Source: Dokdonia pacifica
Lineage (GTDB): Bacteria; Bacteroidota; Bacteroidia; Flavobacteriales; Flavobacteriaceae
Direction of reading: 5' to 3'
Length of the DNA: 64,000 nt
Assembly: GCF_900188275.1 (NCBI RefSeq)
Contig: NZ_FZNY01000009.1
Span: 62,001 to 126,000 of the forward strand
Of this stretch, positions 1 to 64,000 are shown one piece after another. Position numbers and translations under genes: made by a program. The notes below the pieces were generated by a model, which had not been told where the DNA came from, made no database searches, and was given only the letters and a program-made list of their open reading frames with translations. Within the stretch, counting starts at the first letter, position 1. Each line of letters starts with the position of its first letter.

Positions 1-129
1 ACCTAAAAATCAATGAATTCATATAGAAAAAAGGGACTTTTGCCTGTATTTTACTTCTAGAACTCAATGTAATTTTGACACATTCAATAGAATGACTATT
101 GATAAATAACCAAAATAAATTTAATTCGT

Positions 130-684
130 ATGAAAACCATCACATTAACCATTGTATTATTTCTTTCTTTTACTCTTGTAGGGAACTCTCAAAAAAGTAA
201 TTCAAAAGCAGTCAATAAAACATTAAGTTTTATTCTTACAGATTATGCAAAACTCAACAAGGCAAAGCCACTTTCTTTAAAAGATTACCAAAGGTATTTA
301 GCTAAAGAAAAATTAAATGCTAAAGGAATGAAAATTGAGAAAGTGGTTGCTATTAACTATCTAACCAAAAAGAATCAGAAAAACACTATCTATCTTATTA
401 AAACAATAAAAGGAATCTCTTTTAGCGGACCTTCATGTAGCTTCAACGATGATCTATTCGGAGGAAGTTATGAAAATCAATGTGACACTTCTGGAGATGA
501 AGGAGATTGCGAAGTAATTACAGATACCTGTAATTTAGACGGTTGCACAGTATACTGTGTTGTATCAAGTACTTGTGACGGAAGTAATGAGTCCTATCCA
601 AATTGTTGCGATGGGCAAACATGTACTGACGGAGATGGCCTTATTGATGATTTGATGACCCCACTAGAAACCCTAATGGGATAA
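130..684 (+). CDS. Secreted cysteine-rich protein of unknown function
   Basis: The 184-residue protein starts with a clear signal peptide (Lys, then a hydrophobic run, cleavage probably near residues 20-21 after GNS). The middle (about residues 25-95) is Lys-rich and charged. The last 85 residues hold ten cysteines, including the pair NCC, in an acidic Asp/Gly-rich setting that resembles a disulfide-stabilised extracellular domain. No family was recognised. The gene stands alone with a good hairpin terminator directly after it and faces the endonuclease V gene. It could be a secreted small protein or a precursor peptide; the sequence does not decide this. Confidence 0.7.
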   Translation: MKTITLTIVLFLSFTLVGNSQKSNSKAVNKTLSFILTDYAKLNKAKPLSLKDYQRYLAKEKLNAKGMKIEKVVAINYLTKKNQKNTIYLIKTIKGISFSGPSCSFNDDLFGGSYENQCDTSGDEGDCEVITDTCNLDGCTVYCVVSSTCDGSNESYPNCCDGQTCTDGDGLIDDLMTPLETLMG

Positions 685-704
685 TCTATAAAACTATAAT
701 TATT

Positions 705-740
705 AATGAGAAGTATATTTATATGCTTCTCATTAGTTTT
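705..740 (+). terminator. Rho-independent terminator after the Cys-rich protein gene
   Basis: A 9-base stem AATGAGAAG (705-713) pairs with CTTCTCATT (726-734), followed by a short T-rich tail. It sits between two convergent genes and may serve both directions. Confidence 0.7.
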
Positions 741-1240
741 TATTCCCTTCCTAACCGATCTACTTCTTTCAATAAAGTAGGAAATCGAAACTCCCCATGC
801 ATGTCTTGGATATAAGAAACCGCTTGTTGTAATGAAATTCCTTTAGCAGTAATGTATAATGGTTTTTTACTATCTCCTCTTTGTATAGGTATTTTTAAGG
901 TATCAATCTTTGCAAAGTTATTTTTAGCAACACCTATTACAGGAATTTTCTGATCTAAGGCATCGTATAAATAGCCTCCAAGACCTAGCGCACCTTCATC
1001 ATCCAGCACTACAAATCCATCTACGACAATGATATCTATAAAGGTGAGATCAACTTGCTTTAAAAGACTTACAATGCAAGGAAGTTCTCTTTTATAAAAC
1101 TCACCTGATTCATACGGTTGAATATCCGAGAGAATTTCTGAATATACTTGATGCGGCACTTCATCTGTCCAATTTTCAAACTGTACAGCGACTGTTTTTG
1201 CTTTGTCATCAAAATAATGGGTATCAAAAGCAAGGATCAT
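740..1240 (-). CDS. nfi: Endonuclease V family protein (deoxyinosine 3'-endonuclease), short form
   Basis: The 166-residue protein matches the endonuclease V core, which in the family nicks DNA one base 3' of deoxyinosine in repair of deaminated adenine. Visible landmarks in order: FD at residues 5-6 (first metal Asp), FYKRELP at 48-54 (Glu52, matching the family FRE.P motif), VVDG at 72-75 (Asp74), IPVIGVAKNNF near residue 95, and LLKEVDRLGR at the C-terminus, matching the family's ReADrlsR end. All three acidic metal ligands appear to be present. It is shorter than E. coli Nfi (223 residues), mainly at the N-terminus and in the DNA-binding loops, so specificity may differ. It stands alone; a long-form palindromic repeat lies upstream. 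Confidence 0.8.
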   Translation of the reverse strand: MILAFDTHYFDDKAKTVAVQFENWTDEVPHQVYSEILSDIQPYESGEFYKRELPCIVSLLKQVDLTFIDIIVVDGFVVLDDEGALGLGGYLYDALDQKIPVIGVAKNNFAKIDTLKIPIQRGDSKKPLYITAKGISLQQAVSYIQDMHGEFRFPTLLKEVDRLGRE

Positions 1241-1286
1241 GAGATTGTATTCTTTTATAATTATTTAAAAAAAGAAGATACTTTTA

Positions 1287-1353
1287 TACGCTTTATCGCT
1301 TCGCTCTCCCTCTGGTCGTGAATCTCGCAAGCTCGATTTCGCGAAAGCGTACG
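1287..1353 (-). repeat. Long split form of the dispersed palindrome, copy 1
   Basis: The arms (TATACGCTTT and AAAGCGTA) are those of the short palindrome, but about 50 bases separate them. The reverse complement aligns along its whole length with 54999-55066, with only about five differences. It lies between the endonuclease V and pgl genes, downstream of pgl. Confidence 0.75.
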
Positions 1354-1395
1354 TATATATAAAACTATTTTTTCACCGATGAAACGAATAGCATA

Positions 1396-2109
1396 CTACT
1401 CCACTCCTGCTGCCGCACTTGCATCTAAAAACCAATGTAAATCTTTAGATGTAGGAGCTACAAGACTTGCGGGGTATTGTAAATAACTGTCTTCATGATT
1501 AAAGATTGTTTTTACTTTTTCTTTCTTAGAATCTCCAGTCACAAGGAAAGCAACCGTTTTTGCATTATTGATAATGGCACCCGTAATACTAACGCGTTTC
1601 TGTCCAGAATCTGGATGTGTCGCTACTTCACACCAATGAGTAGCATTCCATAATTCAATCTCATGGGGAAATATAGATGCCGTATGACCATCATCTCCCA
1701 TTCCCAGTATGATGAGATCAAATTGAGGCACTCCATTCTCTATTGCCAATTGAGTTTCTAGTACGTTACTATAGCGTTCTGCCTCTTCTTTGGGAGCATT
1801 TTCACCTTTAATTCTATGTATATTTTCTAAGGGTATATTGATCTTAGACAAGAGGTGATCTACCGTCATTTTATAATTACTATCTCCATCTGTAGGAGGC
1901 ACACAGCGCTCATCTCCCCAATAGAAATGAAACTTTGACCAATCTAAATCTTGATATTTTTCTGCTAATTCATCAAAAACAATTTTTGGTGTACTTCCTC
2001 CAGAAAGTGCAATGGTGATCGTATCTTTTGTCTTAGAGAGATCTATTAGAAATGTTATAAAATTTTCTGCGACACCTTTTTTTGTGTCTGATGTATGTAA
2101 ATTCATCAC
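1396..2109 (-). CDS. pgl: 6-phosphogluconolactonase
   Basis: This cytoplasmic enzyme hydrolyses 6-phosphogluconolactone to 6-phosphogluconate, the second step of the oxidative pentose phosphate pathway. The 237-residue product has the family hallmarks: LSGGSTPK near residue 35 (phosphate-binding loop), FYWGDERCVPPTDGDSN near 62, GMGDDGHTASIFP near 136, and a late GDSKKE segment. Length is normal for the family. The gene lies 89 bases downstream of zwf on the same strand, so they are probably co-transcribed; gnd, the third enzyme, is divergent from zwf. The pathway supplies NADPH and pentoses. Confidence 0.95.
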   Translation of the reverse strand: MMNLHTSDTKKGVAENFITFLIDLSKTKDTITIALSGGSTPKIVFDELAEKYQDLDWSKFHFYWGDERCVPPTDGDSNYKMTVDHLLSKINIPLENIHRIKGENAPKEEAERYSNVLETQLAIENGVPQFDLIILGMGDDGHTASIFPHEIELWNATHWCEVATHPDSGQKRVSITGAIINNAKTVAFLVTGDSKKEKVKTIFNHEDSYLQYPASLVAPTSKDLHWFLDASAAAGVE

Positions 2110-2198
2110 TATATGTAATTAGGTGGTATGCTTTTGTATTTTGGTTTTACTCAGTATCAACTTCTACGTCGCATTGTTCCTAGAAAGCGTATCATATC

Positions 2199-3713
2199 TT
2201 AACAATCTATAACACAATATCCAGGATCATCTGCTAGGTTTCGTCCAGGATTTCTCCATTCATGTGTACCTTCTATCAGTTCATTTGCGTGTTCTGGCCC
2301 CCACACCCCTGCAGAATAACCATATACCTTTGCCTTTGGACTTTTCCAATAATTAAGAATAGGATCTGTAAAACGCCAAGCTGCTTCTACTTCATCAGCT
2401 CGTGCATACAACGTAGCATCTCCTTGCATTGCATCTAGCAACAAACGCTCATAGGCTTCCATGATATGTGAATCTCCTAAACCAGAATAGTAAAAATCTA
2501 GATTACCACGTTCTACTTTGAAGCCTTGTCCTGGTACTTTCACACCAAACTTTAATAAAATACCTTCGTCTGGCTGTATTCTTATAATAAGTTTATTATC
2601 CTTATTTATGTTAGAATTTTTAAAAATCTGATGGTGTGGTGATTTAAAATGTATGACAACTTCTGTCACCTTTGTAGGCATGCGTTTTGCTGTTCTCACA
2701 TAAAAAGGGACATCTGCCCAACGCCAGTTGTCTACAAAAAACTTTACAGCTGCATAGGTCTCTGTAATACTATCTGGATCTACATCTTCCTCTTCTCTAT
2801 ACCCATTTACACGCTCACCATCAATCATAGAGCTCAAATATTGTCCTCGTATCGTATCTCTCTCCAAGACTTCTGGATCTGTCATCATCCGTAGCGATTT
2901 TAGTGCTTTTAGCTTCTCATTACGAATCTCTTCTGGATCTGCACTTAAAGGGGGTTCCATAACAATTAACGCTACCAATTGTAATAAATGACTTTGAAAC
3001 ATATCGCGTAAGGCTCCACTCTTGTCATAATAACCTCCACGAGACTCTACGCCACCACTCTCTGCATTTGTAATTTCTATATGATCTATATAATCACGAT
3101 TCCATAGCGGTTCAAAAACGCTATTTGCAAATCGTGTGACTAATATATTCTGAACTGTTTCTTTCCCTAAGTAATGATCTATTCTGTAAATCTGAGATTC
3201 TTTGAAATACCTATGCAAACCTTCATTAAGAGCTTTGGCAGTATCTAGACTATATCCAAAAGGTTTTTCTACAATTAATCGTTTCCATCCCAAACGTTCA
3301 TCATTAAGTCCTTCTGCTGTGAGGTTTTTTGCTATTGCTTCAAAAAGACTAGGCGGTGTAGATAGATAAAAAATAAAATTGTTATTACACTGATATACGG
3401 TATTGAGGTTTTGTATGCGTTCATTAAGTTCTCTATAACTTACGTCATATTTTTTATGCAAATCTTCATAAAACAATTTTTCTGAAAACGCTTCAATAAA
3501 TGCTTCACTATCGTCTAGATATTTACTTTCTAATGCTACGCGATTTCTAAACTGCTCATCTGTCATAAAACTACGAGCAACCCCTAGTACCACAAAATGC
3601 TCTGGTAAGTGGTCATCTTTATATAATTTATAGAGAGCAGGAACAAGTTTACGAGCAGTAAGGTCGCCGGACGCGCCAAAAATGACTAATAATTGGTTTT
3701 CAGTTTTTGGCAT
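2199..3713 (-). CDS. zwf: Glucose-6-phosphate 1-dehydrogenase
   Basis: The 504-residue protein oxidises glucose 6-phosphate to the lactone with NADP+. The dinucleotide-binding loop FGASGDLTARKL is at residues 12-23, the substrate-binding signature RIDHYLGKE is near residue 177, and a conserved VEKPFG lies just before it. Length is typical. The start codon ATG is followed by a short leader (MPKTENQ) leading straight into the first beta strand, which supports the start. The gene is transcribed away from gnd across a 139-base divergent spacer and is followed by pgl. In the spacer a weak -7-like box (reverse complement of 3736-3743) is visible, without a good -33 partner. Confidence 0.97.
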   Translation of the reverse strand: MPKTENQLLVIFGASGDLTARKLVPALYKLYKDDHLPEHFVVLGVARSFMTDEQFRNRVALESKYLDDSEAFIEAFSEKLFYEDLHKKYDVSYRELNERIQNLNTVYQCNNNFIFYLSTPPSLFEAIAKNLTAEGLNDERLGWKRLIVEKPFGYSLDTAKALNEGLHRYFKESQIYRIDHYLGKETVQNILVTRFANSVFEPLWNRDYIDHIEITNAESGGVESRGGYYDKSGALRDMFQSHLLQLVALIVMEPPLSADPEEIRNEKLKALKSLRMMTDPEVLERDTIRGQYLSSMIDGERVNGYREEEDVDPDSITETYAAVKFFVDNWRWADVPFYVRTAKRMPTKVTEVVIHFKSPHHQIFKNSNINKDNKLIIRIQPDEGILLKFGVKVPGQGFKVERGNLDFYYSGLGDSHIMEAYERLLLDAMQGDATLYARADEVEAAWRFTDPILNYWKSPKAKVYGYSAGVWGPEHANELIEGTHEWRNPGRNLADDPGYCVIDC

Positions 3714-3864
3714 AAGGAGTAATTTTCATTTGTCGCAAAAATAGAAAATTATATACTGCTTCTTCATATACTTCCTTGTAATCTATCAAAAAAAACAGAT
3801 TATTTCTGTTACTTTTGTCACACATATAGGTGGAAACAATAGGCCCCTTATAATGTATTATTTT

Positions 3865-5274
3865 ATGGAGAATGTATATGATTTTGGCCTCGTAGGCTTA
3901 GGCGTGATGGGACGCAACTTTATTTTAAATGTAGCAGATAATGGTTTTACTGCAATGGGTAATGACCTGGATACAGAAAAGGTGAAAGCACTCATAGATG
4001 AAGGCGGCGATACAGATCGAGTAAATGCGGTTGTAGCTGTTTCCGCTTTCGCGAAAGCGTTATCATCACCACGCAAAATTATGCTACTTGTTCCTGCTGG
4101 AAAAGTTGTAGACATCGTCATAGACTCGCTTTTACCACACCTAGACAAAGGAGACATTATCATAGATGGTGGGAACTCTTTTTTTACCGACACCGACCGA
4201 AGAGAGGCATACCTTGCTGAAAAAGGTATCCATTTTTTTGGAGCAGGAGTATCAGGCGGAGCAAAAGGAGCGCGCAAAGGACCAAGCATCATGCCTGGAG
4301 GATCTAAAGCGGGATATGCTGCTGTACAACCAATTTTTGAAGCTGTATCTGCTAAATATAATGGAGAGCCTTGCGTAGCTTATTTAGGACCAAAATCTGC
4401 TGGAAACTATGTAAAAATGGTGCATAATGGTATTGAATATGGTTTGATGCAACTCACTTCTGAGATGTATGATATTCTAAAAAAAGCAGGCAAGTTTTCT
4501 AATGAAGAACTTCATACGACATTTAAAACATGGAATGATGGGCGTTTGCAATCTTTCCTAGTTGAGATTACTTCTAAAATAGTCGCTAGAAAAGACACGC
4601 TTACAGAGGGTGATCTTATAGATCAAATACTAGATAAAGCAAAACAAAAAGGTACTGGAAAGTGGACTTCTCAAAACGCCATGGATCTTGGGATCCCTGT
4701 TCCTTCTATAGATATTGCGGTGAGTATGCGAGAAATCTCTGCGCTTAAAGAAGAGCGTATTCAAGCAGATCATGTATATGACCGACCAGAAGTTGCTACG
4801 ATTGCAAAAGACAAACTGAGTACACTTACGGAAGAAGCTTTATACTTCTCATTTATTGTAACCTATGCACAAGGTTTACATCAATTATCTGATGCTTCTA
4901 AAGAATATGGATATGGTCTTAATATTGCTGAAATTGCAAAAATATGGCGTGCAGGATGTATTATAAGAGCGAGATTACTGGCAGATATAACGGAGGCTTT
5001 CCAAGAAAATCCAAGTTTAACTAATTTACTGTTATCTCCTTCTTTTATTGAAAAAATAAAAGGAACGGTAGCTTCGGCGAGAGCGCTTGTTGCTTTTGGT
5101 GCTACAAATGGCATCCCTTTACCTGGATTATCTAACTCCCTTACGTATTTTGATGCATATACCTCATCTAGACTTCCTCTTAATTTGATACAAGGACAAC
5201 GCGACTTCTTTGGATCACATACCTATGAGCGACTAGATCGTGAGGGTATTTTTCATACAGAATGGGAGGAGTAA
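3865..5274 (+). CDS. gnd: 6-phosphogluconate dehydrogenase, decarboxylating
   Basis: This enzyme converts 6-phosphogluconate to ribulose 5-phosphate, CO2 and NADPH. From the ATG at 3865 it has 469 residues, the length of E. coli Gnd. An in-frame ATG at 3853 would add only MYYF before the Rossmann strand, so 3865 is preferred. Landmarks: GLVGLGVMGRN at the N-terminus, VSGGAKGARKGPSIMPGG near 130, the catalytic segment KMVHNGIEYG (Lys about 184), and the C-terminal GIFHTEW. Codons at 4044-4059 are a perfect copy of the dispersed palindrome, read as AFAKA, in an exposed helix before the conserved PRKIM strand. The segment is not longer than in E. coli Gnd, so it does not look like a simple insertion. 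Confidence 0.97.
   Translation: MENVYDFGLVGLGVMGRNFILNVADNGFTAMGNDLDTEKVKALIDEGGDTDRVNAVVAVSAFAKALSSPRKIMLLVPAGKVVDIVIDSLLPHLDKGDIIIDGGNSFFTDTDRREAYLAEKGIHFFGAGVSGGAKGARKGPSIMPGGSKAGYAAVQPIFEAVSAKYNGEPCVAYLGPKSAGNYVKMVHNGIEYGLMQLTSEMYDILKKAGKFSNEELHTTFKTWNDGRLQSFLVEITSKIVARKDTLTEGDLIDQILDKAKQKGTGKWTSQNAMDLGIPVPSIDIAVSMREISALKEERIQADHVYDRPEVATIAKDKLSTLTEEALYFSFIVTYAQGLHQLSDASKEYGYGLNIAEIAKIWRAGCIIRARLLADITEAFQENPSLTNLLLSPSFIEKIKGTVASARALVAFGATNGIPLPGLSNSLTYFDAYTSSRLPLNLIQGQRDFFGSHTYERLDREGIFHTEWEE
4044..4059. repeat. Dispersed palindrome inside gnd
   Basis: Perfect 16-base palindrome CGCTTTCGCGAAAGCG, in frame within gnd, read as AFAKA. Confidence 0.9.
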
Positions 5275-5387
5275 CTTAATAACGTGAACTCGATGTATAT
5301 TTAGATGTTCATTACTTTAATTTTCTAGTTGATTTTTTAGACGTAGTTAGAAATAAGTAATTACTCGTAGTCATTATTATGTATTTG

Positions 5388-6044
5388 TTATTTATTCCCC
5401 GTCATTAACTTAGCAATTTCATTTGCATTCTTAATTTCCAATTCTTTTAAAATTTCACTTATTCGGTTTTCGAATTTGATTTGGTTATTCCGACATAATT
5501 TGATTTCTGAAAGAAGCTCTTGTTCTGAAAACTTATATTTTTCTGATATACCATTAAAATCTTCCAAATTGTAATCTGTGTAATCCGATATTGCAATATA
5601 ATTATCAATTCTTTTGTAGAAAATCCAAGGATGTCCAATCCATAACTGAGTCCATTTATTCAATTGAGCATTTCCAACTTCTTCCCAATTTCGAATATCA
5701 GATATATCTCCACAGCAAGTTGGTTCAAGTATAATTTTATCATTTTCTAGTATTACAATACCGCCAATTATTTGGCTAACACCTTCTTGAATATTAGATA
5801 AATCGACATCTTTAAGTTCTTTTTTAAGAATAGTTTTTAATTCAGATTCTCCAATTTTATTTATGTCGACTAAATACGATCCAAGTTCAATCGGTTGTAA
5901 GTTTTGTAAGTGACTATCAGAAATACATTTATACCAGAAATCACTCCAGTCCTTTGGGTTTTCAACTTTCGAAACAGTAGGTGATTCATACTCATTTTTC
6001 GCATAATCCAAAGGTTCAATTTCGATTGTATTCAATAATTTCAT
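5388..6044 (-). CDS. Hypothetical protein, likely cytoplasmic
   Basis: No family was recognised for this 218-residue protein. It has no signal peptide or membrane segment. It is acidic and rich in Trp and Ile, with a conserved-looking central block (PTCCGDISDIRNWEEV near residue 105, then WTQLWIGHPWIFYKR and ISDYTDY), and a predicted helical, charged C-terminus ending KLMTGNK. The central block looks like a ligand- or protein-binding domain, but this is a guess. It lies convergent to gnd and downstream of murA, separated from murA by a terminator, so it is probably transcribed on its own. Confidence 0.6.
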   Translation of the reverse strand: MKLLNTIEIEPLDYAKNEYESPTVSKVENPKDWSDFWYKCISDSHLQNLQPIELGSYLVDINKIGESELKTILKKELKDVDLSNIQEGVSQIIGGIVILENDKIILEPTCCGDISDIRNWEEVGNAQLNKWTQLWIGHPWIFYKRIDNYIAISDYTDYNLEDFNGISEKYKFSEQELLSEIKLCRNNQIKFENRISEILKELEIKNANEIAKLMTGNK

Positions 6045-6088
6045 TGTATTTCAAGAATTTATTTTAATGACATACAACTTATAAATAA

Positions 6089-6119
6089 AAAAGCACAACA
6101 TAAAGATATGTGTGCTTTT
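6089..6119 (-). terminator. Terminator after murA
   Basis: AAAAGCACA (6089-6097) pairs with TGTGCTTTT (6111-6119); the stem extends with one bulge to about 13 pairs. On the minus strand the hairpin is followed by a T-rich run, so it fits the end of the DUF4290-murA transcript. Confidence 0.65.
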
Positions 6120-6133
6120 GAAAAGATTATTTT

Positions 6134-6147
6134 GCTTTCGCGAAAGC
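6134..6147. repeat. Dispersed palindrome downstream of murA
   Basis: Perfect 14-base core GCTTTCGCGAAAGC, six bases past the murA stop and before the terminator hairpin. Confidence 0.9.
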
Positions 6148-6152
6148 GTATA

Positions 6153-7466
6153 TTATGCTGTTCTGATGATTTTTGCACCAATCGCACGAAGGCGCTCATC
6201 TATATTTTCATAGCCACGGTCTATCTGCTCGATATTGTGAATCACAGACGTTCCTTTGGCGCTCAATGCCGCAATTAGTAATGAAATACCTGCACGTATA
6301 TCTGGAGATACCATCGTTGTAGCTTTTAACATCGATTTAAAGTCATGTCCGATAATGGTAGCACGATGCGGATCACAAAGAATAATTTTTGCGCCCATAT
6401 CTATCAGCTTATCGGTAAAGAATAGACGACTTTCAAACATCTTTTGATGCACCATCACCTCTCCTTTTGCTTGTGTTGCTACGACAAGAACGATACTCAA
6501 TAAATCTGGTGTAAATCCAGGCCAAGGAGCATCTGCAATGGTCATAAAAGAACCATCTATATAACTTTCTATTTGGTAACCATCGGTATGTGCAGGAATA
6601 TAAATATCATCCTCTCTACGCTCTACGGTAATTCCCAATTTTCTAAACGTGTTTGGGATAATTCCTAAATCGTCCCAGCTTACATTCTTAATGGTAATTT
6701 CACTACGAGTCATCGCAGCCAAACCAATCCAAGAACCGATCTCAATCATGTCGGGTAAGACACGATGCTCACATCCTCCTAGTGACTCAACACCTTCTAT
6801 ATGAAGCATATTTGATCCTACACCCGTAATCTTTGCTCCCATGCTATTTAGCATTTTACAAAGTTGTTGTAAGTAAGGCTCACAAGCTGCATTGTAAATG
6901 GTCGTTTTCCCTTTAGCAAGCACAGCCGCCATGACAATATTTGCCGTTCCTGTAACCGATGCTTCATCCAAAAGCATATACGTACCAGTAAGGCCATTAG
7001 GTGCTTCTACACCATAAAAACGTTCTTCTTTATTATACCTAAAATCGGCTCCTAATTTGATAAACCCTTCAAAATGGGTATCTAATCTACGACGCCCTAT
7101 CTTATCACCACCTGGACGCGGAATATATCCTTTTCCAAAGCGAGCTAATAAGGGTCCCACAATCATAATAGAACCACGTAAACCACTTCCCTCTTCTTTA
7201 AAAAGCTCGCTTTCTAAATAATCCAATTGAAGTGCATCACTTTTAAAGGTATACGACCCTTTTCCTAGCTTTTGAATTTTTACACCTAAATTTCCTAGAA
7301 TATGAATCAGTTTATTAACATCTCTAATATCTGGAATATTGGTAATAGTTACTTTCTCAGGAGTTAATAATACCGCACATAAAATTTGTAATGCCTCGTT
7401 TTTTGCTCCTTGTGGTTGGATTTCACCTTTAAGTTGATGTCCTCCTTCTATTTGAAATGTACCCAT
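6153..7466 (-). CDS. murA: UDP-N-acetylglucosamine 1-carboxyvinyltransferase
   Basis: This enzyme transfers enolpyruvate from PEP to UDP-GlcNAc, the first committed step of peptidoglycan synthesis. The 437-residue protein has the family's two-domain EPSP-synthase fold signature: KNEAL with Lys22 near the N-terminus, LRGSIMIVGPLLARFG near 96-111, and the active-site loop PGGDKIGRRRLD. In that loop the usual Cys (Cys115 of E. coli) is Asp121. Asp at this position is compatible with activity and is known to prevent fosfomycin alkylation in other bacteria, so natural insensitivity to fosfomycin is expected. The gene follows a DUF4290 gene by 25 bases, probably as one transcript, and ends at a clear terminator. 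Confidence 0.96.
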   Translation of the reverse strand: MGTFQIEGGHQLKGEIQPQGAKNEALQILCAVLLTPEKVTITNIPDIRDVNKLIHILGNLGVKIQKLGKGSYTFKSDALQLDYLESELFKEEGSGLRGSIMIVGPLLARFGKGYIPRPGGDKIGRRRLDTHFEGFIKLGADFRYNKEERFYGVEAPNGLTGTYMLLDEASVTGTANIVMAAVLAKGKTTIYNAACEPYLQQLCKMLNSMGAKITGVGSNMLHIEGVESLGGCEHRVLPDMIEIGSWIGLAAMTRSEITIKNVSWDDLGIIPNTFRKLGITVERREDDIYIPAHTDGYQIESYIDGSFMTIADAPWPGFTPDLLSIVLVVATQAKGEVMVHQKMFESRLFFTDKLIDMGAKIILCDPHRATIIGHDFKSMLKATTMVSPDIRAGISLLIAALSAKGTSVIHNIEQIDRGYENIDERLRAIGAKIIRTA

Positions 7467-7491
7467 GTAATGTTGTAAAGAAAGGTGTTAG

Positions 7492-8133
7492 TTAGTATCG
7501 TTTTTTACGTCCGTAATTTTTAGATTTTTTAACCGGATGATCTGCCGCTTTTGCTTTTTTAGTCGCTCTGATTAGTTTTTCAGACTCACGTAATGTTTCA
7601 TCCTTTTCGCGTAAGTTAATATCGCCTTTGCTCAACTCAAAAAGATGATCAAAAATAACATCATCCTCTACCGTGTCTTTATTCCAATTAAGGAAACACT
7701 TTTTCATATGATTGGCAATGGTATATTCTAAAGCATCACGCATTTCTCCTTTTTCCCATCCTACGGCAACATCAATCATACGTTTGATATTATTTCCATA
7801 AAATCGATACTTAGGAAAGTTTTGAGGATACCCTAAAGGTTCTGGACGTTCTGCCAATTCTTCTTTAGAAGGCTTCCCAAAAGGGGATTCTACATCCAAT
7901 TTGAAATCAGACATGATAAATAACTGATCCCATAATTTATGTTGAAAATCTGGCACATCTCTTAAATGCGGCTGTAAATTACCCATTACAGATATAATAG
8001 CCTTTGCCATATTATTGCGCTCTTCTCTGTCTTCTATCTCTGTCACTTGATCTACCATCTTTTGGATATGACGTCCATATTCCGGAATGATCAGGTGATC
8101 TCTCTCTGTGTTATATTCTAATTGATCTATCAA
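7492..8133 (-). CDS. DUF4290 domain protein
   Basis: The 213-residue protein matches the Bacteroidota-specific DUF4290 family: the N-terminal YNTERDHLIIPEYGRHIQKM, the central LRDVPDFQHKLWDQLFIMSDF, and LGYPQNFPKYRFYGNNIKRMI. It has no signal peptide or membrane segment. The C-terminus is strongly basic (KKAKAADHPVKKSKNYGRKKRY), which would suit nucleic-acid or ribosome contact. Function is unknown. It sits 25 bases upstream of murA on the same strand, an arrangement that suggests co-expression with cell-wall synthesis. Confidence 0.88.
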   Translation of the reverse strand: MIDQLEYNTERDHLIIPEYGRHIQKMVDQVTEIEDREERNNMAKAIISVMGNLQPHLRDVPDFQHKLWDQLFIMSDFKLDVESPFGKPSKEELAERPEPLGYPQNFPKYRFYGNNIKRMIDVAVGWEKGEMRDALEYTIANHMKKCFLNWNKDTVEDDVIFDHLFELSKGDINLREKDETLRESEKLIRATKKAKAADHPVKKSKNYGRKKRY

Positions 8134-8231
8134 CTGTAAAAAATTAAGTGAAGTTTGTCTACCTATGTAAACTGATGCAAAATACTAAAAATTGTGTAAA
8201 CTACTATTTTAATAGTTTTATTTTTACCCAT

Positions 8232-8492
8232 ATGAAAATTAAAAACAAATCTTTAGCGATCATTTTTATACTTGCCATCGTATTAGTCGCAATCAATGTA
8301 CATTTTGATTTTATTGATAAAACAGAATTAGTAAACCAACTACTTGCAGGAGTGGTATTTTCATTACTGATCTCCTATGCATTCATTTCTAAGGAAGCGA
8401 GTTATTTGAAAAACTTTATATTTTTTATTTCTACAGGCATGTTAGTCTCAAGCCTAGAGCCTATTATTCATTTATTGATTGAATCATTATAA
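8232..8492 (+). CDS. Small integral membrane protein
   Basis: The ATG at 8232 gives 86 residues and places a short basic leader (MKIKNKS) directly before the first membrane helix. An upstream start at 8148 would add a leader with no membrane-protein character, overlapping the divergent promoter region. Three hydrophobic segments are seen: residues 8-22, about 38-53 and about 63-82. No family was recognised. The gene is divergent from the DUF4290-murA pair and is followed by a perfect copy of the dispersed palindrome. Confidence 0.6.
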   Translation: MKIKNKSLAIIFILAIVLVAINVHFDFIDKTELVNQLLAGVVFSLLISYAFISKEASYLKNFIFFISTGMLVSSLEPIIHLLIESL

Positions 8493-8522
8493 AGTATATC
8501 TATAATGAGTGTTTCTTTTTTA

Positions 8523-8542
8523 TACGCTTTCGCGAAAGCGTA
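8523..8542. repeat. Dispersed palindrome, 20-base perfect copy
   Basis: TACGCTTTCGCGAAAGCGTA, a perfect inverted repeat in the gap after the small membrane protein gene. Confidence 0.92.
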
Positions 8543-8640
8543 AATAACTACAAACAAACACTTTAACACCCATTTTACTTAAGGTCACAATTTATTTTTA
8601 AACAAAATATGTAACATTTTTTGAAAATGACGTCTATTAA

Positions 8641-8656
8641 TTAGATATTTGTCTAA
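8641..8656. promoter_or_regulatory. Candidate operator of the SdpR-like repressor
   Basis: TTAGA and TCTAA form an inverted repeat with a 6-base centre, ending 12 bases before the TTG start of the ArsR-type regulator. The position fits autorepression, as known for SdpR; binding is inferred. Confidence 0.4.
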
Positions 8657-8668
8657 ATACTTAATTAC

Positions 8669-8923
8669 TTGAATACACTATTTAAAGCACTCAATGATGA
8701 GACACGACGAGAGATTCTCAATCTTTTAAAAGAGAAGGATCTTACTGCTGGAGAAATCGCAGCGGCATTTGATATTTCAAAACCCAGTATCTCACATCAT
8801 CTTGATTTATTAAAACAAGCCAATCTTGTAAGCAGTATCAAAAAAGGGCAATATGTGGTGTATAGTCTCAACACGACCATATTAGAAGAGGTCATGCAAT
8901 GGATTATGCATTTAAAAAATTAA
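8669..8923 (+). CDS. ArsR-family (SdpR-like) transcriptional repressor
   Basis: The 84-residue protein is a minimal winged helix-turn-helix: LFKALNDETRREILNLL (helix 1-2), AGEIAAAFDISKPSISHHLDLLKQA (recognition helix), then the wing KKGQYVVYSL. No metal-binding CVC motif of ArsR/SmtB sensors is present. The start is TTG; the first ATG would cut into the fold. It lies 19 bases before an SdpI-like gene. In Bacillus subtilis the sdpR-sdpI operon encodes an autorepressor and the immunity membrane protein that sequesters it, and the same pairing is inferred here. No toxin gene of SdpC type is visible nearby. Confidence 0.85.
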   Translation: MNTLFKALNDETRREILNLLKEKDLTAGEIAAAFDISKPSISHHLDLLKQANLVSSIKKGQYVVYSLNTTILEEVMQWIMHLKN

Positions 8924-8942
8924 CCGATTAATAGCCATTATT

Positions 8943-9605
8943 ATGAATGTACGTAAAGAACTTCCGTTACTCTGTATTGTTGTATTACCATTTTTATATC
9001 TAGCATATATCTATGCAGATTTACCAGCGACAGTTCCAACACATTGGAATGCTGCTGGTGAAATAGATGATTGGGGATCTAAAGAAATACTTTGGATCAT
9101 ACCATTTGCTACTGGATTTTTAGGGTATGTACTATTAAGTATTGTACCTAAAATTGATCCCAAGAAACAGATCAAACTAATGGGTGCTAAATTTTACCAG
9201 CTCAAATTTATTTTTGTATTATTTTTAGCTGCACTAGGATTATACATTCTGTATGCGACCAAACAACAATCAATGTCAAATCCTAATATCTTATTTATAC
9301 TCATAGGGGTCTTTTTTACGGCTTTAGGAAATTATTTACCATCTGTAAAACCTAACTATTTTGTAGGATTACGTACGCCGTGGACATTAGAAAGTGCTAC
9401 AGTGTGGAAAAGAACACATAGACTCGCTGGAAAATTATGGGTACTTGGAGGCATTGTCGTTATCCTAGCTTCGCTCCTACTACCTCAGCCGCAAAATCTA
9501 GTTGTCTTTTTTGTGATTATTGGTATCATCACATTGATTCCACTTGTGTATTCCTATATATGGTATAAACAAGAAAAGACAGAAATTAACTCTAGCACGA
9601 TGTAA
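8943..9605 (+). CDS. SdpI family membrane protein
   Basis: This 220-residue integral membrane protein has about six hydrophobic segments. The N-terminal part carries the DUF1648 motif (LPATVPTHWNAAGEIDDWGSK, residues about 28-48) and the C-terminal part the SdpI signature (KPNYFVGLRTPWTLESATVWKRTHRLAGK, from about residue 138). In B. subtilis SdpI confers immunity to the SDP toxin and signals to SdpR at the membrane. Here it is downstream of and probably co-transcribed with the ArsR-type gene. Whether it acts in toxin immunity or as a general envelope-stress sensor cannot be told from sequence. Confidence 0.85.
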   Translation: MNVRKELPLLCIVVLPFLYLAYIYADLPATVPTHWNAAGEIDDWGSKEILWIIPFATGFLGYVLLSIVPKIDPKKQIKLMGAKFYQLKFIFVLFLAALGLYILYATKQQSMSNPNILFILIGVFFTALGNYLPSVKPNYFVGLRTPWTLESATVWKRTHRLAGKLWVLGGIVVILASLLLPQPQNLVVFFVIIGIITLIPLVYSYIWYKQEKTEINSSTM

Positions 9606-9930
9606 AAACTAGTTTAGGAGAATTCTTTTTCTTCAGTATAACAATACTTTACCGTTGAAAATTTTTGAAGCCTTGGAAAAAATTTAGGTGAAGTATTGTG
9701 GTTTTTCGCTTTAAGCGAAAAAATACCTTAGAAAAAGTGTCTTTTCTTTTGGTTCCGTTTTCTTTGGACAAGCAAAGAAAATGAACAATAGTATTATACG
9801 TAAATAATACTCAATTTTAAGAAAAGTAAATAAAAAAATAAACAGTTCTCTACATAGAGTTCACATTAAATTATTTGAACTACCTGAAACAAGCTTCGAA
9901 GTATGAAACACTTTGGAAACACCAATAAAA
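9606..9930. other. Gene-free spacer with flavobacterial intergenic motifs
   Basis: No coding sequence of credible length is seen. It holds an almost perfect inverted repeat with 10-base arms and a one-base centre at 9702-9722 (arms TTTTTCGCTT and AAGCGAAAAA) and a second pair, TTTTCTTT / AAAGAAAA, around 9760-9781. The motif CAAGCTTCG.AGTAT near 9890-9904 recurs at 14398-14411, in the gap after the HU gene. Confidence 0.6.
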
Positions 9931-9963
9931 AAGGTGCGGAAAATCTTCCGCACCTTTTTTTAT
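9931..9963. terminator. Strong bidirectional terminator
   Basis: AAGGTGCGGAA (9931-9941) pairs perfectly with TTCCGCACCTT (9946-9956) across a 4-base loop, with a T-run on the plus side and an A-run on the other. It serves the minus-strand DUF493 gene and possibly the sdpI transcript. Confidence 0.88.
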
Positions 9964-9980
9964 GATAAAGAGGTTATATA

Positions 9981-10271
9981 CTATAAAGAAATAACACCTT
10001 CAACCTTTCCTACTTCTTTGTATTTGGCAATTACAGCATCAGGATTTTTCATACGTACATTTATAGACACACTTGTATACTTACCCGTACGTGATTCCTT
10101 TTTAGTAATAACAGCACCTATATGATCAAAAATATCTTCTATCTCTTTAATCTTAGCAACACTAGAAGGCACAATAAACTTATATAAATAAGGTGCTGGC
10201 CATAATGAAGTATCACTAAGCTGTTCTTTTAATTTTTTGTAAAAATCTTCTGTATTATTATTTGGTGTCAT
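9981..10271 (-). CDS. DUF493 family protein (YbeD-like)
   Basis: The 96-residue cytoplasmic protein matches DUF493: the central VPSSVAKIKEIEDIF followed by ITKKESRTGKYTSVSINVRMKNPDAVIAKYKEVGKVEGVISL, a ferredoxin-like ACT-type fold in the E. coli relative YbeD. It is thought to be a small regulatory or binding domain; no activity is established. It is a single gene, divergent from the ATPase-recQ-fmt run, and ends at the strong hairpin. Confidence 0.85.
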   Translation of the reverse strand: MTPNNNTEDFYKKLKEQLSDTSLWPAPYLYKFIVPSSVAKIKEIEDIFDHIGAVITKKESRTGKYTSVSINVRMKNPDAVIAKYKEVGKVEGVISL

Positions 10272-10363
10272 ACCGTTTATTTAAGTCGGCAAAGATAAGA
10301 CAAGCATATAAATTTGTGGTTCGTCTTTGTTTACCTAATTTTGTCTAAACTAGTACCATTTTT

Positions 10364-10900
10364 ATGCCAAAAAGCATTTTACTCATAGGAGGCCCATCAA
10401 CTGGGAAAACGACTCTTATAAATCATCTTAAAACACTTGGATATCCATGCCTTGAAGAAATATCAAGACAAGTCACTAAAAAGGCGCAAAGTGAAGGTAT
10501 AGACCAACTTTTCCTTGAGAAACCATTGCTTTTCAGTCAGTTGTTAAAAGATGCTAGAATACAGCAGTTTCAAGAAGTCGCTACCTATGATACTGACTAT
10601 GTGTTTTTAGACAGAGGAATTCCTGACACAGTGGCATATATGGACTATATAGGACAAGATTACACAGAAGAATTCGTTACTGATTGTAAGACCTATCACT
10701 ATGATGTTGTTTTTATACTACCGCTATGGAAAGAAATACATCAAACCGATGGAGAACGTTATGAAAGTTTTGAACAAGCTCAAGAAATACAAGATCATTT
10801 ACTTGCAACCTATCACACCTATGGATATGCACCTATTGAAGTTCCAAAAGGCGATGTTGCATCCAGAGCATCATTTATTATAAATACATTAAAGGGTTGA
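10364..10900 (+). CDS. NadR-like AAA ATPase / kinase domain protein
   Basis: The 178-residue protein has a P-loop LIGGPSTGKTT at residues 6-16 and a later DRGIPDTVAYMDYIG block near residue 84, typical of the AAA_28 group that includes the kinase half of NadR. No nucleotidyltransferase half is present. The family acts on small molecules such as nicotinamide riboside, but the substrate here is not evident. Its TGA stop overlaps the TTG start of recQ, and recQ overlaps fmt, so the three are likely one translationally coupled transcript. Confidence 0.8.
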   Translation: MPKSILLIGGPSTGKTTLINHLKTLGYPCLEEISRQVTKKAQSEGIDQLFLEKPLLFSQLLKDARIQQFQEVATYDTDYVFLDRGIPDTVAYMDYIGQDYTEEFVTDCKTYHYDVVFILPLWKEIHQTDGERYESFEQAQEIQDHLLATYHTYGYAPIEVPKGDVASRASFIINTLKG

Positions 10901-12789
10901 AGCACACCCCAAAAGACATACTAAAAAAATACTGGGGATATGACTCCTTTAGACCTTTACAAGAAGATAGTATACAAAGCATTTTAAATGGTCAAGACAC
11001 CATTGCTTTATTACCTACTGGTGGAGGCAAATCGTTATGCTATCAAATCCCTGCATTATCTACAGAAGGAATTGCCATTGTTGTTTCACCTCTCATTGCC
11101 TTGATGAAAGACCAAGTCCTGAATCTTCAGGAAAAAGGAATCAAAGCCCTAGCCATTACAAGCGGCATCAAATACAGTGATCTAGACATCTTACTAGACA
11201 ATTGTATTTATGGAAACTATAAACTCTTATATGTATCACCCGAGCGATTACAACAAGAACTCGTTATAGAACGCATCAAACAAATGAATGTCTCTCTTAT
11301 TGCGGTAGATGAAGCACATTGTATCTCACAATGGGGACATGATTTTAGACCCGCCTATCGTAAAATTTCCCGCTTACGCGAAATAAAACCCAACGTGCCT
11401 TTCATTGCTCTTACAGCAACAGCAACACCCAAAGTAATTCAAGACATTACCGAAGAGTTGCATTTAGAAAGTCCGCTTCTATGTAAAGGATCGTACCATA
11501 GAGAAAACCTCACCTATACCCTTATTCATAGCACCGATAAAAATTTTCGCCTTGAGCAAACCCTAAAAAACACCACACAAAGTGCTATTGTATATGTACG
11601 TAATAGAAAAGCAACCATAGGTACAGCACAATTTTTAAAAAGTCGCGGGATTACTGCAACCTATTATCATGGTGGCATGTCTCGAGAAGACAGACATACC
11701 CATTATAAAAACTGGCGTGATAATAAAACACAAGTAATGGTTAGTACCAATGCCTTCGGAATGGGTATTGATAAAGCCGATGTAGACACCGTTGTGCATC
11801 TAGAAATTCCGGATAGTTTAGAAAACTATTTTCAGGAAGCAGGACGTGCCGGTAGAAGTGGACAACCAGCGAAAGCTGTCCTTATATATAATGAAAACGA
11901 CACCATACGTCTTAACAATCAGTTTTTACAGATCATTCCTACCGTTACCTTTGTAAAAGAAATCTATAGCCGACTCAATAATTACTTTCAAATCTCTTAT
12001 GGAGAAGGAGAGCTAAGCAACCACCGATTTAATTTCAGTACGTTTTGCCAAACCTACTCTCTACCTACTATGCGAACATATAATGCATTATTGGCATTAG
12101 ATCGTAATAGTATTATAAGCTTATCACAAGAATTTACAAAAAAAGCAACCGTTACCTTTAATGTAACCGATGTGGCACTTACTTATTACTTGATTAAGAA
12201 TCCGCAATGGGAGGAGATTGTAAAAACAATACTCCGCACCTATGGAGGTATTTTTGAACAAGCCACCGTCATTAATCATAGTATCATTGCTACAAAAGCA
12301 ACTACATCTATACATAAAGTACACGATACCTTATTAATGCTTGCCAAAGATGATATCATTACCTATGAGCATCAAAGCTATGATACGGCCATTACCTTTT
12401 TAGTTCCCAGAGAAGACGATCGCACCATTCATGTAATTGCATCTCACATAAAAACACAAGCCAATTATAAGAAGCAACAAATAGAAACGATCAAAAACTA
12501 TGTGGCCAATACTACTACCTGTAGAAATGTGCAACTCCTCGCCTATTTTGGAGAACAACACACAACACCCTGCGGTACCTGTGATGTATGTGTTTCTCAA
12601 CAGACACCACCAAAACAAAGCGGTACGATTACTGAAGCTATTTTAAATGCGCTTTCGCGAAAAGAGCAAAGCTCCCGTGACCTTTGTGAGTTACCTTTTA
12701 CAGAAACCGAAATTATTACCACATTACAATTGCTTTTAGATCAAAAAAAGATTACACTTACCCCAATAAATACATATAAGATATTATGA
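10897..12789 (+). CDS. recQ: ATP-dependent DNA helicase RecQ
   Basis: The 630-residue superfamily 2 helicase unwinds DNA 3' to 5' in recombination and fork repair. Landmarks: FRPLQ (Q motif, residue 18 on), LPTGGGKS (Walker A, 39-46), VDEAHCISQWGHDFRP (motif II, near 138), TATATP, STNAFGMGIDKADV, HLEIPDSLENYFQEAGRAGR, and the zinc-binding cysteines near the end of the RQC region (CGTCDVC). A typical HRDC domain is not obvious. The start is TTG overlapping the stop of the ATPase gene; no ATG fits, because the Q motif begins within 20 residues. A degenerate copy of the dispersed palindrome (12653-12662) is read as ALSRK near the C-terminus. Confidence 0.93.
   Translation: MKHTPKDILKKYWGYDSFRPLQEDSIQSILNGQDTIALLPTGGGKSLCYQIPALSTEGIAIVVSPLIALMKDQVLNLQEKGIKALAITSGIKYSDLDILLDNCIYGNYKLLYVSPERLQQELVIERIKQMNVSLIAVDEAHCISQWGHDFRPAYRKISRLREIKPNVPFIALTATATPKVIQDITEELHLESPLLCKGSYHRENLTYTLIHSTDKNFRLEQTLKNTTQSAIVYVRNRKATIGTAQFLKSRGITATYYHGGMSREDRHTHYKNWRDNKTQVMVSTNAFGMGIDKADVDTVVHLEIPDSLENYFQEAGRAGRSGQPAKAVLIYNENDTIRLNNQFLQIIPTVTFVKEIYSRLNNYFQISYGEGELSNHRFNFSTFCQTYSLPTMRTYNALLALDRNSIISLSQEFTKKATVTFNVTDVALTYYLIKNPQWEEIVKTILRTYGGIFEQATVINHSIIATKATTSIHKVHDTLLMLAKDDIITYEHQSYDTAITFLVPREDDRTIHVIASHIKTQANYKKQQIETIKNYVANTTTCRNVQLLAYFGEQHTTPCGTCDVCVSQQTPPKQSGTITEAILNALSRKEQSSRDLCELPFTETEIITTLQLLLDQKKITLTPINTYKIL
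12653..12662. repeat. Degenerate dispersed palindrome inside recQ
   Basis: TTTCGCGAAA is perfectly symmetric and the left flank is intact, but the right arm reads AAAAG. It is read in the frame LSRK. Confidence 0.6.
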
Positions 12790-13754
12790 GAGACATACGC
12801 ATCGTTTTTATGGGCACACCAGACTTTGCCGTTACTATATTAGAAACCTTAGTTACCAAAGGCTATACAATAGCAGGTGTGATTACCGCACCAGATAGAC
12901 CTGCAGGAAGAGGACAGAAATTACGAAAGAGTGCTGTAAAAGTATATGCCGAGTCACAAGACCTTCCTATACTTCAACCTACCAATCTTAAAAACGAAGA
13001 CTTTCACGCAGCATTAAAAGCGCTAAATGCAAATCTTCAAATTGTCGTAGCCTTTCGTATGCTTCCCGCGGTGGTTTGGAAAATGCCTGCATACGGCACC
13101 TTTAATTTACACGCCTCTCTTCTTCCGCAATATCGAGGAGCTGCTCCTATTAACTGGGCCATTATAAATGGAGAAACAGAAACTGGGGTTACTACCTTCT
13201 TTATAGATGAAAAAATAGATACTGGTGCCATTATATTCCAAGAGCGTCTTGCTATAGGTGAAAATGAAAATGCAGGAAGTCTCCATGACCGTTTAATGCA
13301 TCTGGGAGCAGATCTTGTTACAAAGACGGTAGATGCGATTGCAGAAAATAATGTCACAACACAAATACAACCCCAATCGGGCGATTTAAAAACAGCCTAT
13401 AAACTCTATCCTGAAAACACAAAAATAAATTGGGACGCTCCTACCCAAACTATCCATAATCATATACGAGGTTTGAGTCCATATCCAGCAGCTTGGTGTT
13501 ATCTTATGAATAATGATAAAGAAGAACGGGTTAAAATTTATAACGCTTTCGCGAAAGCGTATACAGAAACTTCAGAAGAAAAGGAAGCAAAAAATACAAT
13601 AGGAACCATTCAAGTAGAAAACGGAAACCTAAAAGTCACCACCTTAAATGGATACCTTTTTATTACAGAAATACAACTTCCAGGCAAGCGAAAAATGGAT
13701 ATAAAGTCACTTTTAAACGGCTATAATTTTAACAAAAATGCCAAAATGCGCTAA
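12786..13754 (+). CDS. fmt: Methionyl-tRNA formyltransferase
   Basis: The enzyme formylates the initiator Met-tRNA using 10-formyltetrahydrofolate. The 322-residue product has FMGTPDFAV at residues 8-16, APDRPAGRGQKL near 37, the catalytic block NLHASLLPQYRGAAPINWAI near 105 (conserved Asn and His), and FIDEKIDTG with the catalytic Asp. The C-terminal OB-like domain starts near residue 210. ATG overlaps the recQ stop by four bases. In the C-terminal domain a perfect palindrome copy (13543-13560) is read as NAFAKAY, in a loop region that varies in the family, so it may be a real insertion. Confidence 0.95.
   Translation: MRDIRIVFMGTPDFAVTILETLVTKGYTIAGVITAPDRPAGRGQKLRKSAVKVYAESQDLPILQPTNLKNEDFHAALKALNANLQIVVAFRMLPAVVWKMPAYGTFNLHASLLPQYRGAAPINWAIINGETETGVTTFFIDEKIDTGAIIFQERLAIGENENAGSLHDRLMHLGADLVTKTVDAIAENNVTTQIQPQSGDLKTAYKLYPENTKINWDAPTQTIHNHIRGLSPYPAAWCYLMNNDKEERVKIYNAFAKAYTETSEEKEAKNTIGTIQVENGNLKVTTLNGYLFITEIQLPGKRKMDIKSLLNGYNFNKNAKMR
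13543..13560. repeat. Dispersed palindrome inside fmt
   Basis: ACGCTTTCGCGAAAGCGT, 18 bases, perfectly symmetric, read as AFAKA. Confidence 0.9.
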
Positions 13755-13856
13755 ACCCGCACTGTCATTGGGCTTACAGAAATAGCCAAAAAAGGCCTTC
13801 TTTATTAACAATCGCCTTGATTTATTAACAAAATCGCCGATTTCCCTTGCTATTAC

Positions 13857-13886
13857 TTGCATGAGTGAATTTTACGTATAAATTTG
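13857..13886 (+). promoter_or_regulatory. Bacteroidota-type promoter of the HU gene
   Basis: TTG at 13857-13859, a 19-base spacer, then TAAATTTG at 13879-13886, an exact fit to the Bacteroidota TTG/TAnnTTTG consensus. The start codon lies 53 bases downstream. Upstream, at about 13800-13838, a direct repeat of the TTTATTAACAA...TCGCC type may bind a regulator. Confidence 0.75.
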
Positions 13887-13939
13887 TTGTAGAATTAAAC
13901 ACACAGTTTAACTAACAATAATTAATTAAATTTTACATT

Positions 13940-14212
13940 ATGAACAAATCAGAATTAATTGATGGAATGGCGGAGCACGCAGGAATTACTAAAGCAGCTG
14001 CAAAAAAAGCATTAGAGTCTTTCTTAGGAAACGTAGAAGGAACACTTAAACAAGGAGGACGTGTTTCTCTAGTTGGATTTGGATCTTGGTCTGTATCTCA
14101 GCGTAATGCTCGTGAAGGAAGAAATCCACAAACTGGAAAAACAATCCAAATCGCTGCTAAAAATGTAGTAAAATTCAAAGCTGGTTCTGAGTTAGGAAAC
14201 GCAGTAAACTAA
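13940..14212 (+). CDS. HU family DNA-binding protein
   Basis: The 90-residue histone-like protein binds and bends DNA as a dimer. The helical N-terminus (MNKSELIDGMAEHAGITKAAAKKALESFL) is followed by VSLVGFGSWSVSQRNAREGRNPQTGKTIQIAAKNVVKFKAGSEL, containing the HU signature GFG.f....R..R.grNP.tg. The length is exactly that of bacterial HU. It has its own strong promoter and a strong terminator, fitting an abundant monocistronic message. Confidence 0.96.
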   Translation: MNKSELIDGMAEHAGITKAAAKKALESFLGNVEGTLKQGGRVSLVGFGSWSVSQRNAREGRNPQTGKTIQIAAKNVVKFKAGSELGNAVN

Positions 14213-14263
14213 TCAGACTTTGATATAACATATACATGAGATACATATCTCATTATATTAAAG

Positions 14264-14293
14264 AAAGCTCAGCAGTAATGCTGGGCTTTTTTT
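14264..14293 (+). terminator. Terminator after the HU gene
   Basis: AAAGCTCAGCA (14264-14274) pairs with TGCTGGGCTTT (14279-14289), with one G-T pair and a GTAA loop, followed by a T-run. Confidence 0.88.
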
Positions 14294-14448
14294 ATAAGAA
14301 CGCATCAAAAGATTTCTACAATTCAGTTACATTTGTGGTAAACTACCTCGGGAAAGCCCACGAGACATTTATATGAAACCGAATTTCAATTTCGAGACAA
14401 GCTTCGGAGTATTAAACCCATTGGCGGTGCTAATAAAGTTATAGATTC

Positions 14449-15645
14449 ATGAACCCATCGGCTTTAGGTTGGATAAAAAAACACTTACCATACTTCTTAC
14501 AGTTTATGGACAACCATCCTATGGACGAAGAAGAAATGTATGCACAGCTTCGAGTAAACGGGTTTATCTATGGTACCTCTATCAAAACACTATGCGATGA
14601 AGAGAGTGAGCAATTAAAATGGACCGAAGAAGAAAAGACAAAAGTCAATCTATTTGATGCACTTGCTTTCACCTATTTTGATTGTATAGAAAATGCTACC
14701 ACTACAGATTGTATAAAAAGTATGATCTCTTTTTACAGTCATTTGAATAAAAACCAAGGCGGTCCTCCTATCAAATTAGGAAGCTCTACAGAGGCTAATT
14801 ATAGGATTCTTGAAAAGATCATTACAGAACGTATTCAAACCAACGAACCACTCTTTAAAAAGAATTTTAGCCATATTATTACCAATGCGCTATTATTCTT
14901 AGATGTATTAAGTTTTGATCATTATCTTATTTCTGGTGAAGATCCTTTACCCTATGCCGTATGCTTAGAAAAAAACCTCACACAAATTGTCTGGTTAGCC
15001 CTAAAACAAAAAGAAAATAAAGATCATTATAACGAACTTCTTATCAAGTTATTTGAGAGTTCTATTCGTTATAATACCACGATAAAAAGTGACAATCTTA
15101 CGCTAGAGGATATACAAAGCAATGTGGTATCTCAACCGCTAGAGCAACTATACTTACTCGACTTATGTGCGTTATCCTTATTTGATGATGAGCAAATAGA
15201 TGATCATGAGGAGATTTTTATGAATGAAGTTTCTCAAATATTGCATATTTCACCTACAGAAAAAGAAGCATCGCTTGTTGCGGTTGCTCATTTTATTTCA
15301 GAACACAAAGAAGATATCGCCTACCTCAATTATAGCAATCCTGTCAAACATTTCTATAACCAAACCACACGAACAGTTTCTACCTTAATACTACGTAATA
15401 AGAAACGTCTAGTAAAAGAAATTACACAAAGTAAGGACTTAGTCATCTTATTAGGAAACTCTACCGTACGCGACCTCTCTGACGATGAAAAGAAAGTCGT
15501 TAAGAACCAGTTGTTGGATATTTGTAAATCCATTCCTTCTCTTGCTATATTCTTATTACCTGGAGGCACAATCCTACTTCCTATTCTTATGAAGTTTATT
15601 CCTACCCTATTGCCAAGTGCTTTTAATGAAAATCAAGTAGACTAA
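14449..15645 (+). CDS. LETM1-related protein
   Basis: The 398-residue protein has a mainly helical N-terminal two thirds with a TerB-like acidic helical segment (LLDLCALSLFDDEQIDDHEEIFMNEV near 245-270). The C-terminal 80 residues resemble the ribosome-binding core of mitochondrial LETM1: RLVKEITQSKDLVILL, LSDDEKKVVKNQLLDICKSIPSLAIFLLPGGTILLPILMKFIPTLLPSAF. Related proteins in Flavobacteriia are annotated as LETM1-related biofilm-associated proteins. No signal peptide is present; the C-terminal hydrophobic stretch could associate with the membrane. It is monocistronic as far as seen. Role uncertain: ion transport, ribosome docking or biofilm formation are all possible. Confidence 0.75.
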   Translation: MNPSALGWIKKHLPYFLQFMDNHPMDEEEMYAQLRVNGFIYGTSIKTLCDEESEQLKWTEEEKTKVNLFDALAFTYFDCIENATTTDCIKSMISFYSHLNKNQGGPPIKLGSSTEANYRILEKIITERIQTNEPLFKKNFSHIITNALLFLDVLSFDHYLISGEDPLPYAVCLEKNLTQIVWLALKQKENKDHYNELLIKLFESSIRYNTTIKSDNLTLEDIQSNVVSQPLEQLYLLDLCALSLFDDEQIDDHEEIFMNEVSQILHISPTEKEASLVAVAHFISEHKEDIAYLNYSNPVKHFYNQTTRTVSTLILRNKKRLVKEITQSKDLVILLGNSTVRDLSDDEKKVVKNQLLDICKSIPSLAIFLLPGGTILLPILMKFIPTLLPSAFNENQVD

Positions 15646-15750
15646 CTTGCTATTGATTGCAGATAACTGGTTACAAATAAATCACTGACTATCAATTATA
15701 TTGCTATATTTGGTATTGGACATATATTAGTGATTCATCACTAGTAATAG

Positions 15751-15813
15751 ACTACTCACAAGAATCCTCGCAAATTCTTTATTCCGTTTCTATTTGCTAA
15801 ATTAGGTACTTAA
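15751..15813 (+). repeat. Cassette-associated intergenic repeat, copy 1
   Basis: About 63 bases from CTACTCAC to TACTTAA match 17044-17105 at most positions (shared core TTTCTATTTGCTAAATT). It precedes a lipoprotein gene and is followed by CACGTTGTG, as in copy 2. Confidence 0.7.
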
Positions 15814-15861
15814 GCATATAAAAACACGTTGTGCACATACATAAAACCGTTGGTATTAATT

Positions 15862-16407
15862 ATGAAAAAAGTAATCTACATTTTAATTTCTTTTATATTC
15901 TTCAATTTTTCATGCAATAACACTACTCAGCAATCAGAAGAAAAAACAGATGATATTATTGAAGCAGAAACGATATTATCAAAAGAATTCAAACATAGGC
16001 TAAGTATTTCACCATATGATATCAATCTGAGAAAAGCTGAAAATAATTGGATATCTGACAAAGTACTTGAGAAAAAAGATAAAGACGGTTATTATAATCT
16101 GTTAAAAAAGGTAATAGAAAACGGATTTAGCGATGAACTAGTTTCTGGGATTTACAAAGCCGAATCGAATAATTTAAAACTACGTGAATTCAGACTCATT
16201 TTTGAAGAAAATAAAACAATGTTGGACTCTTTACCTAAAGATTCTAGTCTATTTAATATCAATCAGTTAATACAAGAACTTATTTCAAGTAGAAATGTAA
16301 CAGCAGTAGATATATCAAAAAGTCTATTAAATGGAATTCAGCCAAATGATTTAGATAAAGAGTTTTACCAAAACATCATTATCATCTTTTATAGCTCGAT
16401 TATTTAA
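15862..16407 (+). CDS. Lipoprotein of unknown function
   Basis: Starting at ATG 15862 (MKKVIYILISFIFF) the protein has 181 residues and a lipobox-like NFSC, so it should be lipid-anchored after signal peptidase II cleavage. An upstream GTG/ATG frame would bury the signal peptide. The mature part is charged and helical and has no recognised domain. It follows copy 1 of the intergenic repeat, the same arrangement as the gene at 17154, so the two may be cassettes. Confidence 0.6.
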   Translation: MKKVIYILISFIFFNFSCNNTTQQSEEKTDDIIEAETILSKEFKHRLSISPYDINLRKAENNWISDKVLEKKDKDGYYNLLKKVIENGFSDELVSGIYKAESNNLKLREFRLIFEENKTMLDSLPKDSSLFNINQLIQELISSRNVTAVDISKSLLNGIQPNDLDKEFYQNIIIIFYSSII

Positions 16408-16537
16408 AACGAATCTGAAAAAATAAAAACGAATGCCTACAATAGCTATATGTAATTACTTGTTATCACATACTTATAAAATGAAGCACTAACCTACATA
16501 ACTACTCATAGTCGAAACTAGTAACATTAATTTAAAA

Positions 16538-16951
16538 ATGAAGAACGCAATAATATATTTCATATTGATTTTCACACTTTTTAGCTGTAAACAAAAAGAA
16601 GTTGACGGAATCGAAATCGGACAGACTCTCTATGCAAACCAATCGCTTGAACAGAATAGAAAACTAACCGAATTAATATCACAAATTCTAAATAAAGACT
16701 CAAACGCTTTATCGGAGTTGACTGAATTTTGGTGTGGCGGCGGCGCTGGTTGTTATGATTTGGGATTTGTTACAACGCAATTGGTTTATCGAATTGGAGA
16801 AAATGATTTTATTAAAATGGCGGAAAAATTGACGGAAAAGCAAAAAATTTTATTAAGTGGCTTATTATCTGTCGGATTTGAATATGGATACTATACTGAA
16901 AAAAATATTGTTACGGAATTCCCGAAACTGAATAAATTATTGACGGAATAA
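16538..16951 (+). CDS. Small lipoprotein of unknown function
   Basis: A 137-residue protein with a short signal peptide and lipobox LFSC at residues 14-17. The mature part contains WCGGGAGCYDLGF near residue 65, where two cysteines flank a Gly-rich turn, and a helical C-terminus. No family was recognised. It is followed after about 50 bases by copy 2 of the intergenic repeat. Confidence 0.6.
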   Translation: MKNAIIYFILIFTLFSCKQKEVDGIEIGQTLYANQSLEQNRKLTELISQILNKDSNALSELTEFWCGGGAGCYDLGFVTTQLVYRIGENDFIKMAEKLTEKQKILLSGLLSVGFEYGYYTEKNIVTEFPKLNKLLTE

Positions 16952-17002
16952 GAAACTAACATCAATACTGTATAAAATCATTAAACCATATGGAACATAA
17001 TA

Positions 17003-17140
17003 ACGTTGCCTAACTACGTATTCAATTAATTGTTCATACTCGCCTACTCACAAAAATCCTTGCAAATTCTCTATTCGGTTTCTATTTGCTAAATTGAGTA
17101 CTTAAACACACAACAAAGTATATACAAATACGTTGTGTTT
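17003..17140 (+). repeat. Cassette-associated intergenic repeat, copy 2, with attC-like ends
   Basis: It begins ACGTTGCCTAAC and ends ACGTTGTGT. GCCTAAC (17008-17014) fits the attC outer box RYYYAAC. Just inside the ends, ACGTATT (17016-17022) and AATACGT (17128-17134) are inverted. The inner 17044-17105 matches copies at 15751 and 22001. The right box GTTGTGT departs from GTTRRRY, so attC identity is only suggested. Confidence 0.5.
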
Positions 17141-17153
17141 CACTAATTTGACA

Positions 17154-17423
17154 ATGACAAAAAAATTAAATTCAAATATCCTTCAAGAAATTTTAAACCA
17201 CCTTATAGATGATGGTTATAAGATTACTTTCGAAGGACAAGCTTGGTCAAACACAAGAGCTTCTTGGATTTACTTCAATACTCGTTTAAACACAGATAGT
17301 TTAATAAATAGATTTGATCCTAAAAAAGAATTGATACTACATCAAAATGACGACCCAAGGTCAGGAAAAGAAAAAGGGCTAATTGATAAATCTACAGAGG
17401 AAGGTATAATGGGTGAATTTTAA
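17154..17423 (+). CDS. Small hypothetical protein
   Basis: The ATG at 17154 gives 89 residues (MTKKLNSNILQEILNHL). An earlier ATG at 17133 lies inside the intergenic repeat and is less likely. The protein is soluble, with an N-terminal helix and a Trp/Arg-rich centre (GQAWSNTRASWIYFNTRL). No family was recognised. It is 8 bases upstream of the next gene and probably co-translated with it, a size and spacing seen in toxin-antitoxin-like or effector-immunity pairs, though there is no further evidence for such a role. Confidence 0.55.
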   Translation: MTKKLNSNILQEILNHLIDDGYKITFEGQAWSNTRASWIYFNTRLNTDSLINRFDPKKELILHQNDDPRSGKEKGLIDKSTEEGIMGEF

Positions 17424-17431
17424 AGTCATTT

Positions 17432-17815
17432 ATGAATAAGAAGTACAAAATACTACTTAACGGTCAAGAAATTGGAACTACGCAATTGGAAAAAGCAGAT
17501 GCTCCAATGGGAGTTGTATCCGGTCAAATTAAATCAACAATTCAAAATTTCGGATATAAATTTATTAAAGACTTCTGTAGGTCAAATCAAATTGAAATAG
17601 CTGATGATTATCCTGAAGACAAATTGATATCAACTATGACTATTGATTCTTTGATCATTAAAAATGAAAGTGATACTGTAATTAAAGGAATTGGAAATCA
17701 AATTAGCGGAATGGATAGCGAAGGATTTGAAATCACAATTCTAGGAATATCATATCCGTTTTATGAAGAAGAATTTCCACACCATGTGAAAGCCTATAAT
17801 GAGATGTTTAAATAA
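17432..17815 (+). CDS. Small hypothetical protein
   Basis: A 127-residue soluble, acidic protein with a predicted beta-rich fold: an N-terminal hairpin YKILLNGQEIGTTQLEKAD, then MGVVSGQI, and a later strand pattern SDTVIKGIGNQISGMDSEGFEITILGI. The start follows the previous stop by 8 bases. No family was recognised with confidence; similar small beta proteins occur widely beside unknown genes. Confidence 0.55.
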   Translation: MNKKYKILLNGQEIGTTQLEKADAPMGVVSGQIKSTIQNFGYKFIKDFCRSNQIEIADDYPEDKLISTMTIDSLIIKNESDTVIKGIGNQISGMDSEGFEITILGISYPFYEEEFPHHVKAYNEMFK

Positions 17816-17939
17816 TAAAAACGAAATAAAAAGTTTTGACTAAGTCCTTATTTGAAAGTTCACTACTTTTAATTCTCGTACAAATCATAGCCGAAGCCGT
17901 TGTAAGCCATTTGAGGAAACTCAAGATTAAATTTTAAAT

Positions 17940-18560
17940 ATGATAAAGAAAATAAGTTTTCTACTTTTTATAATGCTAACGAGCATTGCTTATTCACAGA
18001 ATGATAGTATTCCTGGAGAAGCAGAATATCGAAAACATTATGATTGTACTTATGAAGAAGGAAATATTTTAATAGTTCAGAGAAAAGGAAAAAAATTAGA
18101 TTACGAAAAGAGCTGGAAACCTTCAAAAGAAGGCTTTGTCATGAGAATGGAGGCCATTTATGATTTGGAATTTTCAGATGGAAAAAGATATAGAAGTAGT
18201 GTTTTGAAAAATATTTCTGAAGATAGTATCACAATCAGTTCAACAATGAATGAAAAGTGCGCTGAATATGAAGGAATACAATACGAACTAATATCTTATC
18301 CTATAAGTTCTATAAAAATTGCACGATTTATAAACGATAGATCATTGGGATTTTTTTCTAAAAAGAAATTGGAAAAGAAATATGATTTAATTGTAAAAAA
18401 AGTTGATAAAGCAAAATTATGTCCGGCTGTTTTGACTTTTCCTAAAAGAAATAATGAGGTCAAAGTTTGTCACTACTATTTGACAAGTCAAGGGTATGAC
18501 ATCCTCTTTGAAACTAATGGATTTTTGGATTATATGCAATACCCTGTAAATTGGAATTAA
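17940..18560 (+). CDS. Secreted protein of unknown function
   Basis: The 206-residue protein has a signal peptide (MIKKISFLLFIMLTSIAYS, cleavage before QND). The mature part is Lys/Glu-rich with alternating beta-type segments and a late LTSQGYDILFETNGFLDY. The upstream gap contains CCGTTGTAAGCC, similar in type to the cassette ends of this region. No family was recognised. Confidence 0.58.
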   Translation: MIKKISFLLFIMLTSIAYSQNDSIPGEAEYRKHYDCTYEEGNILIVQRKGKKLDYEKSWKPSKEGFVMRMEAIYDLEFSDGKRYRSSVLKNISEDSITISSTMNEKCAEYEGIQYELISYPISSIKIARFINDRSLGFFSKKKLEKKYDLIVKKVDKAKLCPAVLTFPKRNNEVKVCHYYLTSQGYDILFETNGFLDYMQYPVNWN

Positions 18561-18581
18561 AAAACTGCACACAGCAAACTT

Positions 18582-19487
18582 ATGAAATACCATAGTATTT
18601 TTCTTCTTACATTTTTGATTTTTGGATGTAAGGCTCAAGGGCAAAATCGAATATTCAAAGAAGAGGAGAAGAAAGCGAAAGAATTTATGGAATCCAAAAT
18701 AGTGGAAATCTATAATGACCAATTCAAAACAGAATTCATTGGAACTTGGCACGAGTTTGGAAAAATATACGGGTTCAAATTTTACGTCGTTGAAAATAAT
18801 GACAATCCTATTGCTGTTGAATATAATCTTGAGAATCAAAGTCCATTTGAATTTAACAAAGAGGCTTTTGAGAAGGAATATGAGTCAATTAAAGTTAAAA
18901 TAAAGGCTTCAGAAGAACTTGAGAAAAATATTAGAACTTATTTTTCAAATGCAAGAGTATTATCTGATAGAATTGAAAATCGTGATGGAACTTATCGTTG
19001 GGTAAATACTATTTACACAGCAATACCTTTAGATAAGGCCAAAGAAAAAACATTCTCTCAATTAGATTCTTTATGTATGTCTTTATTAAAAAACATTAAA
19101 GAACAAGAGGTGTTTTATAATTTCTATTTTCCAAAAAAAATTAATAAAGCCAAGTATTCAGACAATCGATTTTCTTTCTTTGAGTATGATAATTTTCGTA
19201 AAAAACATATGTACCACTACCGAGTTGACTTTACAAAAAATGGAGAACAATTCGAGAAAACGAATCAAAAACTATACGATAACTTAAACGAAAAACAGTC
19301 AGGAAAATTAAAGGACTCCATAGAGAAATGGGGAAATAAAAATGGATTTGAGGACTGGGAAATATCATTGCTTATTGAAAGTAGTATTGATAGAGATCTT
19401 GACTACAAAAAGTTTATGTTAAAGAGTTCGAATGGAGAGAAAAAGTTTGGATTTATTAATAAAGAATCGAATGAGATAATAGACTGA
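18582..19487 (+). CDS. Lipoprotein of unknown function
   Basis: A 301-residue lipoprotein: signal peptide MKYHSIFLLTFLIFGC with lipobox IFGC. The mature protein is highly charged and helical, with several Lys/Glu-rich stretches, and no recognised domain. It starts 21 bases after the preceding secreted-protein gene, so the two are likely co-transcribed and may act together in the periplasm or at the outer membrane. Confidence 0.58.
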   Translation: MKYHSIFLLTFLIFGCKAQGQNRIFKEEEKKAKEFMESKIVEIYNDQFKTEFIGTWHEFGKIYGFKFYVVENNDNPIAVEYNLENQSPFEFNKEAFEKEYESIKVKIKASEELEKNIRTYFSNARVLSDRIENRDGTYRWVNTIYTAIPLDKAKEKTFSQLDSLCMSLLKNIKEQEVFYNFYFPKKINKAKYSDNRFSFFEYDNFRKKHMYHYRVDFTKNGEQFEKTNQKLYDNLNEKQSGKLKDSIEKWGNKNGFEDWEISLLIESSIDRDLDYKKFMLKSSNGEKKFGFINKESNEIID

Positions 19488-19712
19488 CTTTAATATCTGA
19501 CAACGGAAAAACAAAAAACCGAATAAGAATTACTAATACCAACAATGTATAATTACAATTACAACGGATTCAACTACGTTCAAATCCACTGGGTAATTAC
19601 TAAAATCTGTGTCAAACCAAAAATAATCACTAATTTACCCTATAACTGACACCTATATAAAACCGCTGCCCCAAAGTCTAAGATTTAATATAACCAACAA
19701 AAAAGATTCTAA

Positions 19713-20243
19713 ATGAAGCACTTAATCAGAGAAATTATTCCCGTAATTCTTGGGATTCTAATTGCATTAGCGCTCAATAATTGGAATGAAAACAGGAAGG
19801 ATAAAAAATATCTGAATCAAATTTATACATCCATTGACAATGAATTTGAAGAAAGTATCATTAATTTAAAAGCAAGCATCCCAAAGCAGCAAGTACTACT
19901 TGATAGTATTACAAAATATATTAATGATGAATCAATTTCAATATATGGAATCATAACTAAAGCAGATGGAATTCAAAAACCTACAATTAACACTAATACT
20001 TGGAGAGCAATAGCTAATTCTAAAATCGAGTTAATTCAATTTGAAAAATTATCAGCTTTATCTGAAATAGAGGAGTCAAAAAAGAGCCTCGAACTAAAAA
20101 CAACAAAACTTGTTGATTTTCTGATTGAGAATCTTAAAACGACGAATCAAGAGAAAAAAGAGGTCTTTCTCTTATTGAGTCAAGAAATTCTTACTACAAC
20201 AAAATACTCACAATTAGAAATTGAAGAATTTCTAAAAAAGTAA
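19713..20243 (+). CDS. Membrane-anchored protein, DUF6090-like
   Basis: The 176-residue protein has one N-terminal membrane helix (IIPVILGILIALALNNW, residues 8-24) directly followed by NENRKDKKYLNQIYTSIDNEFEES, a pattern common to flavobacterial DUF6090-type proteins, then a long charged helical domain. The topology predicts an anchored helical domain on one side of the inner membrane. Function is unknown. It stands alone in the accessory stretch. Confidence 0.6.
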   Translation: MKHLIREIIPVILGILIALALNNWNENRKDKKYLNQIYTSIDNEFEESIINLKASIPKQQVLLDSITKYINDESISIYGIITKADGIQKPTINTNTWRAIANSKIELIQFEKLSALSEIEESKKSLELKTTKLVDFLIENLKTTNQEKKEVFLLLSQEILTTTKYSQLEIEEFLKK

Positions 20244-20405
20244 AAACAACTCTATATATAGCATGTAACTCATCGCCCATGAATCTTAATTGAAATTCAT
20301 TGCAATTTGCTATCTTTCGATTACATCGGAGAGGTTTGTTAGGCATTTTTCGCAACGAGCCATGCAAAAACACGTTAACTCCAATACATCCAAAATCAAA
20401 TAAAA

Positions 20406-20783
20406 ATGAAAGTTACTGTCGAAAAAAATGAAAAAGTCGCCAATATGATATTTGCGACCATTTATCCTTTGTATTTGAATAGGTTGAAGAAAAATGATAG
20501 AACGAAAGAAGAACTTGATCAAGTAATTAAATGGTTTACTGGTTTTGATCAAGATACATTACAAACACTTATTGATGAAAAGGCAACCTATAGAACATTT
20601 TTTCAAAAAGCAAAAATACATCCTAATGCACACATGATTAAAGGAGTTGTATGTGGTTATCGAATTGAAGAAATAGAAGATGAATTTGAAGTATATAAAC
20701 AATGTAGGCAAATGGAAAAGCTGATTGACGAATTGGCAAGAGGTCGTAAAATGGAGAAAATTTTACGTGAAGAAAAAAAGTAG
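20406..20783 (+). CDS. DUF2200 family protein
   Basis: The 125-residue soluble protein matches DUF2200 from end to end: IFATIYPLYLNRLKKNDRTKEELDQVIKWFTGFD, then FFQKAKIHPNAHMIKGVVCGYRIEEIED, and RQMEKLIDELARGRKMEKILR. The family is widespread, often on mobile or accessory DNA, and has no established function. The upstream gap holds GTTAGGC at 20338, the exact reverse complement of the GCCTAAC box at 17008. Confidence 0.88.
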   Translation: MKVTVEKNEKVANMIFATIYPLYLNRLKKNDRTKEELDQVIKWFTGFDQDTLQTLIDEKATYRTFFQKAKIHPNAHMIKGVVCGYRIEEIEDEFEVYKQCRQMEKLIDELARGRKMEKILREEKK

Positions 20784-20849
20784 AAACTATTAAACTCCAT
20801 TAAAATCAAGTTTAGTCAGAACGTTAGGTAACATTTGAAAAACAATCTT

Positions 20850-21956
20850 ATGAAAAGAATCACCATCATTTTACTTCTTTTTAATATCGTTATTAGCTGT
20901 AAAAAAGAAGAAGAAATTAATGTTCAGTATATAACTAATAAGTTTAATGAGAGTGTTGAAAGTATTGATCAAATCCAATATGACGTACAAAATGTAATGA
21001 CTTTTTCAGATGGCAACATTTGGAACAACAAAGGTTTTGCAATTCTTGAAAAAGAAATCGCTGATACAATTTTTGGATTCTCTTTTTACGGAATTAGAAA
21101 TGATATTAACAAGTCCTCTATTTATAAAGATGGTGTTGGATTTAAAATCTCAAATTCAGAAAGAAATTTTAAACAAGAAAAAGGCGGATTACACTTTTTG
21201 GGTAGTCCAGGCGGGCAAATGATTTACAAAGATTTTTTCAAATTAGATACTGTTTACAAAGACCTTGATTTTTCTGAAACTGATCAAGTATATGTACTCA
21301 AATACACATTTGAAGATGATGTAGAAAACAACATAACTGATAAAACTAAAACAATTGAATTAAGCAAGGAAAACTTCCTTCCAAAAAAAGTAGTTACATC
21401 ACTTCAACCAGATTTTGGGAACAAACAAACTGTCGAATATATATTTGAGAATATCAAAGTCAATCAAGACATTGATAAAAAAATTAATTCATTTATAGAA
21501 GAATTAAATGAATATGATCAACTAATAAGAGAAAAACCAAAACCAAATCCGTTATTAAAAAAATCATTACCAGAAATTACACTAAAGGATTTATTTGATG
21601 AAAAAGACAATGTAGCTATTGGAACAAATAAACTGACTCTCATTGACTTTTGGGAAGTTTGGTGTGGCCCGTGCATTAAGGCTTTTCCAAAGGTAGAAGA
21701 TATCAAAAACAACTATAGCAAGGACCTTATTGTAATCGGAATCGTCTCTCAGGATATTGAAAAAGCAAGAAAGTTGGTTGAGAAAAAAGAAATTACTTTT
21801 TTGAATTTAATTGGAAACAAGGAATTAAATCAAAGGTTTAGTGTCAATAGTTGGCCAAGATATTTTTTGGTTGATAAAAATGGAATTATCCAAGAAGAAT
21901 ACTATGGGTTTTCTGACCAAATTGAAAAAGACATTAAGAGACTTATTAGCCAATAG
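20850..21956 (+). CDS. Lipoprotein with TlpA-like thioredoxin domain
   Basis: The ATG at 20850 gives 368 residues with a lipoprotein signal (MKRITIILLLFNIVISC). An in-frame TTG at 20835 would add five residues before it and is less likely. Residues about 30-230 form an N-terminal domain typical of flavobacterial TlpA fusions. The C-terminal thioredoxin-like domain (from about residue 245) carries the redox motif WCGPC and the cis-Pro segment NSWPRYFLVDKNG. It is expected to act on thiols in the periplasm or at the outer membrane. Confidence 0.8.
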   Translation: MKRITIILLLFNIVISCKKEEEINVQYITNKFNESVESIDQIQYDVQNVMTFSDGNIWNNKGFAILEKEIADTIFGFSFYGIRNDINKSSIYKDGVGFKISNSERNFKQEKGGLHFLGSPGGQMIYKDFFKLDTVYKDLDFSETDQVYVLKYTFEDDVENNITDKTKTIELSKENFLPKKVVTSLQPDFGNKQTVEYIFENIKVNQDIDKKINSFIEELNEYDQLIREKPKPNPLLKKSLPEITLKDLFDEKDNVAIGTNKLTLIDFWEVWCGPCIKAFPKVEDIKNNYSKDLIVIGIVSQDIEKARKLVEKKEITFLNLIGNKELNQRFSVNSWPRYFLVDKNGIIQEEYYGFSDQIEKDIKRLISQ

Positions 21957-22000
21957 TATAGCTACTTAACAGTCCTTATAAATAGTTACTAGCCTTAGTA

Positions 22001-22058
22001 TACTCACAAAAATCCTCACAGATTTTCTATTCGGTTTGTATTTACTAAATTAGTTGTT
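22001..22058 (+). repeat. Cassette-associated intergenic repeat, copy 3
   Basis: TACTCACAAAAATCCT, then CTATTCGGTTT and TTTACTAAATTAG, align with copies 1 and 2 with more differences than those two show from each other. Confidence 0.6.
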
Positions 22059-22139
22059 TCATAATGCAACTAATTTTTTACAATCCCTTTAGGTGTCATT
22101 AGCAAATAAAACCAATAACTATAGTTTTAATACAAGTTT

Positions 22140-22265
22140 ATGTTACAAGCCATCCACCAAAATTTAAACTTCTATCGTTCATTTACTTCTACATATACGC
22201 CTAGTTTAAGAATTGTAAAACGATCTACTGACATACATTACAATCAAAATCTTACTATTTTATAA
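22140..22265 (+). CDS. Possible 41-residue short reading frame before the SulP gene
   Basis: ATG at 22140 opens 41 codons (begins MLQAIHQNLNFYRS, ends NQNLTIL), stopping 18 bases before the SulP start. Composition is neutral and no family is seen; it may be chance or a leader peptide. Confidence 0.2.
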   Translation: MLQAIHQNLNFYRSFTSTYTPSLRIVKRSTDIHYNQNLTIL

Positions 22266-22283
22266 GCCCAGATAATTATATAC

Positions 22284-24509
22284 ATGGAAGTTACACCAAA
22301 AAAAGGATTTAAGGGTTTAGTTGAAAATTGGCAAAGTGATCTTATCGCAGCAGTGAGTGTGTCTCTTATTGCTTTACCCCTTTCATTAGGTATTGCATTG
22401 GCAGCAGGAGCACCTGCAATGTCAGGGATCATTTCAGCAATTGTAGGAGGTGTTGTGACTACTCTTTATAGAGGTGGTCATATCTCTGTAAATGGCCCTG
22501 CTAAAGGAGTTATCGCAGTTATACTATTGGGTATTGCATTAATGGATGACGGCTCAGGACAAGCCTTTAATTATGTCTTGGCAGCAGTGGTTGTTTCTGG
22601 TGCAATTCAAGTATTATTAGGGTTATTAAAGTTGGGTCGATTAGCCGATATCTTCCATTCTTCTGTGATTCACGGTATTTTGGCAGCCATCGGGATTATC
22701 ATCTTTGTCAAGCAAATCCATGTTGCCATGGGTACGCATTCTGATAGCCCGAGCATTATTCAAAACCTTATTGATGCCTTTAAATACTTACCTCAAGCAA
22801 ACCCTTTTGTAGTAATTATTGCATTAGTAGGCTTACTTTTATTATTGTTTCATTCCAAAATTAGCAATCGTCTTTTCCATATTTTACCCACACCGATGTG
22901 GGTCATAGCACTCTCTATTCCGTTTGTGTATTTTTTCAATTTCTTCGATCCACATACGCTTTCATTTTTTGGAAAAGCATATGAAGTCGGTCCAAGTCTA
23001 TTGTTAGATATTCCAGATAATATTATGGATTCTATAATGTATCCTAATTTTGGTAAAATTAATACCATTGAGTTCTGGACAACCGTAGTCTCTATTTTAA
23101 TCATCACAAGTATTGAGTCATTAGCTATTGCAAAAGCAGTTGACAAAATTGACCCATACAAACGAAAAACAAATTTGAATAAGGATCTGACAGGTATTGG
23201 CTTGAGTACTATGGCAGCAGGTATGATTGGAGGTTTACCCATTATTGCTGTGATCATTCGAAGTACGGTTAATATCCACAATGGTGCAAAAACAAAGTGG
23301 TCCAATATGTACCAAGGACTGCTACTATTACTTTTTATTGTGGTATTGAGTCCAATAATGAGACAAGTACCACTATGTGCTTTTGCGATCTTACTGGTGT
23401 ATACAGGTTTTAAATTAGCTTCTCCTGCTGTATTTAAACAAGTGTATAACCAAGGAATTGAGCAATTAATATTTTTTATAGCTACATTGGTGCTCACCCT
23501 CTACACTAATTTATTAATTGGATTACTTGGCGGATTATTATTGGCTATGGTAAGCCATATGCTATTAGCAAAAGTATCTATCCCTCAATTTTTTAAAATG
23601 GTGTATCGTTCAGGTTCAGATTTGATTATGCAACCAGATGGTAGTTATGATTTAAAGATCAAAGGGATTGCAAACTTTTTAGGCATCTTAAAGATTGATA
23701 AAATGGTAGCTCAAATCCCTTCTGGAGCAAATGTCAATATTGATTTATCAGAAACAAGATTGGTAGGAATTACCTATATGGATTATATCGTGGATTACCT
23801 CAAAATGCAAAAGAATACAGGCGGTAATGTTATCATTAGAGGATTGGATTCTCATGTCTCATCATCTACCCATAATAGAGCATTAAAAATTGCTTTAAAT
23901 AATCCCGTAGTAAAATTATCACCAAGACAAATTCGTTTACAAAATTTGGCCAGTGAAAAAGATTATCAATACACAAATCAAGTAGATTGGAATACAACCT
24001 ATCTAAAGAAATTTCACTTTTTTGAAATTAGACCTATTGAACGCAAATCAAATTGCCTCAAAGGAACATTTAAAGGCCTAGATGTACCTTGGGAAATTTC
24101 AGATGTAACTTTTAGTGAAGGAGCTGCTTTTACAGCTGAAACGTTTAACATGACACTAATGGTTCTAAAATTACAAAAAAAGATACCTGTTTTCACAATG
24201 GAAAAAGAAGGGGTATTTGAAAAAATATTTGATCGTGTAATGGCATATACGGGCTATAAGGATATCGATTTTGAAATGTATCCAGATTTTTCCAAAAAAT
24301 TTCTGATTATGGGAAATCAGGAATCTGAAATTAGAGCATTTTTCACAGATGAAGTCATTCGTTTTTTTGAAAGTCATCAAATTTACCGTGTAGAAAGTAA
24401 TGGCGAAGCACTTGTCTTTTTCGATAAAATCAAATTAGCAAGAACAGATGAAACTGTTGCATTTATAGAGTACGGTAAAGAATTGGCCACACTCTTACAT
24501 AAAGTGTAA
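22284..24509 (+). CDS. SulP family anion transporter with STAS-like and extra C-terminal domain
   Basis: The 741-residue protein opens with the SulP core: about 10-12 membrane helices between residues 15 and 425, with the family motifs LPLSLGIALAAGAP, GGHISVNGPAKGVIAV and the ESLAIAKAVDK block. SulP proteins move sulfate, bicarbonate or other anions; the substrate here is unknown. After the membrane part, residues about 450-550 resemble a STAS domain (VNIDLSETRLVGITYMDYIVDYL). A further 180 soluble residues (from about 560) are not part of a standard SulP and were not recognised. It is a single gene. Confidence 0.85.
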   Translation: MEVTPKKGFKGLVENWQSDLIAAVSVSLIALPLSLGIALAAGAPAMSGIISAIVGGVVTTLYRGGHISVNGPAKGVIAVILLGIALMDDGSGQAFNYVLAAVVVSGAIQVLLGLLKLGRLADIFHSSVIHGILAAIGIIIFVKQIHVAMGTHSDSPSIIQNLIDAFKYLPQANPFVVIIALVGLLLLLFHSKISNRLFHILPTPMWVIALSIPFVYFFNFFDPHTLSFFGKAYEVGPSLLLDIPDNIMDSIMYPNFGKINTIEFWTTVVSILIITSIESLAIAKAVDKIDPYKRKTNLNKDLTGIGLSTMAAGMIGGLPIIAVIIRSTVNIHNGAKTKWSNMYQGLLLLLFIVVLSPIMRQVPLCAFAILLVYTGFKLASPAVFKQVYNQGIEQLIFFIATLVLTLYTNLLIGLLGGLLLAMVSHMLLAKVSIPQFFKMVYRSGSDLIMQPDGSYDLKIKGIANFLGILKIDKMVAQIPSGANVNIDLSETRLVGITYMDYIVDYLKMQKNTGGNVIIRGLDSHVSSSTHNRALKIALNNPVVKLSPRQIRLQNLASEKDYQYTNQVDWNTTYLKKFHFFEIRPIERKSNCLKGTFKGLDVPWEISDVTFSEGAAFTAETFNMTLMVLKLQKKIPVFTMEKEGVFEKIFDRVMAYTGYKDIDFEMYPDFSKKFLIMGNQESEIRAFFTDEVIRFFESHQIYRVESNGEALVFFDKIKLARTDETVAFIEYGKELATLLHKV

Positions 24510-24825
24510 ATTAAAGTATAGCAACAGAAGAAAAAATTGGTCATCTTACGCTGTATAAGACAGCTAACATATTTTAGCATTGTAAGCCAAGAGACAACTA
24601 TTGGGGTCACTCATTTTGTTTAAACCAAGGACATCTTGAACATACCACTAGTTGAATCATTTCCAAACGCTACACATCGTATACGTAAAATTATTCCTCA
24701 AAGAAGAGAAAAGTAATTAAACAATTTAAAATCGTTCTATAAATTAATCAACAGTATTATTTGGGGTATTTACTTTAGATTCCTAACTTAAATGACAAAA
24801 TACTGATTGACTTAACTATATCATT
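24510..24825. other. Gene-free spacer, nothing recognised
   Basis: No coding sequence, hairpin terminator or repeat of note was found in this AT-rich stretch. Confidence 0.5.
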
Positions 24826-25362
24826 ATGGAACAATTTTTAAATCTCCTAATATCTGCGCTTATTAGTAGCAGTATTGTTGGTGTTATTCTAGGATTAATT
24901 TTCAAAAGAAGAAATGAAATAATTGCTTCTGAAGTTAAAAACCAGTTTGAAAAAAACATGACCGTTTTTAAATCAAATTATATATGGAAAGAGAAGATTA
25001 TTTCTGAGTTACTTGGACAAATCTATATGCAATTTAATAGAACAAAAAGAGCATTTGATAGATATCAAGACACGAATGTGTATTTAGAAGCAAAAGTGTT
25101 AAAAGACGGAAATGAAAAAATAAGAAACTTACTGCTGGAAAAAGCCCATTTAATTCCATTAGAACTCACAGATGATGCCAGTCAACTCATTGAACATTAT
25201 GATGTATGGCTTGAAGAATTTAATAAGCATAGAAATGATGAAAATCCAAATTTAGATCAGAAATTTATTTTTGCAGGCCCTAAAGGCTATATATTTCCGC
25301 GTGTAGCAGAGCAGAATTTTAAGAAAAAATACCACGAATTAAGAGAAGAACTATTCACATAA
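24826..25362 (+). CDS. Membrane-anchored protein of unknown function
   Basis: The 178-residue protein has a single N-terminal membrane helix (LLISALISSSIVGVILGLIF, residues 7-26) followed by a basic KRR stop-transfer and a long helical cytoplasmic domain with a probable coiled-coil segment (ASEVKNQFEKNMTVF). The last 40 residues include FIFAGPKGYIFPRVAEQNF. No family was recognised; the topology resembles phage-defence or signalling membrane accessory proteins, but nothing in the sequence shows such a role. Confidence 0.55.
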   Translation: MEQFLNLLISALISSSIVGVILGLIFKRRNEIIASEVKNQFEKNMTVFKSNYIWKEKIISELLGQIYMQFNRTKRAFDRYQDTNVYLEAKVLKDGNEKIRNLLLEKAHLIPLELTDDASQLIEHYDVWLEEFNKHRNDENPNLDQKFIFAGPKGYIFPRVAEQNFKKKYHELREELFT

Positions 25363-25412
25363 GTCACAACACATACTTCCCATAATTAGTAACAAAAAAA
25401 TAGTAGAACACT

Positions 25413-25919
25413 ATGAAAAAAGTATTCCTACCCAGTAGCATCTTCGTTTTCTTTTTATTGTTTTCAATAAACTCATATGCATGCACTTGTAATTGCAAAT
25501 GGGATTGCACATTTAGTAAAATTTCTACAAAAAATGATTTTGTTGCTTTAGTAAAAGTTATTGAATACTCAGATTATTTGGATATAGAAAATAGATATGG
25601 AGAAAAAAGACCTTATTCAATAACTGTAGAAATCATCAAAAAATATAAAGGCACAGAACATCGTAAAAGAATAAAAATATGGGGTGATAATGGTTTTTTA
25701 TGTAGACCTTATATCTCCGAACTTAAAATTGGAAGCTATTATTTAATTGCACCTAACATCATAAATAGCACTTCTGAACTAGGCAATGCTGGAGACTATG
25801 ACTTCTTTGTATGCGATGTTGATTATTTAGAAGTAGATTTCGATCAAAAAGTAGCCATTGGTGAATATTCTAAATGGCGAAAAAATATAACACTAGCAGA
25901 ATTTGAGCGTAAACTTTAA
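25413..25919 (+). CDS. Secreted TIMP/NTR-like protein
   Basis: The 168-residue protein has a signal peptide whose predicted cleavage (after SYA, residue 23) leaves the mature N-terminus CTCNC. An N-terminal Cys-x-Cys is the hallmark of tissue inhibitors of metalloproteinases and related netrin-like OB folds. Further support: DFVALVKVIEY as an early strand, YSITVEIIKKYKG, IKIWGDNGFLCRPYISELKIGSYYLIAP, and a last cysteine in FFVCDVDY. Bacterial members are of unknown function; protease inhibition is inferred only. It is a single gene after the membrane-anchored protein gene. Confidence 0.6.
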   Translation: MKKVFLPSSIFVFFLLFSINSYACTCNCKWDCTFSKISTKNDFVALVKVIEYSDYLDIENRYGEKRPYSITVEIIKKYKGTEHRKRIKIWGDNGFLCRPYISELKIGSYYLIAPNIINSTSELGNAGDYDFFVCDVDYLEVDFDQKVAIGEYSKWRKNITLAEFERKL

Positions 25920-26020
25920 AAATAGAAATCAAACGAAACGATCAATTCCATCCAGATTAGATTATCGAACAGGAGTTTAAAAAAATAAATACTCGGAAGT
26001 AACAAGATACACCAATAATT

Positions 26021-26710
26021 ATGAGACTCATAAGAAACACAATAGCCGTTTTAAGCATATTCCTTTTGGCTTGTCATGGACAAAAAGAAAAGCAAGAGTC
26101 CGAATTAGAATCAAAACCCATTATTGAATCTTCAACAGAGACAAAAACAACATCAAATGTCTTTATAGATTATTCAGAGGCTGTAGCGCTTTTTGCTCAA
26201 GAAGTTTTGGGAGAGAACATAAGAATCCACGTATTTGATGTATCCGCTTTGGAAGGGCCTAAATGTTTAGAAGTATTCAAATCAAATGGACTTGAAAAAA
26301 TTGTAGCCTATTCAAACAAAACGTATCCAAAAAATACAGCTCCCAATTATTACGAACATTTTACTGTATTTACCGCCACATACAATAGTTCTGAAAATGC
26401 AAAAAACAACTTTGAACAATTAAAATCAGATTCCAAATACGGACTTACAGATTTGGAAAACATACATGGAACGCTTGCTGAAAGAGTAAAACTCCTAACG
26501 ATAGGAGCAAAACCTGGAGGAATGATCATTCAAAAAGGAAAACAACTTTTTAGTTTAGTAGAAACTTGTAGAAATCCACCACATGGAGACAATTGGACTG
26601 CCTATGAAAATAAATTTATTTCATATATAACAGCACAAGATGAAGAAATTGAAGTCTTAAATGCCGATTGTGGCACGGACAGATATTATCTTGAAAAAAG
26701 AAAAAACTAA
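26021..26710 (+). CDS. Lipoprotein of unknown function
   Basis: A 229-residue lipoprotein with signal peptide MRLIRNTIAVLSIFLLAC, then a low-complexity Glu/Ser linker to about residue 45. The remaining domain contains an alpha/beta pattern (FTVFTATYNSSENAKNNFEQLK) and cysteines in VETCRNPP and NADCGTD. No family was recognised. It converges on the LytTR regulator gene. Confidence 0.58.
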   Translation: MRLIRNTIAVLSIFLLACHGQKEKQESELESKPIIESSTETKTTSNVFIDYSEAVALFAQEVLGENIRIHVFDVSALEGPKCLEVFKSNGLEKIVAYSNKTYPKNTAPNYYEHFTVFTATYNSSENAKNNFEQLKSDSKYGLTDLENIHGTLAERVKLLTIGAKPGGMIIQKGKQLFSLVETCRNPPHGDNWTAYENKFISYITAQDEEIEVLNADCGTDRYYLEKRKN

Positions 26711-26774
26711 TGGAGGATCCTAGATTACACACGATAGTAAAAGTAGCGGCGTAACGTACCTCAACATATACACA

Positions 26775-27536
26775 TCAATCAATCCATGTTTTAAAATCCT
26801 TCACACGTTCTCTACTTACAATAATTTCTTGCTCATTCCAGTTATTGAGCTTGATTTGTAATCGAGAGTTGGTATAGGAAATGATATCATTGATAGCATT
26901 GATATTTATATAAAATTTACGACTTACTCTAAAAAAGGTTTTAGGCTCTAGCTCATCTTCTAGATTTTCTAAAGTTGTATCTAATAGGTAATTTCTTCCT
27001 TCGGTAGTTCCCGCATACGTCCCTTTGTTTTCACTGTAAAAGCACTCTATTTCATCTACAGGAATCATTTTAAGATGTTGTCCAATCTTGGTTGTAAAAC
27101 GACTTTTATATTCACGCTCTACAACGGTAACACCTAATAACTTTTTAATGTCCTCAAAATTCAGTGCTACATCTTGCTGTTTTGGGATACGTTCTTTGTA
27201 TTTCGCGACAGCTTTTTCTAAATCTTCATCATCTATTGGTTTTAAAAGATAGTCCACACTATTTAACTTAAAAGCTTGTAAAGCATACTCATCAAATGCT
27301 GTGGTAAAAATAATAGCGCTTTTTACTTCTACTTGATCAAAAATTTCAAAAGACAGTCCGTCCGATAGTTGAATATCTAAAAAGATAAGATCTGGATGTG
27401 CATTACTTTTGAACCAAGCTACCGCTTCTTCTACAGAATGTAACATCTCATTTACGGTTACATCCAGCTCAGAGAGCATTCTATTTAATCTCCTTGCAGA
27501 TGGTTTTTCATCTTCTATAATCAGTACATTCATCAT
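26775..27536 (-). CDS. LytTR-family response regulator
   Basis: The 253-residue protein has an N-terminal receiver domain (MMNVLIIEDEKPSARRL, phospho-acceptor Asp54 in LIFLDIQLSDG, the conserved Thr in IIFTTAF and Lys in LLKPID) and a C-terminal LytTR DNA-binding domain from about residue 150 (VDEIECFYSENKGTYAGT, FFRVSRKFYININAI). In Flavobacteriia such regulators are usually paired with a histidine kinase, often with 2TM-domain proteins. Five 2TM genes lie upstream on the same strand but no kinase is present in the window. The initiator could be either of the two Met codons. Confidence 0.93.
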   Translation of the reverse strand: MMNVLIIEDEKPSARRLNRMLSELDVTVNEMLHSVEEAVAWFKSNAHPDLIFLDIQLSDGLSFEIFDQVEVKSAIIFTTAFDEYALQAFKLNSVDYLLKPIDDEDLEKAVAKYKERIPKQQDVALNFEDIKKLLGVTVVEREYKSRFTTKIGQHLKMIPVDEIECFYSENKGTYAGTTEGRNYLLDTTLENLEDELEPKTFFRVSRKFYININAINDIISYTNSRLQIKLNNWNEQEIIVSRERVKDFKTWID

Positions 27537-27628
27537 GATTGGTATGCTAAACGTTTTATTAATTCATTTTAAGTGTAAGCCCATATCAAGTAGTCCTTTA
27601 TAAACTATTGATCTTGTGCTTCTAATTT

Positions 27629-27644
27629 CGCTTTCGCGAAAGCG
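27629..27644. repeat. Dispersed palindrome upstream of the LytTR gene
   Basis: CGCTTTCGCGAAAGCG, perfect, between the amidohydrolase stop and the regulator start. Confidence 0.9.
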
Positions 27645-27715
27645 TATACAGATTACTTAACACCCATATACTTTACTATATAAATATAGTTTAATTTGTG
27701 TTTTAGACAGCTTAT

Positions 27716-28849
27716 TTATTTAATAATAACTCCATCTTTCCATATCATTTCTATACTAGAAATATGGTCCATAGCCTCTAAAGGGCTTTTAGAGAGTAAT
27801 AACATATCTGCGATATATCCTTCTTTGATAAAACCTGTATTTCCAATATTGAATTTTGTTGCAGGTAATGAAGTAGCACTTTTTAATACATCTATAGCTG
27901 GAATTCCTGCTTTGCTAAAAAAGATAAGCTCTTTATACAAATCGGTTCCCATATTGATTTCTGCATTTGGAGGATCTGTTCCTGCTAAAATAGGGATTCC
28001 AGCATCATACAATCGCTTTACTTCTTTTAATAATGCCTCTTCTACTTTTGCTGTTTCTTCTGCTGTTTTTCCATAAAAAAGAGGCTGTACCAGTACATTG
28101 GTTAATACTGTAGGGATAACAAAAAAGTTTTGATTTTTTACTAAGTCATCTAATTGTTCTTGTGGTAATTGCCCATCTCCCCAGATGTGCACCAAACCAT
28201 CGGCACCATTTGACAAAACTTTATAGGCATCTTCTTTTTTAGAAATATGTGCCACTGCCACTTTATTTTGTGCATGCGCTTCTTCTATAAGTGCCTTTGC
28301 TATTTCATGAGAAATGGTCGTTTTCCAAGGTTCTACAATAATCTTAATATGATCTACGCCAGCTTCTACTCTATCGGCAATCCATTGTTTTGCGTCTTCA
28401 GGTTTTTCTAAGGTAGGTACTTCAAAACCATACTGTGTTCCATGACCGCCAGGGGCTGTTGCAGCATACCCAGCTCTGTACAAACGTGCGGTTCCTTCTT
28501 GATCACGCATATTTGTCATATAATGTTGCATCGTTTCTAGCCCATGCATGTCTAATAAATTCAATACACCTGCTTTTGCAGCTTCATATAATTGTGGTAC
28601 CATAAATGAATGTACGTGGCAATTGGTAAGTGCTGGCATTAAAAATCTTCCATTTCCTTCGACTATTTTGTGATCGCCTTGAATATCCTTCCCTACTTTT
28701 TTGACAATACCTTCTTCTATAAGTACAGAGGTATTCTCTATAACGGTTTCTCCATCAAACAACGTCACATTTTTTATCACAAAAGACTCTTGTGCTTGAA
28801 TTCCTAAAAATGTAAACCAAATGATGACAATGGTGCTATACAACTTCAT
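27716..28849 (-). CDS. Exported amidohydrolase
   Basis: The 377-residue protein begins with a signal peptide (MKLYSTIVIIWFTFLGIQA) and continues as a metal-dependent amidohydrolase: the composite beta domain around FDGETVIENTSVLIEEG, the metal-binding NCHVH near residue 76, a Lys in DHIKIIVEPW that could bridge two metals, later His residues in VAVAHISKK and LVHIWGDG, the catalytic Asp in LAGTDPP, and the closing GFIKEGYIADMLLL. Substrates in this group include imidazolonepropionate-like compounds and dipeptides; this one is exported, so a peptide or xenobiotic is more likely. It lies between the 2TM genes and the LytTR gene. Confidence 0.85.
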   Translation of the reverse strand: MKLYSTIVIIWFTFLGIQAQESFVIKNVTLFDGETVIENTSVLIEEGIVKKVGKDIQGDHKIVEGNGRFLMPALTNCHVHSFMVPQLYEAAKAGVLNLLDMHGLETMQHYMTNMRDQEGTARLYRAGYAATAPGGHGTQYGFEVPTLEKPEDAKQWIADRVEAGVDHIKIIVEPWKTTISHEIAKALIEEAHAQNKVAVAHISKKEDAYKVLSNGADGLVHIWGDGQLPQEQLDDLVKNQNFFVIPTVLTNVLVQPLFYGKTAEETAKVEEALLKEVKRLYDAGIPILAGTDPPNAEINMGTDLYKELIFFSKAGIPAIDVLKSATSLPATKFNIGNTGFIKEGYIADMLLLSKSPLEAMDHISSIEMIWKDGVIIK

Positions 28850-28910
28850 AATATGTTATTTTTTGATTGATTATTACTTTTCATTCCCTTGAAAAAGGAT
28901 ATTATTTATG

Positions 28911-29246
28911 TTATTTCTTACTATTACTTACAGAATCTTCTTCTTCTGATTCCATATATTCTTGGATCTTACGTTCTTCCCACTTTTTGTAAAAACTATT
29001 ATAATGCACTTTTTTAAATACATATAACCAATGCATCAACAAACCTATTCCCCATAAAACGGGAGTAATTAACCGTGCCCAAAATGGAATATAAGAGGTA
29101 AACTCTCCGCCATCAAAAACACCTGCATAAAACAATTGTTCTGCGGCACAAAAAAAGATATAGGCAAATAAGTGTGAATACCATCCTTTTTCATTTTGTA
29201 TTTGTTTTTTGACGCGTTCGTATTTTTCTTCGTCTCTATGATTCAT
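28911..29246 (-). CDS. 2TM domain protein, fifth of the tandem set
   Basis: The start at 29246 (MNHRDEEKYERVKKQ) makes this align with its neighbours; an upstream ATG at 29297 would overlap the preceding gene and add an unrelated leader. The 111-residue protein has the two-helix 2TM domain: WYSHLFAYIFFCAAEQLFY and ARLITPVLWGIGLLMHWLY, then the shared FKKVHYNSFYKKWEERKIQEYM tail. In this family the domain is also found at the N-terminus of histidine kinases. It is a recent duplicate of the two genes before it. Confidence 0.82.
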   Translation of the reverse strand: MNHRDEEKYERVKKQIQNEKGWYSHLFAYIFFCAAEQLFYAGVFDGGEFTSYIPFWARLITPVLWGIGLLMHWLYVFKKVHYNSFYKKWEERKIQEYMESEEEDSVSNSKK

Positions 29247-29262
29247 TTTGAAATACTTTTCA

Positions 29263-29616
29263 TTACTTATTTTTTGAAGACCTCTTTTTGATGACATGAG
29301 AAAAATCTTCTTCCTCTTCCTCCATAAACTGCTTTATTTTACGAGCTTCCCATTCCTTATAAAATTTTAGAGAACTAACTTTCTTAAATACTTTAATCCA
29401 ATGCCCCAATAATCCAATACCCCAGAAAAAAGGAGTTGTAAAATGAACCCACCAAGGCATGTATCCAGTAATGCTACCATCATCAAATAGTCCAAAATAA
29501 AATAACTGTAATAGTGTATTAATCACTAAGTAGATAAAGAGGTGTGAATACCATCCTTTTTCATCTGCTATTTGTTTTTTTGCTCGTTGTAATTTTTCTT
29601 GATCTACAGCTGCCAT
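29263..29616 (-). CDS. 2TM domain protein, fourth of the tandem set
   Basis: A 117-residue protein with the same plan: MAAVDQEKLQRAKKQ, WYSHLFIYLVINTLLQLFY (first membrane helix), WVHFTTPFFWGIGLLGHWI (second), then FYKEWEARKIKQFMEEEEEDF and a basic end. It is close to the genes on both sides, so it arose by tandem duplication. The gap to the previous gene is 27 bases. Confidence 0.85.
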   Translation of the reverse strand: MAAVDQEKLQRAKKQIADEKGWYSHLFIYLVINTLLQLFYFGLFDDGSITGYMPWWVHFTTPFFWGIGLLGHWIKVFKKVSSLKFYKEWEARKIKQFMEEEEEDFSHVIKKRSSKNK

Positions 29617-29643
29617 CTTCTTTTACTTTTTAATTGTCCTCTT

Positions 29644-29979
29644 TTATTTTCTAATCGTACGTATAAAATCCTCTTCTTCCTCTTCCATGTACTCTCTGAT
29701 TTTACGCTCTTCCCATCTATTGTAAAAATTTGTGAAACGTACTTTTTTAAATGCATATAACCAGTGTACAAAGACATTAAGTCCCCAGAAAAATGGGGTC
29801 GTAAAACGTACCCACCATGGAATATACTGCGTAAACTCTCCGTCATCAAAAATGCCTGCATAAAATAATTGCAATAGTATATTTACAGTGATATAAATGA
29901 AAAGGTGTGAATACCATATTTTTTCATTTTCAACTTGTTTTTTTACACGTTCGTATTTTTCCTGATCTATAGCTGCCAT
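29644..29979 (-). CDS. 2TM domain protein, third of the tandem set
   Basis: From the ATG at 29979 (MAAIDQEKYERV) the protein has 111 residues with two membrane helices and the FYNRWEERKIREYMEEEEEDF tail. The start codon overlaps the TAA stop of the preceding gene in TAATG, which favours this start over one three codons upstream and indicates coupled translation. Confidence 0.85.
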   Translation of the reverse strand: MAAIDQEKYERVKKQVENEKIWYSHLFIYITVNILLQLFYAGIFDDGEFTQYIPWWVRFTTPFFWGLNVFVHWLYAFKKVRFTNFYNRWEERKIREYMEEEEEDFIRTIRK

Positions 29980-30287
29980 TAGAACCAATTTTGACTATTT
30001 CTATTTTCCTTTTCCATTTGCTCGCGAATTTTACGTTGCTCCCAGTTTCTACCTAAAAATAAGTCTGTTCCGAAGAGTTTAAATGCTTCTATCACGATGC
30101 CTAATCCCCAAAATCCAATAATCCATAAAAACCAAGGGTATCGTAATCCATTTGAATAATAATTAAATCCTAAGAATATAATCCCAAATAAAAGGAAACT
30201 TCCTAATTTACCGTAAAACTTTCTAAGTGCTGCTACACGTGCTCTCGCTCTTGCGTATTTATCTTCTTGATATTCCATAGTTTCCAT
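29979..30287 (-). CDS. 2TM domain protein, second of the tandem set
   Basis: A 102-residue divergent member: basic N-terminus (YARARARVAALRKFYGKL), two hydrophobic segments (SFLLFGIIFLGFNYY and WFLWIIGFWGLGIVIEAF) and the WEQRKIREQMEKEN tail. It starts two bases after the first gene of the set and ends by overlapping the start of the third. Confidence 0.8.
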   Translation of the reverse strand: METMEYQEDKYARARARVAALRKFYGKLGSFLLFGIIFLGFNYYSNGLRYPWFLWIIGFWGLGIVIEAFKLFGTDLFLGRNWEQRKIREQMEKENRNSQNWF

Positions 30288-30289
30288 TT

Positions 30290-30571
30290 TTAAAATTCAT
30301 CATCACGTAATAATTCTTCTATTTTACGCTTCTCCCAATCTTTATTAAATAAAGGGCTCCATCCAAAAGTTTGAAATGCATGACACAACACGCCTATACC
30401 CCATCCTGCTATTGGAAATATGGCCCAAAAAAATGAAGTGGTATAATAATTAATAACAATAAATGTAGGCACCATAAATAAGTATACGATTAAGTGCGTA
30501 TAAAATTCTTTTATTTCAGCTACATATGCTTTTGCTCTGTCATATTTATGTTGTTGGTGTATATCGTTCAT
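30290..30571 (-). CDS. 2TM domain protein, first of the tandem set
   Basis: The 93-residue first member: HKYDRAKAYVAEIKEFYTHLIVYLFMVPTFIVINYY, then FFWAIFPIAGWGIGVLCHAFQTFG, and the WEKRKIEELL tail. It is the most upstream gene and so the likely site of the promoter for the five-gene run. The ATG is followed by a short polar leader consistent with a cytoplasmic N-terminus. Confidence 0.82.
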   Translation of the reverse strand: MNDIHQQHKYDRAKAYVAEIKEFYTHLIVYLFMVPTFIVINYYTTSFFWAIFPIAGWGIGVLCHAFQTFGWSPLFNKDWEKRKIEELLRDDEF

Positions 30572-30856
30572 GATTCCTGTGTTTTAAAATTACGATGTAA
30601 AGATGATATAATCTAGTATTCTTAAAAAGTAAGAGTCACCCAACTGTTATTTTTTTAGGATGAATTGCAAAAAATAGTATCAAAATTGATTAACACTCAT
30701 AAGACATAGCTAAACATTTCTTTTTCAATAGCTTTAAAAAACACATGTATATGCTCGTAAATTGTCTATAAGTAATGATTTATCGGCACTCACCATAAAC
30801 CACTTAAGGGAAACTATATTCGTAGTATACAATTTCAGATAGTACGTGATACACTA

Positions 30857-30968
30857 TAGATTTGATTTTACATCACTATAAGATTGACCTGACAATCTTT
30901 ATATAAAATACTATTTTGAATTCCATATACACTAAACTTGTAAAACGGGCTGAGCCCGTTTTACTTTT
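30857..30968 (+). ncRNA. Candidate small RNA
   Basis: TAGATTTG at 30857-30864 fits the Bacteroidota -7 box, though no TTG sits at the right distance. About 95 bases downstream end in a strong hairpin and T-rich tail. An internal hairpin is formed by AAGATTG and CAATCTT (30880-30899). The nearest plus-strand gene upstream ends at 26710, so the terminator needs a local transcript. Confidence 0.4.
30942..30968 (+). terminator. Orphan hairpin terminator
   Basis: AAAACGGGC (30942-30950) pairs with GCCCGTTTT (30954-30962) across TGA, followed by a T-rich stretch. There is no plus-strand gene ending nearby. Confidence 0.75.
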
Positions 30969-31006
30969 ATATATACGATGCAAGATTCCTAATGTTTTAT
31001 GTCTAA

Positions 31007-31028
31007 TTACGCTTTCGCGAAAGCGTAA
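31007..31028. repeat. Dispersed palindrome, 22-base perfect copy, before uvrB
   Basis: Perfectly symmetric from TTACGC to GCGTAA, 31 bases before the uvrB start; the longest perfect copy in the window. Confidence 0.92.
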
Positions 31029-31059
31029 AAAGCCTTAATTTAGCATAGCTACTGTATCT

Positions 31060-33060
31060 ATGAAATTCAAACTACAATCCGACTTTAAACCTACTGGAGA
31101 TCAACCTACTGCTATCAAATCTCTTGTAGAAGGTCTTGAAGCGCAAGAAACCTATCAAACATTACTTGGAGTTACAGGTAGTGGAAAGACATTTACTGTT
31201 GCAAATGTGATTGAACATGTTCAAAAACCTACCTTAGTTTTAGCACATAATAAGACACTTGCAGCACAGTTATACAGTGAGTTTAAGGCTTTTTTTCCAG
31301 AGAATGCGGTAGAGTATTTTGTCTCGTATTACGATTACTATCAACCTGAAGCATTTATTCCTTCATCGGGTGTATACATAGAGAAAGATCTTTCTATTAA
31401 TGATGAGATTGAGAAAATGCGATTGAGCACCACCTCTTCCCTACTTTCTGGAAGGCGCGATGTACTGGTAGTGGCTTCAGTTTCTTGTTTATATGGTATT
31501 GGAAACCCCGCCGAATTTCAGAAAAATGTCATTGAGATCAAACGCGATCAGATTATTGCGCGTACCATGTTATTAAAACAGCTTGTACAAGGTCTTTATA
31601 GCCGTACGGAAATGGAGTTTGGACGTGGTAATTTTAGAATCAAAGGAGATATTGTTGAGATCTTTCCTGGGTATGCAGATATTGCATTTAGAGTTCATTT
31701 TTTTGGAGATGAGATTGAAGAGATAGAAGCTTTTGACCCTAAAACAAGTGAGGTGATTGAAAAATACGAACAGCTTCGTATTTACCCTGCAAATATGTTT
31801 GTGACCTCTCCTGAAGTACTTCAGGGAGCTATTAATCAAATAGGAGAAGATCTTGTAAAACAGGTTGATTATTTTAAAGAAATAGGAAGACACTTAGAAG
31901 CCAAACGACTGGACGAACGGACTAATTTTGACTTGGAGATGATTCGCGAACTTGGGTATTGTTCTGGAATAGAGAATTACTCTCGCTATCTGGATGGAAG
32001 AGAACCAGGCACGCGTCCATTCTGTTTACTAGACTACTTCCCAGAAGACTATCTAATGGTGGTAGATGAAAGTCATGTAACCGTTTCTCAAGTAAGTGCG
32101 ATGTATGGAGGTGATAGAAGTCGTAAAGAAAATCTCGTCGAATATGGGTTCAGACTCCCTGCAGCTATGGATAATAGACCGTTAAAGTTTGAAGAATGGG
32201 AACTACTTCAAAATCAAGTGATCTATGTCTCTGCAACTCCTGCTGATTATGAATTACAAAAATCGGAAGGCGCCTATGTAGAACAAATCATTCGGCCTAC
32301 AGGACTTTTAGATCCTGTGGTAGAAGTACGTCCAAGTCTCAATCAAATAGATGACCTCATCGAAGAGATTAATAAAGTAGTAGAGCGTGATGAGCGTGTA
32401 TTGGTCACAACATTGACCAAACGAATGGCTGAAGAATTGACCAAATACCTTGTTCGTATTGATATCCGTACACGATATATTCACTCAGATGTAGATACCT
32501 TAGAACGTGTTGAGATTATGCAAGATCTTCGTAAAGGGCTCTATGATGTATTGGTGGGAGTTAACTTATTGCGTGAAGGTCTTGATTTACCCGAAGTTTC
32601 ATTGGTGGCGATACTTGACGCAGATAAAGAAGGGTTTTTACGCAGCAAGCGTTCGCTGACACAAACCATAGGGCGTGCTGCTCGTAACGTAAATGGGAAA
32701 GCTATTATGTATGCAGATAAGATCACTAGAAGTATGCAAGAAACCATAGATGGCAGTGATTATCGTAGAACTAAACAGATTGCATATAACGATGCTCACG
32801 GACTCAAACCGCAAGCAATTAAAAAGAGTTTAGATAATGCGCTTACGCGAAAAGCAACCTATACTGTAGAAGCGCAAAACCTTATTGATCTCGCTGCTGA
32901 AGATGCCGCAACTTATCAAACCAAACCAGAAATAGAAAAAAGCATTAGAGATACCCGAAAAGCTATGGAAGCTGCGGCTAAAGAATTGGACTTTATGCAA
33001 GCTGCTAAACTACGTGATCAGATTAAGGTACTTCAAGAAAAATTAAAGGAACTAGCATAA
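31060..33060 (+). CDS. uvrB: UvrABC system protein B
   Basis: The 666-residue damage-recognition helicase of nucleotide excision repair. Landmarks: TGDQPTAI near the N-terminus, LLGVTGSGKTFT (Walker A, about 36-47), the damage-contacting beta-hairpin region FVSYYDYYQPEAFIP, DESHVTVSQVSAMYGGDRSRKENLVEYGFRLPAAMDNRPL, helicase motifs LREGLDLPEVSLVAILDADKEGFLRS and QTIGRAARN, and the C-terminal UVR domain (EAAAKELDFMQAAKLRDQIKVLQEKL) that contacts UvrC. Length is typical. It is a single gene. Confidence 0.97.
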   Translation: MKFKLQSDFKPTGDQPTAIKSLVEGLEAQETYQTLLGVTGSGKTFTVANVIEHVQKPTLVLAHNKTLAAQLYSEFKAFFPENAVEYFVSYYDYYQPEAFIPSSGVYIEKDLSINDEIEKMRLSTTSSLLSGRRDVLVVASVSCLYGIGNPAEFQKNVIEIKRDQIIARTMLLKQLVQGLYSRTEMEFGRGNFRIKGDIVEIFPGYADIAFRVHFFGDEIEEIEAFDPKTSEVIEKYEQLRIYPANMFVTSPEVLQGAINQIGEDLVKQVDYFKEIGRHLEAKRLDERTNFDLEMIRELGYCSGIENYSRYLDGREPGTRPFCLLDYFPEDYLMVVDESHVTVSQVSAMYGGDRSRKENLVEYGFRLPAAMDNRPLKFEEWELLQNQVIYVSATPADYELQKSEGAYVEQIIRPTGLLDPVVEVRPSLNQIDDLIEEINKVVERDERVLVTTLTKRMAEELTKYLVRIDIRTRYIHSDVDTLERVEIMQDLRKGLYDVLVGVNLLREGLDLPEVSLVAILDADKEGFLRSKRSLTQTIGRAARNVNGKAIMYADKITRSMQETIDGSDYRRTKQIAYNDAHGLKPQAIKKSLDNALTRKATYTVEAQNLIDLAAEDAATYQTKPEIEKSIRDTRKAMEAAAKELDFMQAAKLRDQIKVLQEKLKELA

Positions 33061-33124
33061 ACTTCTAAGATAGCTGGTATTCGTATATTAGTAAACACTA
33101 ACATAAGAACCTCCTTTCTTGAAT

Positions 33125-35743
33125 ATGTACATCTCATTTCTAAAGAGACGCATACTTTTTTCTTTTGTATGCATTCTAGCATGTATCTGGAATGTAGGCA
33201 TTCTCAACGCTCAGAATACACCTTCTTCTGAAAAAGAAACAGCAAATCATTATTTCGCGCAAGCAAAAGAAGCATTACAATCTAGAGATACAGAAACAGC
33301 GCTTCCGCTAATTTATAAAGCAGATTCTCTATACCAAAAATTGGCATTTCCGGAAGAAATAATCGAAACAAAATTGCTAGAGTATCGATGTTTTCATTTT
33401 TTAAAACCAATATCTGAATGGAGCACACCCCTATATCAAGCATTATCTTTTGAAAAGAAACTAGAAAAACCTAGTATGACAAAGGTAAAATTATATGCCG
33501 CATTAAGTACCAATGCGAGTCTTAATAACCAGTCTACTGTTGCTCATTATTATGGTTCAAAAGCATTAAGTTTACTTCAAGGAGAACACCTCATTAAAGA
33601 CCCTGAATACCAAGCTTTCTATATGTCCATTTTATATAGAATGGGAAAAACAGAAGAGCGTCAATACAATTATAAAAAAGCTGAAAATTTCTATAGCCAA
33701 TCATTAGAAAAAGCTAGAAGACATGAACTCCCCTTTTATTTAAGTTATGGAGGGCTTTTTAAAACCTATACACTTACCAATCAGCATCAGAAGATTATAG
33801 AAATGGTTGAAGAATTTGAAGCTAAGAAGTATGCACAGTCACAACCAGCATTCTTTGTCTATGATTTTTATTCTTACCATATAGATTATTTAATAAAAAA
33901 TAGCCTCTATGATAAAGCCATGAAACAGTCTTTGGCATTAAAAAAACTCCGAAATACCGACAAATTTAAATCCCATTTTTATGAATGGTTTTTAAGCGAA
34001 CGTATTGCTGACATTCATAATTTCCAAGGAAATCATCAGGAAGCAATCAACGAGTTACTCAGTACAAAAGCATTGCAAGAATCTCTAGAAATCAGAAATG
34101 TAGAAAGAGCTGCACTTCTAATTAAACTAGCGAAATACTATTTGAATCTTAATGATTATAAAAATGCCCAATATTACAGTGAAGAAGCACTTACAGTAAA
34201 TACTCAAACACAACGTGACACCACGGCATTTCACATGCCTCTAGACCTAGATAATATTAAAAAAGCGCATAAAAACATATTGCTAGATAATCTATTATTT
34301 AAAGCGCAACTCGCTGAAAAATTATATGCAAAAACAAAAAACAACAGCTATTTAAAAACCAAAAAACAATCCTATACTACTGCGCATGAATTGATTAAAC
34401 GGATGGGCAAATTGAGTGATGAAGATGCTTTTCTAGATGAGACACAGTTCAAGAATGTATATGGTAATTTGATGCAATTATACCAACAAGAATGGCAAAC
34501 CAATAAAGACCAAAAAACTTTTGATAGTGCTTTAGAATTACGACTACAAAGTCAATATGTTACAATTCTTAATGAACTTAAAGATGCGCAACAACGCAAG
34601 GATATTGATTCCATTCCATTTATTAAAAACAGTAGAACCACGTACCAAGGATATAATAAAATATACTATTTCTGGGGACAAGAAGCTATCTATGTACTAC
34701 ACGAAAATAACACGATACAACATTTTGATAAAATACCACTTACAACACAGTTAGAAGAAGCTATTGATATAGTGAGTACTGAAGTTCGTAAAATAGATAC
34801 TATAAGAAATCATAAAGCACATCAACTTATATATGAAAAACTCTTAGAAAAATACATACAACCTGATTTAAAAACAGCTGTATTACTAGATGATAAATTA
34901 CATCTTATTCCTATGTCTTCTTTATGGATAGCAGGAGAGAAACAGTATCTATTAGATAAAACTAGTATCATACATATCACCACAGCACTACCTACAAAAG
35001 AAACATCACAATCTGAGAAAGCATTACTCATGGCTCCCTTTGCGACACACGAAGGTATTTTTAATAACCGCCTTGCAAAAAGTGCTGATGAAATAAATGC
35101 CATCACCCCTTATTTTAATCATACAACCTACCTAGATCAACAAGCAACAAAAAATGTGTTTCTTGATCAGCTAGCCACTTCTTCCATTATCCATTTGGCT
35201 ACACATGCCATAGCAAATACAGAAGATCCGTTACTAAGTACAATTCAGTTTTATGAAGAAGCATCGTTAGATCCAACAAAAACAAGCTTGACATTACCCG
35301 AAATTTATAACCTAAATCTCAATGCAGATTTAGTAACATTAAGTGCATGTGAAACCGGTATTGGGAAAGAAATTAAAGGGAAAGGAGTACAAAGTATGGC
35401 AAATGCTTTTACGCATGCTGGCGCGGCAAGTACCGTCATGAGTTTATGGAAAGTACCAGATACAGAAACCACTACGATTATGGCGGGTTTCTATAACTAT
35501 CTTCATAAAGGCATGCCTAAAGATGAAGCATTACGTCAAGCGAAACTGGCGTATATAAATTCTCAAAAAGACTATCCAGCTTTACAGCACCCTTATTATT
35601 GGTCTGGTTTTGTGATTTCTGGAAATCCTAAAACGATACAACATCAAGAATTCCCTTGGAAAAAATGGGGCCTCATTCTAGGAGGTGTTTTCATTCTCCT
35701 ACTTCTCTTTAAAAAGCCATTATTACAATTGATCAAGAAGTAA
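33125..35743 (+). CDS. Exported TPR protein with C-terminal CHAT protease domain
   Basis: From ATG 33125 the protein has 872 residues; an in-frame TTG at 33119 is less likely. Residues 1-30 form a signal peptide (RRILFSFVCILACIWNVGILNA). Residues about 35-400 are tetratricopeptide-type helices. From about 560 to 845 lies a CHAT domain, a caspase-like cysteine protease fold, with catalytic His in IIHLATHAI (about 697) and Cys in TLSACETG (about 742) both present. A membrane helix (LILGGVFILLLLF) closes the protein, so it should be anchored with the protease outside the cytoplasm. Its 3' end overlaps the convergent anti-sigma/TPR gene by 21 bases. Confidence 0.9.
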   Translation: MYISFLKRRILFSFVCILACIWNVGILNAQNTPSSEKETANHYFAQAKEALQSRDTETALPLIYKADSLYQKLAFPEEIIETKLLEYRCFHFLKPISEWSTPLYQALSFEKKLEKPSMTKVKLYAALSTNASLNNQSTVAHYYGSKALSLLQGEHLIKDPEYQAFYMSILYRMGKTEERQYNYKKAENFYSQSLEKARRHELPFYLSYGGLFKTYTLTNQHQKIIEMVEEFEAKKYAQSQPAFFVYDFYSYHIDYLIKNSLYDKAMKQSLALKKLRNTDKFKSHFYEWFLSERIADIHNFQGNHQEAINELLSTKALQESLEIRNVERAALLIKLAKYYLNLNDYKNAQYYSEEALTVNTQTQRDTTAFHMPLDLDNIKKAHKNILLDNLLFKAQLAEKLYAKTKNNSYLKTKKQSYTTAHELIKRMGKLSDEDAFLDETQFKNVYGNLMQLYQQEWQTNKDQKTFDSALELRLQSQYVTILNELKDAQQRKDIDSIPFIKNSRTTYQGYNKIYYFWGQEAIYVLHENNTIQHFDKIPLTTQLEEAIDIVSTEVRKIDTIRNHKAHQLIYEKLLEKYIQPDLKTAVLLDDKLHLIPMSSLWIAGEKQYLLDKTSIIHITTALPTKETSQSEKALLMAPFATHEGIFNNRLAKSADEINAITPYFNHTTYLDQQATKNVFLDQLATSSIIHLATHAIANTEDPLLSTIQFYEEASLDPTKTSLTLPEIYNLNLNADLVTLSACETGIGKEIKGKGVQSMANAFTHAGAASTVMSLWKVPDTETTTIMAGFYNYLHKGMPKDEALRQAKLAYINSQKDYPALQHPYYWSGFVISGNPKTIQHQEFPWKKWGLILGGVFILLLLFKKPLLQLIKK

Positions 35744-36430
35744 CTGTGCCTCATTACTCTTAAAGGGAATATTGGTTTGAAGTAAGCTCTTCAAATATGT
35801 TTCAGCTTTCTTTTTATCATTTAACTTTAAATAACTTAAAGCTAAATACCACTGAGCTTCCGCATACATCGTATCCGTTTTTTTAATACGAGATTCTAGG
35901 GTCAAAATAGCTGTTTCTGTTTCTCCTAATTGTAGTTGAGCATTTGCTTTGTAAAATTCAATAATAGGTTCTGAAGTAGCACTTAATAAGTCATCAAAAT
36001 GCACAATAGCCTTCTTATAATTTTGTTCATCATAGGCTTTAAAGGCTAGTTCTTTTGTTGTTTTCACCGCTTCTCCTCTAACGATAGGTTGTACAATATT
36101 TTTATACGGTTCAAAATATTGAGCATAGAGTGATTCTGTAGAAGAGGTACTTTTTAAATACCATACACTACTCAATCCAATAAGAATTAAGAAGGTAGCA
36201 GCTATAGACCATTTTCTCCATGTAGATCGTCTTTCTTCTTTATAAAAAGAACGTAACTGCGTTTTTGTTGTATCATAGTCCGCTTTCGCGAAAGCGTAAT
36301 TAAGCTCTTCATAAAAGGGTATATCATCTGCAAAAGAAGTATCTTTCTCTATATACTCCTGTAACAACGCTTCTTCTTCTTGGTTGAGCGTTCCCTGCAA
36401 ATATTTCTGAATTAATACTTCTTTATCCAT
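35723..36430 (-). CDS. Anti-sigma-like membrane protein with TPR domain
   Basis: The 235-residue protein starts with a short acidic helical domain (MDKEVLIQKYLQGTLNQEEEALLQEYIEKD), as in anti-sigma factors, then one membrane helix (WSIAATFLILIGLSSVWYL, about 73-91) and a C-terminal TPR-like domain (AYDEQNYKKAIVHFDDLL, AQWYLALSYLKLNDKKKAETYLKSLL) outside the membrane. Its start overlaps the end of the sigma gene by eight bases, so regulator and antagonist are coupled. A palindrome copy (36281-36296) encodes AFAKA in the linker before the membrane helix. Anti-sigma function is inferred from layout. Confidence 0.8.
   Translation of the reverse strand: MDKEVLIQKYLQGTLNQEEEALLQEYIEKDTSFADDIPFYEELNYAFAKADYDTTKTQLRSFYKEERRSTWRKWSIAATFLILIGLSSVWYLKSTSSTESLYAQYFEPYKNIVQPIVRGEAVKTTKELAFKAYDEQNYKKAIVHFDDLLSATSEPIIEFYKANAQLQLGETETAILTLESRIKKTDTMYAEAQWYLALSYLKLNDKKKAETYLKSLLQTNIPFKSNEAQLLLDQL
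36281..36296. repeat. Dispersed palindrome inside the anti-sigma gene
   Basis: CGCTTTCGCGAAAGCG, perfect, read on the minus strand as AFAKA. Confidence 0.9.
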
Positions 36431-36983
36431 AACTGGGGAATTTTACGAGTGCTTTTAAACTTTTAAGGCATCTGGATTTCTGACTTTTTGCTACATCCTT
36501 ACTACTATATCCTAAAGTATCGACAATTTCATCTAAACTGAAACCACGGTAATAAAACAAATACAAGATTTCTCTACATTTTCCTCCTAATTGTTCTAAT
36601 GCAACATGCATTTGATGTTTTTGTTCTCCATCAGGAATCGTAGCTTCCACAATTTCGGTCATGAGTGTTTGCTCATTATACATGGTTGAAAAGTCTTCTA
36701 CCAGATGTACTTTTTTCTGTTTACGTAGGTGTGTGTAAATCAAATACTTCCCAATACTAAAAAGATAGGTTCTGAGTTCGCTTTTTAGATGATCCAATTT
36801 CCCTTGACGTGCATTATCTCTTAAAATAATAATCGCATCCTGATACACATCTTCAGCCATAGATGCTGTGATAGGGTATTTTTTTGAATAACGCAGAAAA
36901 GCCTTGCGGTGGGCAAGGTATATGTCGCGTAATGCTTCTGGTCGATCTTCTTTTAATCCAGTAATAAGGCGTTGCTTTTTCAT
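36423..36983 (-). CDS. ECF-type RNA polymerase sigma factor
   Basis: The 186-residue protein has the two sigma-70 modules of ECF factors: region 2 (AFLRYSKKYPITASMAEDVYQDAIIILRDN, about 28-57) and region 4 (ALEQLGGKCREILYLFYYRGFSLDEIVDTLGYSSKDVAKSQKSRCLKSLK, about 128-177) with the helix-turn-helix. It directs RNA polymerase to a subset of promoters, normally held inactive by the membrane protein encoded next. The adjacent CHAT protease could release it by cleaving that protein, though nothing but position supports this. It is divergent from the adhesin cluster. Confidence 0.9.
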   Translation of the reverse strand: MKKQRLITGLKEDRPEALRDIYLAHRKAFLRYSKKYPITASMAEDVYQDAIIILRDNARQGKLDHLKSELRTYLFSIGKYLIYTHLRKQKKVHLVEDFSTMYNEQTLMTEIVEATIPDGEQKHQMHVALEQLGGKCREILYLFYYRGFSLDEIVDTLGYSSKDVAKSQKSRCLKSLKALVKFPSYG

Positions 36984-37197
36984 ATTAGTGTATTTCGGAA
37001 GCCGAGGTAAACATTTTATGTTATTAAAAGTATAAAAAAGAATTGATGCCTATAAAAAAGGGGACAACTACCTCAATACTAACACCCATTATCACCTAAT
37101 AAACAACTACTTATAAATAAAAAATAAAAAATAGCAAATCCTGATGTTTACTTTCTAAAACCAATAACACCAATAGATAAATGAATCCATTGCACAT

Positions 37198-39513
37198 ATG
37201 AAGACTTTTCAAAAATTGTTGTTTTTCTGTTTTTGCGTACTTCCATTTTATATAGGAATAGCACAATCACAGTCTATTAATTATAAAGCCATTATTAGAG
37301 ATAATACAGGTGCCATTCTAGCAAATGATCTCGTTATTATTCAGTTTACGATTCTAGAAGGCACTACAAATGTCTATTCAGAGAGTCATACTCCTACTAC
37401 AGATGCCAACGGACTTGTCATTCTAAACATTGGCGAAGGAACAGTATTAAGCGGAGATTATACAATGATTGATTGGGCTACAACCGATCACTTTTTAAAC
37501 GTACAAATCAATACTGGAGGCGGACTCGTAGATATGGGAACCACTCAGTTTCTATCTGTCCCTTATGCGTTACATGCACAAACAGCGCAAAACGTCACAG
37601 GTCTAGAGGAGTTAGATGAAGGAAATGGTATTGGATGGCGATTAAGCAATATAGGCACTGATGCTGATGAAGGATATGGTGCCATTGGATTAAATGCCAT
37701 TGATTTGAGTGTTTCTGATGCCAATGGCGCTGTGCTTATATTTCCCTATGGTGCAACAGGAGAACATTCTTTTGCAACAGGTGTAAATACAATAGCAACG
37801 GCACCTCGTGCTGTTGCTATGGGACAATCAAATAGAGCATCTGGAACCAATGCAGTAGTCATGGGTAGTAATAATATTGCATCCAACACCAATGCAACCG
37901 CTATAGGGCTTAATAATGTAGCATCTGGGTCTTCTTCATTTGCAGCGGGAGGGTCCAATACGGCTTCTGGTGGTGGTGCTGTTGTTTTTGGTAGTAACAG
38001 TGATGCTATAGGAACTGTTTCTTTTGCACAAGGAATAGGATTACATACAGATAGTTTTCTTTCGGTAGCTTTTGGACGTGGAAACGTAGGAGGTGGGAAC
38101 CCTGCTGCTTGGGTATCTACCGATCCGCTTTTTGAAATAGGAAATGGACAACCCATAGGTAGTTCGGATAATAATGCATTAACCATCTATAAAAATGGAA
38201 ATATCACTATGGATAACTCTGTGGTGAGTGCTAATGGTAGTACAGGAGAATTGGCTGTCGCTTTAGGGAATGAAACTACCTCTAATGGTGTATATAGCTT
38301 GTCTGCAGGAAGCGGCACCATTGCCAGTGGTCAAACTTCTGTTGCCTTTGGATCTACGACAACAGCGTCTGGTGCAGCGTCTTTTACCACAGGTCTAAGC
38401 ACAACGGCAACGCAAGCAGGAGCTGTTGCTATGGGCGCTTTTACGGAAGCTTCGGGGAGCTCATCTTTTGCTGCAGGAGCGAGTACCTCAGCTACTAGTA
38501 CTAATGCTGCTGCTTTTGGTAGTGGTACGACAGCCTCAGGGTTTGCATCGTTTGCTACAGGTTCTTTGACAAGTGCTGGTGGTGCACGATCTTTCACCTT
38601 TGGATTGCAGAGTAATGCTGCTGGAAATCATGCAATGGCAGGTGGAGATAATAATATTGCAAATGCAGAGAACTCGGTTGCTTTAGGTACTAATTCTCAA
38701 TCTTTCGGAGATCATTCTTTTTCCATGGGTACTAGTGCTATTGCATTTTCAAATTCTGAATTTGTGATTGGACGTTATAATGACCTATACGCATCTTCTG
38801 CCTCTGGTATAGCAGGTACAGATCGACTATTTGTAGTGGGAAATGGTACAAGTGTTTCTGATCGAGATAACGCAATCACGGTCCTTAAAAATGGAAATAC
38901 AGGAATTGGCACTAGTGAACCTCAAGAACGTTTACATATTGCCAATGGTCGTTTGCGTATCGGTACTGAAACCGTTGAAGATACTGGTTCTAATCGATTA
39001 GAATGGAATTGCGGTCTCTTTCCAGACACCGATAATAGTTTTCAACTAGGCGGTTCTGCCCTACGATGGGAAGCGGTTTGGGCAACTGATGGTACGATAA
39101 ATACCTCAGATCGTAGAGAGAAAAAAGATATCCAACAATTAAATTATGGCTTACGCGAAATTTTAGACCTCAACCCAGTAAGCTTTCGCTGGAAAGCAAA
39201 ACCCGAACAAGGAGAAAAACTAGGCTTGATTGCTCAGGATTTATTAGAAATTATCCCTGAAGTAGTTAAAACACATGAATATGTGACCGTTGGGGAGGGC
39301 GAATATGCAACCCTTGAAAAAAAGGAATTGGACAGGCTGGGCGTATACTACACCGATTTGATTCCTGTACTCGTCAAAGCTATCCAAGAACAACAAGAAA
39401 TCATCCAATCTTATAAAAGCGAACAACAGCAAAACAAAGCTGCCATCGCCGATTTACAATCACAAATGAATCAGCTTTCTGAACTATTACAAAATAAAAC
39501 TTATGAAAAATAA
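37198..39513 (+). CDS. YadA-head/S74 surface adhesin 1
   Basis: A 771-residue exported protein: signal peptide (KLLFFCFCVLPFYIGIAQ), an N-terminal beta-sandwich domain frequent in Bacteroidota tail-fibre-like proteins (INYKAIIRDNTGAILAND to TQFLSVPYALHAQTA, about 27-130), then two blocks of 14-residue-type YadA/Hia head repeats (such as ASGTNAVVMGSNNIAS, SSSFAAGGSNTASGG), and a Peptidase_S74 chaperone-type domain (NTSDRREKKDIQQLNYGLREIL to LGLIAQDLLEIIPEVV) followed by a C-terminal coiled coil. The S74 domain in known fibres aids trimer folding and may self-cleave. It overlaps the next gene by 11 bases. Confidence 0.9.
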   Translation: MKTFQKLLFFCFCVLPFYIGIAQSQSINYKAIIRDNTGAILANDLVIIQFTILEGTTNVYSESHTPTTDANGLVILNIGEGTVLSGDYTMIDWATTDHFLNVQINTGGGLVDMGTTQFLSVPYALHAQTAQNVTGLEELDEGNGIGWRLSNIGTDADEGYGAIGLNAIDLSVSDANGAVLIFPYGATGEHSFATGVNTIATAPRAVAMGQSNRASGTNAVVMGSNNIASNTNATAIGLNNVASGSSSFAAGGSNTASGGGAVVFGSNSDAIGTVSFAQGIGLHTDSFLSVAFGRGNVGGGNPAAWVSTDPLFEIGNGQPIGSSDNNALTIYKNGNITMDNSVVSANGSTGELAVALGNETTSNGVYSLSAGSGTIASGQTSVAFGSTTTASGAASFTTGLSTTATQAGAVAMGAFTEASGSSSFAAGASTSATSTNAAAFGSGTTASGFASFATGSLTSAGGARSFTFGLQSNAAGNHAMAGGDNNIANAENSVALGTNSQSFGDHSFSMGTSAIAFSNSEFVIGRYNDLYASSASGIAGTDRLFVVGNGTSVSDRDNAITVLKNGNTGIGTSEPQERLHIANGRLRIGTETVEDTGSNRLEWNCGLFPDTDNSFQLGGSALRWEAVWATDGTINTSDRREKKDIQQLNYGLREILDLNPVSFRWKAKPEQGEKLGLIAQDLLEIIPEVVKTHEYVTVGEGEYATLEKKELDRLGVYYTDLIPVLVKAIQEQQEIIQSYKSEQQQNKAAIADLQSQMNQLSELLQNKTYEK

Positions 39514-41569
39514 TACACTCTTAGTAGTAGTTGGCTTTTTTATGTGTCTGATAAGTCAGGCGCAAAATAATATCAACTATAAAGCGGTCATTAATGATAA
39601 TCAAGGAACGCCATTATCTAATCAACTAATTGTCATCCAATTCAGTATTCTAGAAGGAGATGATCAAACAATAGTATATTCGGAAAACCACACCCCTACT
39701 ACGGATACCAATGGATTGATCATACTCAATATTGGAGAAGGGACAGTATTAAGTGGTGACTATACAGCTATTGATTGGGCTTCAGATACTCATTTCTTAA
39801 ATGTCCAAGTGAATTCTGGCGGTGGACTAACAGATCTAGGGACCACTCAATTTCTAACAGTTCCCTACGCTATCAGTGCACAAACTGCTCAAAACGTAAA
39901 TGGCTTGGAATCTATTACTGAGGGTGGTTCAACAGGATGGCGCTTGGTAGGAAGAAATCCTGATTTTTTTGGAGATATTGGTTCTGGCGCTGTTGACTTG
40001 AGTCAGTCGGATAGTAATGCTGCTGAATTTGGAGCGTTAGGTACAAATGCTGTTGCTTTAGGTTTTAGAACAAGGGCAGAGAGCTTTGCTATTGCTGGTG
40101 GTTTTGAGACTACAGCTTCTGGGCTTGCATCTATAGCTTTGGGAAATGAAGCTTTAGCTGAAGGCTTAAGTGCAGTAGCTATAGGAAGTAGCGCTACAGC
40201 ACAAGGAGATGGAGCTACATCCATTGGTGTACAAACTTTTGCAGGAGGAGAACGATCTACAGCTATGGGAAATGTGACTACGGCTTCTGGAGATCAAGCT
40301 GTCGCTATAGGTTCTATTGTCAATGCTCGCTCTTTTGCAGAAACTGCATTAGGTCGCTACAACACAAGTTATACGCCTGTCTCTACTACAAATTTTAATG
40401 CAAATGATCGTCTTCTGGTAGTCGGAAATGGTACGGCTGCAAATAACACTTCAGATGCTTTAATACTTTATAAAAATGGCGCATTACAAGTAGGAGAAGA
40501 AAGTGAGGCTACTGGAGTTCAATCGTTTGCTTCTGGTAGGTTTACAGAAGCTTCTGGTGCTACAACTACGGCAATGGGTAACTTTTCACAAGCCTTAGGA
40601 GATCGCTCTACAGCCTTAGGATTTGAGACACAAGCATCGGGAATACAGGCAATCGCTATTGGGACTTCATCTGTAGCTAGTGGCGAAGGCGCTATAGCAC
40701 TAGCCACAATATCCAATGCTTCTGGGAATTATGCTATGGCTTTTGGTTCAGGAACAAGAGCTCCTTCTTATAGAGAAACTGTAATGGGCACCTATAATAC
40801 CGAGTATACTCCTTTATCAACTACAAACTTTGTCAGTCTTGATCGCCTTTTTGTTATTGGAAATGGAACAGGTTCGTTAAGCCGAAGTGATGCTTTCACC
40901 ATTCTTAAAAATGGTAATACGGGTATAGGTACCTCAGTTCCTCAAGAGCGTCTTCATATAGCTAATGGTCGTTTACGAATCGGTACTGAAACCGTAGAAG
41001 ATACCGGATCTAATCGGTTGGAATGGAACTGTGGACTCTTCCCTGATACCGATGACAGTTTTCAATTAGGTGGTTCTGCATTGCGATGGGAAGCAGTTTG
41101 GGCAACCGATGGTACGATAAACACCTCAGATCGTAGAGAAAAAAGAGATATCCAACAATTAAATTATGGCTTACGCGAAATTTTAGACCTCAATCCTGTT
41201 CGCTTTCGCTGGAAAGCAAAACCCGAACAAGGAGAAAAACTTGGATTGATTGCTCAAGATCTACTAGAAATCATTCCTGAAGTAGTAAAAACACACGAAT
41301 ATGTAACTACTGGCGATGACGAAGATGCAACCCGCGAAAAAAAGGAATTGGACAGATTAGGTGTGTATTACACCGATTTAATTCCTGTTTTAGTTAAAGC
41401 GATTCAGGAGCAGCAAGAAGTTATTCAAAATCTTCAATTAGAACAACAACAACTTATTAAAAGCTATCAAATAGACCAACAAGAAAACAAGGCTGTCATG
41501 GCCGATTTACAAGCTCAGATACACGAATTGCTTTCCATACAATCACAAAATAAAGAGTATGAGGACTAA
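39503..41569 (+). CDS. YadA-head/S74 surface adhesin 2
   Basis: The 688-residue paralogue keeps the same order: signal peptide (MKNNTLLVVVGFFMCLISQA), N-terminal sandwich domain, head repeats (TTASGLASIALGNEALAEGLSAVAIGSSATA), S74 domain and coiled-coil tail (EQQEVIQNLQLEQQQLIKSY). The S74 region is almost identical at DNA level to those of its neighbours. The start lies 11 bases inside gene 1, and gene 3 starts 11 bases inside this one, so the three are translationally coupled. Confidence 0.9.
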   Translation: MKNNTLLVVVGFFMCLISQAQNNINYKAVINDNQGTPLSNQLIVIQFSILEGDDQTIVYSENHTPTTDTNGLIILNIGEGTVLSGDYTAIDWASDTHFLNVQVNSGGGLTDLGTTQFLTVPYAISAQTAQNVNGLESITEGGSTGWRLVGRNPDFFGDIGSGAVDLSQSDSNAAEFGALGTNAVALGFRTRAESFAIAGGFETTASGLASIALGNEALAEGLSAVAIGSSATAQGDGATSIGVQTFAGGERSTAMGNVTTASGDQAVAIGSIVNARSFAETALGRYNTSYTPVSTTNFNANDRLLVVGNGTAANNTSDALILYKNGALQVGEESEATGVQSFASGRFTEASGATTTAMGNFSQALGDRSTALGFETQASGIQAIAIGTSSVASGEGAIALATISNASGNYAMAFGSGTRAPSYRETVMGTYNTEYTPLSTTNFVSLDRLFVIGNGTGSLSRSDAFTILKNGNTGIGTSVPQERLHIANGRLRIGTETVEDTGSNRLEWNCGLFPDTDDSFQLGGSALRWEAVWATDGTINTSDRREKRDIQQLNYGLREILDLNPVRFRWKAKPEQGEKLGLIAQDLLEIIPEVVKTHEYVTTGDDEDATREKKELDRLGVYYTDLIPVLVKAIQEQQEVIQNLQLEQQQLIKSYQIDQQENKAVMADLQAQIHELLSIQSQNKEYED

Positions 41570-43010
41570 GATATTTTTCATACTCATTTTCTGTTTTTAC
41601 GTAGGTGTTCACGCCCAAAACAGTATGAGCTATAAGGCAATCATCAAAGATGATCAAGGAATCCCCTTGTCGGATCTATTGATTGTCATCCAATTTGGAA
41701 TTTTACAAAGTGACGACCAGACACTGGTTTACTCAGAACTCCACACACCTACAACAGATGCTAATGGTCTTATATTTCTAAATATTGGAGAAGGGACAGT
41801 ACTCAATGGAACCTATGCATCTATAAATTGGGCATCTGACACTCATTTTTTAAACGTACAGGTTAATTCTGGTAATGGCCTTGTTGATTTAGGAACTACT
41901 CAATTTCTAGCAGTTCCTTATGCTATCAGTGCACAAACTGCCAAAAATGTAAATGGATTAGAAGCTATTGATGAAGGAGATGGTATCGGTTGGCGTTTAG
42001 TAGATAGCAATCCTAACTTTTATGGGTCTATTGGTTTTGGAGCTGTAGATCTAAGCAGATCTACCAGTAATGGATTAGTGAATGGAGCGACTGGACAATA
42101 TGCCTTCGCTATTGGATTTAACAATAGAGCTTCTGGGTCATCCTCTTTTGTTGGAGGAGAAAACAATATAACATCTGGTGCTGGCGCGGTAGCTTTTGGA
42201 ACAGGTAATGTAGCCGCTGGTATAACCTCATTTGTCTCGGGCATAAGCTTACGCACAGATGCATTTATGTCTACTGCTTTTGGCACTGGAAATATAGGAG
42301 GAGGAGATCCTGATAGCTGGGTTCTTACTGACCCTTTATTTGAAATAGGTAATAGTCCTGGCCCTGTGCAAGGAAATGCTGTTACGGTTCTTAAAAATGG
42401 AAATACCGGTATAGGTACTTCAAATCCACAAGAACGCTTACATGTTGCCAATGGTCGTTTGCGTATTGGTTCTGAAACAGTAGAAGACACAGGATCTAAT
42501 CGATTGGAATGGAACACTAGTTTATTTCCTGATACGGATGATAGTTTTCAATTAGGTAGTTCGGCTTTGCGATGGAGAGCTGTTTGGGCAACCGATGGTA
42601 CGATAAACACATCTGATCGTAGAGAAAAAAGAGATATTCAACAATTAAATTATGGCTTACGCGAAATTTTAGACCTCAATCCAGTTCGCTTTCGCTGGAA
42701 AGCAAAACCAGAACAAGGAGAAAAACTCGGGTTGATTGCTCAAGATGTATTAGAAATTATTCCTGAAGTAGTAAAAACACACGAATATGCAACTACTAGT
42801 GATGACGAAGATGCAACTCTTGAAAAAAAGAAATTGGACAGATTAGGCGTCTATTATAACGATTTAATTCCTGTACTCATCAAAGCTATTCAAGAGCAAC
42901 AACAACTAATTGACCAGCAAAACAAAAAAATAGATCTGCTATCACAACAAACGATGGCTATCGCAAAATTACAAGAACGTATTGTACAACTTGAACAAAA
43001 TAACCAATGA
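41559..43010 (+). CDS. YadA-head/S74 surface adhesin 3 (short)
   Basis: This 483-residue third paralogue has a much shorter head region (about 175-265) but a complete N-terminal domain and S74 domain and a coiled-coil end (AIQEQQQLIDQQNKKIDLLSQQ). It may limit fibre length if the proteins form mixed trimers, which is inference. Its stop overlaps the ATG of the next gene by four bases, tying the dockerin-like protein to the adhesin operon. Confidence 0.9.
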   Translation: MRTKIFFILIFCFYVGVHAQNSMSYKAIIKDDQGIPLSDLLIVIQFGILQSDDQTLVYSELHTPTTDANGLIFLNIGEGTVLNGTYASINWASDTHFLNVQVNSGNGLVDLGTTQFLAVPYAISAQTAKNVNGLEAIDEGDGIGWRLVDSNPNFYGSIGFGAVDLSRSTSNGLVNGATGQYAFAIGFNNRASGSSSFVGGENNITSGAGAVAFGTGNVAAGITSFVSGISLRTDAFMSTAFGTGNIGGGDPDSWVLTDPLFEIGNSPGPVQGNAVTVLKNGNTGIGTSNPQERLHVANGRLRIGSETVEDTGSNRLEWNTSLFPDTDDSFQLGSSALRWRAVWATDGTINTSDRREKRDIQQLNYGLREILDLNPVRFRWKAKPEQGEKLGLIAQDVLEIIPEVVKTHEYATTSDDEDATLEKKKLDRLGVYYNDLIPVLIKAIQEQQQLIDQQNKKIDLLSQQTMAIAKLQERIVQLEQNNQ

Positions 43011-43882
43011 AAAAAGCATTCATTTTTATCTCACTAGTATTCATGAGCAATGTATTTGCTCAGACCATTGACCGTTTTAGTATTGATAGTGGCGGTGCTA
43101 GCACCGCTGCTGGAAATATCAGTATTTTATATACTATTGGAGAAGTACAAGTAGCAGAACGTAGTACTGCCACACTTTCTGTTTCTGAAGGTTTTATTGT
43201 GCCTCAACTTATAAGTATACGTATACATCCTATTGTATTCTTACAAGGAGCCTATACAAATCCAAATACAGGAGAAGAATTATTGATGCGAGATGATTTA
43301 CGTATTGCTAGTTCCATACTTATTCCAACAACAAGTCCGTATGACAGTACTACTTGTGATCCTTCCGTTTTTACTACGACAGGAGCAAATGCCATTGTAG
43401 ATTGGATAGTCATTGAACTTAGAGATGAAAATGATGTTTCTAATGTGTTGGTATCGCAATCGGCTTTATTGCAACGTGATGGAGATATTGTTGCTATCGA
43501 TGGTACTTCTCCAGTGGCAATAAATAGAGCATCAGGGAATTATTATGTAGCTATTAGGCATCGTAATCATCTGGGTATTCTTACAGCAAGCACTGTTTCA
43601 CTTTCAGAAACTGTAACAAATCTAGACCTCAGTACAGATATGAACGCTGTGACTGGAGGAGCGTTGGCTCTTAGAGATATGGGTAATGGCATCTTTGCCA
43701 TGTATGCGGGTGATGTTAATTCTGATGGGAGTATTCTCAATACAGATGTAGCCAATGCGCTTGCTGTTTCTGGAAGTATCAACGCCTATACTGGTGCCGA
43801 TGCCGATATGGATGGAAATATTCTCAATACCGATATCGCATTAATTATTCAACCCAATGCTGGACGTATCCAGCAATTTTAA
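43007..43882 (+). CDS. Secreted protein with hemagglutinin-type module and dockerin-like repeats
   Basis: A 291-residue exported protein (signal MKKAFIFISLVFMSNVFA). Residues 20-65 (RFSIDSGGASTAAGNISILYTIGEVQ) are a domain seen before sorting modules in Bacteroidota. Residues about 78-290 form a module starting FLQGAYTNPNTGEELLMRDDLR. It carries HRNHLGILTAST and ends in two calcium-loop repeats (GDVNSDGSILNTDV and ADMDGNILNTDI), like type I dockerins. The same module closes the leucine-rich-repeat protein at 48236, ending in the same PNAGRIQQF. It is the last gene of the coupled adhesin operon. Confidence 0.78.
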   Translation: MKKAFIFISLVFMSNVFAQTIDRFSIDSGGASTAAGNISILYTIGEVQVAERSTATLSVSEGFIVPQLISIRIHPIVFLQGAYTNPNTGEELLMRDDLRIASSILIPTTSPYDSTTCDPSVFTTTGANAIVDWIVIELRDENDVSNVLVSQSALLQRDGDIVAIDGTSPVAINRASGNYYVAIRHRNHLGILTASTVSLSETVTNLDLSTDMNAVTGGALALRDMGNGIFAMYAGDVNSDGSILNTDVANALAVSGSINAYTGADADMDGNILNTDIALIIQPNAGRIQQF

Positions 43883-43904
43883 AAATCTACTTAATCAATT
43901 ATCA

Positions 43905-46298
43905 ATGAAACAAATCACTCTATATATAGTTATGCTTCTAGGAGGTCTGACTATCAATGCTCAAAACATCGAGCTCTCTTTTGAAAATCCTCAAATCACT
44001 AATGATGGCATGAACGACTTCTATGAAATAGATGTCATGATCACAAGTGATATAACCTATTCGCAAGGATCAGGACAATTCTTCTTAGATTATAATACAA
44101 CTGCCTTTGGAGAGCTCGTTAATGGCGCTGGAGCCATCACTTTTGAGCGACCAGAAACAACTATCTTAGGAGGTGTAACAACAGTGGAAGTGGCCCCAGG
44201 CACCATCATTCCTTTGGGAGTGCATTATAACTCCTTTTTTATTAATGATGCCACCACCTCTAAAGTATCTTTCATCTGGCAACAGAATGGAAGTGGAGGA
44301 ATGATTGGGAACAATATTGTAGCTAACACTCCTACGGTATTAGTTCATGTAAGATTACAATTCTTAGATGGTGCTTCCGCTGTATCTCCTGATCTGTGTT
44401 TTGATGCGACCAATCCTTTTGATGATCAATTCTTCACCGCTTGTGGTCCGTTTGATCCCCTTGTTGGATTTACCTTCGTCAATGCCGATTGTATCAATGA
44501 AGCAGGAAATCAAATCCTAAATTATACACCCGACTGTACTATTCCTGATCCTCCTCTATGTGCCGGATTGCCAGTAACTACCTATACAGCTATGGGATGG
44601 GATAATGGTGCTCCTGATAGTATGACGAATGCTGTGATTGATAGTAATTATGATACCTCTACTGTTGATGCTGATATTGTCGCTTGTTCGTGTACCATTA
44701 ACTCAGGTGCTACTGTAACGGTAACTGCTGGAAGATACGTACAAACTACGGGTGATCTTACCATAGATGGAACGCTTGATGTTGCTCATGAAGGGAGTGT
44801 GGTACAAACCGATGAAAGTGCCGTGACTATTAACAACGGATCGATCTCTGTAGCGAAGACCACTCCTACCCTTGATGATCGTAACTTTGTGGCCATGAGT
44901 AGTCCTGTGACTGCCGAAGCTAGAGATAGAGCCTATGGAAATTCGAGAGCCGTATTTAGTATCATCCCAAGTAACTTTGTACCTTTTGATATTGACTTAA
45001 TGGCATTCCCAGAATTTATGGGTGCTGAAAATTTCCTTGATGATGATAATGATTATTTACTCCCTGTCTCAGGAAGTACAGCATTGCCTGATGCAGGTAT
45101 TGGACAACTCGTATTCCCTCAACCAGCTCCTAATGTAGGGGATGGTGCCTATACCATTACCTATACACAAAATGCTATGAATCCAGGGACCTTAAATTCA
45201 GGAACCATTACCGTGCCTATTAACTATAATGGTCCTGCGACAATTAATAACTATAACCTTCTTGGAAATCCATATGCATCGGCTATTGATGTGGAGGCTT
45301 TTATCAATGCCAATGATGCGGTCAATGAAGTATACTATTGGGATCACTTAACCAATCCTACAAGTGACTTACCAGGATTTGGAACCAGTAACTTCTCTAT
45401 GAATGATATCTCAGTTCGTAATGCACTCTTGGGAGTGGCTGCCGTGAATGGAGGAGCAGCGCCTGGACAATTCATGGCTTCTGGACAAGGATTTGGAATC
45501 AAAGCAGCACAAACAGAAGCGGGTGCTAATACGCCTGTGGTATTTACCAACAGTATTCGCGTTACTGGAAATAACGATGGGTTTAGAAATGCTGAAAATA
45601 GTGACATCGATAGAATTTGGTTAAACCTTACTACAGAAGCGTATGAAGAAGCAACTTCGCAAACAGGAATTGGCTTTACACCTAATGCAACACCTGGATT
45701 TGATCCTGGATATGACAGTCCGCGTTTAGGAACATTTATCTCTTTATTCACCACTTTAGAAACGGGAGAACAACTTTCGATTCAAGGAAGAGAAGCTTTT
45801 GATACGGAGATAGAAATTAGCTTAGGATTTGCAACTTCGGTAGAAACCGAGGAGAGTTATGCGATTAGTATCGATCATTTGGAAGGAGTAGGTATTGAAA
45901 ATGCAACGATGTATTTAATAGATAACCTTACCAATACCACAACGAATCTAAATGAGGGTAGATATTCATTTACAGCAACAAGCGGTATTCAGCCAGAACG
46001 TTTTACCGTGATATTCCAAAAACGTGATGTATTAAGTACAGACGAATTTAGCTTTCGCGAAAGCGTAACCCTCTACCCTAACCCAGCTACAAATCAGGTA
46101 ACACTAGGATATGTAGGACAAGCTCAGTTACAAAAGCTAACCATTATAGATATGAATGGAAAAGTAATTCGTATCGTTTCTTTAGAAAACTTCCAAAGCT
46201 CACAACTCATCCAAACGAGTGATTTGGCAAAAGGAATGTATTTCTTAAATATTCAATCTAATAAAGACACTATAGTACAAAAATTGATAATTAAGTAG
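43905..46298 (+). CDS. T9SS type A cargo protein, copy A
   Basis: The start at 43905 gives a clean signal peptide (MKQITLYIVMLLGGLTINA); an upstream ATG at 43857 overlaps the previous gene and lacks this. The 797-residue protein has a beta-rich N-terminal domain (NIELSFENPQITNDGMNDFYE) and a large middle part shared with the protein at 55096. It ends in a T9SS type A sorting domain (LYPNPATNQVTLGY to GMYFLNIQSNKDTIVQKLIIK). It is expected to cross the outer membrane and be attached or released. A palindrome copy (46051-46064) encodes FRES just before the sorting domain. Confidence 0.9.
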   Translation: MKQITLYIVMLLGGLTINAQNIELSFENPQITNDGMNDFYEIDVMITSDITYSQGSGQFFLDYNTTAFGELVNGAGAITFERPETTILGGVTTVEVAPGTIIPLGVHYNSFFINDATTSKVSFIWQQNGSGGMIGNNIVANTPTVLVHVRLQFLDGASAVSPDLCFDATNPFDDQFFTACGPFDPLVGFTFVNADCINEAGNQILNYTPDCTIPDPPLCAGLPVTTYTAMGWDNGAPDSMTNAVIDSNYDTSTVDADIVACSCTINSGATVTVTAGRYVQTTGDLTIDGTLDVAHEGSVVQTDESAVTINNGSISVAKTTPTLDDRNFVAMSSPVTAEARDRAYGNSRAVFSIIPSNFVPFDIDLMAFPEFMGAENFLDDDNDYLLPVSGSTALPDAGIGQLVFPQPAPNVGDGAYTITYTQNAMNPGTLNSGTITVPINYNGPATINNYNLLGNPYASAIDVEAFINANDAVNEVYYWDHLTNPTSDLPGFGTSNFSMNDISVRNALLGVAAVNGGAAPGQFMASGQGFGIKAAQTEAGANTPVVFTNSIRVTGNNDGFRNAENSDIDRIWLNLTTEAYEEATSQTGIGFTPNATPGFDPGYDSPRLGTFISLFTTLETGEQLSIQGREAFDTEIEISLGFATSVETEESYAISIDHLEGVGIENATMYLIDNLTNTTTNLNEGRYSFTATSGIQPERFTVIFQKRDVLSTDEFSFRESVTLYPNPATNQVTLGYVGQAQLQKLTIIDMNGKVIRIVSLENFQSSQLIQTSDLAKGMYFLNIQSNKDTIVQKLIIK
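46051..46064. repeat. Dispersed palindrome inside T9SS cargo copy A
   Basis: GCTTTCGCGAAAGC, perfect, read as FRES immediately before the sorting domain; matches the copy in gene B at 57245. Confidence 0.9.
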
Positions 46299-46356
46299 GT
46301 TCTTAGTGAGGTACTATAGAGAATGTGAAGGAGGCTGTAAAAAGCCTCCTTTTTTA
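46254..46356 (+). repeat. Duplicated gene end and terminator, copy 1
   Basis: 103 bases covering the last 15 codons and terminator of cargo gene A recur at 62602-62704 with one mismatch (46262 versus 62610). Confidence 0.95.
46328..46356 (+). terminator. Terminator after T9SS cargo copy A
   Basis: AAGGAGGCT (46328-46336) pairs with AGCCTCCTT (46343-46351), followed by Ts. Confidence 0.85.
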
Positions 46357-46421
46357 TTATAATTTAAAATATATTTTTAATAGAAAAGATTACTTCTAAA
46401 AGAACATCTATCTTTAGGGGC

Positions 46422-48089
46422 ATGAAAAAAGAAATTTGCATTTTATTTGCTTTTTTAATGCTCTTAAAGCTACAAGCACAGGAATCTGATCTTGATTTAG
46501 TGCAGCTTGATAAGACATATAAGGAGTCTACTGTAGACTCTATTAAAGTAAAAGCAATGCTAGCATTAGGAGAATATCATTTGGATAAAAACTTCAGCAA
46601 GGCTAGATTCTTAATTCATGATGCATTCTCGATACTTCAAAAGGAAGAAAACAAAAACAACTTAAACGCCCTTGCAAATGCTTATTCATTAAAAGGGATT
46701 ATTGCCCGAAGAGAAGGACATCATGTTCAAAGTTTAGATAATTACTTTAAATCTAAAACGATATACGAGCAACTAAAAGATTCTATAAACATTTCCAGTT
46801 TACTTCATAATATGGGAATGGTGCATCGTTATAATAAAGACTACAGAAAGTCCATTCCATTCTATCAAAAGTCTATTGCCATTAAAACTCGTTTAGGAAA
46901 TCAAACCTACGAAATTGCGAGTAGTTATAATATGATGGGAGTATCTTATAAAGGAATTAAAAAAAGAGATTCTGCATTATGGTGTTACAACAAAGCAATA
47001 GCCTTGTTTACTTCTATTGATAAGGAAGAAGATATATACCGTGCAAAAAACAACATAGCAAACCTTTACAGAATAGACAAGAAGTATGAAGAAGCATTAG
47101 AGATTTATTTTGAAAGTAATGCCTATTATAAAAAAAAGGGAAGCGTTATTTCTACAGCTAACAATCTATATAACATCTCTACAGTTTATAAGGATTTAAA
47201 ACAGTATGAAACTGCAATGAAGTATGCAGATAGCTCCCTTAGTATATCCAAAGCAGAAGGGCTAAAAGGACGAATTTCTAAAGTCTATTTAAGAAAAAGC
47301 TTTTTGTATGCTAAACTTGAAAATTATAAAGAAGCGTATAATTATTATAGACTATTTAATAGGACCTCAGATTCTCTTTTTAATATTGAAAACATAAAAA
47401 AAATTCAAGAACTGGAATTAACCCATGAATTTGAACAAGAAAAACTCGGATTAGAATTAGAAAAGAAAGAGATTAAAGCATTAGCAAAGGCAGAAACATT
47501 CAAAAAGAGACTGTATTTATTACTCTTTGTTTTAGCATTACTTACTGCTGGAGTTATTTGGTTTTTAGTACGTAAAATTTATAAAGGGAGAGCGCTCATT
47601 ATTTCTGAAAAATTAGAAAAAGAAGAAGTACAAAAAGAACTACTGAATCAAAAAATAAAAGCCAAAGAAGGAGAAATAAAGAGTTTGATTGCAGATAATA
47701 GTATGCGATTGAGCTTTAAGGAAGAATTATTACAACAATTAAAATCTAAGGCAACGGGAACTGATTTAGGTACGTTAAAGCAGTCCTTGGATTCTCTTAT
47801 TAAAGATTTACAATCTCAAATAAACACAGAGAGTAAATTCTCTTTATTACAAAGCAAAGTAGATGAAGCAAATGAAGGATTTGATGCTAAATTAAGACGG
47901 TTATATCCCGAACTTACAAAGACCGAACGTGAGATTTGTAGTCTACTACGATTAAACTTATCTATAAAAGAAATGATGACAATTCGAGGGGCTTCTCTTG
48001 ATGCTATAAAGTCTGTACGCTACCGTATTAGAAAAAAATTATCACTATCACCTAAAGAAGAATTAGAACAATTCATTCAAAATTTATAA
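46422..48089 (+). CDS. TPR transmembrane regulator with LuxR-like DNA-binding domain
   Basis: A 555-residue protein in an architecture common in Bacteroidota: a signal or N-terminal membrane segment (MKKEICILFAFLMLLKLQA), about seven TPR units (residues 40-330) on the outside, one membrane helix (YLLLFVLALLTAGVIWFLV, about 364-383), a cytoplasmic coiled coil, and a C-terminal helix-turn-helix (RRLYPELTKTEREICSLLRLNLSIKEMMTIRGASLDAIKSVRYRIRKKL). It can sense a periplasmic cue and bind DNA directly. It sits immediately before the giant LRR gene, whose upstream gap has phased TGCCAC repeats, and amid the surface-protein island, making it a candidate local regulator. Confidence 0.85.
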   Translation: MKKEICILFAFLMLLKLQAQESDLDLVQLDKTYKESTVDSIKVKAMLALGEYHLDKNFSKARFLIHDAFSILQKEENKNNLNALANAYSLKGIIARREGHHVQSLDNYFKSKTIYEQLKDSINISSLLHNMGMVHRYNKDYRKSIPFYQKSIAIKTRLGNQTYEIASSYNMMGVSYKGIKKRDSALWCYNKAIALFTSIDKEEDIYRAKNNIANLYRIDKKYEEALEIYFESNAYYKKKGSVISTANNLYNISTVYKDLKQYETAMKYADSSLSISKAEGLKGRISKVYLRKSFLYAKLENYKEAYNYYRLFNRTSDSLFNIENIKKIQELELTHEFEQEKLGLELEKKEIKALAKAETFKKRLYLLLFVLALLTAGVIWFLVRKIYKGRALIISEKLEKEEVQKELLNQKIKAKEGEIKSLIADNSMRLSFKEELLQQLKSKATGTDLGTLKQSLDSLIKDLQSQINTESKFSLLQSKVDEANEGFDAKLRRLYPELTKTEREICSLLRLNLSIKEMMTIRGASLDAIKSVRYRIRKKLSLSPKEELEQFIQNL

Positions 48090-48098
48090 TTTTTCCGC

Positions 48099-48108
48099 TT
48101 TCGCGAAA
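48099..48108. repeat. Degenerate dispersed palindrome
   Basis: TTTCGCGAAA with an intact left arm (CCGCTTTCG) and a lost right arm; intergenic after the TPR regulator. Confidence 0.6.
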
Positions 48109-48136
48109 AACTTGTTAGTCCGCTTAGAATAAGGGC

Positions 48137-48173
48137 TGCCACTTTTTAATTAGATTTTGCCACTTTTTGCCAC
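48137..48173 (+). promoter_or_regulatory. Helically phased TGCCAC direct repeats before the LRR gene
   Basis: TGCCAC occurs at 48137, 48158 and 48168, spaced 21 and 10 bases, the first two followed by TTTTT. The cluster lies about 65-100 bases before the LRR start, suitable for activator binding. Confidence 0.45.
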
Positions 48174-48235
48174 CAGCTAAAATCTAGCAACTATAGGGTT
48201 CAATATATTTTTACAGACCTAATCCCCCATGTCTG

Positions 48236-51200
48236 ATGAAAAGAACATTACTCCCAATCTCTTCTTTAATCCAACTAGTATCCAATCTTACACACAAAAA
48301 AACGGATCATACCTTATCGATTCTCATTAGAAAAAAACGATACCTATTCATTCTATTAATCTGTGTTAGTCATACTTTTCTTGCACAACAAACCACGATT
48401 CCAGATGCTAATTTTGAGGCATTTTTAGAAGCTAATGGAATGGGAAATGGCATTGCAGATGATCACTTAGTCACCACTGCAAATATTGAGAATGTAACAA
48501 CATTAAGTTTTAATGTAGAAAATTTTGCAAACAATGATAATCCACCGTCGTTCAACCCTTCAAGCATCACAGATTTAACAGGAATAGAAGATTTTACAGC
48601 ACTGCAAGAATTAAACTGTAATGCATTACAACTTGTACATTTAGATCTAACAAGCAATCTAAATTTAGAGATTCTCTATGCTAATGATAATCATCTAGAA
48701 ACTATTGATGTTACAGGACTTACAGCATTAGAAATTATTCAATGTGAGCGTAATGTACTTGAAAGTCTTTTTCTAAATACAAATCCAGCATTAACTAATG
48801 TATTGGCAAACAACAATTCATTACAAGCTGTACATATAAAAAATGGAAACAATATTGGAATCGATTTTTTTAGAGCAGAAAATAATCTATATCCCGTATG
48901 TGTCAATGTAGATAATACGGCAGCTAGTTTCCTCAGTGAATGGGATCTGGACCCGCTATCTGGTTTTGGATTGCACTGTGGCGAAACAAATATTCCAGAT
49001 ACTGACTTCGAAGCATTTCTAGAAGCCAATGGTATGGGAAATGGAATTGCAAATGACACTTATGTCATCACAGCAAATATTGAGAATGTAACAACATTAG
49101 ATCTTAGTATTAGTGGTGCTCCTACTGGGGAGATTCTAAATCTCACAGGAATTGAAGATTTTACCGCATTAACAGCTTTAAATTGTGCAGGTACTAACAT
49201 TACCACCATAAACCTAAGTACGCTTACACAGTTAGAAACGTTGCATTGTGAAAACACCAATTTAGCTAGCTTGGATCTAACAGCAAATATCAACCTAACA
49301 GCCTTATATGCTTTTGACACCAATCTTGCAGCACTAGACCTTTCTCAAAATTCAGCATTAACCATACTGAAAGTAGATTCGAATCCTAATTTAACATCTC
49401 TAAATATAAAAAATGGAAACAACGCCAACATTACCTACATTTTTACTGGTAGTCCGGAGTCCAATTTATCGTGTATTTTAGTAGATGATCCTGAATACTC
49501 ACGAGCAAACTGGAGTTTTGCAAATACTACTTTATTTAGTGATGTAGATTGTGCTACAACAGAGATTCCTGACACTGCTTTTTTAGATAGACTATATCTA
49601 CTTCCAGAATTAGACGGAGGAATCGCTGGTTCAAACATATTAAATCATAAAGCAGCGACAGTTACAGTTCTAGATTATAGTGGCGCTAGTAGTATTGATG
49701 ATTTAACAGGTATTGAAGCTTTTACCGGATTACAAGAATTATATTGTGATGCTACAAGTATCACAAGTTTAAATCTAAGTCAAAATACGGCCTTAACTAA
49801 ATTACATTGCCATGAAAATGCACTAATAAGCTTAGATATTAGTCAAAATGTATTGCTAACAGAGTTACATTGTTTCAATAATGATATCTCAACTTTAGAT
49901 GTAAGTCAAAACATACTACTAACGGAGTTATATTGTAATAACAATGACTTAACAGATGTAGATGTACACCTAAATACGCAATTGGCAGCATTTGATTGCT
50001 CATCCAATCAATTAACACGTTTAAACCTGAAAAATGGAAATAATGGAGCGTTAACTACAAGTAAATTAGATGCAAATCCAAACTTAACCTGTATCAAGGT
50101 AGATGATCCTACAGCCCCTTATTTAGCTGATATTTGGGTAAAAGATGATCAAAGTAATTATGATCTCAACTGTGGCGAAACCTACGTTCCTGATGCAAAC
50201 TTTGAAAACTTCTTGGAAACGCGTAACTCAGATGGAGACACCGTTCCGGTAGGTGATCCAACAAGCATGGGAAATGGCATTGCTAATGACGGCATTGTGT
50301 CTACAGCAAGAATCGAAAATGTAACCGCCTTATCTATGGCATTTAAAGGAATCAATGATCTCACAGGAATTGAAGATTTTACAGCATTAGAAAGTTTAAG
50401 CTGTCCATTTAATAATATCGTGACTCTTGATCTTTCAAAGAATCTAGCATTAACTTCACTAAATGTAGTAACAAATGATATTGTATCATTAGATGTATCT
50501 AGTAATAGTGCATTAACGCATATCGTCATATCAAATAATGATCTTACGTTTTTGAATGTTAAAAATGGAAATAATGAAAACTTTACAGGCTTTTTCGCAA
50601 CTCAAAATCCAGGTTTAACTTGTATTAATGTTGATGATGAAACTGCAAATTATTTAAATGGTCCTATCTGGAATAAAGATAACGTGGCAAGCTATGCTGA
50701 ACATTGTTTTGAAACCTATGTACCCGATGCAAATTTTGAAAACTATTTAGAAACGCATAATGCCAGTGGAAATAGTGTTCCATTAAATGATCCGACAAGT
50801 CTAGGGAATGGAATTGCTAATGATCAGTATGTTTTGACTAGCCGCATTTCGGGAGTGACGGGCTTAGTGATAGATAATGTAAGTATTGTAGATATCACAG
50901 GAATAGAAGATTTTACAGCATTAGAAACATTATTCTGCCAAAATAACGACTTAACGACATTGAATCTTAGTGCTAATACAGCATTAAAAAATCTAAGATG
51001 CTATAATAATCATATAACGGCATTAGATTTTACTACAAATGTAAATCTAGAATATGTAAGTGCTGGAACTAATAATATTACAACATTACAAGTTCCATTC
51101 AATACAGCACTAAAAGAATTGTATTTGCATACAAATGATTTTACGACATTAAATGTAGATACCTGTGTTGCACTAGAAAGATTTGAGGTAAATGGGAATG

Positions 51201-54200
51201 ACTTACATACATTAAGTATTGTAAATGGAAATAATGGAAGTATCACCCGCTTTGTTGCTACTAATAATCCAAACTTAACATGTATCAGTGTTGATGATGA
51301 AACTGCATCCTATTTAAACACTGATATGTGGAACAAAGATGATACCGCATCTTATAGTATCCATTGTAATGAAACTTATATTGCCGATGCAAATTTTGAA
51401 AACTACTTAGAAACACATGATGCTAATGGGAATATAGTTTCGCTGAATGATCCAACAAGTATGGGGAACGGAATTGCCAATGATAACTATGTAACTACGG
51501 CAAACATAAACACAGTAACGTCTTTAGATATTAGTAGCCAAAATATTTCAGATGTCACAGGTATAGAAGGGTTTTCTGCTTTAGAAACGTTTGTTTGCTA
51601 CTCAAACAACTTAACAGCATTAGATGTTAGCGCAAATACAGCTCTAAAAAATCTAATATGTCAGACCAATAACATAACAGCATTAGATATTAGCACAAAC
51701 ACGGCATTAGAAGCACTAGTATGTCATACGAATAACTTAACCGCATTAGACCTAACTACAAATGTAAATCTAATAGTATTAGTTGCTAATGACAATTCGA
51801 TTACTTCATTAAATGCAGATACCTGTGTTACATTAGAAGAGTGTTTGGTATTCAATAACAACTTAGAAACATTAAGTGTCGCCAATGGAAATAATGATAG
51901 TCTGACTTTTGACGCTACAGGAAACCCAAATCTAACGTGTATTAATGTTGATGATGAAACTGCAGATTATTTAAATGGTCCTACTTGGAATAAAGATAGC
52001 ATAGCAACCTATGGACAACACTGCTATGAAACATACATTCCTGATATTAATTTTGAAATCTACCTAGAAACGCATGATGCTGACGGAAATATAGTACCAG
52101 TAAATGACCCTTCAAGTATGGGAAATGGTATCCAAAGTGATGGGTATGTATATACCAATCGCATTGCTAATGTGACTAGTTTAGATGTAAGCTTTTTCAA
52201 TATTGTTGATGTCACAGGTATCGAAGACTTCATAGCCTTAGAATCATTTAGCTGTAATCTTAATTCGATCACTACATTAAATTTGAGTGCAAATACAGCA
52301 TTGACAAATTTAAATTGTAGTAACAATCTACTTACTGGACTAGATCTTAGTGCAAATGTAAACTTAGAAGTAATACGAGCTTCTCAAAATAATCTAACTA
52401 CCATAGACTTTCAACAAAATGTAGCTCTAAAAGAAATCTATCTACAAGGAGCTGGCTTAGATACACTCAATTTGGATCCTTGTGTGGCATTAGAAATTGT
52501 AGATGTAACGTATAATGGCTTAACGGAGTTAAGTATTAAAAACGGCAACAATGAGCTTATTACACAGTTTAGTGCAGGTGCAAACCCACCACTAAACTGT
52601 ATTAATGTAGATGATACAACGGCAGACTACTTAAATTCAGATAGCTGGAATAAAGATGCAACTGCAAGTTATAGTGAACATTGCGGAGAAACGTATATCC
52701 CGGATGCCAATTTTGAAAACTACCTAGAAACACACGACGCTAACGGAAATATTGTTTCATTAAATGACCCTATGAGTATGGGGAATGGAATTGCCAATGA
52801 TCAATATGTACTCACAGATCGTATTTCGGGAGTGACTACATTAAATATAAGTCAACTAAATATAGCAGATGTAACAGGGATCGAAGATTTTTCAGGGCTG
52901 GAAACCTTTATGTGTTTTAATAATGAGATCACAACACTAGACGTAAGTGCAAACACTGCATTGAAAACATTATTATGTTATAGAAATAATTTAACAACAT
53001 TAAACACAAATGGAAACACTGCATTAATCACATTAGTCTGTTACTTTAATGAATTAACAACCATAGATATAAGTACCAATACAAATTTAGAAATTATTGA
53101 AGCAGGAAATAATGAGTTAACTACCTTAGATGTACACTCAAATGCTGCTTTAAAACAAATTTCTCTATACAATAATAACCTAATAACACTAAGTGTAGAT
53201 GCTTGTAGTGTATTAGAAATCCTAGACTTAAAAGATAATGACTTAACCGAATTAAGAGTTGTAAATGGTAATAACGGAGCTATCACTGATTTTGATACTA
53301 CACTAAATCCAAATTTAACCTGTATCACTGTAGATAATGCAACAGAACCGTATTTAGAAGAGTGGTTAATAAACGTAGATGGGTCAACGTCTTTTGGTGA
53401 ACATTGCAATGAAACCCAAGTACCTGATACCAGTTTTGAAAACTACCTAGAAACACACGATGCAAATGGAAACTCCGTTGGTTTAGGAAATCCAACAAGT
53501 ATGGGGAATGGTATTGCAAATGATGGATATGTGCGCACACAAAGCATCCAATCGATGACGACTTTAAGTGTTTCCAATTTAGGTATTGCAGACTTAACAG
53601 GAATCGAAGACTTTACATCTTTAACAATTCTAAATTGTAGCAGAAATCTATTAACATCCTTAAATGTTTCTCAAAACATATTGTTAGAAAACTTAGTCTT
53701 TTCAGATAATCAAATCACGACAATAGACCTCTCTCAAAATACACTACTAGAATATGTATCTGCGGTAGAGAATCAATTGACGAGTTTAGATGTTTCTAAC
53801 AAGCCATTTTTGGAAGAAATAGATTGTTCAGAAAACCTATTAACGAGTCTAAATGTAAGTCAATGTACTGTTCTAACAGATGTAATCTGTAATAATAATG
53901 ATCTGCAAACAATAGATTTCACAACAAATACTGGATTAAACTATTTTGAAGGAATTGATAATGATCTTACTAGTTTAGATGTTTCTCAAAATACAAACCT
54001 AGAGTATTTCTCGGTGGAGAACAATCTGCTAACAAGCCTAGATCTATCTCAAAACACGAATCTTAGGTCGTTCTCAATAGAGAACAATCTAATAACAAGT
54101 CTAGATCTATCCTTAAATATCAACTTAGAAGAAATAATATGTCGTAGCAATGCACTTACCAGTTTGAATATTAAAAATGGAAACAATACTAACATTGATT

Positions 54201-54979
54201 TGCTATTTATCAATAACAATCCCAATTTAACCTGTGTCGTTGTAGATGATATTACATATGAATTTCCTTTTGAGACTAGAGATATTCAAACCCAATACAA
54301 TGAGATAACCTGTGGTATTCAAGTCTCTCCAAAAGTATTTCTTCAGGGCGCTATGACAAATCCTAATAGCGGTGAAGAAAATTTAATGCGTGATGACTTA
54401 CGTGTTGCTGGTTTGATACCTACCACATCTCCATATGCAGATGGAGCCATATGCAATGCTGCTGTTTTTAATGTTACTGGAGAAGATGCTATTGTAGATT
54501 GGGTATTTATAGAAGTAAGAGACGCAACAGACCCTACTACGATACTGGCAGCTACATCAGCTTTAGTACAACGTGATGGCGATGTAGTCTCTACAGATGG
54601 AGTCTTGGCGGTAGGCATGGATATGCCAACAGCCAATTATTATGTTGCCATCAAACATCGTAATCACTTAGGTGTTCTTACCGCTAGTACCATAACACTC
54701 TCTGGAGCCGAAACAATCCTAGACCTAACTACAGACCTAACATCTGTTACTGGAGAAGCATTGGCTCTCAAAGATATGGGGAATGACACATATGCCCTCT
54801 ATGCAGGTGATACTACAGGAGATGGAAATATACTCAATACAGATATTTCTAATGCTATCAATGCTTCGGGAGGTATCAATGTATATAGCGGTGCCGATGC
54901 TACTATGGATGGAAATATTCTCAATACAGATATTCAATTGATTATTCAACCAAACGCTGGACGTATTCAACAATTCTAA
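48236..54979 (+). CDS. Giant exported leucine-rich-repeat protein with dockerin-like end
   Basis: The 2247-residue protein has an unusual long basic leader (about 37 residues) before a hydrophobic export signal (KKRYLFILLICVSHTFLAQQ). Then come nine modules, each opening with a motif of the IPDANFE type, continuing through SMGNGIANDGYV and several 21-residue LRR units (LTALDVSANTALKNLICQTN type), and closing with NPNLTCINVDD...HC. Approximate module starts: 48398, 48990, 49562, 50183, 50716, 51376, 52033, 52693 and 53416. The last 220 residues are the hemagglutinin-type module with two dockerin-like loops, shared with the 43007 protein. No type A sorting domain is present. It probably binds surface or matrix ligands. 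Confidence 0.87.
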   Translation: MKRTLLPISSLIQLVSNLTHKKTDHTLSILIRKKRYLFILLICVSHTFLAQQTTIPDANFEAFLEANGMGNGIADDHLVTTANIENVTTLSFNVENFANNDNPPSFNPSSITDLTGIEDFTALQELNCNALQLVHLDLTSNLNLEILYANDNHLETIDVTGLTALEIIQCERNVLESLFLNTNPALTNVLANNNSLQAVHIKNGNNIGIDFFRAENNLYPVCVNVDNTAASFLSEWDLDPLSGFGLHCGETNIPDTDFEAFLEANGMGNGIANDTYVITANIENVTTLDLSISGAPTGEILNLTGIEDFTALTALNCAGTNITTINLSTLTQLETLHCENTNLASLDLTANINLTALYAFDTNLAALDLSQNSALTILKVDSNPNLTSLNIKNGNNANITYIFTGSPESNLSCILVDDPEYSRANWSFANTTLFSDVDCATTEIPDTAFLDRLYLLPELDGGIAGSNILNHKAATVTVLDYSGASSIDDLTGIEAFTGLQELYCDATSITSLNLSQNTALTKLHCHENALISLDISQNVLLTELHCFNNDISTLDVSQNILLTELYCNNNDLTDVDVHLNTQLAAFDCSSNQLTRLNLKNGNNGALTTSKLDANPNLTCIKVDDPTAPYLADIWVKDDQSNYDLNCGETYVPDANFENFLETRNSDGDTVPVGDPTSMGNGIANDGIVSTARIENVTALSMAFKGINDLTGIEDFTALESLSCPFNNIVTLDLSKNLALTSLNVVTNDIVSLDVSSNSALTHIVISNNDLTFLNVKNGNNENFTGFFATQNPGLTCINVDDETANYLNGPIWNKDNVASYAEHCFETYVPDANFENYLETHNASGNSVPLNDPTSLGNGIANDQYVLTSRISGVTGLVIDNVSIVDITGIEDFTALETLFCQNNDLTTLNLSANTALKNLRCYNNHITALDFTTNVNLEYVSAGTNNITTLQVPFNTALKELYLHTNDFTTLNVDTCVALERFEVNGNDLHTLSIVNGNNGSITRFVATNNPNLTCISVDDETASYLNTDMWNKDDTASYSIHCNETYIADANFENYLETHDANGNIVSLNDPTSMGNGIANDNYVTTANINTVTSLDISSQNISDVTGIEGFSALETFVCYSNNLTALDVSANTALKNLICQTNNITALDISTNTALEALVCHTNNLTALDLTTNVNLIVLVANDNSITSLNADTCVTLEECLVFNNNLETLSVANGNNDSLTFDATGNPNLTCINVDDETADYLNGPTWNKDSIATYGQHCYETYIPDINFEIYLETHDADGNIVPVNDPSSMGNGIQSDGYVYTNRIANVTSLDVSFFNIVDVTGIEDFIALESFSCNLNSITTLNLSANTALTNLNCSNNLLTGLDLSANVNLEVIRASQNNLTTIDFQQNVALKEIYLQGAGLDTLNLDPCVALEIVDVTYNGLTELSIKNGNNELITQFSAGANPPLNCINVDDTTADYLNSDSWNKDATASYSEHCGETYIPDANFENYLETHDANGNIVSLNDPMSMGNGIANDQYVLTDRISGVTTLNISQLNIADVTGIEDFSGLETFMCFNNEITTLDVSANTALKTLLCYRNNLTTLNTNGNTALITLVCYFNELTTIDISTNTNLEIIEAGNNELTTLDVHSNAALKQISLYNNNLITLSVDACSVLEILDLKDNDLTELRVVNGNNGAITDFDTTLNPNLTCITVDNATEPYLEEWLINVDGSTSFGEHCNETQVPDTSFENYLETHDANGNSVGLGNPTSMGNGIANDGYVRTQSIQSMTTLSVSNLGIADLTGIEDFTSLTILNCSRNLLTSLNVSQNILLENLVFSDNQITTIDLSQNTLLEYVSAVENQLTSLDVSNKPFLEEIDCSENLLTSLNVSQCTVLTDVICNNNDLQTIDFTTNTGLNYFEGIDNDLTSLDVSQNTNLEYFSVENNLLTSLDLSQNTNLRSFSIENNLITSLDLSLNINLEEIICRSNALTSLNIKNGNNTNIDLLFINNNPNLTCVVVDDITYEFPFETRDIQTQYNEITCGIQVSPKVFLQGAMTNPNSGEENLMRDDLRVAGLIPTTSPYADGAICNAAVFNVTGEDAIVDWVFIEVRDATDPTTILAATSALVQRDGDVVSTDGVLAVGMDMPTANYYVAIKHRNHLGVLTASTITLSGAETILDLTTDLTSVTGEALALKDMGNDTYALYAGDTTGDGNILNTDISNAINASGGINVYSGADATMDGNILNTDIQLIIQPNAGRIQQF

Positions 54980-54998
54980 CATAGTATTATTAAAATAT

Positions 54999-55066
54999 AT
55001 ACGCTTTCGCGAAATCGAACTTGCGAGATTCACGACCATAGGGAGAGCATAGCGTTAAAGCGTATA
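54999..55066 (+). repeat. Long split form of the dispersed palindrome, copy 2
   Basis: Begins ATACGCTTTCGCGAAATCGA and ends TTAAAGCGTAT; about five differences from the reverse complement of 1287-1353. It is intergenic between the LRR gene and cargo gene B. Confidence 0.75.
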
Positions 55067-55095
55067 AAAGCCCATAAACTACTAATCCAATAACC

Positions 55096-57492
55096 ATGAA
55101 ACAAAGCATACTTATTCTTTTTGCCCTATGCGCAATGTTTACAATCAACGCTCAAAACATCGAGCTCTCTTTTGAAAACCCCCAAATCACCAATGATGGC
55201 ATGAACGACTTTTATGAAGTAGATGTCATGATCACAAGTGATATAACCTATTCTCAAGGATCAGGACAATTCTTTTTAGATTATAATACGACAGCTTTTG
55301 GAGAACTTATCAACGGCGCTAGTGGTATTACTTTTGAACGACCAGACACGACCATTTTAGGAGGACAAACCACAGTAGAACCTGTACCAGGATTAATCAT
55401 TCCTCTTGGGACTCATTACAATTCATTTTTTATCAATGATGCGACAACTTCTAAAGTATCATTCATTTGGCAACAAAATGGAAGTGGCGGAATGATAGGA
55501 GATAATATTGTAGCGAATACACCTACGCTATTGGTACATGTGAAGATGCAATTTTTAGATGGCGCATCAGATGTATCTCCAGACCTTTGCTTTGATGCTA
55601 CTAATCCGTTTGATGATCAATTCTTTACTGCTTGTGGACCATTTGATCCACTAGTAGGATTGACATTTGTCAATGCAGATTGTATCAATGAAGCGGGAAG
55701 TCAAATTTTGAATTATACACCAGACTGTTCTGGAGCTGCTTTACCAGTAATGGCCTGCCTAGGAGGTACAACTACTTTTGCCATTCTAGATGGATGGGAC
55801 AATGGAATGCCAGATGCGACTATGGTTGCCGTGATTGCAGAAGATTATGACACTTCTATATCTGGAGATATCAATGCCTGTGAACTTATAATTAATGAGA
55901 TGGTAACCCTTACTGTAACTGATGGGAACTTCATCAATATTCAAAATGATATTACTGTAAACGGAACACTGACGGTAGCTCACCAAGGAAGTGTGGTACA
56001 AGTAGAAGAAGATGCGGTAACCATCAATAACGGATCGATTTCTGTAGCGAAGACCACTCCGACACTGGATGATCGTAATTTTGTCGCCATGAGTAGTCCT
56101 GTGACTGCTGAGGCTAGAGATAGAGCCTATGGAAATTCTAGAGCCGTATTTAGTATCATCCCAAGTAACTTTGTACCTTTTGATATTGACTTAATGGCAT
56201 TCCCAGAATTTATGGGGGCTGAAAACTTCCTTGATGATGATAATGATTATTTACTACCTGTCTCAGGAAGTACAGCGTTGCCTGATGCAGGTATAGGACA
56301 ACTCGTATTCCCTCAGCCAGCTCCTAATGTAGGGGATGGTGCCTATACCATTACCTATACACAAAATGCTATGAATCCAGGGACTCTAAACTCAGGAACG
56401 ATTACCGTTCCTATTAACTATAATGGTCCTGCGACAATTAATAACTATAACCTTTTGGGAAATCCATATGCATCAGCTATTGATGTGGAGGCTTTTATCA
56501 ATGCTAATGATGCGGTGAATGAAGTATACTATTGGGATCACTTAACCAATCCTACAAGTGACTTACCAGGGTTTGGAACCAGTAACTTCTCTATGAATGA
56601 TATCTCTGTTCGTAATGCACTCCTTGGAGTGGCTGCCGTGAATGGAGGAGCAGCGCCTGGACAATTCATGGCTTCTGGACAAGGCTTTGGAATCAAAGCA
56701 GCACAAACAGAAGCAGGTGCAAATACGCCTGTGGTATTTACCAATAGTATTCGCGTTACTGGAAACAATAATGGGTTTAGAAATGCTGAAAATAGTGACA
56801 TCGATAGAATTTGGTTAAACCTTACTACAGAAGCGTATGAAGAAGCAACTTCGCAAACAGGAATTGGCTTCACACCTAATGCAACACCAGGATTTGATCC
56901 TGGATATGACAGTCCGCGTTTAGGAACATTTATCTCTTTATTTACAACGCTAGAAACAGGAGAACAACTTTCGATTCAAGGAAGAGAAGCTTTTGATACG
57001 GAGATAGAAATTAGCTTAGGATTTGCAACTTCGGTAGAAACTCAGGAAAGTTATGCGATTAGCATCGATCATTTGGAAGGAGTGGGTATTGAAAATGCAA
57101 CGGTATATTTAATAGATAACCTTACCAATACCACAACCAATCTAAATGAGGGTAGATATTCATTTACAGCAACAAGCGGCATTCAGCCAGAACGTTTTAC
57201 GGTGATATTTCAAAAACGTGATGTATTGAATACAGACGAATTTAGCTTTCGCGAAAGCGTAACCCTCTACCCTAACCCAGCAACAGATGCGTTTACACTT
57301 TCATATCTAGGAACTGAGATGCTTCAAAAAGTAATCATCACAGATGTGAATGGAAAAATAGTGATGAGGGTAAATTTAGACACATTTAATAAGTCGAAAA
57401 TAATTGCTATTCAAGAACTAGCAAGAGGAATGTATTTTATACAAATAGATTCACAAAAAAATACCATTGTAAAAAAGTTTTTAGTGAGATAA
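55096..57492 (+). CDS. T9SS type A cargo protein, copy B
   Basis: The 798-residue protein (signal MKQSILILFALCAMFTINA) is near-identical to copy A through most of its length. In the central region (about 56030-57270) the DNA itself is almost the same, while the first 700 bases differ at many synonymous sites and a stretch near residues 218-300 is different. The sorting domain (LYPNPATDAFTLSYLGTEML to ARGMYFIQIDSQKNTIVKKFLVR) diverges sharply from that of A. A palindrome copy (57245-57258) encodes FRES at the junction. Role: exported surface or secreted protein with unknown ligand. Confidence 0.9.
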   Translation: MKQSILILFALCAMFTINAQNIELSFENPQITNDGMNDFYEVDVMITSDITYSQGSGQFFLDYNTTAFGELINGASGITFERPDTTILGGQTTVEPVPGLIIPLGTHYNSFFINDATTSKVSFIWQQNGSGGMIGDNIVANTPTLLVHVKMQFLDGASDVSPDLCFDATNPFDDQFFTACGPFDPLVGLTFVNADCINEAGSQILNYTPDCSGAALPVMACLGGTTTFAILDGWDNGMPDATMVAVIAEDYDTSISGDINACELIINEMVTLTVTDGNFINIQNDITVNGTLTVAHQGSVVQVEEDAVTINNGSISVAKTTPTLDDRNFVAMSSPVTAEARDRAYGNSRAVFSIIPSNFVPFDIDLMAFPEFMGAENFLDDDNDYLLPVSGSTALPDAGIGQLVFPQPAPNVGDGAYTITYTQNAMNPGTLNSGTITVPINYNGPATINNYNLLGNPYASAIDVEAFINANDAVNEVYYWDHLTNPTSDLPGFGTSNFSMNDISVRNALLGVAAVNGGAAPGQFMASGQGFGIKAAQTEAGANTPVVFTNSIRVTGNNNGFRNAENSDIDRIWLNLTTEAYEEATSQTGIGFTPNATPGFDPGYDSPRLGTFISLFTTLETGEQLSIQGREAFDTEIEISLGFATSVETQESYAISIDHLEGVGIENATVYLIDNLTNTTTNLNEGRYSFTATSGIQPERFTVIFQKRDVLNTDEFSFRESVTLYPNPATDAFTLSYLGTEMLQKVIITDVNGKIVMRVNLDTFNKSKIIAIQELARGMYFIQIDSQKNTIVKKFLVR
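57245..57258. repeat. Dispersed palindrome inside T9SS cargo copy B
   Basis: GCTTTCGCGAAAGC, perfect, read as FRES just before the sorting domain. Confidence 0.9.
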
Positions 57493-57705
57493 TATACGTT
57501 TTATAACTGGTAGAGGTTGAGCATTCCATTTTGGGGATTGAACGCTCAATGTAAAGGGGCTTCTTTAGAATTTTTAGGAGTTCCTTTTTCTCTTTATAGA
57601 ATTCAACTATTAAAACTACGCATTCATAAACAACTAACTACGAGTGGCTTTATTCTATTTCATTTATAGAGCCTCATCATATTTATTAATTTAAAAACCA
57701 ATCCC

Positions 57706-60700
57706 ATGATTCGTAAACTACTATTTGGAGGGCTATTTCTATGCACTCTCAACTTGCAAGCTCAAACGACTCAAGCTTCCACAAATAAAAGAGTGAAAAT
57801 CCCAAATATTACCACCTCCCAAATGACCGCTCTCAGCAATGCAGGTATCGATTTGAATTGTGGTATTCATCAGGATAACACAGGTATGACACTAGAACTA
57901 ACTCCTTATGAGCAAGAACTAGTGCAATCATTAGGGATCAACACACAAGTTCTTATAGCTGATCTATCTACTTTTTATGCAGACAGAGCCGTTGCTGGTA
58001 TTGCAAATGCAAAAACAACCCTCGCTGCTATGAAAGCACGTATTCCTGAACAGGCAGCCCAACGTTCTAGTATTGTCAGTGAGAGTATCACAAATGTAGG
58101 GCAGTATATAGGCGAAGATGAAATTGATTGGGCCATACCTCAAAACTTTAATTTAGGAACGTATGCAGGATCATTAACACTAGATGAAGCCCTTGCAGAA
58201 TTAGATGCGATGCGAGCACTATATCCTCATCTAATTACCGCAAAAGCAGCTGCTGCCACAGAAACAACTATTGAGGGTAGAACGGTATATTACGTAAAGA
58301 TTTCTGACAATCCTGATATCGATGAAGATGAACCAGAGACCTTATATAATTCATTATTACACGCAAGAGAGATTGCTACATTAATGAATCAGTTGTATTA
58401 TATGTGGTATCTATTAGAAAATTACGATACCGATCCTGGTATTAAGAATCTCTTAGACAATCATGAGTTATATTTTATACCTATTGTCAATCCAGATGGA
58501 TATCAATTTAATATAGATAACAATCCAAATGGCGGAGGTTTACAACGTAAAAACCTTAGAATAACAAGTAATTGCGGTGGAGATAATGATGGAGTTGATT
58601 TAAATAGAAATAGTGGTTACTTCTGGAATAATGGCGGTGCTTCTTCCAATCCTTGTGTACAAGATTATAGAGGGACAGATGCTTTTTCTGAGCCTGAATC
58701 ACGTATCCTAAGAGATTTTGTACTAGACCGAGATTTTAAAGTGGCATTAGATCATCATGGATATAGTAATATTCTGTATCATTCGTATTCTAGTCTTGAT
58801 GCTCCAACAGGTAGAGAAGATGAGTTTGCTCAATATAGTCATGACATGAGTTATTACAATAGATATGGGTATGGTGCTGTTACAGAAACAGGGCCGCCAG
58901 TAGCCAGTGGAAGTCATATAGATTGGTTATTAGGTGGAACGATAGCTGATGCAACTGGATCTACTGGGTCAGGAAAAAACATCCTCGGATTCAGTCCTGA
59001 AAATGGAAGTTTAAATGAAGGTGGTTTTTATCCAGATCCTTCCAATATTCTTCCAATATCCCAACGTGCCATGCGTATCAATCTCCTTGCTGCTTATTAC
59101 AGTGGTAAATATGCAAAGTATAAAGACTTAACGCCCTCCAATCTTTCTAATACGACAGGGCAATTACATATTGGCATCGAATATTTAGGGCAAACCCTAT
59201 CCCCTATTACGGTAACGGTAACTCCCATATCTGAAAATCTTATCAGTATAGGAAATGCGCAAACTGTGAACCTGAATACCTTAGAGCAAACTACATTAAA
59301 TTTCCCATATACATTAGATCCAACGATAGCAGCAACAGATCTTATCGAATATGAAGTGACCGTAGCAAATGATGATTATACGTTATACAAAGCGGTGGTT
59401 CAAAAAAGCTATAACTCCGTTGTATTCTTTACAGATAATCCAGATATTGATGGACTAAACAATTGGATCTCTAATGGATGGGTCACAACAGCTGATGCTT
59501 TTTCTGGAACAACCGCACTTACAAATGCTTCAAATAGTTATGGAAACAATGCTTTTGAAACACTCACCCTAGCAACTCCAATTGACATTTCTACAGCAGA
59601 GCAAGCTGTCATACAATATTATGCAAAATGGGATATAGAGCGTGATTTTGATTTTACACAAATAGAAGGTTCTATAGATGGAGGCGCTACTTGGATTCCT
59701 TTAACAGGTAGATATACAAAACCTGGAAGTACGCTTGACACCAATCCATATAGTCAAAAATCAACTTCTAATGAAGTACATCAACCAGATGAAGAACCTC
59801 TATACGATGGAGATATGCAAGATAAATGGTCTTTGGAAGAGATTGTTATAGATGCTTCAAGTAATAGTACACTTCAAGGAGCCTCTAGCCTACTCATCCG
59901 ATTTGTATTTGACTCAGATTCTTCAAATTTAGACAGTGGATATACAACCACTTTTGATGGATTCACATTTGATGATTTTAGTGTCACCTCAACCATTCTA
60001 GTCCCGCCAGCATCACAAACAATTACATTTCCTGCGATTGCAGATCAATTGACCACAGCAGCACCAGTTACATTACTAGCAACTTCAAGTTCAGGACTTA
60101 CTATAAGTTATGAGGTGATCTCTGGGCCAGCAACCGTTTCTGGATCATTACTAACGCTTGATGGTACTTCAGGCACTGTCATTGTAGAAGCTACACAAGA
60201 AGGGAATTTATATTTTGAACCTGCAACATCTGTATCAATTAACTTTATGGTTAATGAACCTGCTTGTGCATTAGAAACACCACAAAACCTTACGGTAAGT
60301 GCTATTACAGATGAAGGTGCTACGATACAATGGGATGCAACCAATGGAGATGGATATGAAGTACGCTTTCGCGAAAGCATATACAGCGATTTTTCACCAC
60401 CATTTAATGTTACAAACACACAAATAACATTTATCAATCAGGATCCTGAGACAAGTTTTGATGTCAAAGTGAATAGTGTGTGTAACGATGGATCGATATC
60501 ACCAGATAGCGCTATTATATCCTTTACAACACTACCTCTTCCTATTACATATTGTCATGTTACAATTAGTGATGATAGTGACGATTTTATAAGTAGGTTT
60601 GAACTCAATACCATAAACAATAATTCTGGAGGTCAGACTTATAGTAACTTCACGGCGATTTCTACAGATATTGATACCTATAGAACGTATCCTTTTACCA

Positions 60701-62589
60701 TTGAACCTACATGGACAGGGTTTCCGCTTCCTCAAGGATATGCCATATGGATAGATTATAATCAGGATGGTGTTTTTGATGATGCTACAGAACAAGTATT
60801 TACACAATCACCTACAAATGCAACCTCTATCACTGGAAGTTTTGCAGTACCTCATGATGCGCTTTTTGGGCCTACCCGATTACGTGTAGCGATGCGTTTT
60901 AATGATATCCCTGTGAGCTGCGGCAGTTATGACTATGGAGAAATAGAAGATTATACCGTTGTGATTTCGGAAGGGTTCCCAGATACAGAAGCACCTACAA
61001 CGCCAACCAATCTTACAGCTTCTAACATCACAGAAACAACAGCTATCTTATCTTGGAATGTGGCTACAGACGCCATAGGTGTGACAGAATATACAGTGTA
61101 TCAAGATGACGTATCTATTGCAACTGCGATAGATACAACATATACGGTTGTTGGATTAGCTCCAGAGACCATCTATGATTTTTCTGTAACCGCAAGTGAT
61201 CTCGAAGGTAATGAGTCAAATCAAAGTACTATAATACAGGTAGAAACACAAGTACAAGCAGGTGCTTGTGTAAACGGTATCGAATCATTTCCGTATACAT
61301 TAGGTTTTGAAAATGGCATTGACACGTGGACACAAAATACAGATGATGACATCGACTGGACAATAAGAGCAAGTAGCACACCTTCTGGAGGAACAGGTCC
61401 TCATACTGCCATTGAAGGTTCATACTTTATCTATACAGAAGCTTCTGGTAATGGCATAGGGTATCCAAACAAACAAGCGATTCTCACGTCTCCGTGTATT
61501 GATTTAACAGGAAATCCTGAAGCATATATAAGCTTTCAATATCATATGTATGGTACTAGTAATAATCTAGGATCTCTTGATCTGGAAGTAAGTATTGATG
61601 ATGGAATAACTTGGACATCTATTTGGGGGGAAACAAAAAATCTAGGCGGCCAATGGAATGCAAAAATTATTAGCCTAGATGCCTATGCAGGATTACCTAT
61701 CTCGTTACGTTTTAATAGAATCACAGGTAGTGATTTTAGAGGTGATGTAGCTTTAGACGACATTGCTATTCATCAAGGAGCAATACCCACAGCTCCTCCT
61801 TGTGATACAACAGAAGACGACTTCCCTTATAGAGTAAGCTTTGAAATCGATTTTAATGATTGGACTCAGAGCGATGCAGATGATATTGATTGGAGAAGAT
61901 ATTCTGGAAATACACCCACTGGAAATACAGGACCTAGTAGTGCTAGTAATGGTATTGATTACTTATACGTAGAAGCATCTGGTGCTTCACATAAACAAGC
62001 GATATTGAATTCTCCTTGTTTTGATTTAACAAATTTAAGTACACCTACTTTTAGTTTTGATTACCATATGTATGGTAATAGTAATTTTGGAAGTATTGCA
62101 CTAGAGATAAGTGCGGATGATAGTGACACTTGGGTAGAACTATGGTCTCTTACAGGAAATCAAGGAAATCAATGGATTACCCAAACGATAGATTTGACAG
62201 CTTATGCTGGACGTATTGTAAAATTACGTTTTAATAGAATCTTAGGTGGTCATCGTAGAGCAGATCTTGCCTTAGATATTTTTGAACTTAATGAGGCGCC
62301 TTTGTATACTAATACTAGTGTCACTCCAAGTAGGTCACAATTTACTACGATAGAAACTCCTATCAATATCTCGTTATACCCTAATCCTGTAAATAATGGA
62401 ATTCCTATACAAATTCAATCTCCAGTAGCTGTGAGTTTTGATGTATATACCGTAGAAGGAAAACGAGTATATACAGGTTCAAATACAGAACGTTTTATAC
62501 CAACACAACAACTTAAAGCGGGTGTGTATTTTGTTCAATTTAAAGATGAAGAAAACATCGTAACGACAAAACGTTTTATTGTAAAATAG
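57706..62589 (+). CDS. Secreted M14 zinc carboxypeptidase with FN3, GEVED and MAM domains and T9SS end
   Basis: The 1627-residue protein has a signal peptide (MIRKLLFGGLFLCTLNLQA), a propeptide to about residue 140, and an M14 catalytic domain with zinc ligands in HARE (about 219-222) and LDHHG (about 349), PIVNPDGYQFN, and the catalytic Glu in FSPENG (about 432). Then follow beta domains, a fibronectin III (about 853-943), a GEVED domain (YCHVTISDD to YGEIEDYTVVI, about 945-1087), a second fibronectin III, two MAM-type jelly-roll domains (about 1188-1361 and 1365-1528) and a type A sorting domain (LYPNPVNNGIPIQI to RFIVK). It removes C-terminal residues from peptides outside the cell. A palindrome copy is read as FRES at 60365. 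Confidence 0.93.
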   Translation: MIRKLLFGGLFLCTLNLQAQTTQASTNKRVKIPNITTSQMTALSNAGIDLNCGIHQDNTGMTLELTPYEQELVQSLGINTQVLIADLSTFYADRAVAGIANAKTTLAAMKARIPEQAAQRSSIVSESITNVGQYIGEDEIDWAIPQNFNLGTYAGSLTLDEALAELDAMRALYPHLITAKAAAATETTIEGRTVYYVKISDNPDIDEDEPETLYNSLLHAREIATLMNQLYYMWYLLENYDTDPGIKNLLDNHELYFIPIVNPDGYQFNIDNNPNGGGLQRKNLRITSNCGGDNDGVDLNRNSGYFWNNGGASSNPCVQDYRGTDAFSEPESRILRDFVLDRDFKVALDHHGYSNILYHSYSSLDAPTGREDEFAQYSHDMSYYNRYGYGAVTETGPPVASGSHIDWLLGGTIADATGSTGSGKNILGFSPENGSLNEGGFYPDPSNILPISQRAMRINLLAAYYSGKYAKYKDLTPSNLSNTTGQLHIGIEYLGQTLSPITVTVTPISENLISIGNAQTVNLNTLEQTTLNFPYTLDPTIAATDLIEYEVTVANDDYTLYKAVVQKSYNSVVFFTDNPDIDGLNNWISNGWVTTADAFSGTTALTNASNSYGNNAFETLTLATPIDISTAEQAVIQYYAKWDIERDFDFTQIEGSIDGGATWIPLTGRYTKPGSTLDTNPYSQKSTSNEVHQPDEEPLYDGDMQDKWSLEEIVIDASSNSTLQGASSLLIRFVFDSDSSNLDSGYTTTFDGFTFDDFSVTSTILVPPASQTITFPAIADQLTTAAPVTLLATSSSGLTISYEVISGPATVSGSLLTLDGTSGTVIVEATQEGNLYFEPATSVSINFMVNEPACALETPQNLTVSAITDEGATIQWDATNGDGYEVRFRESIYSDFSPPFNVTNTQITFINQDPETSFDVKVNSVCNDGSISPDSAIISFTTLPLPITYCHVTISDDSDDFISRFELNTINNNSGGQTYSNFTAISTDIDTYRTYPFTIEPTWTGFPLPQGYAIWIDYNQDGVFDDATEQVFTQSPTNATSITGSFAVPHDALFGPTRLRVAMRFNDIPVSCGSYDYGEIEDYTVVISEGFPDTEAPTTPTNLTASNITETTAILSWNVATDAIGVTEYTVYQDDVSIATAIDTTYTVVGLAPETIYDFSVTASDLEGNESNQSTIIQVETQVQAGACVNGIESFPYTLGFENGIDTWTQNTDDDIDWTIRASSTPSGGTGPHTAIEGSYFIYTEASGNGIGYPNKQAILTSPCIDLTGNPEAYISFQYHMYGTSNNLGSLDLEVSIDDGITWTSIWGETKNLGGQWNAKIISLDAYAGLPISLRFNRITGSDFRGDVALDDIAIHQGAIPTAPPCDTTEDDFPYRVSFEIDFNDWTQSDADDIDWRRYSGNTPTGNTGPSSASNGIDYLYVEASGASHKQAILNSPCFDLTNLSTPTFSFDYHMYGNSNFGSIALEISADDSDTWVELWSLTGNQGNQWITQTIDLTAYAGRIVKLRFNRILGGHRRADLALDIFELNEAPLYTNTSVTPSRSQFTTIETPINISLYPNPVNNGIPIQIQSPVAVSFDVYTVEGKRVYTGSNTERFIPTQQLKAGVYFVQFKDEENIVTTKRFIVK
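60365..60378. repeat. Dispersed palindrome inside the carboxypeptidase gene
   Basis: GCTTTCGCGAAAGC, perfect, in the first fibronectin III domain, read as VRFRES. Confidence 0.9.
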
Positions 62590-62601
62590 GTATGAATAGT
62601 G

Positions 62602-62704
62602 CAATCTAACAAAGACACTATAGTACAAAAATTGATAATTAAGTAGGTTCTTAGTGAGGTACTATAGAGAATGTGAAGGAGGCTGTAAAAAGCCTCCTTT
62701 TTTA
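62602..62704 (+). pseudogene. 3' remnant of a T9SS cargo gene (duplicated gene end, copy 2)
   Basis: Matches 46254-46356 with one mismatch in 103 bases, including the codons for NKDTIVQKLIIK (with the Asn codon changed to AAC-type) and the stop. No start or upstream coding sequence remains. Confidence 0.85.
62676..62704 (+). terminator. Terminator after the carboxypeptidase gene (duplicated copy)
   Basis: The same AAGGAGGCT/AGCCTCCTT hairpin and T-run as at 46328; it probably now serves the carboxypeptidase message. Confidence 0.85.
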
Positions 62705-62753
62705 ATGCGCTATTTTTTAAATAGACAGATTGCCCTACATATGGCTTCGTATA

Positions 62754-62781
62754 AAAAAATCTATGAATTCATAGATTTTTT
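62754..62781. repeat. Perfect 28-base palindrome centred on GAATTC
   Basis: AAAAAATCTATGAATTC continues symmetrically to TTTTTT. The half TGAATTCATAGAT has a partial second match about 20 bases further on. It could be a terminator or binding site. Confidence 0.7.
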
Positions 62782-62898
62782 CTTGTATGCAGAATTCATA
62801 GATAACAAATAAAACATACTAAGATATATTGCAGTGTTATAATCTACTCCCCTTAAAACCATCAAACTAACAAAACCAATTCGACAACTTATAACATT

Positions 62899-64000
62899 AT
62901 GAAACAAACAGTACTCTTTATAGCTTTGATTTTATGGGGATTTACAATCAACGCACAAGCACCTAATGACGAGTGCACAGATAGAGAAACCATCACAGTA
63001 ACAACCAGCGATTTTTCCGAATATACGATAGATACTTCAACGGCTACTGAGAGTATTGATGCATCCTGTAACACTGCTAGTAACGACAACTTAGACGTTT
63101 GGTATGAATTTACCATGCCCGTAAATGGAAATCTACGTGTCACTAATATTCCATCAACTGTGAGTATTACGCTTTTTGATAGTTGCGGAGGAAGCGAAAT
63201 TGCTTGCTTTAGTAATGACGGATTTATTTTTAATTTACAAGAAGCTACTGATTATGTGATGAGGGTCGCTGAAAACTCGACGTTTGCAGGTACTGTCAAT
63301 TTTAGAGTACAAGCCTTTGAAACTGCTACCAATGATGAGTGTGTAGATAGGGAGACTATTACGGTAAATACCACAGATGCCCTGGAATATACTATTGATA
63401 CCGCAACAGCGACTGAAAGTATTGATGCATCCTGTAATACTGCTAGTAACGACAACTTAGATGTATGGTATGAATTTACCATGCCTGTATCTGGAAATCT
63501 ACGCGTAACGAATATTCCAAGTACCGTAAGTATTACACTGTTTGATACCTGTGGAGGAAGCGAAATTGCTTGCTTTAGTAATGACAGATTTATTTTTAAT
63601 TTACAAGAGACCACTAACTATGTGATGAGAGTCGCTGAAAATTCGACGTTTGCAGGTACTGTCAATTTTAGAGTACAAGCTTTTGAAACTGCTACCAATG
63701 ATGAGTGTGTAGATAGGGAGATTATTACGGTAAATACCACAGATGCCCTGGAATATACTATTGATACCGCAACAGCAACTGAAAGTATTGATGCCTCCTG
63801 TAATACTGCTAGTAACGACAACTTAGACGTTTGGTATGAATTTACCATGCCTGTATCTGGAAATCTACGCATAACGAATATTCCAAGTACCGTAAGTATT
63901 ACACTGTTTGATACCTGTGGAGGAAGTGAAATTACTTGCTTTAGTAATGACGGATTTATTTATAATTTACAAGAAGCTACTGATTATGTGATGAGAGTCG
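62899..64000 (+). CDS. Exported repeat protein (partial, runs off the right edge)
   Basis: ATG at 62899 opens a frame with no stop to the window end (367 codons). Signal peptide MKQTVLFIALILWGFTINAQ is followed by tandem 122-residue units beginning NDECTDRETITV, at 62965, 63331 and 63697. Each contains TESIDASCNTASNDNLDVWYEF, a strand pattern and VMRVAENSTFAGTVNFRVQAFE, and resembles the PPC-type beta-sandwich domain common in T9SS cargo. Units 2 and 3 are almost identical in DNA. The C-terminus, probably a sorting domain, lies outside the window. Confidence 0.85.
   Translation, partial: MKQTVLFIALILWGFTINAQAPNDECTDRETITVTTSDFSEYTIDTSTATESIDASCNTASNDNLDVWYEFTMPVNGNLRVTNIPSTVSITLFDSCGGSEIACFSNDGFIFNLQEATDYVMRVAENSTFAGTVNFRVQAFETATNDECVDRETITVNTTDALEYTIDTATATESIDASCNTASNDNLDVWYEFTMPVSGNLRVTNIPSTVSITLFDTCGGSEIACFSNDRFIFNLQETTNYVMRVAENSTFAGTVNFRVQAFETATNDECVDREIITVNTTDALEYTIDTATATESIDASCNTASNDNLDVWYEFTMPVSGNLRITNIPSTVSITLFDTCGGSEITCFSNDGFIYNLQEATDYVMRV

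Follow-up and report, generated by a model that had tools for sequence, protein, structure and literature searches.

The window, a 64-kb stretch of Dokdonia pacifica DNA analyzed here as a whole, contains ten exact copies of GCTTTCGCGAAAGC, a perfect 14-bp palindrome. The copies and their imperfect relatives are distributed as follows.

4045-4058, no strand: perfect core in the 6-phosphogluconate dehydrogenase (6PGDH) gene (3853-5274), whose reading frame gives A-F-A-K-A here
6134-6147, no strand: perfect core, intergenic, with ORFs 5388-6044 and 6153-7466 on either side
8526-8539, no strand: perfect core, intergenic; the neighboring ORFs end at 8492 and start at 8669
13545-13558, no strand: perfect core in the formyltransferase gene 12786-13754 (Formyl_trans_N and Formyl_trans_C domains)
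27630-27643, no strand: perfect core in the intergenic DNA that separates a LytTR response regulator gene from an amidohydrolase gene
31011-31024, no strand: perfect core, intergenic, upstream of the UvrB gene (31060-33060)
36282-36295, no strand: perfect core in the minus-strand gene 35723-36430, which has weak TPR-repeat matches
46051-46064, no strand: perfect core in a Por secretion tail protein gene, 43857-46298
57245-57258, no strand: perfect core in a second Por-tail gene, 55096-57492
60365-60378, no strand: perfect core in an M14 carboxypeptidase/MAM multidomain gene, 57706-62589
12651-12664, no strand: two-mismatch relative in a RecQ-like helicase gene (10897-12789), perhaps by chance
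48097-48110, no strand: two-mismatch relative, intergenic; may be chance
1335-1348, plus strand: one-mismatch copy that forms the right-hand end of an intergenic composite repeat of ~70 bp (about 1285-1352)
55003-55016, minus strand: one-mismatch copy at the end of an inverted composite repeat (about 54999-55066)

A sequence-only reading of the window had reported the ten perfect copies. All ten are confirmed, and the start of 4044 that it gave for the feature lies one base early. With up to two mismatches allowed, the window holds 14 matches, where 100 dinucleotide shuffles predict 0.07. A Pfam scan of 26 window proteins gave no match to a transposase model. The flanks of the copies at 46051 and 57245, both in Por-tail genes, are nearly identical, which points to a probable duplication of one ancestral site.

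Abundance, consensus and taxonomic range

The excess over chance that the sequence-only reading had claimed for the window is borne out by the whole 5.5-Mb genome of D. pacifica, which carries 903 copies of GCTTTCGCGAAAGC and none of the reversed control. Base composition alone predicts ~0.005 copies. In this genome, the positions outward of the core prefer G (76%), T (68%), and A (90%), and the preference is symmetric, indicating that the recognized unit is nearer 20 bp, TACGCTTTCGCGAAAGCGTA. The earlier statement that the flanks differ is thus not simply so. One-letter variants are scarce, with 142 exact copies and seven one-offs in genome G016. One-offs are commoner in G230 (10 vs 21) and G013 (4 vs 10). 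Twelve one-offs were counted in the D. pacifica DNA sampled, eight of them part of the composite repeat. The motif is a genuine genome-wide signal, as had been proposed, and is most simply a candidate protein-binding site.

All 18 Dokdonia genomes searched carry the motif, at 369-905 copies per genome. Two further genera, g11 (three genomes) and g210 (one genome), have hundreds of copies and group together. The best HisS tree, which represents one gene, needs two changes, and a single change suffices in 6% of bootstrap trees. In a sample of 397 Flavobacteriaceae genomes, six contain at least 100 copies, 74 contain 1-19, and 317 contain none. Outside the family, 260 of 266 genomes lack the motif and the other six have a single copy each; the reversed control occurs once each in 11 of the same genomes. 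A k-mer screen covering the ~21-kb loci of some 80 species in other genera, a length that makes the test weak, yielded no comparable palindrome and mainly tandem repeats.

An uptake sequence would be expected to be scarce in newly acquired DNA. Across the 13 genomes with a completeness of 90% or more, copy number does not correlate significantly with genome size (Spearman 0.40, p 0.18). The D. pacifica genome is sparser than another genome, which has 899 copies in 3.3 Mb; its gaps are longer throughout, and the thinning is not patchy.

Origin, conservation and spacing of the sites

Gene calls made with a simple longest-ORF script place 39 of 72 simple sites in D. pacifica and 66 of 129 in G016 within genes, in all three frames. 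The copies are enriched five- to six-fold in intergenic DNA. In 6PGDH, no gap lies within 11 residues of the site in any of 80 aligned relatives (1 with the motif, 79 without); Dokdonia reads A-F-A-K-A, and outgroups read, for example, T-F-V-K-A. In HisS, the alignment has no gap at the site except in four rows with a larger insert, and the two clades carry exact sites at different residues. The site at about residue 81 is exact in eight of the nine Dokdonia rows that span it (8 of 12 rows overall; rows G006, G011, and G014 have an insert at its position), and that at residue 388 is exact in all four g11/g210 rows. On the evidence of these alignments, motif copies in the two genes tested (6PGDH and HisS) arose in place by substitution.

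Across directed site-genome pairs, many of them reciprocal, the motif is exact at the matching position in 175 of 208, compared with 925 of 5123 (18%) for control 14-mers in the same alignments. The pairs represent 79 distinct sites, of which 56 are exact in every genome compared. In eight pairs the flanks are <50% identical; all eight are exact, and in these the alignment may have locked onto the motif.

These observations bear on the suggestion, also made in the sequence-only reading, that the palindrome is a self-copying REP-like element. A separate ~70-bp composite repeat in D. pacifica does look REP-like. It is built round half-copies of GCTTTCGCGAAAGC and terminates in a full copy or a near-copy, and all 15 of its unit matches, at 13 places within 600 kb of genomic DNA, are intergenic. 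The two one-offs of the window, at 1335 and at 55003, form ends of this repeat and are not eroded simple sites. However, by inspection the repeat supplies just two perfect copies in those 600 kb. REP/BIME elements with TnpA-REP resemble GCTTTCGCGAAAGC in being palindromic and present in hundreds of copies, but excerpts of PMC12306157 describe REPs as seldom overlapping coding DNA, whereas about half of the simple sites are genic and an insertion is seen at neither of the two sites tested. Because of this genic location, the lack of indels, and the retention of orthologous positions between species, copying by insertion, REP-like or otherwise mobile, is largely refuted for the simple motif, and we regard it as scarcely credible; the suggestion survives in small part, for the composite repeat.

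An origin by substitution also recalls HIP1 of cyanobacteria (GCGATCGC), and the motif could be an iterated palindrome that an orphan DNA methyltransferase drives or maintains together with a repair bias. HIP1 is likewise a dispersed palindrome, and its function is unsettled; excerpts of PMC4390886 describe it as found in and between genes and made by substitution. According to the same excerpts, however, HIP1 has eight bases, is tied to orphan methyltransferases, and has one-offs that are common in many cyanobacteria; those of GCTTTCGCGAAAGC are rare in G016, and its sequence differs from GCGATCGC. A recognition length of 14-20 bases exceeds that of the usual methyltransferase sites. HIP1 is also denser in genomes than GCTTTCGCGAAAGC. 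We consider such an origin quite improbable.

Two roles at the level of the transcript are disfavored. A terminator or promoter role fits poorly with sites of which about half are genic, and the intergenic copies do not deviate significantly from the amounts of convergent, divergent, and co-directional intergenic DNA (p 0.34 in G016, p 0.07 in D. pacifica). An RNA hairpin is disfavored by reasoning, in that the bases of the center, which would form the loop, are no less fixed than those of the stem.

In five of the seven genomes sampled, the sites are spaced much more evenly than at random, and the density is about one site per 3-7 kb in most of them. The coefficient of variation of the gaps is 0.52 in G016 (0.90 random), 0.35 in G281, a g11 genome (0.97 random), and 0.62 in D. 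pacifica (0.99 random), and G016 has seven gaps shorter than 1 kb where 34.8 are expected. Evenness is not significant in G230 (p 0.07) and G013 (p 0.18). No gap exceeds 7.3 kb among 33 in G281 (140 contiguous kb). None of 121 gaps exceeds 7.9 kb in G016, mostly measured inside 20-kb pieces, so that longer gaps are undercounted. One 20-kb gap is present in the D. pacifica genome. The segregation signal raised in the sequence-only reading finds no counterpart in an ori-ter pattern: 20 samples taken along the circumference of one complete chromosome contain 3-9 copies per 20 kb and show no trend by eye, and the motif does not go together with an additional ParB-family protein.

Sites in phages and transferred DNA

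Sixteen virus records were found by a 17-mer search, and 13 of them contain 2-7 copies of the motif. Six of the 16 belong to one phage group, judged by shared sites, and the hosts are presumed from motif and G+C. Both island and phage loci were picked for holding the motif, which biases such counts upward. Twelve of 14 phage sites examined lie inside phage genes, including head-protease and HNH-endonuclease genes. At flank identities <70%, the site is exact in 11 of 14 comparisons, and the other three are alignment shifts. Judged from these comparisons, temperate phages carry and conserve GCTTTCGCGAAAGC sites. As a yardstick, phages HP1 and HP2 contain 17 uptake signal sequences (USS) each, against 0.17 and 0.16 expected, and of 30 cross-comparisons between them, with flanks 85-100% identical, 26 show an exact site.

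Broader searches gave less. A 16-mer search returned 41 stretches; some of them hold the motif once, in contigs with a G+C content of 54-67%, and are probably chance. One of the two sites in record G715, beside a sugar-transporter gene, is probably host DNA. Collections of phage and plasmid records gave matches at chance level (3 and 17 records), none named Flavobacteriaceae. A search for related prophages in the 397 family genomes found three distant matches (35-41% identity), and the motif is absent from all three 4-kb loci. In a first group of loci found by protein, the motif is present in five of five. Among Mu-like loci found by protein (28-38% identity), it is present in two and absent in eight of ten. 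The five loci and the two Mu-like carriers are near-copies or already known. In DNA moved to non-motif genera, the sites look eroded.

Carriage and conservation in phages, together with the density given above, would also suit a Chi-type signal that shields self DNA, as well as adapted phages, against a helicase-nuclease or marks recombination hotspots. Known Chi sites, however, have at most eight bases and are asymmetric and orientation-biased, unlike the 14 bases plus flanks of a double-strand palindrome. A Chi-type role is therefore improbable.

Candidate functions and comparison with known systems

We propose, with a probability of about 0.5, that GCTTTCGCGAAAGC, extended to TACGCTTTCGCGAAAGCGTA, is a genome-wide USS-like signal for recognition of self DNA, by analogy with the uptake sequences of Pasteurellaceae and Neisseriaceae. 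A putative protein would bind double-stranded DNA that carries the site and promote either the uptake of this DNA or its passage into recombination. This protein would probably be a symmetric dimer, since the site has two-fold symmetry and all 14 of its bases are almost invariant. Relatives would exchange DNA mainly when the DNA carries a site, so that sites would spread and be repaired by biased exchange. A second site near an existing one would gain nothing, which would lead to even spacing.

The machinery of such uptake would not be a type IV pilus in most of these genomes. The type IV pilus/T2S ATPase (PF00437) exceeds the Pfam cut-off in 6 of 16 motif-bearing genomes and in 1 of 15 motif-poor ones; with no match over it in the other ten motif genomes, the pilus is rejected as the general uptake machine for most of them. 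G016, which has a very sharp signal, has no pilus ATPase over the cut-off. ComEC is present in all 31 genomes tested, and being equally common in motif-poor genomes, it does not discriminate. A partner protein for the motif did not emerge from the protein-family searches made. A weak literature search listed no Dokdonia DNA-uptake experiment among its matches. Excerpts of PMC7965970 report that Riemerella columbina, also of the Flavobacteriaceae, favors its own DNA and give no established signal for it.

A serious rival to the uptake reading is a site for an architectural protein. The sites would load or anchor an intracellular nucleoid-organizing dimer able to compact, coat, anchor, or protect a few kilobases around each site, and resident DNA, prophages included, would be selected for a site within reach, giving regular spacing. 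Even spacing, conservation, and phage carriage are also expected from such selection. The perfect two-fold symmetry of GCTTTCGCGAAAGC, the apparent upper limit on the gaps in G281 and G016 (with the undercounting of long G016 gaps noted above), the retention of sites by phages, and the lack of dependence on pili all agree with it. Against it stand the absent ori-ter trend in the 20 samples and the thinner sites of D. pacifica, with their 20-kb gap. The sites of ParB and Noc, parS and NBS, are palindromic 14-16-bp dimer sites and in this respect resemble GCTTTCGCGAAAGC; to our knowledge, they occur in at most tens of copies, and they differ further in having a dedicated ParB-family gene. Of the 16 motif-bearing genomes, 14 have exactly one ParB_N match; additional copies are present in the remaining 2 as well as in 5 of 15 motif-poor genomes, and no extra ParB/Noc-type protein tracks the motif. 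A ParB/Noc binding site is thus ruled out for PF02195 proteins, which have no dedicated extra copy with the motif. Overall, we consider an architectural role rather unlikely.

If the uptake reading is right in full, and we advance this tentatively, the motif would mark a new self-DNA recognition system in Bacteroidota, with a symmetric ~20-bp site, a putative dimeric reader, and no type IV pilus. The same sequence would have arisen or been gained at least twice in one family, it would control exchange among relatives, phages, and metal-efflux islands, and it would have shaped genomes to about one site per 3-7 kb. In the literature examined, represented by excerpts, uptake sequences are described from Pasteurellaceae and Neisseriaceae alone, and in the literature searched we know of no self-DNA label in the phylum Bacteroidota. 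No description of GCTTTCGCGAAAGC appears among the literature matches listed, and the 14-mer string occurs in no paper searched. The motif bears on the question of whether phyla beyond the known holders of uptake sequences mark their own DNA. As an uptake signal, it would supply a testable mechanism behind biased gene exchange in marine Flavobacteriaceae and a ready-made tag by which gene islands and phages could be traced to their hosts. As an architectural site, it would form an unusually regular chromosome-wide protein array. Either reading implies one protein that could be discovered by DNA pull-down.

Compared with the established systems, GCTTTCGCGAAAGC differs in form. The USS of Haemophilus influenzae, AAGTGCGGT (Pasteurellaceae), is a non-palindromic 9-mer with pil genes among the competence genes (excerpts of PMC1626085), and the DNA uptake sequence (DUS) of Neisseriaceae is a non-palindromic 10-12-mer with a CTG core and the binding protein ComP (excerpts of PMC3630211). 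The motif studied here is a 14-bp perfect palindrome in Bacteroidota, and the pilus ATPase accompanies it in just 6 of 16 genomes. In pattern the systems are alike. Excerpts describe the USS as present in >1000 copies, genic and intergenic, with a sharp consensus that has flank preferences (PMC1939737, PMC1626085), as evenly spaced (PMC1939737; PMC7811141), and as not arising by insertion, with an anomalously strong consensus (PMC1626085); it is also carried at conserved places by the temperate phages HP1 and HP2, and GCTTTCGCGAAAGC is likewise phage-borne. The DUS, again according to excerpts, is lineage-bound and stringently conserved in position (PMC2397512, PMC3630211), and islands retain the dialect of their donor and so reveal it (PMC7371117), as is seen with GCTTTCGCGAAAGC. 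The features that GCTTTCGCGAAAGC shares with both are copy excess, even spacing (five of seven genomes), origin by substitution (two genes), a sharp consensus, and conserved positions.

Abundance and anatomy of the motif

The ten exact copies of the 14-bp perfect palindrome GCTTTCGCGAAAGC claimed for the window by the sequence-only reading are confirmed at their positions. Extending the count to the genome and its relatives gives 903 copies in the Dokdonia pacifica assembly (5,520,745 bases, 31 contigs), against ~0.005 expected from its composition; the reversed letters, our control, give none. All 18 genomes of the genus searched, this one included, hold 369–905 copies. Of 397 genomes sampled across the family, 6 have hundreds of copies, 74 have 1–19, and 317 have none; the six comprise two Dokdonia, three genomes of a second genus, g11 (578, 664, and 609), and one of a third, g210 (408). 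Among the 266 genomes outside the family in a phylum sample of 296, six contain the motif, with at most one copy each. The reversed control occurs singly in 11 of those 266, indicating that the motif is at chance level outside the family. The closest named relative of the window 6-phosphogluconate dehydrogenase belongs to an uncultured Dokdonia (93% identity). The 14-mer was not found in the literature searched, and no uptake sequence for Bacteroidota is described among the literature matches listed on the topic.

Outward of the core, G, T, and A are favoured, followed by A/T-rich sequence (144 arms of 72 D. pacifica copies). Across the seven sampled genomes, G occupies the first position outside the core in 64–90% and A the third in 67–90%. 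Therefore, the unit read is symmetric and ~20 bp long. In G016, a complete 3.29-Mb Dokdonia chromosome, 142 exact copies stand against 7 one-mismatch variants in 440 kb, corresponding to 2Ns near 6.7 under a crude model of simple mutation-selection balance. A passage on Neisseria DUS (DNA uptake sequences of Neisseriaceae) gives a lower 2Ns-type value of ~4, from a different model (PMC2397512).

Spacing, genomic place, and a composite repeat

In five of the seven genomes sampled, gap lengths are far more uniform than chance predicts.

CV of gap lengths, observed versus chance
G016, complete Dokdonia chromosome: 0.52 vs 0.90
D. pacifica genome: 0.62 vs 0.99
G281, g11 genome: 0.35 vs 0.97
G433, g11 genome: 0.44 vs 0.96
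G014, further genome: 0.53 vs 0.95

Twenty 20-kb samples taken around the G016 chromosome give copy numbers with a variance-to-mean ratio of 0.30 (p 0.002). In the samples of G230 and G013, where the motif is sparser, evenness is non-significant (CV 0.57 vs 0.85, p 0.07; and 0.72 vs 0.94, p 0.18, with 10 copies), and one-mismatch variants are relatively commoner than elsewhere (10 vs 21 exact and 4 vs 10 exact, respectively). From these two properties, the motif system is perhaps fading in both genomes, which may represent lineages losing it.

Copies lie both within and between genes, in agreement with the sequence-only reading, and a check for bias finds intergenic enrichment: 63 of 129 copies in G016 (8.1% of the sample non-coding) and 33 of 72 in D. 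pacifica (9.9% non-coding). Convergent or divergent gaps are not significantly in excess among intergenic copies. Genic copies use all three frames, most commonly encoding Ala-Phe-Ala-Lys-Ala (18/39 in D. pacifica, 34/66 in G016), and several fall in N-termini resembling signal peptides, as judged by eye. A motif-free 14 kb (window 13559-27629) has low G+C (0.306 in 16–24 kb), and 5 of 10 proteins scanned there lack Pfam matches; it may be recently acquired DNA.

A dispersed repeat of ~70 bp, TATACGCTTT - ~44 bp - TTTCGCGAAAGCGTATA, is in effect the motif split by an insert, with TTT on each side. It occurs twice in the window:
~1285-1352, plus strand, composite repeat
~54999-55066, minus strand, composite repeat

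In 600 kb of the same genome, 13 further units occupy 11 other places; all 15 unit matches are intergenic, at times in tandem. Elsewhere, we find one in the G014 sample and five in g210 (three called genic), and none in samples of G016, G013, other Dokdonia, g11, or the outgroup. The recurrent one-mismatch variant GATTTCGCGAAAGC comes from this repeat, which appears to be REP- or MITE-like. A nested palindrome of type CCTGCCTGCCGGCAGGCAGG lies inside some copies (sampled loci L006 ~1113, L009 ~2452, L254 ~14977, L243 ~4640, and L010 ~10037), following GTGAA at a shared internal position in every one but L010; the arrangement looks like the insertion of one short palindromic element into a second.

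Origin, persistence, and travel of copies

The sequence-only reading also proposed a self-copying REP-like element. At window site 4045, in 6-phosphogluconate dehydrogenase, all 80 relatives compared align gap-free within 11 residues; the motif is present in a single one, a Dokdonia, and missing from the other 79. Dokdonia has A-F-A-K-A where outgroups have, for example, T-F-V-K-A; as judged from the alignment, the change is by substitutions. Histidyl-tRNA synthetase (HisS) has the same pattern in rows without a larger insert. The self-copying proposal is thus not borne out at these sites. A passage from Redfield and colleagues uses such gap-free comparison with relatives to show that USS (DNA uptake sequences of Pasteurellaceae) are not insertions (PMC1626085).

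Between Dokdonia genomes, sites were matched to their counterparts in 208 directed comparisons; 175 are exact, as against 925 of 5123 control 14-mers in the same alignments. The 80 surrounding bases average 78% identity in the exact comparisons and 67% in the other 33; where flank identity is <80%, 105 of 135 are still exact. Of the 33, 15 align without gaps and 18 with gaps; two of the latter are alignment shifts that hold an exact core (one 26 bases long). Clean loss of a 14-base insert is seen in none of the 208.

The HisS tree (one protein, 30 rows, midpoint root) places g11 and g210 in one group (99/93 support), apart from Dokdonia. A single common origin of the motif in both clades appears improbable from this tree (6% of bootstrap trees). 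At residue 81, eight of nine Dokdonia rows spanning the place have the exact site and the ninth a one-mismatch variant; at residue 388, all four g11/g210 rows have it. Neither position is shared, so the two clades filled different positions independently with the same letters. An insert of ~100 residues with an open frame, near residue 77-90 in G006, G011, G014, and G254 (three of them Dokdonia), occupies the place where other Dokdonia carry the motif.

In motif-poor genera (0–19 copies per genome), the few copies are frequently clustered. At locus L106 (G118), the sites inspected lie in metal-efflux RND, TolC-like, and P-type ATPase genes with a multicopper oxidase between, the functions being judged from translations. 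Two sites separated by 933 bp are found as a pair in each of five genera (G118, G127, G141, G254, and G200). For a 1.7-kb island piece, segment DNA identity is 91–95% in Dokdonia G004, 88–96% in G433, 80–82% in four other Dokdonia, and 77–80% in five motif-poor genomes. Copies in such transferred DNA are not evenly spaced (CV 0.79 vs 0.80). Sites in motif-poor genomes include one- and two-base changes beside exact copies, and one-mismatch variants are commoner at these loci, selected for having a site, than in G016 (9 vs 40 exact against 7 vs 142; Fisher p 0.005). The metal-efflux island spans several Flavobacteriaceae genera (L106, L108, L109, L111, and others); its Dokdonia-type motif suggests earlier residence in motif-bearing hosts.

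A 17-mer search of a viral collection matched 16 records, each with 1–7 copies over the whole record (at least 2 in 13 of 16; for example, 7 in 37.4 kb). One group is HK97-like, with portal, capsid, and tape-measure proteins and, in one record, a tyrosine integrase; another has a CI-like repressor and a MuB-like ATPase. Within phage genes lie 12 of 14 examined sites (five loci). Among 49 phage-locus comparisons at ≤97% identity, in which loci of one record are counted repeatedly, 45 are exact (4 between contigs of ≥48% G+C, perhaps from other hosts), 3 are core-containing alignment shifts, and 1 is changed; of the 14 with flank identity <70%, 11 are exact and the remaining 3 are shifts. The motif is absent in 8 of 8 protein-found relatives of only 28–38% identity. 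Haemophilus phages HP1 and HP2 have 17 USS each, with 26 of 30 cross-comparisons exact at 85–100% flank identity. Temperate phages of an uptake-signal-using host do carry that signal, and therefore phage carriage is not evidence against an uptake role.

Machinery and comparison with uptake sequences

All 31 genomes tested have ComEC, whether rich or poor in the motif. Of 16 motif genomes, 6 have a type IV pilus/T2S ATPase that scores above the Pfam threshold, compared with 1 of 15 motif-poor genomes; ParB-family proteins show no association with the motif. The main gap is a reader protein, none being found among these three families. The motif copy at L016, position 1340 (G000 contig C9 at 101340), is 74 bases away from where a ComEC domain match begins (C9:101414); this copy is probably within comEC or immediately before it. 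Given the motif density, the closeness may be chance.

The main rival explanation is that the motif is the site of an architectural protein. That it works like an uptake sequence we put at about even odds (roughly 0.5). Most of the non-machinery genomic properties tested fit a USS/DUS-type signal. In Riemerella, a passage of one paper reports own-DNA preference and lists over-represented short k-mers as candidates (PMC7965970). Neisseria islands are described, in a passage of PMC7371117, as retaining the donor's DUS dialect; likewise, the metal-efflux island carries the Dokdonia-type motif in motif-poor genera, and, like USS in HP1 and HP2, the motif is carried by temperate phages. However, it differs from known USS/DUS members in its palindromic symmetry, its length, and the missing pili. 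Therefore, we liken the motif to an uptake sequence but do not class it as one.
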